NCBI GenBank assembly: GCA_964017185.1
Contig: OZ024876.1
Location: 12,463,726 to 12,527,725, forward strand
Source of the DNA: Rugalucina vietnamica
Lineage: Eukaryota; Mollusca; Bivalvia; Lucinida; Lucinidae
Reading direction: 5' to 3'
Length of the DNA stretch: 64,000 nucleotides
Both the position numbers and the translations under genes were made by a program. Below are positions 1 to 64,000 of this stretch, one piece after another. The notes under the pieces were generated by a model, which was given only the letters and a program-made list of their open reading frames with translations, was not told the origin of the DNA and did no database searches. Each line of letters starts with the position of its first letter. Positions within the stretch are counted from its first letter, which is position 1.

Positions 1-2110
1 CCTGTGAGACAATGTCTTGGGGAAGGTCATTGATGTAGGCCAGGAAAAGGATAGGTCCCAGCACTGAGCTCTGGGGGACTCCCGATGTGACTGGGACCGA
101 GTCAGACTCCTCGCCCTCAACAACAACCTTCTGCTGACGATTACTTAGGAAGGCTCTGATCCAGCGCAGAGTGGCATTTCTTATTCCATATGAGTGTAGC
201 TTCAAGAGTAACTTTGAGTGGTTGACCTTGTCAAAAGCCTTAGAAAAGTCAAGCAGGATAAGATCTGTTTGCTTTCTTTGGCTTGTCTTGCGAGCAAGGT
301 CCTCAATGAGTGACACTAACTGGGTCTCACAGGAACGTCTCTCCCTGAAACCGTGTTGTAGGTCGTACATCAGTCCGTTGGTGTCTAGGTGTTTCACTAC
401 ATTTGATGCAATAATGTGTTCCATTACCTTACACAAGATACATGTAAGGGAGATGGGCCGATAATTGGCAGCAGCTGATTTTTCACCCTTTTTGAATATG
501 GGCGAGACATTGGCTGAGTTCCATATAGGTGGCACAGCACCGGATTCAAGTGAGCGTTCAAAAAGAACTTTTAGAATAGGGGCAAGTTCTACTCTAAGTT
601 CTTGCAGAACGACAGGTTTAATTCTGTCGGGCCCTGCTGCCTTTTTTGGTTTCAGGTTCTTAAGGAGGTTTATTATACCTGCTTCAGAGATAGTGATCTC
701 AGGCATAACCGGTGTTGAATTTCTCAACTCTTCCGGCAAAGCATCTGGGGGGATGACCTTGTCATCTACAAGGTCTTGCACTTTCATGAGAGAAAGCTCT
801 CTTAGTGAAAGTGGGGCTAGTGGTGTAAACACAGACTTGAATTGCTGGTTTAAGATGTTGGCCTTATCTTTGGTTTCTGTATGCAGATTTCCATTCTGCT
901 TCAGGGGTGGTATTCCTTGTTGGTCGGTCCGGGAATTTTTCAGATACTGGAAGAGTTTTTTACTGTCCGCTTGACCGACTGTTTGATTAGTTTGTCCGTC
1001 CATCCCTAATAGGCCTTCAAGGTATGCCTCATGGCAATCCTTGATTTTTCTCTTGATTGAGTGTCTAAGAGAAACATATTTTTCTCTTAGTTGGGAGTTG
1101 CCTGATTTCTTATATGCCTTATAGTACCTATCTCTTTTGTGGATTAATTGTTTGATCTCTCTGGAGATCCAGGGGAGAGAGGGTTTACCCTTTATTACCT
1201 TAGTGGGGATACACTGATCAGTTACTTGATCAATTTTATTTGTGAGGTCAGTCCAAAGTTCATTGACAGGTCTCCCATGATGCTCTGCCAGAAACTTGGC
1301 TTGATAATCTTTGATTTTGGACCGAAAAGTGGTCCAGTCAGCTTTGTTGAAGAGGTGGATTGTCCTGCGCTTTTGCTTGGCCTGGGTTGGTTTCATAGCA
1401 ACCTCAGCCAAAACAATATCATGGTCACTGAGACCAGGCAGGCATTCCACCTTGGTCACTAAAGTAGGGTTTGAGGTCAGGATAAGATCCAGTATGTTGT
1501 CAAGTCTAGTAGGTGCAGTCACAATCTGTGTAAGGTTAAAGTCATCCAATAACTCAACAAAATTGTCATATATTGGGCTAGGAGAACAGTCCGGTCTAAT
1601 AGATGGCTCACAGTCAACCCATGTGAATTTGGGTAGGTTAAAGTCACCGACAACCATGATATTACCCTTCTTACCATTCAACTTATCAAGGGAGTCTCTT
1701 AGCTTATCCAGGCTATCTTGGTCATCCTCATGTGGTTTATAAAAGGCGGCGAGATACAATGGCTGGGCTCCAACAATCTCTAGTTTGACCCATGTTATCT
1801 CACACTCAGACCTGAGCTGAGGCTGCTCAGAACAGATCAGAGTGTCACTCACTAGCACTAAAACACCCCCGCTGCGGGTAGTTTTTGAGAGCCTGTCAGT
1901 CCTAAAAGGAGTATAACCTGGTGGAAATATCTCACAGTCTTGTATATCCGGGGATAACCAAGATTCTGTACCAATGATAATATCAGGGCGTTCAGTGTCG
2001 ATCAGGCAGTGCAGGTCTGGAACTTTATTAACGACTGATTGAAAGTTAACGTTTAATATTTTCAGCTTTTGTGGAACGTGGTTTGTCCCCTGGAGTTGCG
2101 CACTTAAGCA
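1..2110 (-). CDS. LINE endonuclease-reverse transcriptase, partial (runs off left edge)
   Basis: Minus-strand frame of a jockey/CR1-like non-LTR retrotransposon, read by hand from the reverse complement. Near 1950-1450 it encodes an APE-type endonuclease with GDFNLPKFTW and LSDHDIV. From about 1000 down to 1 it encodes the reverse transcriptase: LKPKKAAGPDRI, NYRPISLTCI, DFSKAFDKV, then SGVPQSSVLGPILFLAYIND at the window edge. Codon positions for the endonuclease and RT motifs share the same phase, and I met no stop in the parts translated, so this copy may be intact here. The catalytic Y/FADD box lies outside the window. There is no methionine at the 5' end: the frame opens just after a stop near 2120, so the N-terminus looks truncated. 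Host role: selfish element that nicks DNA and reverse-transcribes its RNA at the target. Confidence 0.85.
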
Positions 2111-2306
2111 TTGTTTGGCCGTTTAGATTATAATAGAAGCAATTTCTGAATAAAATAAATAATCCCCTTTTTGCACGAACATGTAATGCATACAATTACC
2201 AAACGAAATTATGAAAATATCAAAAACTTTTCTCTGAACTTCATCATAAGTAAAGCTACCCCCATATTTATCCCTGACGTCAAAGGGCACATGGAGTTGC
2301 GCACTT
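2091..2306. repeat. 15-bp direct repeat flanking a 186-bp gap upstream of the LINE
   Basis: TGGAGTTGCGCACTT occurs at 2091-2105 and again at 2292-2306. The first copy lies at the 5' end of the minus-strand LINE frame. The 66-codon frame between the copies has no recognisable domain. Confidence 0.55.
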
Positions 2307-2309
2307 GAT

Positions 2310-2866
2310 TTATTTGACGTCATTAGATAACTTTCTTCAAGAAATATGGTATTTAAACAAATGTTTTGTGAAATTTGTCATATTTCTAGTTGATTAGCCA
2401 CAAAAAAGATGGAATAAAGCAGCCCCATGCATAATTAATTTGGCCAATGCAATATACTGGGTAAACAAAATGTCTTGCAAGTACGTTTTACATAATTTTC
2501 TCCTCCTGTTCTGTCCCATCTATGATAATTTTTATTTTTAGTTCATTTAATGAAGCTAGCTGGCAAAATGTTACTCACAAACAAATGTAAACTTTCATGC
2601 CTTAGACCTGAGACAAGAAACTAAGAGATGCGCAAGTCCATGAGACTCAACTGTACTTAGTCGATCAATGTGTGATGGAATAGCCTCCCTTGGAAATACG
2701 TTCGTGCAACGTATTAGCGGCATATTACCTACTTACCTATGTTTACCTATGTTGATTCTGAACGCAGGCCAGAGGCCTCTATGTTCAGCTCCTCATCAGA
2801 CTGTACTGTGGCAAGTCTCCTATTTCCAGTCCATCGTTTTGCCACATATGGGTTTCTTTATAGGGG
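2310..2866. other. no gene seen
   Basis: AT-rich sequence between two LINE fragments. Short open frames exist on both strands, but none shows a domain or plausible codon pattern. I see no repeat shared with the rest of the window. Confidence 0.5.
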
Positions 2867-3542
2867 GTATAGCAATTTTCAATGTGCCAGAAACAATGTC
2901 ATGATCACTGCAAACTGACCAGGAAGAGAGGTCAAAATTAAGTCCAAAGCATTTCTTTCTCTGGTGGGGAAATTGACTAATTGTTCCAAACCATGGTCAT
3001 TCATGCTATCTTTCAAAATCTGACCCTCCGTCATACTCAATGATGACCTAGATTTGCTGAGTCTGCCCGGCCATACAATATCTCTAAAGTTAAAATCACC
3101 TAAAACGTGAATTAAGGGGGGTTTGTTGCCTTTATTAATATTTTTGATTTTGTCAAGCTGTTCTCTAAATAAATTGTCAAACTATTCCAGGGAATTCAAT
3201 AAGTCATTTCCATTGTCCGATACTGGTAAATGACCATCGACAGGTGGTCGATACCAGCTAGCCACAAAGTGAGTTTTCTTATTTACAAAAAGTTTGACCC
3301 AAACTGACTCTGAGTCATTGTCCAATTCTGTGAGGGGCATGTGTGGGATGTCCTTGTGCACAAGAAGCATAACACCACCACCATTTAAAGTTCTATCCTT
3401 TCTGTACACGCTGTATGGAAAAGATTCCGGAAATAATTCAGACGTTAATATGGAATTGTCAGTTTTTGTCTCCTGAATAGGCCAACAACTCAAGTTTTTT
3501 GCCTCTTATACTGTTTATGTTGATACTGGAAAATTTCAGACG
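2867..3542 (-). pseudogene. LINE endonuclease domain fragment (same family as 11034-14271)
   Basis: Minus-strand APE endonuclease remains. The opening reads INSIRGKKLELLAY near 3500, followed by LNGGGVMLLVHKDIPHM and FVASWYRPPVDGHLPVSDNG. It is nearly identical to the plus-strand copy at 11034-11580 but broken. The frame shifts near 3480. About 25 nt are missing near 2911, just before the SDHDIV motif, compared with the plus copy (where that stretch ends at GATAAGCTCA). Homology stops near 2867, right after the IPPIKKP segment, so no RT follows. Confidence 0.85.
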
Positions 3543-3960
3543 ACTAATAAAATGATAAAACTGTTTTGCTAGTCAAGGTTTCAGTGGACTTGGTTTCATG
3601 ACCTTTTGCAAGTAGGTCAAACCTATTTTCACTTTCCAAGTTAAACTGTTCATTGAAAAAAGAGTCTGAGAAATTGAAAAAGTCACATTTTGGGCAAATC
3701 CATGTACAGTTTGAGTTTTGCATCATTTCATACTCTCAGTCTGACATAAAAGAACAGTTATTGTGCACCCACATTTCACATTTGTCACACTGGACAGCCT
3801 TATGGGAATTCAAAACAGCACCACTGCATAGACTGCACTCAGCTTTGCAGTTTAAACAATACCAAGAATCATTACCCGACTCAATCTTTTGTAACTCAAT
3901 GGGACCAAGATTTACGCAAGACGCATGGAAGCGTTTCGGGTGGGTGGCTAAATTTTGAAT
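3543..3960 (-). pseudogene. LINE N-terminal PHD-finger region, broken
   Basis: Reading the minus strand from about 3950 gives HPKRFHASCVNLGPIE, then a zinc-binding pattern WYCLNCKAECSLCSG, VQCDKCEMWVHNNC and CTWICPKCDFF. The C-x2-C spacing and CEMWVHNNC are those of a PHD finger. PHD fingers are known in N-terminal regions of CR1-type LINEs. One in-frame TGA interrupts the finger between SFMSD and EYEMM, and a frameshift separates this part from the endonuclease. A stop near 3955 marks the upstream limit of recognisable coding sequence. Confidence 0.75.
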
Positions 3961-4059
3961 TTAGCAAAATAGGGGGAAAACATTCGGGATGGGCCATTAA
4001 AACTATTTACAAGAAGCTAAACAGAGGCATACTAAAACGTATACCTCTTGACCATTGGT

Positions 4060-4420
4060 TTAAATAAGAGCCTTAAATTCTTACGTGTTCTTAGATGCGA
4101 CAACTGAAGAAGAAAGACTATTCCACAATGGAATAGTTCTTGGGAAGAATAAATTCTTCAGGGCATAACTATAGGGACATGTATCTTGTGTACTGTGAAT
4201 CATGAGTTGCCCTGGTATATCTTAGTCTGGGTGCCGGGGTCAAGTATTTATCTTTGTCAAGAGACACTGTACCGGAGTGAATCTTGTAAAAGAAAGTTAA
4301 GGAAGACTTTAGCCTGCGTGCAACTTCAGTACAATAGAACATAGAACAGGAAGTTGATTCACTGTTGGGCAAGTCATATTTCCAGGAGATAACTGACCAC
4401 GAGAAGCTGTGTATCATACT
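4060..4420 (-). pseudogene. C-terminal remnant of a third LINE type
   Basis: The minus strand encodes RRLKSSLTFFYKIHSGTV and KYLTPAPRLRYTRATH; then, in a shifted frame, FFPRTIPLWNSLSSSVV and a stop. The run ending SFFPRTIxxWN is the characteristic end of many jockey/CR1-like LINE proteins. The shift lies near 4165. No RT core is left upstream; the plus-strand LINE starts a few dozen bases away. Old, non-functional debris. Confidence 0.7.
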
Positions 4421-4486
4421 GGACTGTACCGGTTACTTGGGTGCGCCGATAAGTCAACGGCGTGTGAAACAACGACAACAACATAA

Positions 4487-6612
4487 GTGGATCTGGACTT
4501 TGAGTTGATTTTTGATATATGTTCCAAACTACAGAGCTGTACCCCACTGGTGTCTCAAACAGAGGTTGAGCAGATTATAAAGTCATTGAAGAATAACAAA
4601 GCTATGGATGGGTGTGGTGTGTCAGCCGAACACTTAAAGTATGGAGATTCTACAGTTGTGGAGTTTGTTACATGTGTCTTGAATGAGATATTCAGACTGG
4701 GAAGGGTACCGGAAATGTTTAAGCTTGGTTTTATAACTCCGATTTACAAGAAACATGGCAAACCTATTCATGATCCCAATTCATACAGGAGAATAACCAT
4801 TACCAGCTTGATTGGAAAAGTTCTGGAAAAGTATATTCTGCAGACTGCATTTGCCGAAATAGAGAGAAAACAGAATCCACTTCAGAAGGGATTTACAAAG
4901 GGAACATCTGCCACAACGGCTGTTCTAATGTTCACAGAAGCCCTAGCGGAAGCCAAGGATACCAAGACAACCTTGTATGCTGCATGTATAGATGCATCAA
5001 AGGCCTTTGATGTTGTCTGGCATCACTCAATGCTGCGCAAACTTTTCAGTATGGGCCTTACACCTGCCAGTTGGAACATCCTGAAGGATAGTTATACAGG
5101 GATGTCTTCAGTGGTTAACTGGGGAGGTGAACTGTCGAAACCATTTGTTGAGAAGCAAGGTGTCCGCCAAGGTGGTATCATCTCACCCTCAGCTTACAAG
5201 ATGTTCTTGAACCCGCTGTTGGATCTCTATTCTTCTAACAGTCTTGGACTGCAGATTGGGAATGTGTACTTAGGATCGCCTGCCTGTGCTGATGATCTTC
5301 TATTTTGGCCAAAACAGCAACTGAGTTACAGGAAATGATTTTCGTTCAAGAGTTTTATGCTAATGCTGAGCGTTACGATGTTAGTGATACAAAGACAAAA
5401 GTGTTCATAGCAAATAGTGTTGTTTCAAATGAGACTTGGAATGAGAACAGTACATTTGTCTTGAATGGACGAAAAGTGGAAGTAGTGGAAGAGTGTGTAC
5501 ATCTAGGTATAACAAGAGACTCAAAATCTAGGTCTGGACATGCTAAAACAATAGACGAACGCATTCAGTCTGCCCGGAGGTGTGCCTACTCTCTCATGGG
5601 TGCGGGTCTTCATGGGCAAAACGGGGTTAATCCTTTGGTTTCTTTCACAATGTGGAATGTATTTATATTGCCTTGTTTGCTGTATGGTCTAGACGTGTTA
5701 ACTCTGGTTAAGTCTGAAATCACAAAGATTACTCAATTTCATAAAAAGTTTCTTAAACAGATAATGCACCTTCCGGATAGAACTGCAGACGCAGCGGTCT
5801 ATATGTTGTCGGGTCAAATTCCAATTGAAGGGGAAATTCATAAACGCACCTTAGGTGCTTTGGGGGGGGGGGGGGGTGGGATTTTAAGGAGTGATTCCGT
5901 TGAAAGGCGCTTGGCCGAAAGACAAATACATGTCAAGGATGGAAAGTCGAAAAGTTGGTTTGTTTATGTAAACAAGGTTTTGGAGCAGTATGGGCTTCCA
6001 AGCACGGTGGATCTGCTTGATGCTGGGTATGCCAAAGCACAGTGGAAAAGTCTTTATGAGCAGGCTGTTAATGAGTATTGGTCAGACAAAATTTTGGAAG
6101 AGGCTGTGGGAAAAACTTCCATGAGATTTATGAATGTTCAGAATTATCCCATCGGATTGGCTCATCTGGTCTGGCGTGATGCTGGTTATGATATCATGTC
6201 GGTCCAGAGGGCTGGTTGGAAGGCCAGGTTAATGTCTGGTACTTATATGCTACAGGCCACACGTGCGAGGTTTAATCAGTTTGAGGTGGATCCAACGTGC
6301 TTGTTATGTTTCAAAGAACCAGAAAATATTGAGCATTTCTTGCTTAGATGTGAGTCACTAAACAAAATAAGACAACCATTTCTGGATAAGATCTATAAGT
6401 TAATTCAGAATTCATTGGGTGTGGCAAAGTTGAATGACTTTAAAATTAATGATACAGAGTTCACTGCTATTCTCCTGGACTGTACAGTGCTGATTGATCC
6501 TAATAGTGTGCTACCCCTGGAAGCATTCCTGCATGAGATGGAGACATTCTCCAGAGGACTCTGCTATGCTCTTCATATGAAACGCACTTCCTTACTCAGC
6601 CAGTCAAACTGA
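4487..6612 (+). pseudogene. LINE reverse transcriptase with one-base frameshift
   Basis: The first part (4487-5338) has KSLKNNKAMDGCGVSAEHLK, FITPIYKKHGK, CIDASKAFDVVWH, GVRQGGIISPSAYKMFLNPL and the catalytic CADDLLF, an RT active site of the xADD type. The second part (from 5305) continues in another frame as AKTATELQEM and ends with a zinc-knuckle-like CLLCFKEPENIEHFLLRC. Adding one T to the T run near 5292-5296 would restore the frame, so this is a simple one-base loss or an assembly error. A run of 15 G (5862-5876) inside the second part gives LGALGGGGGG, unlike normal RT sequence. The family resembles RT elements common in molluscs; exact clade not assigned. Confidence 0.85.
5862..5876 (+). 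repeat. G15 homopolymer inside RT frame
   Basis: Fifteen consecutive G followed by TGGG, within the RT reading frame. The frame is kept across it. Length is unreliable in sequencing, and the run can form a G-quadruplex. Confidence 0.9.
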
Positions 6613-6767
6613 ACTGTTACGAACTTTACCGGAATGGACCGGAATGGACATGATTACCGGAATGGACTACCGGAATGGACATTATGCTATGGCTTTGGGT
6701 ACTTTAAATGTATTTTATCTGTATAAAATGTACTTCTGTAGTCATATGAATGGTTTGTATAAGATAA

Positions 6768-8251
6768 AATTCATCTGAATCTGAATCTGAATAGTTTACT
6801 GGTGACACGCCAAATGACATTATTTCACCAGGGGGTTCGGATGGGGGAGAAATTAGTCCCTTGAACGCACGAGTGTAGCGAACTTGGACACACAGTCATC
6901 AGACATTTCAGCAGAGGAGATAAGTGAATCAGGGAGGTCATTCCAGTCCCTGATAGTCTGTGGAAAGAAACTACTTTTGTACGCTTCTTTGCTAGCTGAA
7001 GGTATCTGAAAAGCCAAAGAGTGTTGATTTCTACAACGCCTATTCTTTGGGATAAGGTCATCTGTGGGTATTCTGGCTTTACCCTTTAGACCTTTGTATA
7101 GCAATATAAGTCTACTATCCTTCCTCCTTTTCTTAAGAGATTCCCATTTCAGTTGACCTAAAATGCCAGTCATGCTCCCAGTTTCAAAAACATAATTTCC
7201 CGTCACAAACCTTGCCGCACGATTTTGTACCTTTTCCAGTTCTTCCTGGAGGCCATGAGTGTGAGGGTCCCAAACTGAGCTTCCATATTCCAAGACCGGC
7301 CGCACCAGTCCTTTATAAGCTGCTTCTTTCACATCTGGGGGACAAGAATACAAATTTCTCCTTAAGAATCCGAGAGTTCTGTTAGCCTTTGTACAGACAT
7401 TGGAAATATGAGTATTCCATTTCAAATCATTTGTGATAGTTACACCCAGGTATTTTATGCTTTCAACGTTTTCCAGTAAAGTGCCCTCGAGGGTGTAGTT
7501 AGCCTGTATCTTACTAGACCGTTTATTTGTCAGCTGCATCATGTTGCATTTGACGGGTTGAAATCTCATTCCCCATTTCCTAGCCCAACTGCCTAAACGA
7601 TCAATGTCTCTCTGAAGTTTCAATGTATCCTCTTCATTCTTGATTTCACGATAGCAAACACAATCATCAGCAAAGAGTCTTATTTCAGATTCAGTGTCTG
7701 CTGAGATGTCATTTATATACAAGGAAAACAGCAAGGGGCCGAGAACGGTGCCCTGAGGGACACCCGACACAACTGGAGCCCAATCCGATTTAATACCATT
7801 AACCACTACCCTTTGTTGTCAGAAACAAAGGAAAGCATTTATCCAATTCAGTGTTGTTCCACCTATTCCATAGCTAAACAATTTGCTTTTAAGGAGTTCA
7901 TGGGGAGGAGTATCAAAAGCCTTTTCAAAATCGAGTATAAAAGTGTCGACCTGGCCTTTTTTGTCAAAGATTTTGGCCCAGTCATTTATCACTGTAGTCA
8001 ACTGAGTTTCACAGCTATGCCATTTCCTAAATGCGTGTTGCCTGTCCGACAAGAGTTCATGTTCATCAAGATGGGCCATAATATTTGAACATACAATATG
8101 TTCAAGAAGCTTACAAGGAATGCATGTCAAAGAAACAGGGCGGTAATTGCGGGCAAGTGACCTGTCGCCCTTCTTAAACAGGGGGCAAATATTAGCAAGA
8201 GACCATTCTTTAGGAATTTCACCTGTATCAATTGACTGCTGGAAGAGATCT
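6768..8251 (-). mobile_element. Minus-strand LINE copy, 5'-truncated (same family as 11034-14356)
   Basis: Mirror copy of the LINE at 11034-14356. Homology begins at about 8251, inside the RT (LFQQSIDTGEIPKEW), and runs to the common 3' end, where a short UTR is followed by the (ATTCAG)n tail near 6793-6768. The 5' truncation is what target-primed reverse transcription commonly leaves. Protein identity to the other copy is very high, so both insertions are recent. Confidence 0.85.
6853..8251 (-). pseudogene. LINE reverse transcriptase, one premature stop
   Basis: Read on the minus strand: NICPLFKKGDRSLARNYRPV, DFEKAFDTPPHELLKSK, VVSGVPQGTVLGPLLFSLYI, the catalytic RLFADDCVCYRE, then KYLGVTITNDLKWNTHI, LVRPVLEYGSSVWDPHTHG and FFPQTIRDWNDLPDSL before the stop. 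A TGA at about 7817 interrupts the frame after INAFLCF. The sister copy has CGA there, so this is a C-to-T change at a CpG. Otherwise the frame is open. The active-site FADD is intact. Confidence 0.9.
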
Positions 8252-8590
8252 CGGTATAGCAGAATTGACTTGCCAGGGGGTTAGGGTAGCTCAGTGGTGG
8301 GGTCCAGGGTAGAGCCACTGTTCAGAGGTTTCTTTGATTGAAATATATTGAGATTATCAGTGGTTGTTCTGTAGCAAACACATCCATGGATGAATAGAAG
8401 TGGAAAGGAGTAAAATGTGCTGGTACTGTGACAGGGACCTATATTAGCATATCGATATATGGCAGCACCTGACCTAGGCTACCGACCATACGGAACACAA
8501 TTTAACTGTATTTAAACTACATGATTCTCGAACTAATCACTATCTGTATATATTCTAGGCCAATCTGTCCTCAAAAACCAAATGAAAAGT
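8252..8590. other. no gene seen
   Basis: Mixed sequence between the truncated LINE and the inverted LINE tail fragment. No open frame with a recognisable domain and no clear repeat unit. Confidence 0.45.
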
Positions 8591-8655
8591 ACCCAAGGAC
8601 ACATATAAATGTCCATTCCGGTAGTCCATTTCGGTAATCAGGTCCATTCCGGTAA
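8590..8655 (-). repeat. Inverted fragment of a LINE 3' UTR
   Basis: The reverse complement reads TACCGGAATGGACATTTATA followed by a match to TTGGGTACTTT, corresponding to the 3' UTR of the plus-strand LINE at about 6630-6705. It supplies the left flank of the hairpin-ended element beginning at 8656. Confidence 0.65.
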
Positions 8656-8872
8656 GACACTGGCTATCCGCACGACGGTCGTGCCGATAACGCCGCTTAT
8701 CGGCATGACCGTCGTGCGGATAAGCGGCGTTATCGGCACGACAGGGAAATCTATATTCAAAATGTTAAATGTTTAGAAAATGGATATATTTTAAGTTGAT
8801 GAATATTATGCATTGGCTCTAAAACTGTAACAGAAAATTACCCATGCAGGAAATTTTACTTTTTAAATAAAA

Positions 8873-8899
8873 CACAATTATTATTATTATTATTATTTT
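8873..8899. repeat. (ATT)n microsatellite
   Basis: About eight ATT units. Confidence 0.85.
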
Positions 8900-9133
8900 A
8901 TGAAAATGGCTTACCTGTGAATTTACCTGTAAAAATCAGCCATGCGTATGCGTAAAATGAGAAGTAATTATCGTATCCTAAATATAATAAAAGAATGTGG
9001 TAATCCAATAAAATCAACATTTGTTTTAATGACAATGGATCGATGACTGAGTATGGAATCATTTCAGTAACACAAAAAGCATTTACAATGGTTATATTTT
9101 TGCCGATGTTAGAAATCTGCTGTGGTTCAGTTG

Positions 9134-9255
9134 GTCACAAGACGTTTCGCCCCCAAGACGTTTCCCCCCAATGCCATTTCCCCCCTAGTCGTTTCGCCCC
9201 CAATTTTCATTTATTTATTTATTAAGGTCAAAGTTTATTAGGATATACAAAACGA

Positions 9256-9312
<57 letters not shown>

Positions 9313-10238
9313 CAGGTTTGGTGTGGTAATAAAGTGAAGGTGTGAAAAACTTACGGTATAATAATGCGCAGAATTAATGTCATTAATTATTTACACCGAC
9401 GTCTGAAGGATGATTAACTAAAGTGTGAAAAATAGATTCTTTAATCAAAGATTGCTTTCCGAATCCTATGGTTTTGTCGGCATGCGGCAGGCTTTGTCTT
9501 TAAAAGAACTTAATGACTCAGTGGAGTTTTAAATCCAATTATCTTTTATTCAGCGATTTAATAGACCGATTATCGGGTATATAAGATGTTCTAAGTCATT
9601 AAGCATCATTCATATTTTTGTTTTTATTTATTTATTATTTATTGACGTCAATAGCAACGTTGCCAAACAATTGTCGAAAAATTCTTACATTCTCTTTAAT
9701 TATTTGCAGCTTTAAAACGCATGGATAGAATTTAACGAAAATATGTGGTTTATTGCATAATTCATTTGCCTATCAAATGGTACCAAACTCATGAAAATAA
9801 GTTTAAAATAAGAAACAGGATAGTTTAGTACACATTCAAATACATCGAATTCTATGGAGGTTTCGTCGTTGCGGAAATTGATTTGGCACGTAACTGTAAT
9901 AGAATTCCAAAGGCACTTTACTTTGAACCCATGATTTCTTTTTCAGCCAATACTTATTAATGGCCCGGTACTGGCCGGTAACTAAGATATTAATTTACTA
10001 TACAAGTTTGAATTTTTATTGCCTTGCATAATTATTTACATGAAGCAAAATGATATACATAAGGTAATTATACTATATCTATATATTAGGGGGCGAAACG
10101 ACTAGGGGGACGAAACGACTAGGGGGCGAAACGACTAGTGGGGGCGAAACGACTAGGGGGGAAACGACTAGGGGGGGAACGTCTTGGGGGCGAAACGACT
10201 AGGGGCGAAATGGTTTGGGGGCGAAACGTCCCGGATTC
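9134..10238. mobile_element. Nested element with minisatellite ends and 9-bp target duplication
   Basis: The left end has repeats of GACGTTTCGCCCCC and TAGTCGTTTCGCCCCC (9137-9210). The right end has the inverse, GGGGGCGAAACGACTA, about nine times (10087-10230). The perfect 9-bp repeat GTTCAGTTG stands immediately outside at 9125-9133 and 10239-10247. Nine-base duplications with minisatellite-like terminal repeats are known for Mutator-like elements, including the Rehavkus type; membership here is inference. There is no transposase ORF, so it is non-autonomous. It sits within the larger element 8656-10541 and is therefore younger. Confidence 0.75.
9255..9310. repeat. (GATA)n microsatellite
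   Basis: About 14 perfect GATA units, likely polymorphic in length. Confidence 0.95.
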
Positions 10239-10550
10239 GTTCAGTTGACATCTGATGAAATAATCAAAACAAATTAGTTTTCCTACTCATAATTAACAAA
10301 AATATTAAATTCGAATGTATTTCAATAGTTAAACACATAATTAATCTATATAATGGCAAATTAATAGTTTAATTCATATGTAAGCTTGTTAGAAAATCTC
10401 ATTCTCCTGTCGTGCCGATAGCCAATACCTGTAGCATTGGCTATCCGCACGACGGTCGGGCCGATAACGCCGCTTATCGGCACGACCGTCGTGCGGATAA
10501 GCGGCGTTATCGGCACGACCGTCGTGCGGATAGCCTCAGCCTTCCGGTAA

Positions 10551-10773
10551 AGGAACGCACCGGAACTTGTATATACAAGTGTACAAAAGTTGAAGTTAGT
10601 TGCATGTTTATCGTGGTGTATGGGAAGGAGGGATGTACTAACAACAACAACATACCAAACACGGATTTTAAACCAATAGTCTAATTCCTTGCATAAATAG
10701 CCTCCCTTTGCACCGGCATCCAACGACGCGAAAAAATGTAAACAAGTGAAAGAAATCACCTCTGGTTGGTGGA
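10551..10773 (+). promoter_or_regulatory. TPGS2: Likely TPGS2 promoter and 5' UTR, with ATG-TAA mini-uORF
   Basis: Apparently unique sequence squeezed between two mobile elements and directly upstream of the TPGS2 start. A TATA-like CATAAATAG is at about 10692. A minimal upstream ORF, ATG directly followed by TAA, is at 10736-10741, 32 nt before the main ATG. Start-stop elements of this kind can lower translation of the main frame. The transcription start cannot be placed from sequence alone. Confidence 0.45.
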
Positions 10774-10840
10774 ATGGATGAAATAGCGAGAACGAAGTCT
10801 TTACTTGAGCATTTGAATGTTGGAGTTTTGAAATACCTCG
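10774..10840 (+). CDS. TPGS2: TPGS2 exon 1 (start codon)
   Basis: Encodes MDEIARTKSLLEHLNVGVLK YL plus one base. The start has G at -3 and +4. The donor is G|GTGGGT. Joined to exon 2 it reads YLEKKTGV. From LE to WEQ there are exactly 26 residues, as in the vertebrate protein, so no exon is missing between them. LEHLNVGVLKYLE matches the LEKLTLGITRILE-type start of orthologues. Element arms begin about 70 nt after the donor. Confidence 0.85.
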
Positions 10841-13800
10841 GTGGGTCTTGGATTATGGACTTTGTAGGACTGCGAAAATTAATAAATCTGTTTTTATTTT
10901 TTTGGCTGAGGCACCAGTCATTTGTAACCACTGCCCCCACCCCACCTACGGGGAAGGGTGGGGAATAGCCGTGCTAAAGTGTGGGGCAATTATTTTTCAG
11001 AAGTGTCCCCGCAGTGCAGGTGAAATGAATAACGAGGTTATGCTTCTTGTGCACAAGGACATCCCACACATGCCCCTCACAGAATTGGACAATGACTCAG
11101 AGTCAGTTTGGGTCAAACTTTTTGTAAATAAGAAAACTCACTTTGTGGCTAGCTGGTATCGACTACCTGTCGATGGTCATTTACCAGTATCGGACAATGG
11201 AAATGACTTATTGAATTCCCTGGAAAAGTTTGACAATTTATTTAGAGAACAGCTTGACAAAATCAAAAATATTAATAAAGGCAACAAACCCCCCTTAATT
11301 CACGTTTTAGGTGATTTCAACTTTAGAGATATTGTATGGCTGGACAGACTCAGCAAATCTGGGTCATCATTGAGTCAGACGGAGGGTCAGATTTTGATAG
11401 ATATCATGAATGACCACGGTTTGGAACAATTAGTCAATTTCCCCACCAGAGAAAGAAATACTTTGGACTTAATTTTGACCTCTCTCCCAGGTCAGTTTGC
11501 AGACATTCATTCCCCGGATAAGCTCAGTGATCATGACATTGTTTCTGGCACTTTGAAAATTGCTATCCCCCCAATAAAGAAACCTAATGTCTGTTTCGTA
11601 GTGTGTGATAATGGTTTTCTGCAGATATTTTACAACAGTTCAAATGTAGAAGAAATATTTTCTTGGCACAATTAAGCATCTAGTTTGTCGCAATATGTGC
11701 AGCAAAAATTTTGAAAATTGGCTGACAAATAAAAAAGTTATGGTCAAAAACATTTTTGAATAGGGATTTCCTGTACTAAAATCTCATGGAAGGGAGGTAA
11801 ATATTTTCCCGCAAAAATTTCAAATTCTAGCTATTTAATCATGATTGCTCAAAATTATTAAAAATTGACACAAATGTCATACCTGAGACAAAATCTTCAT
11901 GACAGGGTAAATATTCTTGAAAACTATGCATTTCCGCGATCATCGATTATCTCCCTTGCCAATGCAAAATCCCTATGCAAAATTAATTTTGGCCATTAAA
12001 ACTTTATTTGTTCACCGATTTTCAAAATTTTTGTAGGTCCTATTAGGACAAACTAAGATCAAGATTTTGACATGAAAATATTTTTTCTGTCGTCCCCCAT
12101 ACAAAAATTTTCTGCGAAAAACCATTATCAGAGGCAAGTTTTTAGACAGTAGGAGAAAAGTGTATCGTTTTCAGAAAGGTGATTATGAATCTATGAGAGC
12201 AGAAACACTTAAATTTGCAAAGGAAAGATACTTCAACGGTTACTCAGATACTCGGTCGGTCCAGGAAAATTTCAATCTCATTACATCGTTTATTCAGGAA
12301 TCGGCAGATAAACATATCCCCTCAAAAACTAGTCGCTCAGTTTCCTCTGTCCCTTGGATAACACCTGAAATAAGGAGGAAGATTCGCAGAAAAAATGCAA
12401 CTCATGCAAAAGCTAAAAAGACTGGTAGTCAGTGCAAAATTTAGATCTAAATTTTTATCTTTACGGAAAGAGATCAAAGCTGATATCAGGAAGCAGCATG
12501 ATCTTTACGTGAACAACTTGGTAGGAGATGTTAAGGCTAATCCTAGAGATTTTTACAGGTACATAAACAGTCAGAAAAAAGATACCCAAGGTATTCCCCC
12601 GTTGAAAAAGAGAAATGGAAGTGGAATTGCACAATCAGAATTTGAGAAGGCGGAAGAATTTAATGGTCAGTTCTCGGATGTTTTCACTAAAAGTGAATAC
12701 AAACAGGTCCCTCTCATGGATAGATCTGCCCCATTCATGCATGATATTGTGGTCACAAAGGAAGGGGTGACCAAACTTCTCAAAGGTCTAAACCCGTCTA
12801 AAGCCTTAGGGCCTGATGAGCTTCATCCCAGGGTCCTAAAGGAACTGGCTGTGGAATTAGGGCCGGTATTCGCCCATCTCTTCCAGCAGTCAATTGATAC
12901 AGGTGAAATTCCTAAAGAATGGTCTCTTGCTAATATTTGCCCCCTGTTTAAGAAGGGCGACAGGTCACTTGCCCGCAGTTACCGCCCTGTTTCTTTGACA
13001 TGCATTCCTTGTAAGCTTCTTGAACATATTGTATGCTCAAATATTATGGCCTATCTTGATGAACATGAACTCTTTTGGACAGGCAACACGCATTTAGGAA
13101 ATGGCATAGCTGTGAAACTCAGTTGACTACATTGATAAATGACTGGGCCAAAATCTTAGACAAAAAAGGCCAGGTCGACACTTTTATATTCGATTTTGAA
13201 AAGGCTTTTGATACTCCTCCCCATGAACTCCTTAAAAGCAAATTGTTTAGCTATGGAATAGGTGGAACAACACTGAATTGGATAAATGCTTTCCTTTATT
13301 TCCGACAACAAAGGGTAGTGGTTAATGGTATTAAATCGGATTGGGCTCCAGTTGTGTCGGGTGTCCCCCAGGGCACCGTTCTCGGCCCCTTGCTGTTTTC
13401 CTTGTATATAAATGACATCTCAGCAGACATTGAGTCTGAAACAAGACTCTTTGCTGATGATTGTGTATGCTATCGTGAAATCAAGAATGAAGAGGATACA
13501 TTGAAACTTCAGAGAGACATTGATCGTTTAGGCAGTTGGGCTAGGAAATGGGGAATGAGATTTCAACCTGTCAAATGCAACATGATGCAGCTGACAAATA
13601 AACGGTCTAGTAAGATACAGGCTAACTACACCCTTGAGGGCACTGTACTGGAAAACGTTGAAAGCATAAAATACCTGGGTGTAACTATCACAAATGATTT
13701 GAAATGGAATACTCATATTTCCAATGTCTGTACAAAGGCTAACAGAACTCTCGGATTCTTAAGGAGAAATTTGTATTCTTGTCCCCCAGATGTGAAAGAA

Positions 13801-16800
13801 GCAGCTTATAAAGGACTGGTGCGGCCGGTCTTGGAATATGGAAGCTCAGTTTGGGACCCTCACACTCATGGCCTTCAGGAAGAACTGGAAAAGGTACAAA
13901 ATCGTGCGGCAAGGTTTGTGACGGGAAATTATGTTTTTGAAACTGGGAGCATGACTGGCATTTTAGGTCAACTGAAATGGGAATCTCTTAAGAAAAGGAG
14001 GAAGGATAGTAGACTTATATTGCTATACAAAGGTCTAAAGGGTAAAGCCAGAATACCCACAGATGACCTTATCCCAAAGAATAGGCGTTGTAGAAATCAA
14101 CACTCTTTGGCTTTTCAGATACCTTCAGCTAGCAAAGAAGCGTACAAAAGTAGTTTCTTTCCACAGACTATCAGGGACTGGAATGACCTCCCTGATTCAC
14201 TTGTCTCCTCTGCTGAAATGTCTGATGACTGTGTGTCCAAGTTCGCTACACTCGTGCGTTCAAGGGACTAATTTCTCCCCCATCCGAACCCCCTGGTGAA
14301 ATAATGTCATTTGGCGTGTCACCAGTAAACTATTCAGATTCAGATTCAGATTCAGGTTTTGACATTAGGATTCTTACCCCAGGTAGATTTTCTATTTGGA
14401 AGGGCGGGACAAAGAGCAAATTTTTGACGTCCAGTTTGCCCTCTGGGGGTGGATCTCATAGCAGGGCACTGAAAGCAGAAAAGTCATAATCCCCGCCCTT
14501 TCCCATAGGTGGGGGAGCAAATGACTGGTGCACTATCCGCATGGCCACAAGACGTTTCCCCCCAGTTGTGAGTAGACATGCAGTTGATTAGGTTTGGTTG
14601 ACCTTGACCTAATGTCCAAGGTCACCAGCCCATGACAAATATTCTGACTGAATATCTTCTGAACCAATTGATGGATTCTGTCCAAACTTATATAGAAACA
14701 TTGTTTGGAGGAGATCTACAAGTGGTTAGATTTTTTTTTCTGATGTGATATCTTCTGAACAATTTGATGGATTCTAACCAAACTTATAGAGGAACATTGT
14801 TGTGAGGAGACCTACAGTTGAATATATTTGGGTGACCTTGACCTAATATCCAAGACCACCAGCCCATGAAAAATGTTAAACTTAAAATTACTATTTACAG
14901 TGCTTTAGCGTAAGGCGACCAGTGATCGATCAGGGACCAGTGGTCGATCAACCAGTGGTTATCGGCTATTAATTCTCAAAGGTTACATGAAGTTTATCTT
15001 ATGCTAGTCTCAACTTAAAAAGCGCATTATATTACCTTACAAACACTAATTATAGCCCGGCTTTGGAAAAGTGGGGCTATACTGGATTCACCCTGTCCTT
15101 CCGTGATTCCGTCTTTCCATGAACAATTCGTTTCCGTTCATTATCTTGAGAACGAATTCAAAGAATCTGACCAAATTTTGCATACACATCAACATTGACA
15201 AGACCTAGCTTGGAATTGTTACCCATTGTTTTTTTGCAAAATTTTGACGAGAAACGGCCCTTGATTTTCGTCAGAATTTCGTTTCCGCTCAATATCTTGA
15301 GAATGAATAGACAGAATCTAATCAAATTTTATATGCACATCAACATTGACAAGATCTACCTTGGGATTGTTGCGCATCATTTTTTGCAAAATTCTGAAGG
15401 AGTTATGGCCCATGATTGACGTCAGAATTTTGTTTCCGCTCAATATCTTCAGAACGAATTGACAGAATCTGACCAAATTTTGTATGCGCATCAACATTGA
15501 CAAGATCTAGCTAGGGATTGTTGCCCGTCATTTTTCGCAAAATTTTGACAGAGTTACGGCCCTTGATTGACGTCAGAATTTCGTTTCCGCTCAATATCTT
15601 GAGAACGAATTGACAGAATCTGACCAAATTTTGTATGCACATCAACATTGACAATATCTAGCCTGGGATTGTTGCCCGTAATTTTTCGCCAAATTTTGAC
15701 GGAGTTTCAGCCCTTGATTGACATCAGAATTTTGTTTTCACTCATTATCTTGAGAACCAATAGCCAGAATCTGACCAAATTTTGTATGCACATCAACAAT
15801 GACTGGATCTAGCTTTGGATTGTTGCCTGTCGTTTTTCGCAAAATTTTGACAGAGTTACGGCCCTTGATTGACGTCAAAATTTTGTTTCCGCTCAAATAT
15901 CTTGTGACTAAATTGACAGAATCTGACCAAAATTGGTATGCACATCAACATTGACAAGATCAAGCTTGGGATTGTTGCCCGTCATCTGCATAATTTTGAC
16001 GGAGTTACGGCCCTTGATTGGTGTCAGAATTTCTTTTCTGCTCAATATCTTGAGAACCAATACAAACAGAATCTGACCAAAATTTATATGCACATCAGCA
16101 TTGACAAGATGGGATAATTGGCTTTCATTTTAGCCAAATTTTGATGGAGTTACGGCCCTTGATTGATGTCAGACTTTCGTTTCCACTCTATATCTTGAGA
16201 ACATATTGACAGAATCTGACCAAATTTTGTATGCACATCAACATTGACAAGATCTAGCTTGGTATTGGTGCCTGTCATTTTTTGCAAGCTTTTGACAGAG
16301 TTATGGCCCTTGATTGATGTCAGAATTTTGTTTCCGCTCAATACCTTGAGACTTAATTGACAGAATCTGACCAATCTTTTTATGTACATCAACATTAAAA
16401 AAATCTCGCTTGGGATTGTTACCAGTCATTAATTTTCTCACCCTGGAAAAAGCTCCGAAGCGAGGCTATAGTCAGATCTTCTGACAAATCTAGTTTAAAT
16501 TTATTTGGCAAGCTTTTCTATCTTGCATTTTCTGGCACTTTACGAAAAGGGGGTCTTAGTTGTACTGCATAAAAGCGCCAGCAGTGATTGTTCAATAAAT
16601 TCCTCAAGATGAAACAACCTGCATTCGTTCCAACTGGCTAAATTTTTTAACTTTACTGCATAAACAAATCTGATCCACTTTCCAAATTGTATGTGATAAC
16701 GCTGCGATAAATGGACAATTTCTGTGATTTTCAAGCTATTTTTTCAACAGTTTTGCATTGTTTCTATGGGTGTTTATGCTTTTCGACCACCTCATTTCGC

Positions 16801-19800
16801 TGCTTTATTTCTTTTAACTCACTGAAAATTTCTGAACTGTGTTTCATGGCTAGAGGTAAACAGTAATTATTATAGCCCCGCTTTGAAAAAGTGGGGCTAT
16901 ACTGGATTCACCATGTCCTTCCGTTGTTCCGTCATTCCGTTATTCCGTCAGAATTTTGTTTTCGCTCAATATCTTATGAACGAATCGACAGAATCTGACC
17001 AAATTTTGTATGCACATCAACATTGACAAGATCTAGCTTTGGATTGTTGCCCATCTTTTTTCGCAAAGTTTTGACGGAGTAACAGCCCTTGATTGACGTC
17101 AGAATTTTGTTTCCGTTCAATACCTTGAAAACAATTCGACAGAATCTGACCATATTTTGTATGCACATCAACATTGACAAGATCTAGCTTGGGATTCCTG
17201 CCTGTCATTTTTTGCAAAATTTTGATGGAGTTACGGCCCTTGATTGATGTCAGAATTTCGTTTCCGCTCAATATCTTGAGAACCAATAGACAGAATTCGA
17301 CAAAATTTTGTATGCCGATCAACATTGACAAGATCTAGCTTTGGATTGTTGCCTGTCATTTTTCGCAAAATTTTGACGGAGTTACGGCCCTTGATTGACG
17401 TCAGAATTTCGTTGCTGCCCAATATCTTGAGAACAAATTGACAGCATCTGACCAAATTTTGTATGCACATCAACATTGACAAGATCTGGCTTGGGATTGT
17501 TGCTCATCATTTTTCGCAAAATTTTGATGGAGTTACAGCCCTTGATTGACGTCAGAATTTTGTTTCTGCTCAATATCTTGAGAACAAATTGACAGAATCT
17601 GACCATATTTTGTATGCACATCAACATTGACAAGATCTAGCTTGGGATTGTGGCCAGCCATTTTTCGCAAAATTTTGACAGAGTTACAGCCCTTGATTGA
17701 CGTCAGATTTTCGTTTCCGCTCAATATCTTAAGAACAAATAGACAGAATCTGACAAAATTTTGTATGCCAATCAACATTGACAAGATCTAGGTTGGGATT
17801 GTTACCTGTCATTTTTCGCAAAATTTTGACGGAGTTACGGCCCTTGATTGACGTCAGAATTTTGTTTCCACTCAATATCTTGAGAACAAATTGACAGAAT
17901 CTGACCATATTTTGTATGCACATCAACATTGACAAGATCTAGCTTGGGATTGTTGCCCGTCATTTTTTGCAAAATTTTGACAGAGTTACAGCCCTTGATT
18001 GACGTCAAAATTTCGTTTCCGCTCAATATCTTTGAAACAAATAGACAAAATCTGACCATTTTTTGTATGCACATCAACATTGACAAGATCGTTGCCTGTC
18101 ATTTTTCGCAAAATTTTGATGGAGTTACGGCCCTTGATTGACTTCAGAATTTCGTTTCCGCTCAATATCTTGAGAACGAATTCACTGAATCTGACCATAT
18201 TTTGTATGTACATCAACATTGACAAGATCTAGCTTTGGATTGTTGCTTGTTATTTTTCGCAAAATTTTGACGGAGTTACAGCCCTTGATTGACGTCACAA
18301 TTTTGTTTGCGCTCAATATCTTGAGAACAAATTGACAGCATCTGACCAAATTTTGTATGCACATCAACATTGACAAGATCTAGCTTGGGATTGTTGCCCG
18401 TCATTTTTCACAAAATTTTGATGGAGTTACAGCCATTGATTGACGTCAGAATTTCATTTCTTGCACACCAGATAGAGAAATCCGACGTTTTACCCCCCAT
18501 GTGAGAAATTCTTATCTCACCCTCGTTATCTCACCTCGGTCGCACCCCACGTTCAAGTGTTCTTTTTTTTCATTGGTTGTAAAGGACGTCACGTAATTTT
18601 GTCGCTAAGCGCACACGTCACAATGACGTCAAAAACGTTTAAATTCAAAATGGCGGATGCCGCGAATGTAGCATTTTTCTAGGTAAATAGTATTAAAATC
18701 AAGCTTCGCCACATTAAGGCGTGCAAGAAAACGAATCCATCATGTGTGTCAGGTATGGATAGACAAATCTGTCCCTCGGGTCACAATTTGGCATCACTCG
18801 GCGAGCCTCGTGATGCCAAAATTTGACCCTCGGGACAAATTTGTCTATCCATACCTGACAGTCATGTAGGATTCTTATATTCCACTCAACATCTTGAGAA
18901 GGAATTGACAGAATCTGACCAAATATTGTATGCACATCAACATTGACAAGATCTAGCTTGGGATTGTGGCCTGCCATTTTTTGCAAAATTTTGACGGAGT
19001 TACAGCCCTTGATTGATGTCAGAATTTTGTTTCCAATCAATAATTTGAGAATGAATTTGACCATATTTTGTATGCACAACATTTACAAGACCTAGCTTGG
19101 GATTGTTGCCCGTAATTTTTCGCAAAATTTTGACAGAGTTTTGGCCCTTGATTGATGTCAGAATTTTGTTTCTGCTTAATACCATGAGAACAAATTGACA
19201 GAATTTGACCAATCTTTTTATGTGCATCAACATTAACAAGATCTAGCTTGGGATTGTTGCATGTCATTGTTTTTCTCAACCTGGCACAAAGCTCAGAAGT
19301 GGGGCTATATTCAGATCCTCTGACAATTCTAGTTCTTTCTAAAAATGTACATACCTTCCAAGTTAGCCGCGGTTTTGGACACATGCATTCTCCAATGCAT
19401 GTCTGATCCTTAAATTTACCAAACATAGCTATTTTTGATTGATCACTGGTCCTTTTACGTTATCTTCTGAATGAATGGACTTCGACCAAACTTGCATAGA
19501 AACATTGTTGGGACAAACTTAAGTGTTTGTGACCTTGACCTAATTTTCAACACCCCTTAGAAACTGGAAAAGATAGTTTTCAGGTGCAATATCTTCTGAA
19601 CCAATGGATAGATTTTGATCAAACTTGCACAGACACATTGCTGGGAGAAGATTTAGAATTCACGAATGATGGTGACATTTACCTAATTTCAACTAAACTT
19701 GCACAGAAAATCAGAAATATTGTTGGGAGAATGGTTGGGGGGGGGGGGCATATTTTTCCTTAGAAAACAGTTTTAATTATATGTTTTATCTTATATGTTG

Positions 19801-22800
19801 TAAGATACAGATCAGCTTAATTACAACTGTGCAGTTTATCATTGTCTTTGTCTTACTGTATAAATACATGTACATGTATTACTGTTCATTGAGACAAGTT
19901 TTGTTGTAACACAGCTTTGGACTCTTCCTGTATTGTGTAATAAGCCATATCATGTAAAGATGCCTTAGTGAATTTATATGTGATCAGCAGTGCGAATTAA
20001 CTTGCAGTAACTTGCCTTTTTAGTACAAAACAAAGATTGAGATCAGCTTTGTGACAGCAGAGCAACTTATAAATCTGTCTTTGTTTTCATTGTATAGAAA
20101 ATATGCTCAAAGGCAAAAGTTTAGTCAGTGAAAATACATGTAAAATCCCATTTGGACTTTACATTCTTGTGGCTTCCTTGATAGTTTTGAATTGAAATTA
20201 CCAGAATACCAGTAATGAAGCTGCATTTCCTGGCTAAAGTTTTCGTCTGAGTGTAGATCAGTACAGGTCTACTAGTCTACAGCCTGTTAAGATAGACTTT
20301 TTTTGTGCCCTGACACATATGAATAGAACAAGACAGTGTACTGAAGACAAGAAAACAGATGCATGTATATTTAAATGATACGCTCATTCGGATTGGTCTG
20401 AAAAGTGTTGGTTAACGGAAAGTAAACAAATAATTAACCAATATTGTTACTTGTACAACTTACATTAACAGATTTAATCACAGTTTTGTCTCCATAGACT
20501 CTGTAGGCCTGTAGGATAAACCATAGTTAATCACCCACAAACCTTAAGTTTTTTTATGTTATTTTAAAATTAACAAAATTAAGTAATTAAATATATTGAA
20601 GAGGGAAATGCCTCGGGAGAAATGATATTGAGTGTGAAATGGTAGAAGCAACGTAACATGGGTGGTAAACATGATTACGAAAACATGCCCATGCAATAAA
20701 CACATTTTTTGAGCTTTAAAAATTGAAAATTTTCAGCGAAAAAAAATGATATTTTTCCTATTTTTGCTAAAAACATAGATTGTGGGTACCGTTAGAACGG
20801 CCTCAAGTACCCACAATCTATGTTTTGAAACAAAAATTACAAACCCCAGTTTTTCTATATAAAAGCGGGGTTTAAGGGGGTATATACATTGCATGGACAT
20901 GTTTTCCTGATGAACATTGCAGAAATTATGCTCCTAATTTTGTTCCAATGGTTCATCCAGGAACTCTCAAGGTTGTGTAGGGCTATGCTGTTTGCCTTTG
21001 TCCCATATATAGGACACCAAGCTTAAAAGCTTAAATCTCTTATCCAACTTTCATAATTTTTTCAGAGAAGAAGACTGGTGTTTGCAAGACTGACCTTGAC
21101 CCCAGGAGACCAGCTGACAGGTCAGCTGTGTTGGCATGGGAACAGGTATTAAAGTTGTGTTGTGTGAAAACTTAGAGTCTGGTTTTCGACCTGGTCTGAT
21201 TCAAGTACAGCCTGTACATACAACCATAGAATATTGCTTTGGGTTTTTAGAAAGAAGAGATAATATTGTGCCTTTTTTGAACAAAAACAAAGGTGCTTAA
21301 CAATTACTGCTCATCTGATCATTGCCTGTGAACGTGTTTTCACTTATGCAATACAGCAGCTTTTGACATGACATATATTCTGAGGTATTTTTTTTTTTAT
21401 TAAATAAGCTCATTGAGAAAATATGCACTTGCAGCATACAAACTTTTGTGGCAGCTGTAAAAGTTGAAAATTTACAGTTGATTTTTTTTTAGTTTTCTTA
21501 TTTTTACCCAAAACATGTATTGTGTACACTTTAAAACAACCTTGTTAAGGCGGTTGAGGTTCTGATAAGTACATGTACCCACAATCTACCTCTTTTGAAG
21601 CAAAAAATGAAAAAAAAAAACCAACAAAACAAATTATATCCCTGTACACTTCAGTATTATGGGTGTACAAGGAATTTCAAATAAGGACTTAATATGTGTG
21701 GTCACTGAATATACATGTTTGAAGATTTACCTGTATAAAAAAGCATTGTTTGAAGATTTACCTGTATAAAAAAAGCATTGTTTATTTGTGTCAACAATGT
21801 TACATTCTTTAGCATGCTTTATCATGGCGCTGTTGAATATGTTGCAAATACATGGATTTGTGTAATGAGTGGTCAGCTCAGAGCAAATGAGTCATTTTTC
21901 AGTTACTTTCGGGTTGAAATCGTGGGACCCATTTTTCTTAGCTTTTTGAAAAAAATAAGCCAGGTTTTTCGATAGTCATTAATATAAGAACTTGAAACAA
22001 AAGGCATGTCATCTTTCAGCAAACAATAAGTGCACACGAGCCGACCCAAGTTACCCACTTTGAGAATTTTCCAGAAAAAATATGTTTACACTAACTTTTC
22101 CCAGAGAAATACTTTTCCATGACCCCAAAATAATCCTTAATTTTTCAGATTATATATCCTAGACATGTAAGCTTTGTGTAATTTTTATTCGAATGCATTC
22201 CATTTTCCAGGAAATGGGTCCCGCGAAAACCAGTTACATTTCCAATTCTAAACCAAGCTATTTGAAATAGCTATTTAAAGCTATTTAAAACAATAATTAT
22301 ATTGAGTCATTGACGTCTATTAGCAATAAATGCACATTATCATTTGATTGACAGATTCAAAAAAGGAAACACGCAAGTAAAAGGTATTTTATTTACATAC
22401 TTTTACTCCAAAATGTAGATTGTGGGTACTACTTGTTGGAACCGCCATGCCAATGGGGTTCTATTTAAATATATACCTAATTACCTATCACTTATGTTTT
22501 GAGCAAAAATTAATAATAATAAAAAAAAAAATATTCAAAGCAAACAAGACAATTATCACACATGTTAAAAATCTTTATTTATTTCATAAGCATGTTTGCA
22601 TATTAATGTTTTTTATTTTCAGAGAAATACCTGTTTTCTCCCTGAAGATCTGAAAAGTTTTTACCTCACTACTGATGGTTTCCAGCTCACCTGGAGTGTG
22701 AAAATTGAAAGTAAGTTACCATTACGAAAACACACCCATGCAATATATAGATTTTTTATATTGTAAAAATTGAATTTTTTTAGTTGAAATTTTTTGATAT

Positions 22801-25800
22801 TTTCTTATTTTTGTTCAAAACATAGATTGTGGGTACACGTTAGAACCGCCTTGTCGAGGCGGTTCTAACGAGTACTCACAATCTATGTTTTGGAGCAATA
22901 ATAAGAAAAATAGATTTACTCCTGCATAACCCAGTGTTGCTATATAAAATTGGGGTATAGGGGTGTATATATTTCACGGACATGTTTTCCTGATGCCATG
23001 GGCACTGCTTTGGTTGTATGTCTCAGGGGCAGAAGTTAGGCCTCATTTCCAATGGAACCTGAGGTACATTTTTCCCAGTCTGGGGAAAATCCCTTTCACA
23101 GCAGAAAATATTTAAACAGTTCTATAAAAGGTTAAATTCAATCTTTGCTGTTTGAAATGATGTTTAACATTGATTATAAGGTATTATTTAATGATTCAAA
23201 GTTAATTCACTATGTCTGTGGAAAATATCAGTTTTGAATGTTATAATTCAGGGATTATGTCAGTAATTTTCCCAATCAGAAAGGTCCTAGGTCCCCTTCC
23301 CAAAATTGTCAAAAATTCCTGATAGAAACAGTACTGAGGCTCTAAAGGCAAGTGGCGAAAAGGTTGTAATGAAAAAAAAATCTTACTTATATCGGGATGA
23401 TCTATCCTCAGATTATAGATCTACTTTGTACTGAAATCATTGTAAATTGTGCAAACATTTTATTGCTCATTTTCCTTGTGTGTCCCTGATCATCTGGGTG
23501 AGGTATTACCGGGGGGCGGGGGTCTTAACTCTCTGCTCACTGATAGAAATATGACATAGAAATATGACTTTTCTTTCCAGCTCCCTAAATGGTTTTCCTA
23601 ATATCCCTGCTCCCTTTCATTAAATCCCCAAGAGTTAATGCTTGCACCACAGATCTCTGAAAATAAATGGGCCTTCTCCCTAGATCCTCAAACCCCTTGG
23701 CAGAGCCACAGGGTGAGAAAGCTATCAGCTTTTAAAATTATTGGCACAATAGGAGCAGAGTGTCATGCCATAGGTGGTGCCTTATTACATATTATTATTA
23801 AACATTATAGTAGATTTAGTGTTGCATGGTAGAAAATGTCATACACCCTAAAATGTGGATGAGTTAATGAGGCTATACCATTTTCTGCGGAAACAGGTAA
23901 TACATGTAGCAATAAATAATTGTAATCAGTCCCCATGTACTTAAGCGCCTGGGATAGCTTTGCCCATTGAAATATGCAATAATGTTTAAAACATTTTGGA
24001 AAATATGTCATAATTTCTAAAATGTGGACAAGTCAACTCTATTTGTATATAATGGTTTTCATATAACAATTTATACATGATTATTGAATTTTGGGCTTTT
24101 AGTGCATTAGGAAAACTCGCCTTTGCATTCTAAATTATTGAGATTTTTTCATCTGTAAAAATTAAAAATTTCCATAGAATTTTTTTTTTACTTTTTAATA
24201 TTTTAGCTCAAAGCATAGGTTGTGGGTACATGTTAGTACAAGAGTACCCACAATCTATGTTTTGGATCAAAAATAAGAAAAACAGATATACCCCTGTAAA
24301 CACATGGTAAACCCCAGTTTCATTATATAAAAGTGTGGTATGAGGGGTTATACATTTCAAGAATATGTTAGCATGATGAATATTTGAGCCGCCTCGTGGG
24401 AAAACCAACAATGTGGTTTCCGAACAGGTCTGACATAAACCGGCCTGTATTGCTACAGAAGCAGGCTAGAAGCATGAAATTTTGGAGTTAAGTAGAGGAG
24501 GAATTGTACTATCCGAGTAGCGAAAACAAAGGCGCTGATCAGCTTCGCGGTTACCGCGAAGCTGATCTGCGCCTTTGCTTTCGCCTATGCAGATTGTTGG
24601 TTTTCCCATGGGGCGGCTCATTTACTGGCTCGTTTAGGTCCTGCTGTGGAGGAACAAGGTGAAGGGAAACCAAAAGCACCTGTAGTAAATGGTGATTTTT
24701 ACTGTTTGTGTTTGCATGAGCTTTGTGAAGGACAGAATGATGCAGTAATTAGCTTTGGCTGGTTGTTCAGATTAATTTTATTTTGAGGCTTCGCATGAAA
24801 AAAACCCAACAATTATGAATTCAAACAAGGTCCCACACAAACCAGCCTGTACATTCACAGAAGAGAGTTAGATGCTTGAAATTACGGATTTAAGTAGGGG
24901 AGGCATTGTACTATCTGTGTACTGAAAACAAAGGTGCTGATCAGCTGTGCAGTTACTGCACAGCTGATCTGCACCTTTGGTTTCATACATGCAGATTGTT
25001 TGCTTTCTGATGCAGCGGCTAATTCATTAGTTCTTGTTAAGTTGTTAAAGTTCAAATTGCATGTTTTTCAAATATACTTTTATTTTTCTTAAAATATAGA
25101 GCAAGAAAAATCGCATTTCAGAAAAAAATCTTACTTTGTAAACAAAAATACATGTATCAGCTATTTTACAATGTAATTTTTTCTTGATAATGTCTTTTGA
25201 CAAAATACTTTAATAAAACAGCCAAAGTTATTTAATGTTTTCTGTAATGATAGACAATCATGTAGGACTGATAAAATTTTATACTGTAGAACTGGAGGAC
25301 ATTTCTAGGTGGACACTTACATAGCAATGTACACTTCAGACCCGTTATAACGCGCTGGTCGGGGTCCACAAGTCGCATGCGCGTTATAGGTGAGGCGCGT
25401 AATGCAAATCTACTGAGTCGGACCAGGCTGATCGCAGTTTCTGTAGTGTATTGGTGGGTGGGGAACCTATACGACGTGTGTATTGGCTTAACCGAGCTTG
25501 GTGGTTTATCGCAGAGTCCTTGTATAATGGAATAAACAAAAGTGAAGTATTGCGTGTTCCACAGTTTTATCAGTTAAAAACGATCTACAATGATAAAATT
25601 TGTTTATTTACAACGTACGATTTTATGTGAAAAGAGCGTCCATGACACCGGGCTTATGTTGCTGTAGTATTGTAGAGTTCCGCCTTTGACTTATTGGCGC
25701 ACCCGGATATTTAACACAGACAAGAGTCTTTTGCCGATACCGTATTTACAGTTATTTTAATTCGCCTTTCTTAATTGAATTTTCTGATCGGATAGAATTA

Positions 25801-28800
25801 TACAAGACATAGGTGTCCCAATACTTAGACAATCTTTGGTTTGTGTCGCCGTCGAAAATGAGCAACGTTGCGTAACAGGTGTCATCAATAGCCTACAGCA
25901 ACCTGTGTTTACGGTCTCGTTACGGTCTATCGATAATCCCCTAGCTCATTGGGCTTATTTTCACAACTTTTATGGCTTATCACACCGTATTAGCGGCAAT
26001 TTCGAACTCGGCATACAATCGTTAAACTCGGCATAATTTTTGTTCAGCTGTATTCTGGTAAGGTTAGTATTTGATTGTTTTCATTGGAACTGAGAGTCTG
26101 TCGGTAACCGTAAGTAGGTCATAAGTTAAAAGTGATGTATAAAATATACCTGTGTTCTTCTGGTCCTACAATTCCAAGTGTAAAGTCTGGAAAATAACAT
26201 TTTTCTCTTTGATGCTTCACTTTTTATACTCAATCCTGTCAAATATGCTCCATTTCGTGACTTTATAAATAAATATCAATCCTTTCACAGGCAAAAATAT
26301 AAACTTAAGCCATTTACAGTCCTTTTGTGCGTATTAAATAGATTCGATCTGATAAGTGAAAAGCGCAGCGTCTGTTTTAAAAGATGACGTGATGATACTT
26401 TGGCAATCGGATAACTCTAGTCATGACAATCGTAGAACGCTGAAATAAAAGCTATTTGGCAATCGGTGAACGCGTTTTGTTTCTTGCGGTTTTCCCCAGT
26501 TTTTCTCATTTTTAGAGCCTACCATGTTTCTTTTATGACGAATAATGTAAAATAGAACAGTAATGACGACTCTGTTTTATATTCGAGTCTGTATAGGAAT
26601 ATGTTTTAATGAGTTGTACATGTATTCTGTTGGTAAATTCGTTTATCTCAATTGTGGCGACTTGTCCTACCGAACCCTTTTTAGGCCACTGTGTCAGCAT
26701 GTCATGTGATCAATTATAAACGCATTAACGCACTATAATGGTACTACCTGTCTAGTCGTGTGGCAAGGACATTATTCGTCCCTTTTAAAGTCTTTTTTCT
26801 CAAGAGTTTTCCCATTTTCATTTTCGAGAAGACCACGTTGGCAAACATCGCGTGTCTTTAAAAATATTAAAAATGACATAACATTGTAAAAATGACATAA
26901 CATTGTAGTTTTTATTCCATTTTACGTTCCTTTCAAGATTATTTCACTCATATAGAGACTATGAAATTCAGTAGGTGGGCTAAAACGGGAGACCCCCGGG
27001 ATAGACCACCTGACAGACCCGTAAGCAGAACTTGGCTTATCCTACTTGTGACTCGAGTGAGGCTCGAACCATCAGCTGATAAACAGTAAATATTATTTTC
27101 CTTATCATTTCACAGAAACATACATTGTAGGTACTCATTTGAACCGCTTCAAGGAGGCGGTTCTAACGAGTACCAACAATGTATATTTTGAGCATAAATA
27201 AGAAAAACAATACAACTTTTCATCTAAACATTTTCATTTTTGCACCCAAAACTTTTCAGTGTATTTGAATAGGCATTTTTTTCGTAATGAACATATGATG
27301 GAACATTTGATAACATATTTCAACTTTTGAATTTCAGACTGATCATGGATCAAACCGTACAGGCCTTAGATCTATCCTTCCTGGATGTCTCAATGATAGA
27401 CGTGTCCCCACCAGCCTCCCCAATATTACCAATCTCAAGTGAAGACGCTACCTCCAGTATCAGTTTAAATCCACCAGACGTTACCTTGTTAACCTCAAAT
27501 ATTGCACAGTCACCAGACCCAAAGCCAGACATCGGTGAATTCTCAAACGTCAGTGAAGCCACTACCTCCAGTATCATTTTAAATCCACCAGACATTGCCT
27601 TATTAAACTCCAATGTCTCACAGTCATCAGCCATGAGTGAAAACTCCAGTGAAGTTGCTACCACCACTACCGTGTGTTCATCGGACATTGCGTCTGCAAT
27701 CCAATGTGATATATGCAACAAGTTTTTCAGTAGCAAGTCAACTCTAAACAGGCATTTAAAGAGGCATGATCCCGGTTGGAAATATAATTGTAAGACTTGT
27801 AACAAAGTTTATAAGACACAGGCTGCATTAGATATGCACAAATCTGTAAATCATCCTGGAAATCATCTTTGTGTCACATGTGGCAGAACTTTTTCCAGGA
27901 AAAATGGTCTCACTGACCATAGTCTGAGACACAAAGAAGCGACCACGTACCGGTCGCCATCTAAAAGACTTCTCTTGTGTCCATTTGAAAATTGTGGGAA
28001 GAAATTCTTAAGGAAAACACTATATCAAGATCACTTGAACGTCCACTCAAACCTTAAACCGTATTCATGTGACGTCTGCCAGAAGCAGTTCAGTAGTAGA
28101 TATCGCCTCAATTTTCATAAACGTGTGTGTACCGGGGCCTTAAAGTTTATTTGTGACGTATGTAACATTAACCTAACAGATCCAGATGCGTTAAAGAGAC
28201 ACAAGGAGGGAAAACATGGGTTAAAAACGCATGCTTGCTTGTGCGGCAAGCATTACAAGTATTACAGCTCTTTATATAAACACAAGAAGGAAAAGAATCA
28301 CTGATCAAATAACTGTGCAACACAATTTATACCTCTTCGAAACCCCTTTTCTGGTGTTTTTATAAACATTTCCACCAAAACCGTTTGATGATTATCCCTG
28401 GAGCGACTTATTTAATTTTCTCACCATTAAGTTGCATTTTGGAATAGACGTGCTAACATAATGTCAACTTAGCTGAATGCTTTATTTTTGCTTTTCGTAT
28501 TTTTTGGTAAGTTACACACTTTTTGCGCTGAATTTTGCTGATTATTTTAGCGCAAAAAGTGTGTAAAGTGCACACACACACTTTTTGCGCTCAGCTTTAA
28601 AAACACCAAATGTTGGTGCCTCATAAAAATGCTTAATAAAAAACTGAGCACATAAATTGTGTCTGTAGTGAGTACTTACACTATGCGCTAAAAAGTTCAG
28701 TGCTCAAAGTTTTTTGTGTCTCAACTTGAATGATAATCTTTTTTTATAAATTAAATTCAATATTTTTCTTATTTCTGCTCAAACTATACATTGTTGGTAC

Positions 28801-31800
28801 TCTATAGAACCGCCTCACCGAGGAGGTTCTAACGAGTACCCACAATGTATGTTTTCAAGCAAAAATAAGGAAGATAATGTATACCCCTGTAAACCCCACT
28901 TTCCCCATATAAAGTGTGTTTTACAGGGGTATTCATTACATAGACTTGTTATCCTAATGTTTGTAAAGAACAAACTTTGTTTAGATTTATGATCATAGTT
29001 GTTACATTTGATAAGATTTTCTTTTTTACGTTTAGGTAAAACAGATTTTTTGTTTGTGTCACCTGACATTGTATTTTGTTGTTCAATTTATGTTAATGCG
29101 ATGAGTTTTATTTGCCAATTAAAATAAACTACAGTTTGGTTCCAAAAGTAAAACCCCTACCTGGAGTTTCAAAAGTTGTTCACCATTTTCATTGGTGATT
29201 TCTTTGTTGTCCTGAGTAGAATGGCTCCCCAGGAGGGGGTACTCTGACCTTTTGTGTATACAGAGGCATTCTACTCAGGACAACAAAGAATACACCATTG
29301 AAAAGGGGGGAAATGAAACTTCAGATAGGGCCTTACTTTTGAAGCCAAGCTGTACATGTTCATGGTTGTTCGTCTCTCAGAACTGAGAAAGACCATCTTT
29401 TTCCCAAGTGTTAAGTATGAGTTTATGTTTGATTGTGTTAGCGTTAATGGCTGATTAAGCCATATTTTTGATCTCGCTGATTAAACCACATTTTTTGATC
29501 TCAACATGTTCATAACGCTTACTCCTAGGATAAGCGGTTTTAATGTTTGAAATAAATGTTGAAAGTTTCGAATTTACATTTACTATAATCACCCATTTGA
29601 CCGAGAAAAATGCCAAGTTGTCAACATCCATAGCTCGGAAAAAGATTTTAGCTATCAAATGAGACTGTATAGATGGCTTTGTCATTCATAGGTATTCGGA
29701 AGGCACACTTCAATTCCTTCGGGAACATAAAGAATGGTATATTAAAAACTAAGGATAAGGAGCTAGTACAGTTAGGTTCCTAATCCTTCCCATAATATCA
29801 CAAGGGAAAGAAGTAAAATTCATAATGACCCACAATTAAGCAAGTCAGCAGCTCTTTTCCAAACAGGTGATGACACAGAAGCTACACAAGCAAAACAATC
29901 TGGTATTTGGTTCTAGTTTAAGCATACAAAAGAAAGTGGTGGATACTGCCAAGCATAACCATGTTATACTATATGGTAGTGTCAGCTCTCGTCGCATTTG
30001 TCAATTCTTTGTGTATTAATTTTTCTCATACATCGGAGTAATGTAACGAACATCAACAATATTGTAAATAAACAAATGATTCGCAACTGTCACGAGTGCT
30101 TGCACTAGGTATGTAAGTTGGCGAGGTGAACCAGTCAGTGTTGCTCAACCCATAGAAACAAGAGATGCATGAGGAGATATTTCATCATGTCCACAAAACC
30201 AAACCAAAGTATTCTGAAACCGCATACATCAAACTGAGTTTACTGATCAGATTAGAAAATCATAATACGTTACAAACGCATTGGCTATAAATTAATTGTG
30301 ATGCAACAGTATGCATGCATTGCGATTGACCTAAGCACGGTTGATAACTTTGCTGCACTCTTTAATTGCACGTTGGTGGATCGATCTTTGGACTGTATGA
30401 AGGTCCCATCCTAAAGCTGTTCATTTTGGTTGGTTGGGGCTGGATCGTTTTAATCTGTTGTCGAGTCCACCGGGGTTTAACTCGTTACTGATGATCCTCT
30501 TTGGTTCCAGATTTTCAGTGGCGTTGCTTGACGTTCCAGTGATCTCAGGAAATCGGCAACACGTTATTAGCTGTCGAGTGCTGGTCTTTGCTTCACTGTG
30601 ATTTACTTGTTAACAGAGCTGAACCTTAGGCTAGTTAGAGGGTTATTATGTGCACCGAACAAATAACTAAATGTTTTGAGCCACACCAGACTTGAAAGCG
30701 AGGTTGGCACTGTAAAACATGTTTAAGCTCACCAGTAATTTATTACTGACCGTACCAAGTCGGTACGTCGGTTGTGATTCATTCTGATTTTTCGTTTGTG
30801 TGTCTATTTCGGTGGTGTCTTATAATTATGTGCGTTTTGGCTATATTTAGTTCGGTTTTGGTAACTGAGTGACCACCTTTAGGGAAATAGCTGATCCCTC
30901 GGTTCGTCGCGTGTTTTGTTGTGTTTTTTTTACTATTATAATTTTTATTTATTTCCATCTGGTTTCGGGGATGGGTGTGTGTTAATGATTAAGACAGTTC
31001 CTGATCATTGCTTACATTCTACTTTTAAGACTGACTAGAAACTCTCCGTGGCCGACCACAGTGACAGGGTAACTGCAGATCAGGATTGAGATCTGCTATG
31101 TGTGCTGCAAGCCACGAGTCCAGAACAGACCCATCGTGAAGTTGATCAGGCCATTAACCTGCACGTTAATCAAATTCTGATGATGATGTTGACTGTGTAA
31201 TTTTCGATTATGGTCTCGTGCGGACTCTGAGAGAATAAAGGTGTGACAAAACAAGGCTTTTAACATATCTGAACTTGACAAGTATCTAATTTTACGTCTT
31301 GCATATATGGATCTCAACGCGAGAAAACGTCCCTTCGGACATTTCAAAATGGCAATCTTTAAGTGCGCATGCCCTGTCCCTTAGTGGGGCTAGATCTTTG
31401 TTTTCATATACTGAAGTTTCCTCTTGGACCGAATATTACTTGAGCAAACAGCAATGGTTATGGCGAGACTGGGTGGATGCGCAGGCTCGTCTGAACCCTT
31501 TGCTTTTCGCATATTCTACAAGGGACATTTTCTCGCGTTGCGGCTTATATGTGTTTTTCTCTCTCTCTGTGTCTCTCTGCGTGTCTGTCTGTCCATCTGT
31601 CTGTCTGTCTGTCTATCTGTCTGTCTCCCTCTCTCTGAATATGAAGAAACGAAAGCAAAGCTGGTTTCGTTACAGAGAAAATAATGACATGGAAAGGATA
31701 TGACGTATTGTTCGCTCTTTTGTTCGAAAGATGATATGAGGCACAGGCCTTTTCAGATTCCCAACACAACAGTTTGTCTAGTGGAGCGGTCAACATTTAA

Positions 31801-34800
31801 TGAGGCCTACACATCAAACAGTCGGAAATGCATCCATGTCACACGTTCACCTTAGGCCGAATATTCATTGGTCACTGGTGCACAAATAAAATCCTAGGGT
31901 CGGTTGTTCAAAGCTAACGATGTCGTTAAGTTTTCAAGTGTAAAAGCCATAGGCTATATTTTATGGAAAAATGAGAGCAGATTCTGCTCTCATTTTTTTT
32001 GATAAAACACTTTGCTGCACCACTTTGAAATTTATTCTTTAACGATAACGTTAGTCTAATAACACTTTGAACAACTGGGCTATGATGTTTATATATAGTA
32101 TCCAAATGTTATTTTAGATAGTTTCCATGTTGTATCGGGTGTGTTTGTAGAGCTTCGATTCATCGCCAACATGAAACTGTCGGACACCTCGCTGGCGTTT
32201 AGCAGGACGATCAGGTGGACTTACAAGACCGCTTTTCCGTTTCTGTGTAACTCTCCTTCAGTTTTGTGTGTCAAACAAGTTATCCCTGAAAAAAGTAAGG
32301 AATTGCCTTAGTTGGACGCAAAAGGTACATTGATATGCTTTGATGCAAACCCTTACCTGTCCTATACCATTGTTACAGCTCTAGCACTATCCATATTTAT
32401 GTATACATATACTACTCAAACTTTACTAAACATCAATGCATTATTTTCCATATAGAAAAGTGTAAACTGCTCCGAGTTTTCTCAAGACGCCTCCAACTTT
32501 TTGGTGCCAGTAAAAATTATTTATATGTATAATTCATACCGAAGTGGTATCTGATCAGGTTTGCAATCTGTATTCTCACTGCCCTCCTCTATACTGTCAG
32601 GCCATGATCCGTCGTCACTGCTTCGATCTAGTGTATTTCACCGTAATAAATATCTTTTAAGCGTAACTGCAATAATACAATAGCAAATATAAATTACCAA
32701 ACGTTCTGAAGAAAAACCTCGTTTATTACAATATAAAGTATTCACAAGTAAACTGTGACAAACCATAACCTTTTAAACAGTTTCTTGTGTATCAGTTCTT
32801 TCAACATGAAAAATGTAAAACGAAGTCAATAAGCACGACTTACAACATGAAACCTTGTGTGTTTTGTCACTTAAACGGCTCATTTCAGGTTATTTTAGCT
32901 TTTCTTACATTTTGTTCGACGATTGCCATTAGCCGAGTTCAACGACTGCATTCCAATTTATCAAAAGGCGTTCCCGATTGCCATTTTGATTTTCCCCTTC
33001 ATTGTTAATCCGTATATTGCTCGGCCAAACTTGCAAAGAGCGTAATGAAACTTTGGTGATGTTTTGGACAGACATTCAAATGTGTTATGCACAAAATGAA
33101 ATTTAAATGTTGTAATAAATAACTAGATAATAGACATTTTGATGCCGACTTTACCTTGTAAACATTACAAAAAAGAAGGTTCAAAGTGATGTCATGACAT
33201 TGATAAATTGAAATGAAAAACACCTATTGCACAGGGCATAGACTAATTCATTCAAGATTAGCTATGTGAAGTCAATTTGTATCATACAAAGGTTATTTAT
33301 TGTAAAAAGATCAATTTAAATGACTTACCAAACGCAACTGGTCATAAAACTGTGCCGAGTTCAACGATTGTGTGCCGAGTTCGAAATTGCCGCTAATACG
33401 GTGTGCTTATCTTAAGAAAACAATGTGTCATCCACGCTTCACGAACGGTGGATTGTGTAAGTCTAAAAATTACTGACATGGCAATTATCACTCTTGAATA
33501 TACATGCAGTCGACACGGTTCGTAAACACATTATGCTTTCTATAAGAAAACCTGTTCTTTCAGTTTTAAAAATGCAAAAGATAATTAACATTAATTGTTC
33601 TCAATGTATGATATAGAGAAACTGTTAGAAAATAGCACCTTGGCAAACGCCTGACAACTGCTTTTTTTTTTTTTTCTCGAGTACCATAAAGAGAAACTGT
33701 AAGAAAACTGAACCTTGTTGAATTCCCTGCAAACGATCTTTTTAACAGTGAATTCATCCGCACATAAACGCCTTAAACTGTAATACAATAAAGGAGTATA
33801 TAAGGGTAAAACGGCGCCTTCGCGACGCCACGATTTTTTTTTTTCTCTTTTTTTTTCTCAAAAGTGAGTGGGCGAAATTTTGGGATCCAAGGTGCCCTCG
33901 CGTTATATCCAACACCGCGTTAATTCAAGGCGCGGTATAGCGGGTCTGTCCTGTAATTCCTATGGTGAATTTTCATAATAATAAATATGTTAAAATACAT
34001 TAAAATACATTGGCTACTGTATATACACTTAATATAGGCTTTGCTAAAGATAAATGTATTGAATTCTACTGAAATGGTATAGACCCTCATTATATGCACT
34101 GTTTGATAACGCTACATTAAATATGAGAGTTAAACATGGCTTTCCTCCAAAGTTCCTCCAGATAATTGAGATCACAAAGTAGGCAAATATATAATCATGA
34201 ATATTGTTAAAATTAAAGCATACACTTAGCTTGCATGTTTTTGCATTTATCATAATTGAAGAGCATACTTTGGAATTTAAGAATTAATAAATTTATACAA
34301 TTTTCTTTCAGCTTGACGTGTATTAAGACAAATGATTGTTGCATGCATATTTAGCTCACCTGAGCCAAAGGCTAACAAGGTGAGCTTATATGATGGCTAG
34401 GTACCTGGCATCGGTCCGTCATCCATCCGTCATTTTCATTGTCTGCCATTTTCAAAGGTCTTCTTCCTTAAAACTACTTAGCCAATCAAAGCCAAGATTA
34501 ATATGAAACATCTATAGGAGGGAAACCAATGTGTACATAAATAGTCTAGGTCACATGACCAAGATGGCCACCATGCCCATATGTGGTAAAAACCCTTCAA
34601 AAATCTTCTTTTCTGAAAATATTGGACCAATTTCAATGAAACTGGGCATGTAGCATTGGAGACTAGTGTACTACAGTGTGTACATAATTCATGACTTTGT
34701 GATGAACTAGACTTACAATGTCATGTATATTACAGCAAGATCAACATAGGTCACCTGTGCATTTGAAAAGAGAATTGTTAAAATTGTTTGTTTGTTTGAA

Positions 34801-37800
34801 TTAATGCTTAACATCCCAGTCATCAGCTATGGTCATAAAGCTGTTAAAATGCCATATGAAAGGAAAAAACATGTAGGCAATGGGAAAATGGACCGAAACT
34901 GTTTGATCATACTTTGGACATCAAGGATTGGTCTGCCCCTGCCCTGGGGCAATATATGCATATTACCATATTGATATATTCAAACATCTCCTTTGAAGCT
35001 GCTTGGCCAGTCAAAGCTAATTTTCATAGGAAACCTCTGTAGGAATGGGGAATGAATGTGTATGTAGATAATCCTGGTCACATGACCAAGATGGCTGTCA
35101 TGCCCATATATGACACAAATCTTTTTCCAGAAATGCTGGAAAGATTTGAAAGAAACTTTGCATATTGCATAGATTACTTGAGTACTACAAAGTTAATAGA
35201 AATCATGCCCCTGTGATGACCTTGGCCTGTTATACAGGAAGGTGAACATAGGTTGCATGTGCATGCGAGTGGAGAAAAGAGTTAAATGTCATTTGAAGAA
35301 TGCAGTGGGCAAATGGACTTATGAGATATTATTATGACCCCAGGGTTCATCTGCCCCTACCCTGGGGCTGCATGCCTGTATATGACTATAATATTCATAC
35401 ATTGTCATTGTCATAATATTCATACATTATCATTGTCATAATATTCATACATGTATATTGGTATATATACCAGACCTCAGGTGAGCATTTACAGGACTAT
35501 TGGACCTCCGATGTTTTTTATGTTGTTTTCATCTTCATGCTGGGCTTATCATTCTTTTTATCATTACTTAAAGAGCTTTGGAAATGAGACTTGCTCAGTT
35601 TCAAATAGATATGCATTTTAGTCTTGAACCATTTTGCTCCGGATTTGCTTGCTTCAACAATGTCAGCAAAAATAATAAAAATGCTTTGAAGTGTGGATTG
35701 ATTGACTGATTAATTGCTTTCATGTACTTGTTTTTTTTTTCCTGCAGTTGATGTTTATAGAATCAATGTATATATCACTGTTTTATTTTTATAATTTCTG
35801 TAGCCATCACCTATATTTTGCCATGTATCTGTATCTCTTTCTTATTCACAAATTTCAATGTTTTTGGCTCTTGGTTGTTGTTTGGCATGGTATGAAACAA
35901 AGGATGCACTTCTGTTCTCATTACCCAATACTCTAAAACTGTTTAACATTATTAATTACGAAAACTTGCCCATGTCAGAGATTTTTTTCAGAAGAAAAAA
36001 ATGAAAATTTCATTGGAAAAATTTTGAATTTTTTTTAAAGTTTTGCTCAAAACATACATTGTTGGTACACGTTAGAACCACCTCGGCACCGCCTTGCCGA
36101 GGTGGTTCTAACGAGTACCCACAATGTATGTTTTGAATCAAAAATAAGAAAAATGGGTATACCCCTGCAAATACCCAGTTTTACTATATAAAAGTGGGGT
36201 TTAAGGGGGTATACCTTTCACAGACATGTTTTCCTGATTTTCAGATGGACCTATATCAGTAGGGAGGATGTATATCAACAGTATCAATAAACTGTTGAGA
36301 ATTGGTGGTGTGCACAATCCATCCCTAGCTAACCCTAGCTTAGCTGACCTTGACTGTGATTCAGACGTGGAGGATGAATCTTCAGGTAATATTACTCATT
36401 CCTGACTAAGCCTAGACTAGTTGACTAGATTCAGACATTGGGTAATTTATGCAATCCATCCTGAGCTACATGTGTACATGGTACCTTAGCTAAGCTGACC
36501 TAGATTGTGATTCAAACTTGGAGGATGAATAAATGGGTAATGTATACATATCCATCCCAAGCTACATGTTTCCTTCATCTAAGCTGACCTAGACTGTGAT
36601 TCAGACTTCGAGGATGAATCAATGGGTAGGAAATGTATACATATCCACCCCAAGCTACATGTACGAGGTATCCTAAGCTAAGGTGACATAAACTGTGACT
36701 TGGACTTGAAAGATGAATCATCAGGTATTGTATATATATCCATTCCAAGCTTCATGTATCCTTAGCTAAGCCATCCTAGACTGTGACTTTGACTTGAAAG
36801 ATGAATCATTAGGTATTGTACCAAGCTTCATGTATTCTTAGCTAAGCCATCCTAGACTGTGACTTTGACTTGAAAGATGTATCATTAGTATTGTATATAT
36901 ACACCTCGACAAAAGTTTAGCATATTCTAGTTTTAAAGTGCAAAAGTAAAATGCCCGCAAAAGATTTCAAAAACATAAAACAGATTCGCAATTCACGGAT
37001 TCAGAAAGGAAGCATGTTGTAGCATGTCGTAGCAAAGAAAAAATGAAAAATTTGTCTCAGATTTTTAAAATTTATGTGCTACAATATGCAGTATTTTGAT
37101 AATAAGCCGTATTTCTAAAATCTGAATTCTGCACCCCATATGACACGTCTGTACAAAATTCACACCCAGATCAAGGATGCGTATGTTGGAACAACCTGTT
37201 ACATACAAAAAATGAGAGCTGAAAGTCAAACTCTGACATTTCTGGAAAGAACAAAAATGTATAGAATGTATAGCAAAATTGCAATGTTAAACATTTTGAA
37301 AATAAGTTTGTCGCTAAAGATGTCTAATGTCTACATCTCAAATGACAGGATAATGATGTCTATACCACATTATTATTCTGTCTGTGGACTAAAGATTTTA
37401 CTAAGTTTCGTTTTATAATGTTGAATTTGAGTGCTTTTTAAGAAGGTTTTAAAAATATGTCGAAAATCGCACTTTCAAAACAGTAGCCTTTTCTTTTGTC
37501 ATTCAGTATCTAAATAACTGCCGATTTCGAATCCAAAAAAGCACTGGTTGTTTCCGCTGTAACCATTGCATCGAATAGGGGCGATTGCGTCAACATATTT
37601 ATTCCCTGAGGTAAGTTTTTACCAGAAATGTTCAAAACACTCACGTTTAGAAACATACTTCTAAGCAATGTTTGAAATTATTTGACCCCGTTTAGGAATA
37701 TGTCTTTGATGTAGACTTCGTGTAAATTTTCGAAATTACAGTACAATAGTCTGGCTTTCGTCGCCGGTTTTAAAAGGGCTACTGATGAGGGCTCATTACC

Positions 37801-40800
37801 CGAAATTGTACAATATAGTCCATACCATCTCCCTTTGAATGTTTTTGCTGCTTCCAAAGGATCAAACCTTTATATTTTATTTGCTATTACTGCAGCTGGT
37901 GTTGTGCCGTGTGGCGGCCCTAAAAAGTCTCCCCGTACATCATCCATAGTGCAGATTATATTTTTATTTAGGTTCTTTGAGATCAGTAAAGATATTCAGC
38001 GTGTTCAAAATACTCACGTTTAGAAACATACTTCTAAGCAATGTTTGAAATTATTTGACCCTGTTTAAGAATATGTCTTTGATGTAGACTTCGTGTAAAT
38101 TTTCGAAATTACAGTACAATAGTCTGGCTTTCGTCGCCGGTTTTAAAAGGGCTACTGATGAGGGTTCATTACCCGAAATTGTACAATATAGTCCATATCT
38201 CCCTTTGAATGTTTTTGCTGCTTCCAAAGGATCAAACCTTTATTATATATTTTATTTCCTTCATTTTAGACATATAATTATGCTAACCTTTTGACGAAGA
38301 GTATATATCCATTCCAAGCTTCATGTATCCTTAGCTAAGCCATCCTAGACTGTGACTTTGACTTGAAAGATGAATCATTAGGTATTGTATATATATCCAT
38401 TCCAAGCTTCATATATCCTTAGCTAAGCCATCCTAGATTGTGACTTTGACTTGAAAGATGAATCATTAGGTATTGTATATATATCCATTCCAAGCTTCAT
38501 ATATCCTTAGCTGAGCTGACCTAGACTGTGACTTTGACTTGAAAGATGAATCATTAGGTATTGTATATATATCCATTCCAAGCTTCATGTATCCTTAGCT
38601 GAGCTGACCTAGAGTGTGACTTGGACTTGAAAAATGAATCATTAGGTAATGTATATCTATCCATCCCAAGCTACATGTATCCTTAGCTAAGCTGACCTAG
38701 ACTGTGACTTGGACTTGAAAGATGAATCATTAGGTAATGTATAGTATATTCATCCTAAACTTACATAGTTTTGCTGACCTTCATTGTGATTCATATTTGT
38801 ATGATGAACCCTTGTCTGATTTTGAATATGATGTTTGAGGATGTTCATCAGGTAATGTATGTTATCCTTCACAGGCTAACCTAGTCAGCCTGATTTTGCG
38901 TTTGATTTGGACTTTGATGATGAAACTCAGGTAAATTACACAATCCCTCCCTGACTAACCATTATAAGGCAAGCTGACTTAGTGTATTATTCAGATTTGA
39001 AGGATGAATCTTCATGTAATGTACACATTCTGTATTTAAAACAGCTGTCACACTATTGCGTATCTACTCGTGTATCTATGGCGTATCAAGATACGAAAGG
39101 TACGTCACGCATATGTCGTACATACATGAGCATACATAGCTCATACTCCTCGATATGTAGCTCATACTCCTCATACGCCGAGTTGTTACGTTTTTTATGT
39201 GTCCACTTAAATATTCGTAGCACTTACGTGGCAGGTCGGATACGCCGTAAATACGTCACACATACGTGGTACATGCGAAAGCAACGTGGCCGGTACGCCG
39301 TAGATACGTAGCTCATACACATGAAGGTTGCGGTTAACATGCCACGTAACCGTGACGTATGTACAGCGTACCTTTAGTATCTGCTACGTATGTGTGACAT
39401 ATGTGTTGTGTATCCTAGACTCTCTTTTCGTATTTAGAGCGTATCAGCGACATACCTGTGGCGTATCTCGCGTATCAATGACGTATGTGCTACGTATGTG
39501 CTACGTGCCTTTCGCTGCTGTGGAGTATGTGTAACATATTAGGAGTATTTCGAATATTTTGTGGCGTTCCAAGAGAATCTTTATGCTTCTATATAAATGT
39601 TTTCGTTTTTCCGAAGTCATGAATCAGATTATTAGAATCATTGATTCTCACGGTTCGGGGTGCCGTGCAAACTACGCTTGGTGTAGCCTCTGTCTTTGTT
39701 CATGTTATCTTGCGACCAGGATGGGGAGCTTGGAGATGTTCCTCCCCCCATTTGGGGTTTTGCTTCGGTGTTAATCTAGATTATCTAGATTTCTCCGGGG
39801 GCATGTTCGACCTCTGATAATTGATAACTGTAATGTGCAAATTGCATGAACAAAGTGAACACAGCCGTTTGTTCTCATAGGCACTAAAAGCAATTGGTAA
39901 AGAACAGATACGCCGCAGATAAGAATGGAACGTAGTACATATGCCGTAGATACGTCACACGTACACTTCATACGCCATACAATTACGTCACATGTACATA
40001 GCACATACGCCTTGATATGCCGTACATACGAAAGGGAAATTCCATACAAAAACAGATTTGTCACTGATACGCCACGGGAACATAGCAGGAACGTCACACG
40101 TATGTGGTACATACGTCGCTTGAACAAAATACACCTCAGACCTCGGCGTATCGAAATTCTCATACGTGAGCGATATGCCCCTGATACGTGAATGTGACAG
40201 AGGTATAACCTTTTTAGCTCACCTGAGCCATTAGGCTCACAAGGTGAGCTTATAGGATGGCCATGATCCGGCGTTCGTCCATCGTCGTCGTCTTCGTCGT
40301 CCACCATTTTCAAAGATCTTCTTCTCTGAAACGGCTTGGCCAATCAAAACCAAATTTTATATGAAGCATCTATAGGAAGGGGGAATCAATGTATATATAA
40401 ATGATCTAGGTCACATGACCAAGATGGCCGCCATGCCCATATATGGTAAAAACCCTTCAAAAATCTTCTTCTCCAGAACCAGTGGACCAATTTCAACGAA
40501 ACTTGGCATGAAGCATGGATGGCTCAAGCACTACAATGTTTATATAAATCGTGACCCTGTGATGACCTTGACCTATTTTATGGCAAGGTCAACATAGGTC
40601 GCCAATGCATTTGAATGGGGAAAATTTTTAAAATGTCATTTCAAGTGAACATCTTGCAGGAAATGGGCAGTAGGACTGAATATTGATGATTCTGAAAAAC
40701 ATTTGATCCCAGGGGCTCATGTGCCCCCACCCCGGGGCAATATACCTGTACATTACCATAATATTCAAACATCATCTCCTCTGAAACCGCTTGGCCAATC

Positions 40801-43800
40801 AAAGCCAAATTTTATGTGAAGCATCAATAGGAAGGGGGAACCAATGTGTATATAAGAAATCCAGGTCACATGACCAAGATGGCCACCATGCCCATATATG
40901 GTAAAAACCCTTCAAAAATCTTCTTCTCCAGAACCGATGGACCGATTTCAACAAAACTTGGCACGAAGCATCGATGGCTCAAGCACTACAATGTATATAT
41001 AAATCGTGACCCTGTGGTGACCTTGACCTATTTTACGGGAAGGTCAACATAGGTCATGAATGCATTTGAATGGGGAAAACTTTTAAAATGTCATTTAAAG
41101 TGAAAGTCTTGCAGAAAATGGGCAGTAGGACTGGATATTGATGATTCTGAAAAAAATTGGACCCCAGGAGCTCATGTGCCCCCACCCGGGGGCAATATAC
41201 ATGCATATTTCCATAATATTCAAACGTCTTCTCCTCTGAAACCGCTTGGCCAAACAAAGCCAAATTTTATGTGAAGCATCTATAGAATGGGGGAATCAAT
41301 GTGTATATAAATAATCTAGGTCACATGACCAAGATGGCCGCCATGCCCATATATGGTAAAAACCCATCAAAAATCATCTTCTCTGAAACCAATAGACTGA
41401 TTTCAAGGAAACTTGGCATGAGGCATCGATGGCTAAAGTACTCCAATGTATATATAAATCATGACCCTGTGATGACCTTGACCAAGTTTATGGCAAGGTC
41501 AACATGGGTTGCCTATGTATCTGAATTGGGAAAACTGTTATAATGTCATTTGAAGGAAAAAGCCAACAGGAAATTGGCAAATGGACAGAAATATTGAAGA
41601 TTCTGAAAAAAGAAAATGGCCCAAGGGCTTCATCTGCCCCTGCACTGGAGTTAAATACCATAATATTCAAACATGTTTATTGGTATATGCAGCTGATCTC
41701 AGGTGAGCGTTTACAGGACCATTGGTCCTCTGGTTTAGTAATGATAGGTTAAGATTAATTAAGATGATTCTGGCTTTGACAATAAACACACATCCCTGGC
41801 TAAGGTAAGTCTAGGTTACTTTTTCTGTGATTCAAACTGTGGATGTTTTCTTAGGTAAAGAACACATTCTATCCTGACATACTTTTAACTCTTAAGTTAG
41901 ATTTATCCTGCCCATGGCTGTGTTTTTGACTTGATCAACAACAAAAAAAAATTCTTGAAGAAGATTGATACAAGATTTTTTTAATCTTCTTTTGATAATA
42001 TGGTTGATGGATTCAATTGAATACATTCTAAAGTCATGAATTGACTATACTTGACCAAGGAGATTCCTACTGTGATGTTTTGTATATTTTGATTCTAAAT
42101 AAAGCAGTTATACTGTGATACACTTGTATCATTTTTGGGAAAATACCTATTGTCGTCATTCTTAGAATTTACATATTTGTAATATTGTATTTTTTCAAAC
42201 CAAATCCATAGATGGGTCACAGTTGCTGTAGCTGAAAATTTCATTTTATGTTTATTTAGGTTTTGAGAAACCAACTTTTGACAGTAGATGCAAAATCTTT
42301 GAGCTAGATCCATGTGATAGTTTTGGAAAAGTCTGCCTGGTTTATAGAGAAAGTAAAACAGGTATGTAAGATTTTCCAACGTCATTTGAGCCGCATTGTG
42401 AGAAAACCGGATTTTTGCCTAAACGAAAACAAAGGCGCAGATCTGATTTGCAGCACAATCCCTCTTCTTCCTAAATCCAAATTTTCAAGGTTCTAGCCAT
42501 CTTCTGTAGCTGCACAGGCCGGTTTGTGTGGGACCTGGTTGGAAATCCCGAAGACCGGTTTTCTCGCGTTGCGGCTCATGTATGTAAGGATCATTTTGTT
42601 TTCTTTTACAATTATGATGTTACCATTATTATTAAATGAGCCGCCCCATGGGAAAACCAACAATCTGCATAGGCGAAAACAAAGACGCAGATCAGCTTCG
42701 CGGTAACCCGATCAACGCCTTTGTTTTCGCTACTCGGATAGTAAAATTCCTCCTCTACTGTGTCGGACCTGTTCGGAAACCACATTGTTGGTTTTCCCAC
42801 GAGGCGGCTCAAATACTACTTTGCGTCTTGATAAAGGACACTGCCCAGGGTCAGAGGAGATCAAACACCCAGCTTTTCGATCCTGATTCCGAACCACTAG
42901 GTCACCAGATTCCCCAAATTTGAGTGTGTATGTTCAACATACCCTGTACACAATTCTTTAGTGGAAATAACCATCATGCAGTTATTCCCTATGGCCAGTT
43001 TGTTATGGTAGCGAAAAGCTGGTTGATGGTTCTTTATCTTTCATTTACTGAATCGATCTTAAAAGTCAAAGACTGATAAAACTGAGAAAACAATATTTGA
43101 GCTACAGCATCTGAAAACCAACAATCTGCATTATGCCAAACCAAAGATTACTGCATAGCTGATCAGCGCCTTTGTTTTTGCAAAACGGATAGTGTAATTC
43201 CTCTTATTGCTATAACCTAAATTTTGAGCTTCTGGCCTGCGTCTGTGACTGTACAGCCTGGTTTGTGTCAGGCATTGTTGGAAAACCAGTTTGTTCGTTT
43301 TCTTACGTGAGAGCCCAGTGTTGAATTAAGTGACAACGGGTTTTGTTGAGGAAGAAAGGCTTAAATGCCCATCAGTCCTACTCAGCTTCATCATTGGTGT
43401 TAGTGGTGCTTTGGTCATGAAAAGAATATGTTAAAGGAACCAAATGAAACATATTTATCCTGCGAAATTATCCATAGTCGCATATAATTACATGTACTTG
43501 TTTCAAGGTACGCGTATATATGTATGCACACAAAACGATCAAATTTTACAGATGAGGACTATGATACAGGTATATTTGAATCTTTACATTTATACTAATA
43601 CATACTATTGCAATATAAAGCATTTGACTGTGATAAAAATTTACAGAATCCAATTGATTTTTTTAAAAAAGAAATTCAATTTTGTTTAAAACATTGATTT
43701 TGGGTAAACGTTAGAACAGCCTTGCAAAAGCAGTTCTAACGAGAACCCACAAGTAATGTTTTAAAGCAAATAATAAGAAAAAGGAATACCCATGTACATC

Positions 43801-46800
43801 CCTTTTTAGCGATATAAAAGTGGGTTGTAAGGGGGTATACTTAACTATACACATTACTTTTGCTTTAAAGAGTTCATAAAATGATGGTAAAATATATACA
43901 CATTTTAGTTTAGTTCCATACCCCCTTAAAGGTATATGTACACAGTTGTGAATAGTCTTTTTTTCAAAATGGGAAATTTTTAGTGCGCTGTTATTCAAAT
44001 ACAATTATATTTCTTAATGAAGAACAGTGATTTTCCACATTCATATCCAGTACTAGGCATGCACCTACGGTGACCATTATCTTATGATCTACCAGTACAT
44101 TAAATAATCTTTTAGTTAGAACTTTTTTTCTATATACATTAATATGTATTGACATTAATATGTATTGTTACACATTTTCAGTACCCCTCTCATATTTGAG
44201 CCACCTCGTGGGAAAACCAACATTGTGGTTTTCGAACAGGTCTGTCACAAACTGGCCTGTGCAGTCACAGGAGATGGCTAGAGGCTTGAAATCATGGATT
44301 TAGAAAGAAGAGGAATTGTACTATCCGTGTAGCGAAAACAAAGGCGCTGATCAGCTTCGCAGTTACTGCGAAGCTGATCTGCGCCTTTGTTTTCGCCTAT
44401 GCAGATTGTTGGTTTTCCCTCGAGGCGGCTCATTTAATAGTCATACCTAGTACTAAATGTACAATATGATAACTGTTAATGTACATGTAAGTGTCTTAAA
44501 GACATGGACATAATATTGAATTCCTTGTATTGAATACTTGAAATACAATCTTGATGAAAAGAAATGATTGCCACATTTATTATATCAGGTCTGTTGTCTA
44601 TATGTTTCTTTGTCTTTCTAAGCAAAATAGTGCAAAATATTTTCCTCACTGCACCTTTGCGAATGCATACATAAGTTCCAGGAGTTTGTTTAGCGTTCTG
44701 TGTAATTGTAGTAAATAATTATTATGTTTAAACTTGAAACTACATGTACTCATAAACAAACTAGCGATGTCTTACTGATTTTTTTTCTCTCTTCAGTGTC
44801 CCTATTTTATCTGCTGCCATACAAGCTAACATGACTGTGTAAACAGCGAACTCACACAAAATTCACATGTGTTTACAAACTGTCTACAAACAAGTTTACA
44901 TGTACATACAAACTACTCACAAAATTTACATGTGTAAACAGTCTGCTAACATACAACTTAACATGTAAATAGTTTGCTCAAAAACAAGTAGCATGTTCAC
45001 ATACAAGTTGCATGCGTAAAAAGTCTGCTCACCTACAAGTTCAGTTTGTAAAATGTCTGCCAACATACACATTTACATGTGTAAAAATATATGTGGCACA
45101 AATGAAATGAGCCGCATCGTGAGAAAACCGGATTTTTGCCTAGGCGAAAACAAAGGCGCAGATCAGCTTCGCGGTAACCGCGAAGCTGATCAGCGCCTTT
45201 GTTTTCGCTACACGGATAGTACAGTTCCTCTTTTACTTAAATCCGAAATTTCAAGCTTTTAGCTCTTTTCTGTGCTTGTACAGGCCGGTTTGTGTCAGAC
45301 CTTGTCGGAAACCCCGAAGATCGGTTTTCTTGCGTTGCGGCTCAAATATATGTGGCACAAATGAAATTTACTTGGACTTAACAAGGGTATTCAAGGGAAG
45401 TTTTTTCTGGCACTTTGGTTGGAAAAAGCAGCTGTAAGAGGTAGCAGAAACGGTAATGAATGACCAGTCAGTTCTCCCTGCTTCAGTATAATAATGTATG
45501 ATGATATTAATGTTTTGAGTTAAAACATTCTGTTTTTGCGATTAGCAACAACTTTGGTGGAAAAATATGGTGAGAAATGTAGATTTTGTTGTTTGCTTTT
45601 GAATCACAAGTCAGATACAAATAGAGAATATCATTAATAGTTTGATAATCTAGTATGTCTTATTACATGTAAAGACATTGTATTGCTGTATATATCAGAG
45701 CGGAGGTATCAACAGGGTGATATTCAACAGTTTTCTTATTTTTGATATGGTTCAAACAAATTTCTGTGCATGCCTTACAAAGGCAGCTTACTTAGATGAG
45801 ATCTTACTCTAGCTTCTTGCTTTATTGTGGGACATATTTAAGCAGCGAATGACAGGCTCGCACGAAAAATAAAAACAACAATGTGGGGTTCCGACCATTT
45901 TCGACACAAATTGGACTGTACTGTCACAGAAGCAGGCTAGAAGCTTAAGAAGAAAAGGCATTGTACTATCTTTGTAGAGCAATCAAAGCACTGATCATCT
46001 GTGCAGTTACTGCACAGCTGATCTGTGCCTTTGTTTTCGCTATGCATGTTGTTGGCGGCTCATTTTTTTGTACAGATTTTGCTTTTATATTAAGCTTTAT
46101 TTGAAGGTTTTACTAGATAATATGTACATGTGCTTGTTGTAGCGTTATACAGATGTAGTAAACTTGGATGTAGATCATTGAAGATCGTAGTACTAGAGTT
46201 TATATATAATATTTTCAGTACCCATGTAACAATAAGTTCTTACTTGTCTTAGTTTGAGCCACCCGTTCCTTGGGAAAATATTTACAGGTTATTTGATTCA
46301 TTATCTTGCTGGATAGTTTTCCCTCCGTTACGAAAACTTGCCCATGCAATAAACAGATTTTTTGAGCTTTAAAAATTGATTTTTTTTTTATATTTTTCTT
46401 ATTCTTGCTCAAAACTTAGATTGTGGGTACAAGTTAGAACCGCCTCACTGAGGCAGTTCTAACGAGGACCCACAATCTATGTTTTGGAGCAAAAATAAGA
46501 AAAAATAGGCATACCCCAGTTTTGCTAATACAAGTTGGGTTCAAGGGGGTATACATTACACGGACATGTTTTCCTGATGGCTACAGATTTTTTCATTGTC
46601 AACTTAACTGTCAAACCCTCATTTACATAGTAACACGGTTTAAAGCAATAAAAAATAATTCAATAATTTAAGAAATAATGGGATTTCCAATGTCATTTAT
46701 AATTAATTTCATAAGTATTGATCTTATGAACATTGATGCTTATGAAAATACATGACTGTTTAAAAAAATGTTATTTTTAATTCAAATAATTGTTTTATAT

Positions 46801-49800
46801 CAAGTTGTGGAGATTACCAAGTGTTCATGAAGATGTTTTGGTAATGTTAAATGTTTTCAAAGGCTTAAAGGCTAAAAGAGTTAACAGATTTTATGTTATA
46901 ACAATAAGTTTGTATGTATATCAACCCTGTTTGTAACACTTTTGTTTGGCCCTACAATATTAAATAATTTTATTGTAAATAATTTTGTAAAGTTAGTCTA
47001 TATTGCGTACTTTTTAGGTTTACGCATTTTTATTGCAATAGAAGAAAATTTGTTCGAATGTTAGAGTTGTAATGGACATAGTCTTGGGCAATGTAGGCAA
47101 AGTGACATTCTTAGTTCACATATCATCTGCATAATTAGAATGACCATGCTCTGGCGTACATCCATCCGTGGTCGTTGTCGTCATCCACCGTCCACAATTT
47201 CAAAGACCTTCTCCTGAAACCCCTTGGCCAATCAAATCAATTTAAAACTTTTCCAGAATCAGAAGGCCTATGAGTTTGAAACTTGGCATGAAGCATCAGG
47301 GAGAGGAGCTCTACAACGTTTATATAAATCATGAACCTGGGATGGCCTTGACTTATTTTATAGCAAGGTCAACATAGGCGGCCCGTGCATTTGAATGGAG
47401 AAAATTGTCATAATGTCATTTGAAGAGAAAAACGAAAGTTGAAGGAAATAGGCAAATGGACTGAAGATTTATGATTCTGAAAAAAATGGACCCAAGGGGC
47501 TGGACTGCCCCCAACCCGGGCAATATACATGTATATCACCATAATATTCACTTATCTTTTCTGAAACCGCTTGGCCAATCAAAGCCAAATTTGATATGAA
47601 GCATCTATACGAACGGATGACTAATGCATACACAAATAATCCAGGTCATATGACCAAGATGGCCACCATGTCCATATATGGTAAAATACCTTCAAAAATA
47701 TTCTTCTTCGGAACTGGTGTACCAATTTCAACAAAACTTGACTTGACTGTAGCATTGTGGACTAGAGTACTACAATGTATACATAAATCATGACCCTGTG
47801 ATGACCTTGACCTATTTTATGGCATGGCCAGTATAGGTCGCCCATGACCATAATAGTCAAACATTTTTATTGGTACATGTATATATCCCAGATCTCAGGT
47901 GAATGTTTTTTACAGGACCATTGGTCCTGTAGTATTCGAGAAACCATTACCTCACATTTACAGTGTCGGGAAACAAAGTCTGTGTTTGCTATCATTTGTT
48001 TATACATCACGTGATAGAGAGCAGGTTCGAACTGCACCTAGCTTCGGAAATCACACTTCATGATAATAAAGTTCTCGAAGTGTTCTCAGCAACCAGATAA
48101 AGGCCATTGGAATTCATAATTGTTAAAGAATCAAGAATTTTAACATGTGACGTCACCGTCGTGCAAACAAACGATAACTTACACGGCATTTGTTTCCCGA
48201 TAGTGATAAATACAGAAAAACAGAGTAATTGTTTTGGGAGCCATGGCATGGCCTTGTTATATTGAAGACCATGTTATAGTGAAGCGTGTTATAATGAGGG
48301 TTAGGTATATTACAAAGTGATACACAATGTGCATAGAGTACCTTTGTATCTAAGGTGCCAGGTTACTTTTAAACAACATGAAAAATAATGTCTATATCAG
48401 GTTGTATCAAAATTACGTATACTTTCCTCATATCTTGATGCTCATGCAAACATATTCAAATTTCAGCTAGTGATAAACATGCTTAAATTCAATAGATTCT
48501 GAAGATTCTAAAGTTGTATAAATATCGGTTGATTGTCACGGAGCACGTCTGAAATGTCGGTAAATTGGCATTGTAGTTTCACCTTCTTCAAAACTACTTT
48601 GCAGATCACGGTCAAACATGTTATGTGACTTAATGAATCCAAACAAAACATTTTATACTTGCTAAAAATATCTAGAAAACAAACCATTTCTAGTAATGCA
48701 ATGAGAAAAAGCAAAATAAACGTGGTCTTTTTCTCTCAGTGTCATTTAAGGTGCGTTTGCGCTGATGCCAAGCGTATAGTGCTCAAAACACAGAGGCTAT
48801 TAATTAAAGCGCCTAATGTCATGGTAATTTTACATTGTTCAAATGCATTTTATTGTGTTAAAAGTAGTTTGAAATAGTTTCAATTTTACACGCAAGAATT
48901 AATGCTTTCTTGATAAACGTTAAAACAAAGTCCTGGCTACATTTTTAGTGCACGTGAAGTCCAACTATTTGCATTTGTTTGGAGTTTTGTGTTACTTTCC
49001 AGAAATAATGCTGGACCTAAAGATTTATTTTTGTCGCCATTCATTTTGTTGAATTTTGGGTTACGTTTGAAATTATACTGTATCAAATATTGGCAGACAT
49101 TTGCAATTTGTTTTGGGTTTTGAAGTTAAGCAGACAGATTATACTTTTCAGTTCAACAATTTTTCGGACATATCCTGCATTATGATGGAAAGAATCAATT
49201 AAACAAGTGTTGCGTTTTTAAGGGCATTGAGTGTATATTTATCTTTATAAACTTACTTCTTCTTTGTAGCTAATATAAATAGCCCAAGTATTGATGAGTT
49301 GATGAACTATGGTTTGTAAAAAATACTGTTGTAATTATCCTGGCGAAAATCCTCAGTTCCTAGCTTATCCCTTTACATTTGTCTTTTAAATTATGAAAAC
49401 ATGCCTATGCAATATATAGTCATTTTTCAGCTTTAAAACAGCTATTTTTTGTGGATAAAAAAGCTCACCTGAGCCGAAGGTCCACACAGGTGAGATAATA
49501 GGATAGGTAGGCAACCGGCGTCACTCCGTCTATCCATCATCGTCTATTGGCCACCATTTTCAAAGATCTTTGAAACCCCTTCCAAATCAAAGTGAAATTT
49601 TACATGAAGCAACTATAGGAAGGGGGAACCAGTGTGTTTATAAATAATCTAGGTCACTTGCCCAAGGTGGCCGCCATGCCCATAAATGGTAAAAAACCCT
49701 TTAAAAATCTCCTCCTCTAGAACTGGTGGCTAAAGCGCACTATATTTTCTCCAAAATAAAAAAAACTTGTGATTTTCCCCCAATATCATCGTTACCAAAA

Positions 49801-52800
49801 TAAAGAAAAAAACTTGTGATTTTCTCCCAATATCATCGTTACCAAACGTTTTCCAAAAAGATGAGAAAAAGTCCTGCATGATGTAGTCCTGCTTGATGTA
49901 CACGTATATAATCAGAAATCCTGGGCCAACCATAGCCAAATTTAATATGAAGCTTCGATAGATAGGAAAAGGGAGCTCATGTGTTTATAAATAAACCAGG
50001 TCTATGGTGACCAATATACATTTTGAGGCCATGGTCCAAACCCTTCAAAAATCTTCTTCAGATCCAGTGAACCAATTTCAGTGAAACCTGGCCTGAAACA
50101 TTGGATATTAGAGAAATACAGTGTGTACATAAATAATTACCTTGTGATGACCTTGATCTATTTTATGGCAAGGTCAAAGTAGGTCGGCTATGCATTTGAA
50201 TGGGGGAACTATTAAAAATATCATTTGAAGTGCAAACACTTGCAGGAAATGTGCAAGTGGACAGAAGACTATGATTCTGAAAAAAAATGGACCTCAGGGT
50301 TTAGTCTGCCCTTGCTGTGGGACTGTATGCTTGTACATGACAAGAATATTAAAGTATGAACTATTGGTGTATATACCAGATCTTGAGCGTTAACAGGTCC
50401 TCTGGTTTGTATTTTTGCTCCAAAAACATACTAGTCGTATATATTATGTACAGCCCAGTTTTACTATAGTTTGGTAAAGTGGATGTAAGGGAATGATTAC
50501 ATGGACATGATAGCCTGATGTATGGGCTTTTTAAGCAGAACCATGGGCTAATATTTTCCTAAAACAATGGTATTATGCAAGCCTTATTTCCCTTAGAGAG
50601 ATTTTCAATGAGGGTTATCTGCCCTTTCTTGCTATTTTTGGTAGAATTCATGATCACCAGTAGATGAGCAGACAAATGTGCATTTTGATGATAAGCTGTT
50701 CTTGCTTCCAAACCATTGAGTCTGACAAAGTCAGCTTTATATTTACACAGAAGATGTAAAAAACGGCTTAATAATTCAGTTGTAGTTAATAGACAGAAAA
50801 CTTTATTGAAAACATAGGTGCAGACTTGTGCACCCGAACGGAATGTTTTGGCGATAGGGCGTAAAATATGTTTTCCATGCGAAAAAGGAGCAGAAATCAT
50901 AATTTGCCCCATAAGTTGAAAAGCAATGAGTTTTTCTGGGCGAAATGTGCGTGTCTGCATTAGATTTTCCTTTTAAAAGTATCTAATGTAACACCTATCC
51001 ACCTTCTATCGGTTTAAGACCCCCCCTGTATTTTAATATATTATTACTATTTGTTCCAAGGTGATACTTCTAATTGTTTTATGTTTTGGTGTTGAATTTT
51101 TGTGCAGTTTGCACATTATTTACATGTTCATATTTTAAATTAAAGACCTACTTCTGAAGAAGCTAAAAGGCGTACCACTGTTTATTTGGTTAGTGACCCC
51201 TAATGGTGCAATGTGGTCCATAGATCAAAGAACTGTCATAATGAGGTGATTATCACATCTCTGCAGGAGGGCATAAAGAGGCCCCTAAAGGATAATACCT
51301 GTAGTTCCACTGTTTATTGATTTTATGGTCCCTGATAACCTGTGCAGTAAAACTGCCTCCCTCTGCAATAAATATTGATTTTCCTGTTTTGGCCCCTACC
51401 TGTATTCTGAGTCATTGTCAGGGCACTAGGTTTTCTAATGCTTTGTCTCTTATCTAATGACCCTCAATAGACATGGAAATAGGTCTTTAAGTTCAGGTAA
51501 CTGAATGGCTTCCTATTGGAAAATAGCTGCTCGCTCAGCCTACGATATGTTCTCTTAGTATAAATACCTGATTGTCAATTAAGTTTTTTCCCACCTCGGT
51601 TTTTGGAGTCGGAAATTCTTTCTGATTGCTTCATTTCCTTATCATCGCTACTTTTGGAATCAAACTTTTGTACTGTTTGAACCTTATGTACGTTTTCATA
51701 TTTTTATTTGAGTTCGGGAAACTGAGTGGCCGCCTATTGGGAAATAGCTGCTCACTTGGCTTACGATATTTTTTCTAAGTATAAGTGCCTAATTGTCAAT
51801 TTAGTTTTTCCCACCTCGGTTTTTGGAGTGAAAATTTCTTTCTGATTGCGCCTTTGCCTGATCATTTCCTACTTGTACCTTTTTGCCTTCTTAATTCTTT
51901 GCAGTAACAAGGACAACCATAATATCTCAGATGAGTTCAAAATTCAGCCAGATTCGACTACAGACTGAGGCATTTCTGAGGGTCCTGAAAATATCCATCG
52001 ACTTATAATGGGATAAATGTTTTGGCCACTCTAGTACCTTTGGTTTTCAACAGACCTTCTTCATTCTAGCAGGAAGAAAAGACTACTATAATGTCTCAGA
52101 TTGTTTCAAATTCCGACCAGATCCGACCTCTGAAAGCAGAGTTTGCTTCCTGTGGGTGTTTGAAGAATGGCTTTTAAGTATTGTGGCCACTCTGGCGTCT
52201 TCATTTTTGATAGGATCTTCCTCATTCTTGGCAATAACAAGGACAACGTTGTTTTCTGTCCTTGAGTGTCTGAAAAAAAAAACAAAAAAAAACACAAAAA
52301 AACAAGCCCTCATACAGTTAACATCAGCGTGGCTACTTGTTTCGACCATACTAGTAGTTTCAGTTGTTTGAATGTCTCTGGTGAGCGACCATTGCCCTTT
52401 CAGCAACTTGTAAATTTTTTTCAAATGTACTTGATGTTAATGAGCTACATGATGTATGTGTTTTCTCCTTTGAGTATTGTCTAATGTATTTTCAAATCTG
52501 TGCGACTTGCATGCATGTCTGCAGTATTTTACCATAATTTACTATTAATGTAGTTAGTTTCTTAACTATACCTGTTAAGCTTTTTAGACCTCCATATTAT
52601 TGTTCCAAAAAGCACCTTTACCCCTTTTCTATCTGTATCAAAAATTAAAATTCTGTTGAGCAACTAGTCTAGGAGCTCTTCTATGGGTAATATTTGCAAA
52701 GATGACATGATTGTTTTTGCATTACTTCATCACACCCTTTAGGTGTTTTCGTTTGTTTTGCTGTTGTTGTTTTTTGTCCCAATCAACAATTTTCAGTCAT

Positions 52801-55800
52801 GTCGGAATGGAGCCACTCCTTCATGGGTATAATCTATTAGGGAACAAATGTGTCTTCTCAAGGTTTAGGACACATTACGGCACTCAAGTGGGGTACGAAC
52901 CTACAACCTTTCTATTGGAAGTCTGACGCTGTACCTGTACGCCACTGCCTCCCTGTTTTTAAGATAGAGATTCCAAATAGTTTATGAAAACATTGGAACA
53001 AATACCGTATTCATTCTAATTAGAGCACAAGCTCCAATAAGGGCACACCCTGGTCGTTTCCGAAAAACGTGCATAAGCGCACACTGCTCGACCAGCATAT
53101 TGGTTTTTGGACAATGTTTACTACAAAAATAACGTATCAACCACATTAAAACTTAACCTTAAATGGTCAAACATTAGTTTGAAACGGTTTGAACACTTAA
53201 ATGGCATCATCAATGATTATTTTGACATTTTTATTTTATCAGTTAATGTGTTGTTTTGGTTTGTAGTGTGCGCTTATTAGAACGACATTCTTTTACCTTA
53301 ACTTTAAATCATTTTGAAAAATGTACTGTGCGCTAATTAGAAAGAATACGGCCATGCCGGTAAAATACATACATGTAAATATTTTTTCTTAAATAATTTT
53401 TGTTAAAATCGTTTCATCATGGTTTGACACATGTAGTTATTTTGACTTTATGCTTATACACCTGTAGGTGGTACAGACCCTAAAATTGAAATTTGGTTTC
53501 TGGACCGAGGCTTGAGATGGCACTACATAGCAGATTCTTTCATGGCATACTACAGACTAATGATAATGCATCTAGGACTACCCCAGTGGCAGTATGCTTT
53601 CACAGATATAGGACTGAGCCCACAGGCTAAAGTAAGTTTGAATTTCTTTTATTAATAAGTATTATTTCGAAAACATGTCAAAGCAAGGTATAAATATTAA
53701 CGAAACTTCTATTGGCCACCAATATTCACCTGACATTGATTTTTATGCATTTAATAAACTGAAATGCGATTATTATTATTTTTTTATTCAGTTTTACATC
53801 CCTTCCAAGATTATTTCAGCACATATGAGATGGGCCAATCAGTAGGTGGGGTGAAAACGGGAGAACCCCGAGAAAAAACACCTGACACACCCGCAAGCAG
53901 AACTTGTCTCACATGTGGCCAGAGCCGGGCCACACCAGACACAGCGGCGAAATGATCGAGTGATTAAGAAACAGGGCTCTTAACCGCTCGGCCACGGGGG
54001 CCGCCAAAATGCGATTAGCAGTGTACATAATATAAATAATGATCACTAGTAAATCGTTCAATGTCGGTTAATTAGCTCGCCTTCACGAAGCTAAAGTTTT
54101 TCATTAAAGTTTTTAGAAGTCTATATCTCTTGAACATGTTGATGGATCAAGTTGATACTTTGCATGTTGGTAGATATTGGTCTGAAGTTTTATGCAGTAC
54201 CATCGTGGTCCACCCTGGGTGACCGTGAGGTCAAGGTCACGGACTTAGAAATTTTATGTTAAAGTTTTTAGCTCGCCTGTACGAAAGTACAGGAAGAGCT
54301 ATTGCAATCACCCCGGCGTCGGCGTTGGCGTTCGCGTTGCTCAAATGTTAAAGTTTTTGATTAAAGTTTTTATAAGTCTATATCTCTTGAACATGTGGAT
54401 GGATCAAGTTGATACTTTGCATGTTAGTAGATATTGGTCTGAAGTTTTATGCAGTACCATCATGACCCACCCTGGGTGACATTGAGGTCAAGGTCACAGA
54501 CTTAGAAATTTTGTGTTAAAGTTTTTGGTTAAAGTTTTTATAAGTCTATATCTTTTGAACATGTTGATGGATCAAGTTGATACTTTGCATGTGAGTAGAT
54601 ATTGGTCTGAAATTTTATGCAGTTCCATCAAGATCCACCCTGGATGACCTTGAGGTCAAGGTCACATACTTAAAAAAATTGTGTTAAAGTTTTTGGTTAA
54701 AGTCTGTATCTCTTGAACATGTTGATGGATCAAGTTGATACTTTGCATGTTGATAGATATCATTATTGGTCTCAAGTTTTATGCTATGCCATTATGACCC
54801 AATTGGATAACCTTGAGGTCAAGGTCACAGACTTGGAAATTTTTGTGTTAAAGATTTGGTTAAACTTTTTCTAAGTATATATATCAAGTATATATATGTA
54901 TAAAGATGATACTTTGCATGTTTGTAGATATTGGTCTTAACTTTTATGCTGTACCATCACAACCCACCTGAGTGACCTTGGGGTCAAGGTCATGTGTCAT
55001 AGATTTTGATAGATTTATTGGCAAAGAACAAGTCGGGCGAGCTACGCTGTCCTGCGACAGCTCTTATTCATTAAAGATTTAAGAAGTCTATATCTCTTGA
55101 ACATGTTGATGGATCAAGTTGATACTTTGCATCTCTTGAACATGTTGATGGATCAAGTTGATACTTTGCATGTTTGAAGATATTGGTCTGAAATTTTATG
55201 GAGTACCATCATGACCCACCCTGGGTGACTGTGAGGTCAAGGTCACAGATTTAGAAATTTTTGTTGAAGTTTTTCGTTAAAGTTGTTAGAAATCTATATC
55301 TCTTGAACATGTTGATGGATCAAGTTGATACTTTGCATGTTTGTAGATATTGGTCTGAAATTTTATGCTTTTAAGACCCACCTGAGCGACCTTGAGGTCA
55401 AGGTCACGGGTCATAGATTTTGATAAATTTAGTGGCAATGCACAAGTCAGGCGAGCTACGCTGTCCTGTGACAGCTCTTATTTTGATAATGGAGTGCGCG
55501 AATAAATTCAATGGCTCAGCTGTTTGTGTGGCCACGGGTTCGATACCCGTATTGTGTGATTATTTTTAGCTTCACTTCATTTTTTTTTCAATTTTGCATA
55601 GTGTATTTTCTTTTTTTATTACAAAAGTCCTCATGCCACATAAATGACTTTCCAAAACACTACCGGCCCGACAAACAAGGTGTCAAAGCAGGAGATCATT
55701 TTTATCATCTGAGTTGGAAGATAAAGATTTTTGTCATGTTTCATTGACATTTCAGAAAAACAGAGCCGCGGATCTGGGTCATTTGCAGACGATGTTATAT

Positions 55801-58800
55801 TATATTATATAATACACATATTTTGAAAGGTGTTGAAGAAATGTAATCAAGTGAAGACCAAAATGAGCATAGAGAGATCTTCAGTGTTATGCCTCACTTA
55901 TTCTATTTAAAAAGCTCATTTTATCACAGATAAAGTCAAACTAATGACACACATTTTACTGTGTATTATGGTTTGGTTTCGCTTACAGTTCTATATAATT
56001 TTATCGTATAAGTTTCAGGTATAACTAATGTCATTGTCAAGATTTTGAGTGCTTCTTTTCTTTGTACATTATTCACGAGACTCTTATATTTTAGCAATGG
56101 TTTAACATGTATGCTCCCTTGCGGTTTGAGCTGGATACAGAACTGAGTGTGATATCCACTGGGGTGGAGCCCAACATTTCCACGACACAGCTAGATGTTG
56201 GGAAAGTATTCAAAGGCAAAACTGATAAAAAGTAAGTAAACTTGTCACAAAATCATGACGATAAAAAGTAAGGATAGAATGCACATAGATTGTACAATTC
56301 ATATCTTAAATTGTTGAATTTAAAATCCCAACCTGGACACCAGGCTGGAAGTAAAGTACAGTACAAAACATCACCCTTTTAAAACACACACGATGAGCAA
56401 GATGAATAGCTCTTTCCCAGCAAGGTAGCCATCTGGCTAACCTCAACCAGATACAAAAGGGACAAGAACAACTTAGAGGTAGACAAAATAACCAGAAAAC
56501 ATGAAGATAAATCACAGCAGAACCAACTTGGAACGATCAGTAAAGAAATAACTGGATGGTTCAAATTGATTTTCTTTGTTGTGTTAATTGTTTGGTTCTA
56601 AAAGAAGCTTCCCAGCTCCTTAACAAAACATGTCAGCAATGTGATGAAGCAAAAACGAGGACTGAACAGTAATGTTAAAATACCAGGGCAAAAGAAAGTC
56701 AGTTTGAACCCCGGTGGATGAAGAGGTGGGAAAAGTAAATTGACAATTAGGTACTTATACTTAGAAAACATATCGTAAGCCGAATGAGCAGCTATTCCCC
56801 AATAGGCGGCCACTCAGTTACTGGAACTTAAATAAAAAATATGAAAACATACATAAGTTCAAACAGCACAAAAATTCAACTCCAAAAAATAAAACAAATA
56901 AAATGGAACTTTAACAGAAGTATGGCCTTGGAACGATCAGTAATATAAATTTACTGGGGGCTAAATAAATCATGATAAGCGCCATGATGAATAAAAAACG
57001 AGGACCCACAGACTCAGTAAGCTGTCCGACGATGGGGATCTGGTTGTAGTAAGAAAAATTTACATGTATGAGCTGCTGCATCAGAAAAACAACAATTTGC
57101 GTATATCTGGCCCTTTGTTTTTTGCATCGTAGATAATACAGAGCTTTTTCTCATTAAATACACAGTTTTAAGCTTCTTATTATTCACTGTACCAGGTTGT
57201 TGCTTTTTCATGTGAAGTTTGATATTGGTTGTATTTTCCAGGAAGCCTGTTCCAGCGCAGACCCAATCACAACAGTCCCAAAGTTTGAGAAAGAAACCAG
57301 CACTTCCATCAGCTAAGTATGTTACATTTCATAAATCCAATCAGCCAAGTTAGACGAAACTCGTAAGAAAGCCTGTCTTTTACAGTTGTAATACCCCACC
57401 CACGCCGCCAAAACAAAGTTTTAAGGGGTATTTGTTTTCACGCCAGTCTGTTTGTTTATGCATTCGTCCGTGCGTCCGTAAGTCCATAACACTTTTTTTT
57501 TTTTTAATATTTTGAAGACCCATTCATGGAATTTCATGAATTTTCGCAAATCATCTTGATATTTATGAGGCAAATACTTATGTAAAAAAAAAAGATTTAC
57601 TGCTGTGACATCAACTTCATACAGCATTCATACACCATAGACTTTAGGTTCCATGACATCGGACAGCTGTGTCCAAGCCAGGGATTGGGCTTGAGGTCAA
57701 AATCTAGATCATCCTAAAATATTGTTTGTCTCTATTTCTAAATAGATATGACTTAAAAAGATGGTCAGTCATCTTTTAAAGTTGTGACACTGACACGTGT
57801 GTCATAACGTTAAGGATAGTGATTTTGTCTTTACTCCAGTGATTTTGTCTTGTATCTCATCACTCAATTATGTAGATTTCCATACTTCTTAAGATTATGA
57901 GTGAGTATGACCAGACCTTTGATCCCAAAGAACTTATAGGTCACTAAGACCTAAGTTCATGGTTCAGTGATTATGCCTTGTATTTCATCACTCAGTTACT
58001 ATATGAGCATATTTCTTTCACAATATGAGTGAGAATGACCAAGCCTTTGACCCAAAAGAAGTCTTAGGTCAATGTGACCTTATTTCATAGTTCAGTTGTT
58101 TTGCTTTTATCTCAGCACTCATCTGGTATACTTATTTCACAAAATGAGTGAGTGTGACCTTTGACCCCAAAGTCATTATCGGTCACTGTGACCTAATATC
58201 ATGGTTAAGTGTTTTTGTCTTATATCTTAAACTCAGATAGTATATGAGCATACTTTCTTCACAGTATGAGTGAGTATGGCCAGACCTTTGACCCCATAGT
58301 AGTCTTGAGTCAGTGTGACCTAATTCCATGACTCAGTGATTTTGCCTTATATCTAGACACTCAGTTAGTATATTTTCATTCTTCTTTTATATTATGAGTG
58401 AGTATGACCACACTTCTTTTAAAATATAAGTGAGACGTTTGATCCTAAGTAAGTTATAGTCACTATGACCTAATTTCATAGTTCAGTGGTTTTGCCTTAT
58501 AGCATCAAGGCATAAAACTGTATGAGCATGATGCTTTGGAATACATGACGAGTTAGTCCTCATGTCTGACAAAGCCAGAAGAACATGAAGAAGTCGAGCA
58601 CGTTGTCATGCGACAACTCTTATTTCAAAACCTAGGTCATGGGTACACGTGAGAACCGCCTCGCCACGTTAGAACTGCCTCGCCAAGGGGGTTTAACGTG
58701 TTGCTTCCATTTATCAATCTATGTTTTGAGTAAAAAAATAAGAAAAACTCAATTTTTTTCTACAACTTAGAAACAATCTGTTTATTACATTGTCGTGTTC

Positions 58801-58876
58801 TCTTTCTAGGAATCCTCAACAGGCAGGCCTAAAGACAAGTGGTTCCTCTTCACAGTTGTCAAAAATGTCAAAATAA
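10774..58876 (+). CDS. TPGS2: Tubulin polyglutamylase complex subunit 2, nine coding exons
   Basis: Coding join: 10774-10840, 21066-21145, 22623-22710, 36245-36385, 42260-42361, 53468-53631, 56095-56231, 57242-57316, 58810-58876; 306 residues (human protein 300). TPGS2 is a non-catalytic subunit of the TTLL1 tubulin polyglutamylase complex, which adds glutamate chains to tubulin tails in axonemes, centrioles and neurons; the protein contains a SMI1/KNR4-like fold. Diagnostic segments seen: LAWEQRNTCFLPEDLKSFYL, TTDGFQLTWSVKIE, SLADLDCDSDVEDESS, KIFELDPCDSFGKVCLVY, EIWFLDRGLRWHYIADSF, LGLPQWQYAFTDIGLSPQAK. The C-terminus is basic and rich in Gln, Ser and Lys, as in orthologues. All eight introns have GT/AG ends and phases agree throughout. 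About 98% of the 48.1-kb span is intron, filled by repeats. Confidence 0.93.
10911..11033. mobile_element. Left arm of an inverted-repeat element split by a LINE
   Basis: GCACCAGTCATTTG at 10911 is the reverse complement of CAAATGACTGGTGC at 14518-14531. Beyond the tips, GGGGAAGGGTGGGGAATAG pairs with the inverse CCCCGCCCTTTCCC region near 14495. The LINE 11034-14356 lies between the arms, as if inserted into this element. Confidence 0.65.
11034..11600 (+). pseudogene. LINE endonuclease domain, N-truncated
   Basis: APE endonuclease part: NKKTHFVASWYRLPVDGHLP, LIHVLGDFNFRDIVWLDR, NTLDLILTSLPGQFADIH and LSDHDIVSGTLKIAIPP. Asp/Asn of GDFN and the SDH triad are present, but the N-terminal catalytic Asn/Glu region is missing because of 5' truncation. 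Coding ends where the MITE begins. Confidence 0.85.
11606..12130. mobile_element. 525-bp MITE inserted in LINE
   Basis: Terminal inverted repeats: TGATAATGGTTTTCTGCAGA on the left pairs with the reverse complement TGATAATGGTTTTTCGCAGA of the right end. The interior is AT-rich with no ORF. LINE coding resumes just after it (RRKVYRFQKGDYESMR). No clear target duplication. Confidence 0.75.
12136..14271 (+). pseudogene. LINE reverse transcriptase with two frameshifts
   Basis: Three overlapping frames make one RT: 12136-12440 (VYRFQKGDYESMRAETLKFA), 12440-13070 (KALGPDELHPRVLKELAVEL, RSYRPVSLTCIPCKLLEHIV) and 13075-14271 (AFDTPPHELLKSKLFSYGIG, SGVPQGTVLGPLLFSLYIND, RLFADDCVCYRE, FFPQTIRDWNDLPDSLVSS). 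The shift near 13076 is a one-base loss compared with the minus-strand sister copy (TTTTGGAC versus TTGTCGGAC). The last 398 codons are continuous. FADD is intact. Confidence 0.9.
14333..14356 (+). repeat. (ATTCAG)n LINE 3' tail
   Basis: About four hexamers at the LINE 3' end; the same tail terminates the minus copy near 6768-6793. Confidence 0.85.
14357..14531. mobile_element. Right arm of the inverted-repeat element
   Basis: Ends with CAAATGACTGGTGC, the inverse of the left tip at 10911. It is followed by ACTATCCGCATGG and a solo CCACAAGACGTTTCCCCCC (14552-14570), a fragment of the GACGTTTCGCCCCC element seen at 9134. Confidence 0.6.
14600..14890. repeat. Tandem ~145-bp repeat (TGACCTTGACCTAAT), left segment
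   Basis: Two units carrying TATCTTCTGAAC, ATTTGATGGATTCT-like and TGACCTTGACCTAAT motifs. The same family resumes at about 19450-19740, beyond the satellite-bearing insertion. Confidence 0.7.
15050..16470. repeat. Satellite element 1: about nine 151-bp units
   Basis: Opens with a hairpin around TATAGCCCGGCTTTGGAAAA and closes near AGCGAGGCTATAGTC. Units share TTTCGTTTCCGCTCAATATC, CAACATTGACAAGATCTAGC and CGGCCCTTGATTGACGTCAG. The overlapping minus-strand frames of about 83 codons are by-products of the period and are not genes. Confidence 0.85.
16471..16869. other. Spacer between satellite elements, no gene seen
   Basis: Apparently single-copy AT-rich sequence. A 64-codon minus frame has no recognisable features. 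Confidence 0.5.
16870..18458. repeat. Satellite element 2: about ten 151-bp units
   Basis: Same unit as element 1, opening with TATAGCCCCGCTTTGAAAAA. Neighbouring minus-strand frames start exactly 151 nt apart (17231, 17382, 17533 as lower ends), which fixes the period. The block is interrupted at its right side by a foldback insertion and continues at 18873. Confidence 0.88.
18459..18872. mobile_element. Insertion with long hairpin inside the satellite
   Basis: About 410 bp unlike the satellite. The part 18747-18860 is an inverted repeat with arms of roughly 50 nt (TGTCAGGTATGGATAGACAA against its complement; GGTCACAATTTGGCATCAC inside). The rest has a CACCTCGGTCGCACC block and a CpG-bearing segment. 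No coding frame. Confidence 0.7.
18873..19315. repeat. Satellite element 2, continued, with terminal motif
   Basis: Nearly three more 151-bp units, then AGCTCAGAAGTGGGGCTATA and TCAGATCCTCTGACAATTCT, matching the right end of element 1 (TCAGATCTTCTGACAAATCT). Confidence 0.8.
19463..19740. repeat. Tandem TGACCTTGACCTAAT family, right segment
   Basis: Diverged units with TATCTTCTGAACCAATGGAT and CAAACTTGCA. A G13 run follows near 19736-19749. Confidence 0.65.
19750..20672. other. Intron 1 sequence, no feature seen
   Basis: AT-rich, apparently single-copy intron. No ORF with a domain. Confidence 0.5.
20673..20912 (+). mobile_element. Hairpin MITE family H1, copy 1
   Basis: Terminal repeats TTACGAAAACATGCCCATGC and its partner GCATGGACATGTTTTCCTGA. 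Central hairpin: ACATAGATTGTGGGTAC paired with GTACCCACAATCTATGT. The right half has CTATATAAAAGCGGGGTTTA. This copy shows the family layout most clearly. Confidence 0.85.
21066..21145 (+). CDS. TPGS2: TPGS2 exon 2
   Basis: Acceptor TTTTTTCAG, donor CAG|GTATTA. Encodes residues 23-49, including DLDPRRPADRSAVLAWEQ. The RPADRxxxxxWEQ pattern corresponds to the PAERxxxxxWEQ of vertebrate TPGS2. The exon ends in phase 0. Confidence 0.9.
21414..21672 (+). mobile_element. H1 MITE copy 2 (diverged)
   Basis: Hairpin arms AAACATGTATTGTGTACA and GTACCCACAATCTACCTC remain. The loop has degraded and the outer repeats are weak. Confidence 0.55.
22383..22615 (+). mobile_element. H1 MITE copy 3, ending near exon 3 acceptor
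   Basis: The left arm AAATGTAGATTGTGGGTAC and later TTATGTTTTGAGCAAAAATT mark the hairpin; the right arm is badly decayed. The usual distance from hairpin to right terminus places its end within about 15 nt of the exon 3 acceptor (AG at 22621-22622). Confidence 0.5.
22623..22710 (+). CDS. TPGS2: TPGS2 exon 3
   Basis: Acceptor TTTATTTTCAG, donor AAA|GTAAGT. Encodes RNTCFLPEDLKSFYLTTDGF then QLTWSVKIE, the most recognisable part of the SMI1/KNR4-like domain. A hairpin MITE ends near its acceptor and another begins 10 nt after its donor. Confidence 0.95.
22721..22995 (+). mobile_element. H1 MITE copy 4, starting 10 nt after exon 3 donor
   Basis: Full copy: ATTACGAAAACACACCCATG at the left, a hairpin with GAACCGCCTTGTCGAGGCGG at its tip, and CATGTTTTCCTGATG at the right. 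The donor GT is at 22711. Confidence 0.85.
22996..24107. other. Intron 3 sequence, no feature seen
   Basis: AT-rich with no recognised repeat; short frames lack domain character. Confidence 0.45.
24108..24378 (+). mobile_element. H1 MITE copy 5 (short hairpin)
   Basis: GGTTGTGGGTACATGTTAGT and GAGTACCCACAATCTATGTT pair around a nearly absent tip. TATAAAAGTGTGGTATGAGG lies in the right half. Confidence 0.75.
24386..24619. mobile_element. GAGCCGCC hairpin MITE family H2, copy 1
   Basis: Ends GAGCCGCCTCGTGGGAAAAC and CCCATGGGGCGGCTC. Internal hairpin GCTGATCAGCTTCGCGGT / ACCGCGAAGCTGATCTGC sits between AAAACAAAGGCGC and GCGCCTTTG. Confidence 0.85.
24784..25020. mobile_element. H2 MITE copy 2 (diverged)
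   Basis: Same layout with worn ends; the hairpin is AGCTGTGCAGTTACTGCACA GCT-like, replacing the CG-rich tip of other copies, with both arms changed together. Confidence 0.7.
26058..26900. other. Possible intron of the zinc-finger gene, no other feature
   Basis: TTCTG|GTAAGG at 26057/26058 is a plausible donor for a non-coding first exon that could splice to the acceptor at 27337. Nothing else recognised. Confidence 0.3.
26905..27075 (-). repeat. SINE-like repeat, family 2, copy 1
   Basis: Shares TTCAAGATTATTTCA, AGTAGGTGGG and ACGGGAGA-like motifs with 53790-54005. Its right part, read on the minus strand, has box-B-like GGTTCGAGCCTC. Confidence 0.55.
27090..27289 (-). mobile_element. H1 MITE copy 6, inverted
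   Basis: Hairpin AACATACATTGTAGGTACTC / GAGTACCAACAATGTATATT. The right side ends TTTTTTTCGTAATG, the complement of the usual left terminus, so the copy lies in reverse. Both arms carry TACATTG/CAATGTA instead of TAGATTG/CAATCTA. Confidence 0.7.
27345..28304 (+). CDS. C2H2 zinc-finger protein, 319 aa, inside TPGS2 intron 3
   Basis: Likely DNA-binding nuclear protein; orthology not recognised. Residues 1-118 are acidic and Ser/Pro/Thr-rich with two near-identical segments (about 32-57 and 70-95: LNPPDVTLLTSN and LNPPDIALLNSN). Residues 121-317 hold seven zinc fingers: CDICNKFFSSKSTLNRHLKRH, CKTCNKVYKT, CVTCGRTFSRKNGL, CPFENCGKKF (C-x4-C), CDVCQKQFSSRYRLNFHKRVC (H-x3-C variant), CDVCNINLTDPDALKRH, and a final C-x-C finger with a long His spacing. 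I chose ATG 27345: it lies 8 nt after a good acceptor (GAATTTCAG, 27329-27337), so an upstream non-coding exon is probable. Frame is uninterrupted; TGA at 28302. Same strand as TPGS2, flanked by H1 MITEs. Confidence 0.75.
   Translation: MDQTVQALDLSFLDVSMIDVSPPASPILPISSEDATSSISLNPPDVTLLTSNIAQSPDPKPDIGEFSNVSEATTSSIILNPPDIALLNSNVSQSSAMSENSSEVATTTTVCSSDIASAIQCDICNKFFSSKSTLNRHLKRHDPGWKYNCKTCNKVYKTQAALDMHKSVNHPGNHLCVTCGRTFSRKNGLTDHSLRHKEATTYRSPSKRLLLCPFENCGKKFLRKTLYQDHLNVHSNLKPYSCDVCQKQFSSRYRLNFHKRVCTGALKFICDVCNINLTDPDALKRHKEGKHGLKTHACLCGKHYKYYSSLYKHKKEKNH
28512..28566. repeat. Palindrome ACACACTTTTTGCGC
   Basis: ACACACTTTTTGCGCTGA pairs with TTAGCGCAAAAAGTGTGT around a short AT-rich loop, about 200 nt after the zinc-finger stop. 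It could act as a 3' UTR stem or be a small MITE. Confidence 0.6.
28734..28961 (+). mobile_element. H1 MITE copy 7
   Basis: Arms ACTATACATTGTTGGTAC and GTACCCACAATGTATGTT, with GAACCGCCTCACCGAGGAGG at the tip. Shares the TACATTG/CAATGTA arm variant with copies 6 and 8. Confidence 0.75.
29130..29354. mobile_element. 225-bp foldback MITE
   Basis: Almost entirely inverted repeat: outer TACAGTTTGGTTCCAAAAGT pairs with the inverse of ACTTTTGAAGCCAAGCTGTA; inner TTTGTTGTCCTGAGTAGAAT pairs with ATTCTACTCAGGACAACAAA. No ORF. Single copy in this window. Confidence 0.8.
29355..31550. other. Intron sequence with a diverged repeat at about 30840-31060
   Basis: GTAACTGAGTGACCACC and GGGAAATAGCTGATC at about 30860-30890 are related to repeats at 51480-51900 and, inverted, 56690-56850. 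No coding domain recognised in the remainder. Confidence 0.45.
31558..31637. repeat. (TCTG)n/(TC)n microsatellite
   Basis: Imperfect run of TCTG and TC units. Confidence 0.85.
31901..32080. mobile_element. 180-bp palindromic MITE
   Basis: Outer GTTGTTCAAAGCTAACGA pairs with the inverse of the right end (CACTTTGAACAAC). The centre is ATGAGAGCAGATTCTGCTCTCAT-like, a perfect palindrome at about 31969-31991. AT-rich. Confidence 0.75.
32081..33350. other. Intron sequence, no supported gene
   Basis: A 48-codon frame at 32171 sits between splice-like sites but has no recognisable similarity. GCCGAGTTCAACGACTG at 32933 echoes the inverted-repeat motif at 33353. Confidence 0.4.
34352..35511 (+). mobile_element. 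AGCTCACCTGAGCC element, copy r1
   Basis: Starts AGCTCACCTGAGCCAAAGGC and ends CTCAGGTGAGCATTTACAGG. Contains two units of about 450-600 bp with GGTCACATGACCAAGATGGC and TGATGAACTAGAC-type segments. A tandem of about 29 bp (CATAATATTCATACATT) lies at 35385-35450. Non-coding. Confidence 0.8.
35953..36235 (+). mobile_element. H1 MITE copy 8, ending 7 nt before exon 4 acceptor
   Basis: Left TTACGAAAACTTGCCCATG, right CAGACATGTTTTCCTGA; TTTTCAG follows and exon 4 starts at 36245. The hairpin tip is GAACCACCTC / GAGGTGGTTC, a paired change from the GAACCGCCTC / GAGGCGGTTC of other copies. Confidence 0.85.
36245..36385 (+). CDS. TPGS2: TPGS2 exon 4
   Basis: Acceptor CCTGATTTTCAG, donor TCAG|GTAATA. 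Encodes GPISVGRMYINSINKLLRIG, then an acidic tail DLDCDSDVEDESS. A hairpin MITE ends about 7 nt before the acceptor AG. The last part of the exon plus donor is the founding unit of the minisatellite that fills intron 4. Confidence 0.95.
36338..36900 (+). repeat. Minisatellite derived from the exon 4/donor junction, block 1
   Basis: Exon 4 ends with AGCTGACCTTGACTGTGATT CAGACG..., then GTAAT. About six further degenerate copies follow, with GCTGACCTAGACTGTGATTC, GAGGATGAATC or AAAGATGAATC, a GGTAATGTAT- or GGTATTGTAT-like donor, and ATCCATYCCAAGCTWCATGT. Period is irregular, about 70-125 bp. Confidence 0.8.
36902..38301. mobile_element. 1.4-kb mariner-like non-autonomous element inside the minisatellite
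   Basis: Ends CACCTCGACAAAAGTTTAGC and the inverse of GCTAACCTTTTGACGAAGAG agree at 18 of 22 positions and are flanked by TA on both sides (36900-36901, 38302-38303), as expected for Tc1/mariner. The interior holds a direct duplication of about 235 bp (37625-37860 and 38002-38240; both contain GGCTTTCGTCGCCGGTTTTA). No transposase frame. Confidence 0.8.
38302..39040 (+). repeat. Exon 4-derived minisatellite, block 2
   Basis: Continues block 1 after the mariner-like insertion: six or more units such as TTAGCTAAGCCATCCTAGAC, TTGACTTGAAAGATGAATCA and TTAGGTATTGTATATATATC. More diverged units run to about 39030, with a further trace at 41760-41880. Confidence 0.8.
39045..40200. mobile_element. 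1.16-kb element dense in TACG motifs
   Basis: Bounded by CTGTCACACT and AATGTGACAG. The interior is crowded on both strands with ACGTATGTG, TACGTCACA, GCGTATC and CGTACATACG words, mirrored between the left and right parts. No transposase frame. The short clustered words look like multiple protein-binding sites of a transposase. Confidence 0.65.
40214..41735 (+). mobile_element. AGCTCACCTGAGCC element, copy r2
   Basis: Start AGCTCACCTGAGCCATTAGG and end CAGGTGAGCGTTTACAGGAC. Three units of about 445 bp (CCATAATATTCAAAC near 40768, 41213 and 41660), each with GGTCACATGACCAAGATGGC. Confidence 0.85.
42260..42361 (+). CDS. TPGS2: TPGS2 exon 5
   Basis: Acceptor TTTATTTAG, donor ACAG|GTATGT. Encodes GFEKPTFDSRCKIFELDPCD and SFGKVCLVYRESKTG. 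A GAGCCGC MITE starts 26 nt after the donor. Confidence 0.95.
42388..42577. mobile_element. H2 MITE copy 3 beside exon 5 donor
   Basis: GAGCCGCATTGTGAGAAAAC ... CTCGCGTTGCGGCTC. Right flank ATGTATGTAAGGATC resembles the donor region GGTATGTAAGATT left of it, suggesting a long, now imperfect target duplication that copied the 5' splice site. Confidence 0.75.
42638..42810. mobile_element. H2 MITE copy 4
   Basis: GAGCCGCCCCATGGGAAAAC ... CCCACGAGGCGGCTC; opposite orientation to copy 1. Flanked by AAAT on both sides. Confidence 0.8.
43099..43315. mobile_element. H2 MITE copy 5 (diverged)
   Basis: GAAAACCAACAATCTGCATT, AGCTGATCAGCGCCTTTGTT and a worn right end. Confidence 0.65.
43640..43862 (+). 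mobile_element. H1 MITE copy 9
   Basis: AAAACATTGATTTTGGGTAA and CGAGAACCCACAAGTAATGT form the arms; GATATAAAAGTGGGTTGTAA lies in the right half. Confidence 0.7.
44198..44431. mobile_element. H2 MITE copy 6
   Basis: GAGCCACCTCGTGGGAAAAC ... CCCTCGAGGCGGCTC; hairpin CAGCTTCGCAGTTACTGCGA. ATTT on both sides. Confidence 0.85.
44800..45085 (+). repeat. Degenerate short tandem repeat (~30-45 bp)
   Basis: Repeats of ACATGTGTAAACAGTCTGCT and ACATACAAGTT with variable spacing. Confidence 0.65.
45086..45367. mobile_element. H2 MITE copy 7 with 23-bp flanking duplication
   Basis: Element 45109-45344: GAGCCGCATCGTGAGAAAAC to TTGCGTTGCGGCTCA, hairpin CAGCTTCGCGGTAACCGCGA. A perfect 23-bp direct repeat (containing ATATATGTGGCACAAATGAA) stands at 45086-45108 and 45345-45367. 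Confidence 0.85.
45855..46061. mobile_element. H2 MITE copy 8 (diverged)
   Basis: ACAACAATGTGGGGTTCCGA, AGCACTGATCATCTGTGCAG and GTTGGCGGCTC. Confidence 0.65.
46327..46579 (+). mobile_element. H1 MITE copy 10
   Basis: GTTACGAAAACTTGCCCATG ... GGACATGTTTTCCTGATG; hairpin TTAGATTGTGGGTACAAG / GGACCCACAATCTATG. Confidence 0.85.
46580..47110. other. Intron 5 sequence, no feature seen
   Basis: AT-rich; nothing recognised. Confidence 0.45.
47111..47930 (+). mobile_element. AGCTCACCTGAGCC element, copy r3 (worn start)
   Basis: About two units with GACCAAGATGGCCACCATG; the end is CAGGTGAATG and CAGGACCATTGGTCCT. Confidence 0.7.
47931..49389. other. Intron 5 sequence, no gene seen
   Basis: A CTTGTTATATTGAAGACC / GTTATAATGAGGG fragment near 48255-48300 resembles decayed transposon ends. 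No coding domain. Confidence 0.4.
49390..50520 (+). mobile_element. H1 MITE copy 11, split by an r4 insertion
   Basis: Left part 49390-49461 (TTATGAAAACATGCCTATGC); right part about 50410-50520 (TTTTTGCTCCAAAAACATAC to GGACATGATAGCCTGATG). The AGCTCACCTGAGCC element between is the younger insertion. Confidence 0.7.
49462..50408 (+). mobile_element. AGCTCACCTGAGCC element, copy r4
   Basis: AGCTCACCTGAGCCGAAGGT at the start; GTTAACAGGTCCTCTGGTT at the end. Two units. A short tandem (CTTGTGATTTTCYCCCAATA) at 49760-49850. Confidence 0.75.
50521..51469. other. Intron 5 sequence, no feature seen
   Basis: The 133-codon minus frame at 50559-50960 has no recognisable domain and is treated as chance. 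Confidence 0.4.
51470..52370. repeat. Diverged tandem repeats, intron 5
   Basis: Two ~230-bp units with GAAATAGCTGCTC, ACGATAT and CCCACCTCGGTTTTTGGAGT (51500-51850); then ~185-bp units with CTATAATGTCTCAGAT and TGGCCACTCT (51915-52250). Related sequence lies inverted at 56690-56850. Confidence 0.6.
52800..52955 (-). repeat. tRNA-derived SINE, degenerate
   Basis: On the minus strand a tRNA-like head (GGCAGTGGCGTACAGGTACA, box B GGTTCGTACCC) is followed by a TGTCC-rich body, as in the better copy at 62365-62517. Confidence 0.6.
53003..53351. mobile_element. 350-bp MITE ending in CCGTATTCATTCTAATTAG
   Basis: Left CCGTATTCATTCTAATTAGA pairs with the inverse of CTAATTAGAAAGAATACGG. Subterminal GCGCACA and GCGCTTATTAGAACGA motifs. 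No ORF. Confidence 0.75.
53468..53631 (+). CDS. TPGS2: TPGS2 exon 6
   Basis: Acceptor ACACCTGTAG, donor AAA|GTAAGT. Encodes residues 160-214, containing EIWFLDRGLRWHYIADSF, YYRLMIMHLGLPQWQYAF and GLSPQAK. This is the best-conserved exon of the family. Confidence 0.97.
53790..54005 (-). repeat. SINE family 2, copy 2, with tRNA-like head
   Basis: Minus strand from 54004: GGCCCCCGTGGCCGAGCGGT TAAGAGCCC, a Leu/Ser-tRNA-like 5' half with box A. The body matches 26905-27075. Confidence 0.65.
54073..55485 (+). mobile_element. TAGCTCGCC tandem-repeat element with a nested copy of itself
   Basis: Units of about 160-180 bp with TTGAACATGTTGATGGATCA and GAGGTCAAGGTCACAGACTT. The outer copy opens at 54073 and closes with GGCGAGCTACGCTGTCCTGT at 55449-55485. 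An inner copy opens at 54270 (AGCTCGCCTGTACGAAAGTA) and closes at about 55065 with the same motif. Confidence 0.75.
55486..56094. other. Intron 6 end, no clear feature
   Basis: GGTTCGATACCCGTATTGTG near 55538 is box-B-like, but no full tRNA fold was found. Confidence 0.4.
56095..56231 (+). CDS. TPGS2: TPGS2 exon 7
   Basis: Acceptor ATATTTTAG, donor AAAAA|GTAAGT. Begins QWFNMYAPLRFELDTELSV and ends LDVGKVFKGKTDKK, matching the QWFxMYxP and KVFKxK landmarks of TPGS2. Confidence 0.96.
56232..57241. other. Intron 7 with inverted repeat traces
   Basis: At 56690-56850 the minus strand carries the GAAATAGCTGCTC / CCCACCTC repeat of 51470-51850. No gene. Confidence 0.45.
57242..57316 (+). CDS. TPGS2: TPGS2 exon 8
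   Basis: Acceptor TATTTTCCAG, donor GCTAA|GTATGT. Encodes a low-complexity basic linker, KPVPAQTQSQQSQSLRKKPA, typical of the disordered TPGS2 tail. Confidence 0.88.
   Translation, partial: EACSSADPITTVPKFEKETSTSIS
57390..58625 (+). mobile_element. Tandem-repeat element with ~120-bp units, intron 8
   Basis: Opens near CACGCCGCCAAAACAAAG; five to six units with GAGTGAGTATGACCAGACCT, TTTGACCCC and GTGACCTAATTTCAT; closes with CGAGCACGTTGTCATGCGAC. Confidence 0.7.
58635..58802 (-). mobile_element. H1 MITE copy 12, inverted, abutting exon 9 acceptor
   Basis: GGGTACACGTGAGAACCGCC, ATCTATGTTTTGAGTAAAAA and AAACAATCTGTTTATTACAT follow the order of the inverted family. The terminus (TCGTGTTCTC) is 5-6 nt before the acceptor AG at 58808-58809. 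Confidence 0.7.
58810..58876 (+). CDS. TPGS2: TPGS2 exon 9 (stop codon)
   Basis: Acceptor CTCTTTCTAG. Encodes NPQQAGLKTSGSSSQLSKMS K and stops at TAA (58874-58876). The phase matches exon 8. An inverted hairpin MITE abuts the acceptor. Confidence 0.9.
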
Positions 58877-59980
58877 TCATCGAGAGTGGATAAACATACA
58901 GGACTGATATATGAGAGCACTTTACTTTGAAGTTGTTTTCTTGAGAGAGAGAGAGATATTATAGGGATCAAGCATGCCTTTTCACGTCTTAACGTTTGCA
59001 GACGTTCAAGGAACTTTTTTTTGAAACACGAGGCCACCAGGCCGAGGGTTCAAACCGCTTACAGGGGCCCGGCAAACGTTAATGAATTGAAAGAAGCATG
59101 TTTGATCATTGTTGGTGCATTTTCACATCTATACAATTTGGCATCTTGTTGAAAATAGCACACAAAAATGTAAAACTCACCAAAATGACGGTCGGTCATG
59201 TTGTTTCTACGGAACACAGTCACGTCACGTGGCATTGACCAAAGACGTCGACGGATTTTAGCTAAACCAAACGGCATGTTCAAACGGCACGTGATTTTCA
59301 TGATTTGAATATGGGTTTCGCTGTTTGAAAACGGCTTTCAGTCGAGTTAGAAACAGCTTCAAACAGGTGTGCGTATAGATATCTATGCAAGAATATAAGA
59401 ATCGAGCCGTGTCATGTTGTGAGATAATATATTTTTGGTGTATTCGACTAGGAGCAATTTAAAACCCAGTTAGCTAATAGAATGATATGATTTTGATTAA
59501 GAATATCAAGGAATTTACCACATGTACACATTTGAAGCAAAATCAAAGGTGTAAGTAATTGGATCTGCATCTTTTGTTTTACTTAATTATATACAGAAAC
59601 TGGTTTTCTGAGTATTTGGCTTATTTACAGGGGTCACTAGCTATTTGAAATAAAAAAGCCATTGCATGGTTCCATCATAGTCTGACATAGATTCATTGGA
59701 TTAAGTGTGGATGAACATTAAACATAGCAATATTACAGGCATGGTCCAGCGTTGACCTTATAATGCTGATTGCCAAGCAAGGTACCCACTGATACCATTT
59801 TTAACGTTTTGGTACGATGCGGCTTGGGATCGAATCCACTAACTCCTGAAGTAATTTTTCTCACAAATAATTTTGTGTTATTTTGTTGTAATAAACTGCA
59901 TAGATATCTGTGATAATAAAATTACCATTTTGTGTTGTTTGCTTTCTTTGAACTCCATAGTATAGTTTGTTCAGATACCA
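58877..59980 (+). other. TPGS2 3' UTR / downstream sequence
   Basis: Follows the TPGS2 stop. The first AATAAA-type signal I see is near 59649 (GAAATAAAAAAG). TTGGGATCGAATCC at 59827 is a possible worn SINE box B. Minus frames at 58816-59301 look accidental. Confidence 0.4.
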
Positions 59981-59982
59981 GT

Positions 59983-61650
59983 GTAAAAACAATATTGACC
60001 TTGCCTTAAACTGGGTGGAGGTCATTACAGGGTCATGATTTATATACACATTGAAGTGCTGGAGTCATTGATGCTTCATGCAAAGTTTCGTTGAAATCGA
60101 TCCACCAGTCCCAGAGAAGATTTTTAAATGGTTTTACCATATATGGGCATGGCGGCCATCTTAGTGACGTGACCTGGATTATTTATATAAACATTTGTTC
60201 CCCCTTTTTAGCTCACCTGAGCTAATAGGATGGCCATGCTCCGGCGTCCGTCGTCCACAATGTCAATGTTCTTCTTCTCTGAAACCCCTTGATTAATCAA
60301 AGCCAAACTTCATGTGGAGCATCCTTAGGAAAGGGGAACAAAATATAAATGGTTCAGGTCACATGACCAAGATGGCCACCATGGCTATAAATAGCAAAAA
60401 CCTATAAAAATCTTCTCCAGAACCAGAAGGCCTATGAATTTGAAACTTGGCATGAAGCATCAGTGAAAGGAGCTCTACAATGTTTATATAAATCATGACC
60501 CTGGGATGACCTTAACCTATTTTACGGCAAGGTCAACTTAGGTCGCCAATGCATTTGAATGGAAAAAAATGGAAAAATGTCATTTTCTTGCAGAAAACTT
60601 CATGGAAAGAGCAAATGGGCAGAATATTTATGTTTATGAAAAGAATTTGGCACCAGGGGGTTGTTTGCCCCTGCCCCAGGACTAAATACATGTATACATA
60701 TATATCATTGTAATATTCAAACATCTTCTTCTCTGAAACTGCTTGGCCAATCAAAGCCAATCCTCATGTGGAGCATCCATAGGACGTGGGAACAAAGGAT
60801 TATATAAAATGGGACAGGTCACATAACAAGCAAAAACGTTTAAAAATCTTCTCCAGAACCAGAAGGCTTATGATTTTGAAACTTAGCATGAAGCAGCAGG
60901 GTAAGGAGCTCTACAAAGTTTATACAAATCATGACCCTGGGAAGACCTTGACCTATGTTACGGCAAGGTCAACTTAGGTGGCTAATGCATTTGAATGGGA
61001 AAAATTAGTAAAATGTAATTAAATGGGGGGGAAACTTGCTTGGAGTATGCAAATGGCCAGAAGATTTATGTTTATGAGAAAAATTTTGATTTGATTCCAG
61101 GGGGTTGTCTGCCCCTGCCCCGGGGCTATACATGTATATAATCATAATATTCAAACATCTACTTCTCTGAAACTGCTAGGCCAATTAAAACCAAACTTTA
61201 TGTGGAGCATTATTAGGAAGGGGGAATGAAAAAAAAAATAATAAAAAAGGCCAAGATCATATGACCAAGATGGCCGCCATGGCTATAAATAGCAAAAACC
61301 TTTAAAAATCTTCTCCAGGACCAGAAGGCCTATGATTTTGAAACTTGGCATGAAGCATCAGGCAATAAAGCTCTACAAAGTTTATAGAAGTCATGACCCT
61401 GGGATGACCTTGACCTATTTTACGGCAAGATCAACTTAAGTCGCATATCCGGGAACTTAGGTGAGCGGTTATAGGACCATTGGTCCTCTGGTTATAGATG
61501 CTTCATATAAACTTTGGCTTTGATTGGCCAAGCGTTTTCAGAGAAGAAGGTCTTTGAAAGTGGTGGATGACTGACGGACGCCGACGGACGGACGCCGGGT
61601 GTTTGCCTATCATGTTAGCTCACCTTTGAGCCTTCGGCTCAGGTGAGCTA
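59983..61650 (-). mobile_element. Inverted AGCTCACCTGAGCC element split by a forward copy
   Basis: Inverse 5' end at 61494-61650 (TTCGGCTCAGGTGAGCT) and its continuation at 59983-60205 (GGCATGGCGGCCATCTTAGT). The two parts join at GAAGCATCTATA / AAAAGGGGGAACAAATG when the forward copy 60206-61493 is removed. Confidence 0.75.
60206..61493 (+). mobile_element. AGCTCACCTGAGCC element, copy r6, nested
   Basis: Starts TTTTAGCTCACCTGAGCTAA; ends GGTGAGCGGTTATAGGACCA TTGGTCC. Three units with TCACATGACCAAGATGGCC or similar. Inserted into an inverted member of its own family. Confidence 0.8.
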
Positions 61651-61837
61651 AACATATAGTTTTATGTATAAGATAACCATTCATTCAAGATGCACCAGTC
61701 CTCAAAGGCACTGGTTTTGTTGTTTTGAAGATATTTAGCTAAACATCAGTTTAAAAAAATGGATCATACATAAGACAAACAACAAAATGTCTCAGATTTG
61801 GCCCCATGCAGGGAATCTGGATAAATAACAATAAAAT

Positions 61838-62055
61838 GAGCCATGTCATGAGAACACCAACAATGTTGTTCCCGAACAGGTCTGGCACAAACCGAGCTGT
61901 ACAAGCACAGAAGCTCGTTAGAGGCTGGGCATTTGGGATTTAGAAAGTAGAGGAAATGTAATATCCATGTAGCGAAAACAAGGGCAGCTGATCTGCGCCT
62001 TTGGTTTCGCATATGTCACATATGTAGATTGTTGGTTTTCTCATGAGGCTGTTCA
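61838..62055. mobile_element. H2 MITE copy 9
   Basis: GAGCCATGTCATGAGAACAC ... TTTTCTCATGAGGCTGTTC; internal GCGAAAACAAGGGCAGCTGA. Hairpin shortened. Confidence 0.65.
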
Positions 62056-62364
62056 AATAAAGTACCTTATGAAACATAAGATCAGCCATGGCATGGCAAA
62101 ACAATCAGACAATAATAATAATTTTATCAAACTTGGTGTCTTGGCATAGAATATGAAGAGACATAATAGTATCACTAAAACTGCCGTTAGTCGACCAGTG
62201 AAATGCCACGACATGCAAACCTGAGATTCAGAACTCGATCGCTATACTGTATGAAAGGTCACTCATTTCCTGACACACTAGCATGTTTTTCATGCCAACG
62301 TTCTAATCAAAGACATGATTTTTGTCAAGAAACAATGTTATTTTGACTTTTTTTGTTGTTTGTT

Positions 62365-62517
62365 GTGGCTTAACCGGAGCCAACGCTCCCTGGGTTTAAC
62401 CAGTACTGTAGCTTGCTCAAGGACACAACACGGTGACGCTTGTGGGGATCGAACCCATGACCTCTCGATTCGGAGTCCGACGCTCTACCACTACGCCACC
62501 GTGCTCCCGTACCTAAG
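62365..62517 (-). repeat. tRNA-derived SINE
   Basis: Minus strand: GGGAGCACGGTGGCGTAGTG GTAGAGCG (box A) then GGTTCGATCCCC (box B), followed by GTGTCCTTGAGCAAGCTACA. The tRNA-like head spans about 62517-62443. This is a promoter-bearing SINE, not a working tRNA gene, since the 3' part departs from a tRNA. Confidence 0.8.
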
Positions 62518-62608
62518 TTTATTTGGTATTTTGTCACATGTGTTTGCTTACTGAGCTGTTCAGTGAAAGTAAGCACCTGGCAATTGATCTGATTCTTGGT
62601 CCAATTTT

Positions 62609-64000
62609 TTAGCTCACCTGAGCCGTTAGGCTCACAAGGTGAGCTTATAGGATGGGCATGATCCGGCATCCGTCCGTCATCCGTTTGTCCGGAATTTCAA
62701 AGCTCTTATCTAAAACCGCTTGGCCGATCAAAGCCAAATTTTATATGAAGCATCTATAGGAAGAGGGAACCAATGTGTATGTAAATAATCCAGGTCACAT
62801 GACCAAGATGGCTGCCACGCCCATTTATTGTAAAAACCTTTAAAAACTTCTTCTCCAGAACCGATGAACCGATTTCAAAGAACATAGGTCGCCAATGCAT
62901 TTGAATGGGTAAAACTTTTAAAATGTCATTGAAAGTGAAAGTCTTGCAGGACATTGACAGTAGGACTGATTATTAATGACTCTGACAAAATGGACCCTAG
63001 GGGCTCATAGGCCCCCACTCTGGGGCAATATACAAGAATATCTCCATAATATTGAAACATCTCCTCTGAAACCACTTGGCCAATCAAAGCCAAATTTTAC
63101 GTGAAGCATCTATAGGATGGGGTAACCAATGTGTATATAAATAATCCAGGTCATATGACAAAGATGGCCGCTTCAAAATCTTCTCCGGAACCGGTGGACC
63201 GAGTCAAAGAAACTTGACATGAAGTATCGATGACTCAGAACTACAATGTATAATATAAATCATGACCCTGTGATAACCTTGACCTATTTTACGGCAAGGT
63301 CAACATAGGTCGCCAATGCATTTGAATGGGGAAAACTTTTAAAATGTCATTTAAAGTGGAAGTCTTGCAGGAAATGCGCAGTATGGCTGAATATTAATGA
63401 TTCTGAAAACAATTGGTTCCCATGAGCTCATATGCCTCCACCCCGGGGCAGTATGCATGTATATTTCCATAATATTCAAACATCTCCTCTGAAACCACTA
63501 GGCCAATCAAAGCCAAATTTTATGTGAAACATCTATAGGATGGGGTAACTAATGTGTATATAAATTATCCAGGTCATATTACCAAGTTGGCCGCCATGCC
63601 CATATATTGTAAAAAAACCTTTAAAAATCATCTCCGGAGCCGGTGGACCGATTTCAAAGAAACTTGGAATGAAGCATCGATGGCTAAAGTACTACAATGT
63701 ATATATAAATCATGACCCTATGGTGACGTTGACCTATTTTACGACAAGGTCAACATAGGTCGCCCATGCCTTTGAATGGGTAAGACTGTTAAAATGTCAT
63801 TTGAAGGGAAAAACTTGCAGGAAAATGGCAAATGGATAGGATATTGATTATGAAAAAAATGGCCACAGGGCTACATCTGCCCTTTTTGGTGCTATTTTCC
63901 ATAATATTCAAACATGTTATTAGTATATACAGCAGATCTTTGCTTCAATATCATTTATACAGTATAAGAGGGATGCTTGATTTCTCTAAATCGTTACATT
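62609..64000 (+). mobile_element. AGCTCACCTGAGCC element, copy r8, runs to window edge
   Basis: Starts AGCTCACCTGAGCCGTTAGG; three or more units of about 400-450 bp with CAGGTCATATGAC and GACCTATTTTACG. No end motif before 64000. Confidence 0.75.

Follow-up and report, generated by a model that had tools for sequence, protein, structure and literature searches.

The termini of H1, a short palindromic MITE-like element that occurs in tens of thousands of copies in the genome of Rugalucina vietnamica, were shown to be over-represented on the intron side of splice-site motifs, within a few tens of nucleotides of them, with the excess carried mainly by the left end of the element. This left-end polarity is only partial, given a modest excess of right ends before acceptors. 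Exon-edge-biased, polar insertion of H1 is favoured here as the best explanation, with a probability that we put slightly above even; we infer that the bias arises at insertion, from counts in which insertion bias and selection are not separated. The analysis covered the window, i.e., the whole stretch of 64,000 nt at C8:12463726-12527725, together with a genome search of 1.09 Gb in 47 contigs.

Structure and abundance of H1

The H1 consensus, derived from 24 copies, was 279 nt long, with single copies ranging from ~215 to 339 bp, and it starts with CATTACGAAAAC at its 5' end and closes with CCTGATG at its 3' end. Its termini form imperfect inverted repeats of ~15 nt (CATTACGAAAAC.../CATCAGGAAAAC... 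in the consensus), which were found as variants of the pair CATTACGAAAACATG / CATCAGGAAAACATG. The central palindrome makes a stem of 54 pairs, and the predicted fold of the whole consensus has an energy of -139.8 kcal/mol. Genome-wide, the exact right-end 13-mer was present 33,279 times (16,622 + 16,657), compared with only 14 occurrences (4 and 10) of its reversed control. With its length of ~279 bp, imperfect 15-nt terminal inverted repeats, central palindrome and very high copy number, H1 resembles MITEs and fold-back elements; unlike MITEs, it was without a detected target-site duplication (46 copies) and displays a polar preference for exon edges. MITEs commonly prefer genic regions.

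When the 46 full copies were compared with shuffled pairs, no duplication length from 2 to 11 nt rose above a strict excess threshold, i.e., a target-site duplication of fixed length was not detected in them. The search for empty sites among the sampled loci likewise revealed no target-site duplication, and its one useful empty site was a pair of paralogs (L052 and L053). In a single copy (L040), a 19-nt imperfect repeat was present at both ends. The flanks of the 46 full copies held no clear insertion motif at the strict threshold, and the outer 10 nt were AT-rich on both sides, with a GC of 0.29 on the left and 0.34 on the right. Moreover, an Rfam search with the locus of one copy (L068) returned 27 matches, mostly generic hairpins, none of which reached its gathering cut-off; the best by bits scored 54.1 against a cut-off of 200, and the one nearest to its cut-off scored 36.3 against 43.

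H1 copies and TPGS2 exons in the window

An nhmmer search of the window with a two-copy profile (iteration 0, E <= 1e-3) recovered 12 H1 copies spanning 20,674-58,803, with both 1-20.6 kb and 58.9-64 kb free of matches, in agreement with the preliminary description, which had counted about 12 copies at 20673..58810 and none toward the window edges. The gene that contains them, which we take to be TPGS2 from the name given in that description and from the human protein, has its sole database support in a Pfam match of its product to SMI1_KNR4 (E 8e-8); the product had no match in PDB. Eight exons were placed by translation and exon 1 was not found in the window by this means, hence 15 splice sites were available and not the 16 assumed earlier. 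The H1 copies (all from nhmmer) and the exons (2 to 6 from in-frame translation) are as follows.

20674..20912, plus strand, full-length H1 copy 1, which lies upstream of exon 2 with 153 nt between its right end and the exon 2 acceptor
21066..21145, plus strand, TPGS2 exon 2
21411..21661, plus strand, H1 copy 2, decayed, intron 2
22365..22605, minus strand, H1 copy 3, antisense and decayed, whose left end lies 17 nt upstream of the exon 3 acceptor
22623..22710, plus strand, TPGS2 exon 3
22720..22995, plus strand, full-length H1 copy 4, whose left end lies 9 nt downstream of the exon 3 donor
24105..24379, plus strand, H1 copy 5, intron 3
27085..27289, minus strand, H1 copy 6, antisense, partial, intron 3
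28756..28959, plus strand, H1 copy 7, partial, intron 3
35955..36238, plus strand, full-length H1 copy 8, whose right end lies 6 nt upstream of exon 4
36245..36385, plus strand, TPGS2 exon 4
42260..42361, plus strand, TPGS2 exon 5
43594..43841, plus strand, H1 copy 9, intron 5
46326..46579, plus strand, H1 copy 10, full length, intron 5
49390..50520, plus strand, H1 copy 11, interrupted by a nested repeat that leaves it in two parts, 49390-49455 and 50414-50520
53468..53631, plus strand, TPGS2 exon 6
56095..56231, plus strand, TPGS2 exon 7, from translation, 3' end set by eye at GTAAGT
57242..57316, plus strand, TPGS2 exon 8, from translation, 3' end set by eye at GTATGT
58616..58803, minus strand, H1 copy 12, decayed and antisense, whose left end lies 6 nt upstream of exon 9
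58810..58876, plus strand, TPGS2 exon 9 with the stop codon, from translation

Four H1 ends lay 6-17 nt from TPGS2 splice sites (copies 3, 4, 8, and 12). The closeness of copy 4 to the exon 3 donor, as first described, was borne out by a gap of 9 nt, the first base of the element being nucleotide 10 of the intron, and the ~7 nt given for copy 8 before the exon 4 acceptor was measured as 6 nt. Inverted copy 12, placed earlier at ~6 nt before the exon 9 acceptor, indeed ends at 6 nt, and copy 3 proved to be near the exon 3 acceptor, as had been held probable, at a distance of 17 nt that takes it beyond 10 nt; for both of these decayed copies the ends are profile-match ends and not intact termini. 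When 12 copies were placed at random into the introns, with overlap allowed and the start of intron 1 assumed at 18,500, 0.048 contacts within 10 nt were expected against three observed, and ~0.10 (0.098) within 20 nt against four. The observations are thus far above uniform expectation, as the preliminary description had held with its own estimate of ~0.08. The observed contact count was never equalled in 100,000 random placements, a result that ignores that the pattern was noticed before testing and for which the genome-wide counts provide the independent test. In summary, the contact of H1 with splice sites in the window was confirmed as real.

Genome-wide distribution of H1 termini and the exons beside them

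Outward from exact H1 termini, the donor hexamer GTAAGT or the acceptor hexamer TTTCAG was counted at set distances, and the same motif 60-78 nt away served as the control, with one hexamer per splice-site type in one genome. The resulting near/far excesses are counts and not rates per H1 end. Duplicated or repeated loci were retained, and since repeats are visible in the far donor lists (as well as in the 19-34 nt list), the near/far donor ratios of both the left and the right end are slightly too low. Left ends lay after a donor motif in 109 cases at 3-18 nt, 80 at 19-34 nt, and 50 at 63-78 nt, corresponding to a 2.2-fold excess of near over far (one-sided P 1.7e-6; P 0.005 for 19-34 nt). 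In the opposite gene orientation, with the left end before an acceptor, 208 near motifs were counted against 147 far, a ratio of 1.41 raw (P 7e-4) and 1.62 (P 4e-6) with a 14/16-offset correction, which was applied to acceptors because the terminal TG blocks two of the 16 near offsets in most copies. Right ends showed no excess after donors (163 near against 174 far, P 0.74) and a weaker one before acceptors (417 near against 370 far), with a ratio of 1.13 raw (P 0.05) and 1.29 after offset correction (P 2e-4). The two ends differed both at donors (Fisher P 1.6e-5) and at acceptors (P 0.045).

Splice-site contact accordingly reaches beyond TPGS2, with a genome-wide excess at left-end donors, at left-end acceptors and, more weakly, at right-end acceptors. 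A tie of the excess to the sense orientation was also considered and was dropped, as the left-end acceptor counts show that the excess follows the left end. As the left end gives the stronger signal in either gene orientation, the supply of splice signals by H1, which had been put forward earlier, is unlikely to be the general cause; the polypyrimidine idea behind it fits copy 8.

Whether near motifs bound real exons was assessed in samples of the counted sites, which covered left-end donors and right-end acceptors, the left-end acceptor counts resting on the motif. The near donors comprised 40 of the 109, taken first in the list (L059-L078 and L099-L118), and the far donors 20 of the 50 (L079-L098), namely the first 24 minus two that overlapped near loci and two repeat copies. 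For right-end acceptors, 20 of the 417 near sites (L119-L138) and 20 of the 370 far sites (L139-L158) were used, in each case 20 of the first 21. A codon-usage score could not separate the TPGS2 exons from the background, and open-frame length and Pfam matches were used instead. A frame open for at least 150 nt up to the GT was present in 24 of the 40 near donors compared with 4 of the 20 far ones (P 0.003), a count that is not purely exonic, since repeats underlie some of the frames (L105 and L114 near, L082 far).

Pfam scans were run on peptides of at least 24 residues, and loci without a peptide were scored as misses. At E < 0.003, at least 8 of the 40 near donors had a match (CXXC at L067, WD40 at L071, uricase at L077, PI-PLC-X at L108, Glyco_transf_7N at L111, sulfotransferase at L112, FXa/EGF at L113, and lipase at L117) compared with one of the 20 far donors (Temptin_C), a difference that is not significant alone (P 0.12). 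This near-donor count comes from a set scan of 46 peptides, in which 25 of 58 families were listed, and from individual scans of 20 of the peptides, and it leaves out two cadherin matches at 0.024-0.028 (L100 and L101). Among near right-end acceptors, 6 of 20 had a Pfam match (CCDC93 at L123, Med24 at L125, C2H2 at L126, MtN3 at L128, granulin at L134 with 0.0023, and kinase at L137 with 0.0024) against 1 of 20 far ones (transthyretin; P 0.046). In the pooled samples, Pfam support was found for 14 of 60 near sites and 2 of 40 far sites (P 0.012). At the sampled sites, a larger share of near than of far motifs was thereby shown to bound coding exons.

These samples also bear on the proposal that H1 follows a plain DNA target motif or a composition step, i.e., that the edges of introns happen to be rich in a sequence favoured by its transposase. 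The AT-richness of the outer 10 nt at both ends would agree with such a preference. However, the flanks of the 46 copies gave no clear motif, the left flank is enriched for GTAAGT and, on the other strand, for TTTCAG, and the sampled near sites bound homologous exons, whereas the right end is without GTAAGT enrichment although its flank is nearly as AT-rich. A motif or composition effect is therefore considered improbable.

An unselected sample consisted of 20 stretches of contig C1 chosen only for an exact right end, which yielded 40 H1 matches, 30 of them with a left end and 31 with a right end. Splice sites near these copies were judged by eye from open flank fragments of at least 30 residues. 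An apparent splice site was present within 26 nt of 4 of the 30 left ends and of none of the 31 right ends, a difference of weak support (P 0.053). The four left ends lay 16 nt from a donor at L053 (the copy that is also L059 of the near-donor set), 14 nt from a donor at L044, 26 nt from a donor at L040, and 19 nt from an acceptor at L052. Homology supports the exons at L040 (Melibiase, 2e-23), at L052 (claudin, 0.003), and, through paralogy to L052, at L053; the exon at L044 had no Pfam match and is uncertain, as is the donor at L040, which reads GTACGA.

Two further left ends after donors were observed, at 50 nt in L041 (RhoGAP, 4e-18) and at 67 nt for a second H1 copy at L044. Counter to the polarity, a right end was located 39 nt before an acceptor at L024, a locus chosen for its myosin exon. 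The 30 loci chosen for myosin exons gave eight distinct H1 copies, too few for a gene-based test.

That the excess is an artefact of counting, with exact 13-mers better preserved near splice sites through a lower mutation of termini there, or with gene and repeat duplications inflating the near counts, is scarcely credible. Exact termini alone were counted, and some matches are indeed repeated sequences, more of them in the far lists and also some in the 19-34 nt list. Nevertheless, an artefact of this kind should affect both ends alike, whereas the right end shows nothing at donors; the near exons come from many unrelated families, and the unselected sample leans the same way.

Intron age, introners, and proposed insertion bias beside exons

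Introners, as described by Gozashti et al. 2022 (PMC9860276), are elements that give rise to whole introns; of the animals and land plants surveyed there, two taxonomic groups, both of them animal, were found to have introners, and terminal inverted repeats occur in some families that have no target-site duplications. H1 resembles them as a short DNA element tied to splice sites, with terminal inverted repeats and no detected target-site duplication. An introner would insert into exons, create introns, and recruit splice sites beside both of its ends, and besides the precedent of such families (PMC9860276) this origin would accord with the presence of H1 termini near both donors and acceptors and with four loci (L063, L078, L113, and L114) that have an acceptor-like site 29-32 nt past the right end and are treated as leads only. 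The acceptor-like sites were defined in a scripted scan as a pyrimidine-rich stretch followed by CAG or TAG. Against the introner origin, such sites showed no excess in the 25 of 40 near-donor loci in which the right end of the same copy was locatable, being as common within 40 nt of that end (4/25) as in the 60-100 nt control (4/25). The phase-1 join at L113 reads into a stop as judged by eye, and the upstream exon of L114 is not established. Furthermore, TPGS2 introns 2, 3, and 8 measure ~1.5, 13.5, and 1.5 kb compared with ~0.28 kb for H1, i.e., they are 5-50 times longer, and in all four window cases contact was made by a single end of the copy. In these introns the element does not amount to essentially the whole intron. 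Unlike introners, then, H1 forms a small part of longer introns, is without an acceptor excess at its other end, and entered an existing intron at least once.

The last point comes from L052 and L053, which are neighbouring claudin-like paralogs with 81% identity over 52 aligned exon residues and an intron in common. In L053, the donor of this intron is followed after 16 nt by a sense H1, and no H1 is present at the acceptor; in L052, an antisense H1 stops 19 nt short of the acceptor and no H1 is present at the donor. A shared intron with H1 at opposite ends argues that the intron is older than H1, which would have entered it independently at both edges. By this comparison of aligned sequences, at least one H1-bearing intron was shown, in one paralog pair, to predate the element, and creation of the intron by insertion was not what this pair displayed. 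Given the long TPGS2 introns, the missing second-end acceptor excess, and the shared L052/L053 intron, the earlier suggestion that H1 may have generated introns was not supported, and an introner origin is highly improbable.

Selection after insertion was weighed as another source of the pattern. It would have H1 land widely near exons in both polarities, with right-end-facing copies lost through disturbed splicing and some sense copies near acceptors kept; the latter would be kept for a putative branch-point- or pyrimidine-like stretch in the right end TTTTCCTGATG. Both the left/right asymmetry and the acceptor excess at the right end are in keeping with this account. On the other hand, an enrichment of 3-18 nt over 63-78 nt is not what purifying selection by itself would be expected to produce, and the left-end excess in both gene orientations is not predicted by a splicing-signal account. 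We regard selection as an unlikely, though not negligible, explanation of the whole pattern, and orientation-dependent post-insertion selection could give part of the polarity.

Under the favoured explanation of exon-edge-biased insertion, the integration machinery would favour DNA beside exons, possibly cued by the accessible edge of exon-positioned nucleosomes or by DNA opened during transcription. Integration would be polar, with the left end toward the exon in both orientations of the gene relative to the element. Selection is presumed to purge insertions that fall within exons, which would leave a pile-up at intron edges, and splice sites would be the landing zone of H1 and not its product. 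Since the excess is genome-wide and some of the adjoining exons are supported by homology, H1 may target splice-site chromatin. A stronger version, in which H1 actively reads the DNA or chromatin of the exon-intron junction with a fixed polarity and occasionally leaves an element-sized intron (e.g., at L113 and L114), is put forward as a tentative possibility that is probably not correct.

Like the DNA transposons of small-RNA genes, as presented in the part of PMC3706591 covered here, H1 has a preferred genomic target; those elements target defined multicopy genes, whereas H1 lies beside exons of many unrelated genes. No account of such exon-edge behaviour was found in the covered portions of the open-licence PMC literature on introners, MITEs, and insertion preference.

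The position of H1 calls for caution, in that repeat sequence can start only a few nucleotides from true splice sites. With tens of thousands of copies, the effects of distance, orientation, and age become measurable precisely in one genome. If active recognition of the junction were true, H1 would stand as a DNA element of an animal that reads gene architecture as it integrates. Should the bias be set at insertion, H1 would report where germline chromatin leaves the edges of exons physically exposed, and it would offer a testable bridge from MITEs to introners, as a family that lands at the borders of exons would need little more to make introns.

H1 copies in other genomic loci

Among the H1 copies with GTAAGT 3-18 nt outside their left end (right end locatable in 25 of 40 loci), acceptor-like sites no more than 40 nt from the right end were found in L063, L078, L113, and L114, stretches fetched from elsewhere in the genome. 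In all four, the site lay at 29-32 nt, a common spacing that is probably due to chance, given n = 4. The sole candidate target duplication seen for this hairpin family was an imperfect 19-nt direct repeat (CACATACACTC...) on both sides of one H1 copy, around 4053-4371 of another such stretch, L040 on C1, where the copy adjoins an alpha-galactosidase exon.

Other repeats in the window

A second palindromic family, distinct from H1 and with the ends GAGCCGCC...GGCGGCTC, was observed in the window and, by eye, also in fetched loci (e.g., L112 and L114). It is listed here with the other repeats:

24380-24624, 42630-42810, 44192-44438, 45102-45327: second palindromic family (D20, I4, I5, I22)
15115-19301: diverged ~151-bp tandem repeat array upstream of TPGS2 (D1)
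6773-8047 and 13077-14351: inverted repeat pair, 1275 nt, 99% complementary, 5 kb apart
2908-3373 and 11037-11502: second inverted repeat pair, 97% complementary

Zinc-finger ORF and exon 4-derived array in TPGS2

27345-28304, + strand: intact C2H2 zinc-finger ORF, 319 codons, inside intron 3
~25325-33948: CAGACCCGTTATAACGCG... and ...CGCGGTATAGCGGGTCTG as a pair of inverted terminal-like ends, by eye
36342-39020: ~88-bp exon 4-derived tandem units (D7, D16, D17)

The ORF matched Pfam zf-C2H2 (2e-20) and is preceded by an acceptor-like TTGAATTTCAG, about 50 nt upstream of which antisense H1 copy 6 ends. As judged by eye, the terminal-like ends, spaced about 8.6 kb apart, enclose the ORF, and the interval is possibly a DNA transposon carrying it.

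In intron 4, the tandem array comprises about a dozen units, which are copies of the 3' part of exon 4 together with its donor, and is broken by other sequence at about 36900-38300; it looks like an exon-edge duplication array.
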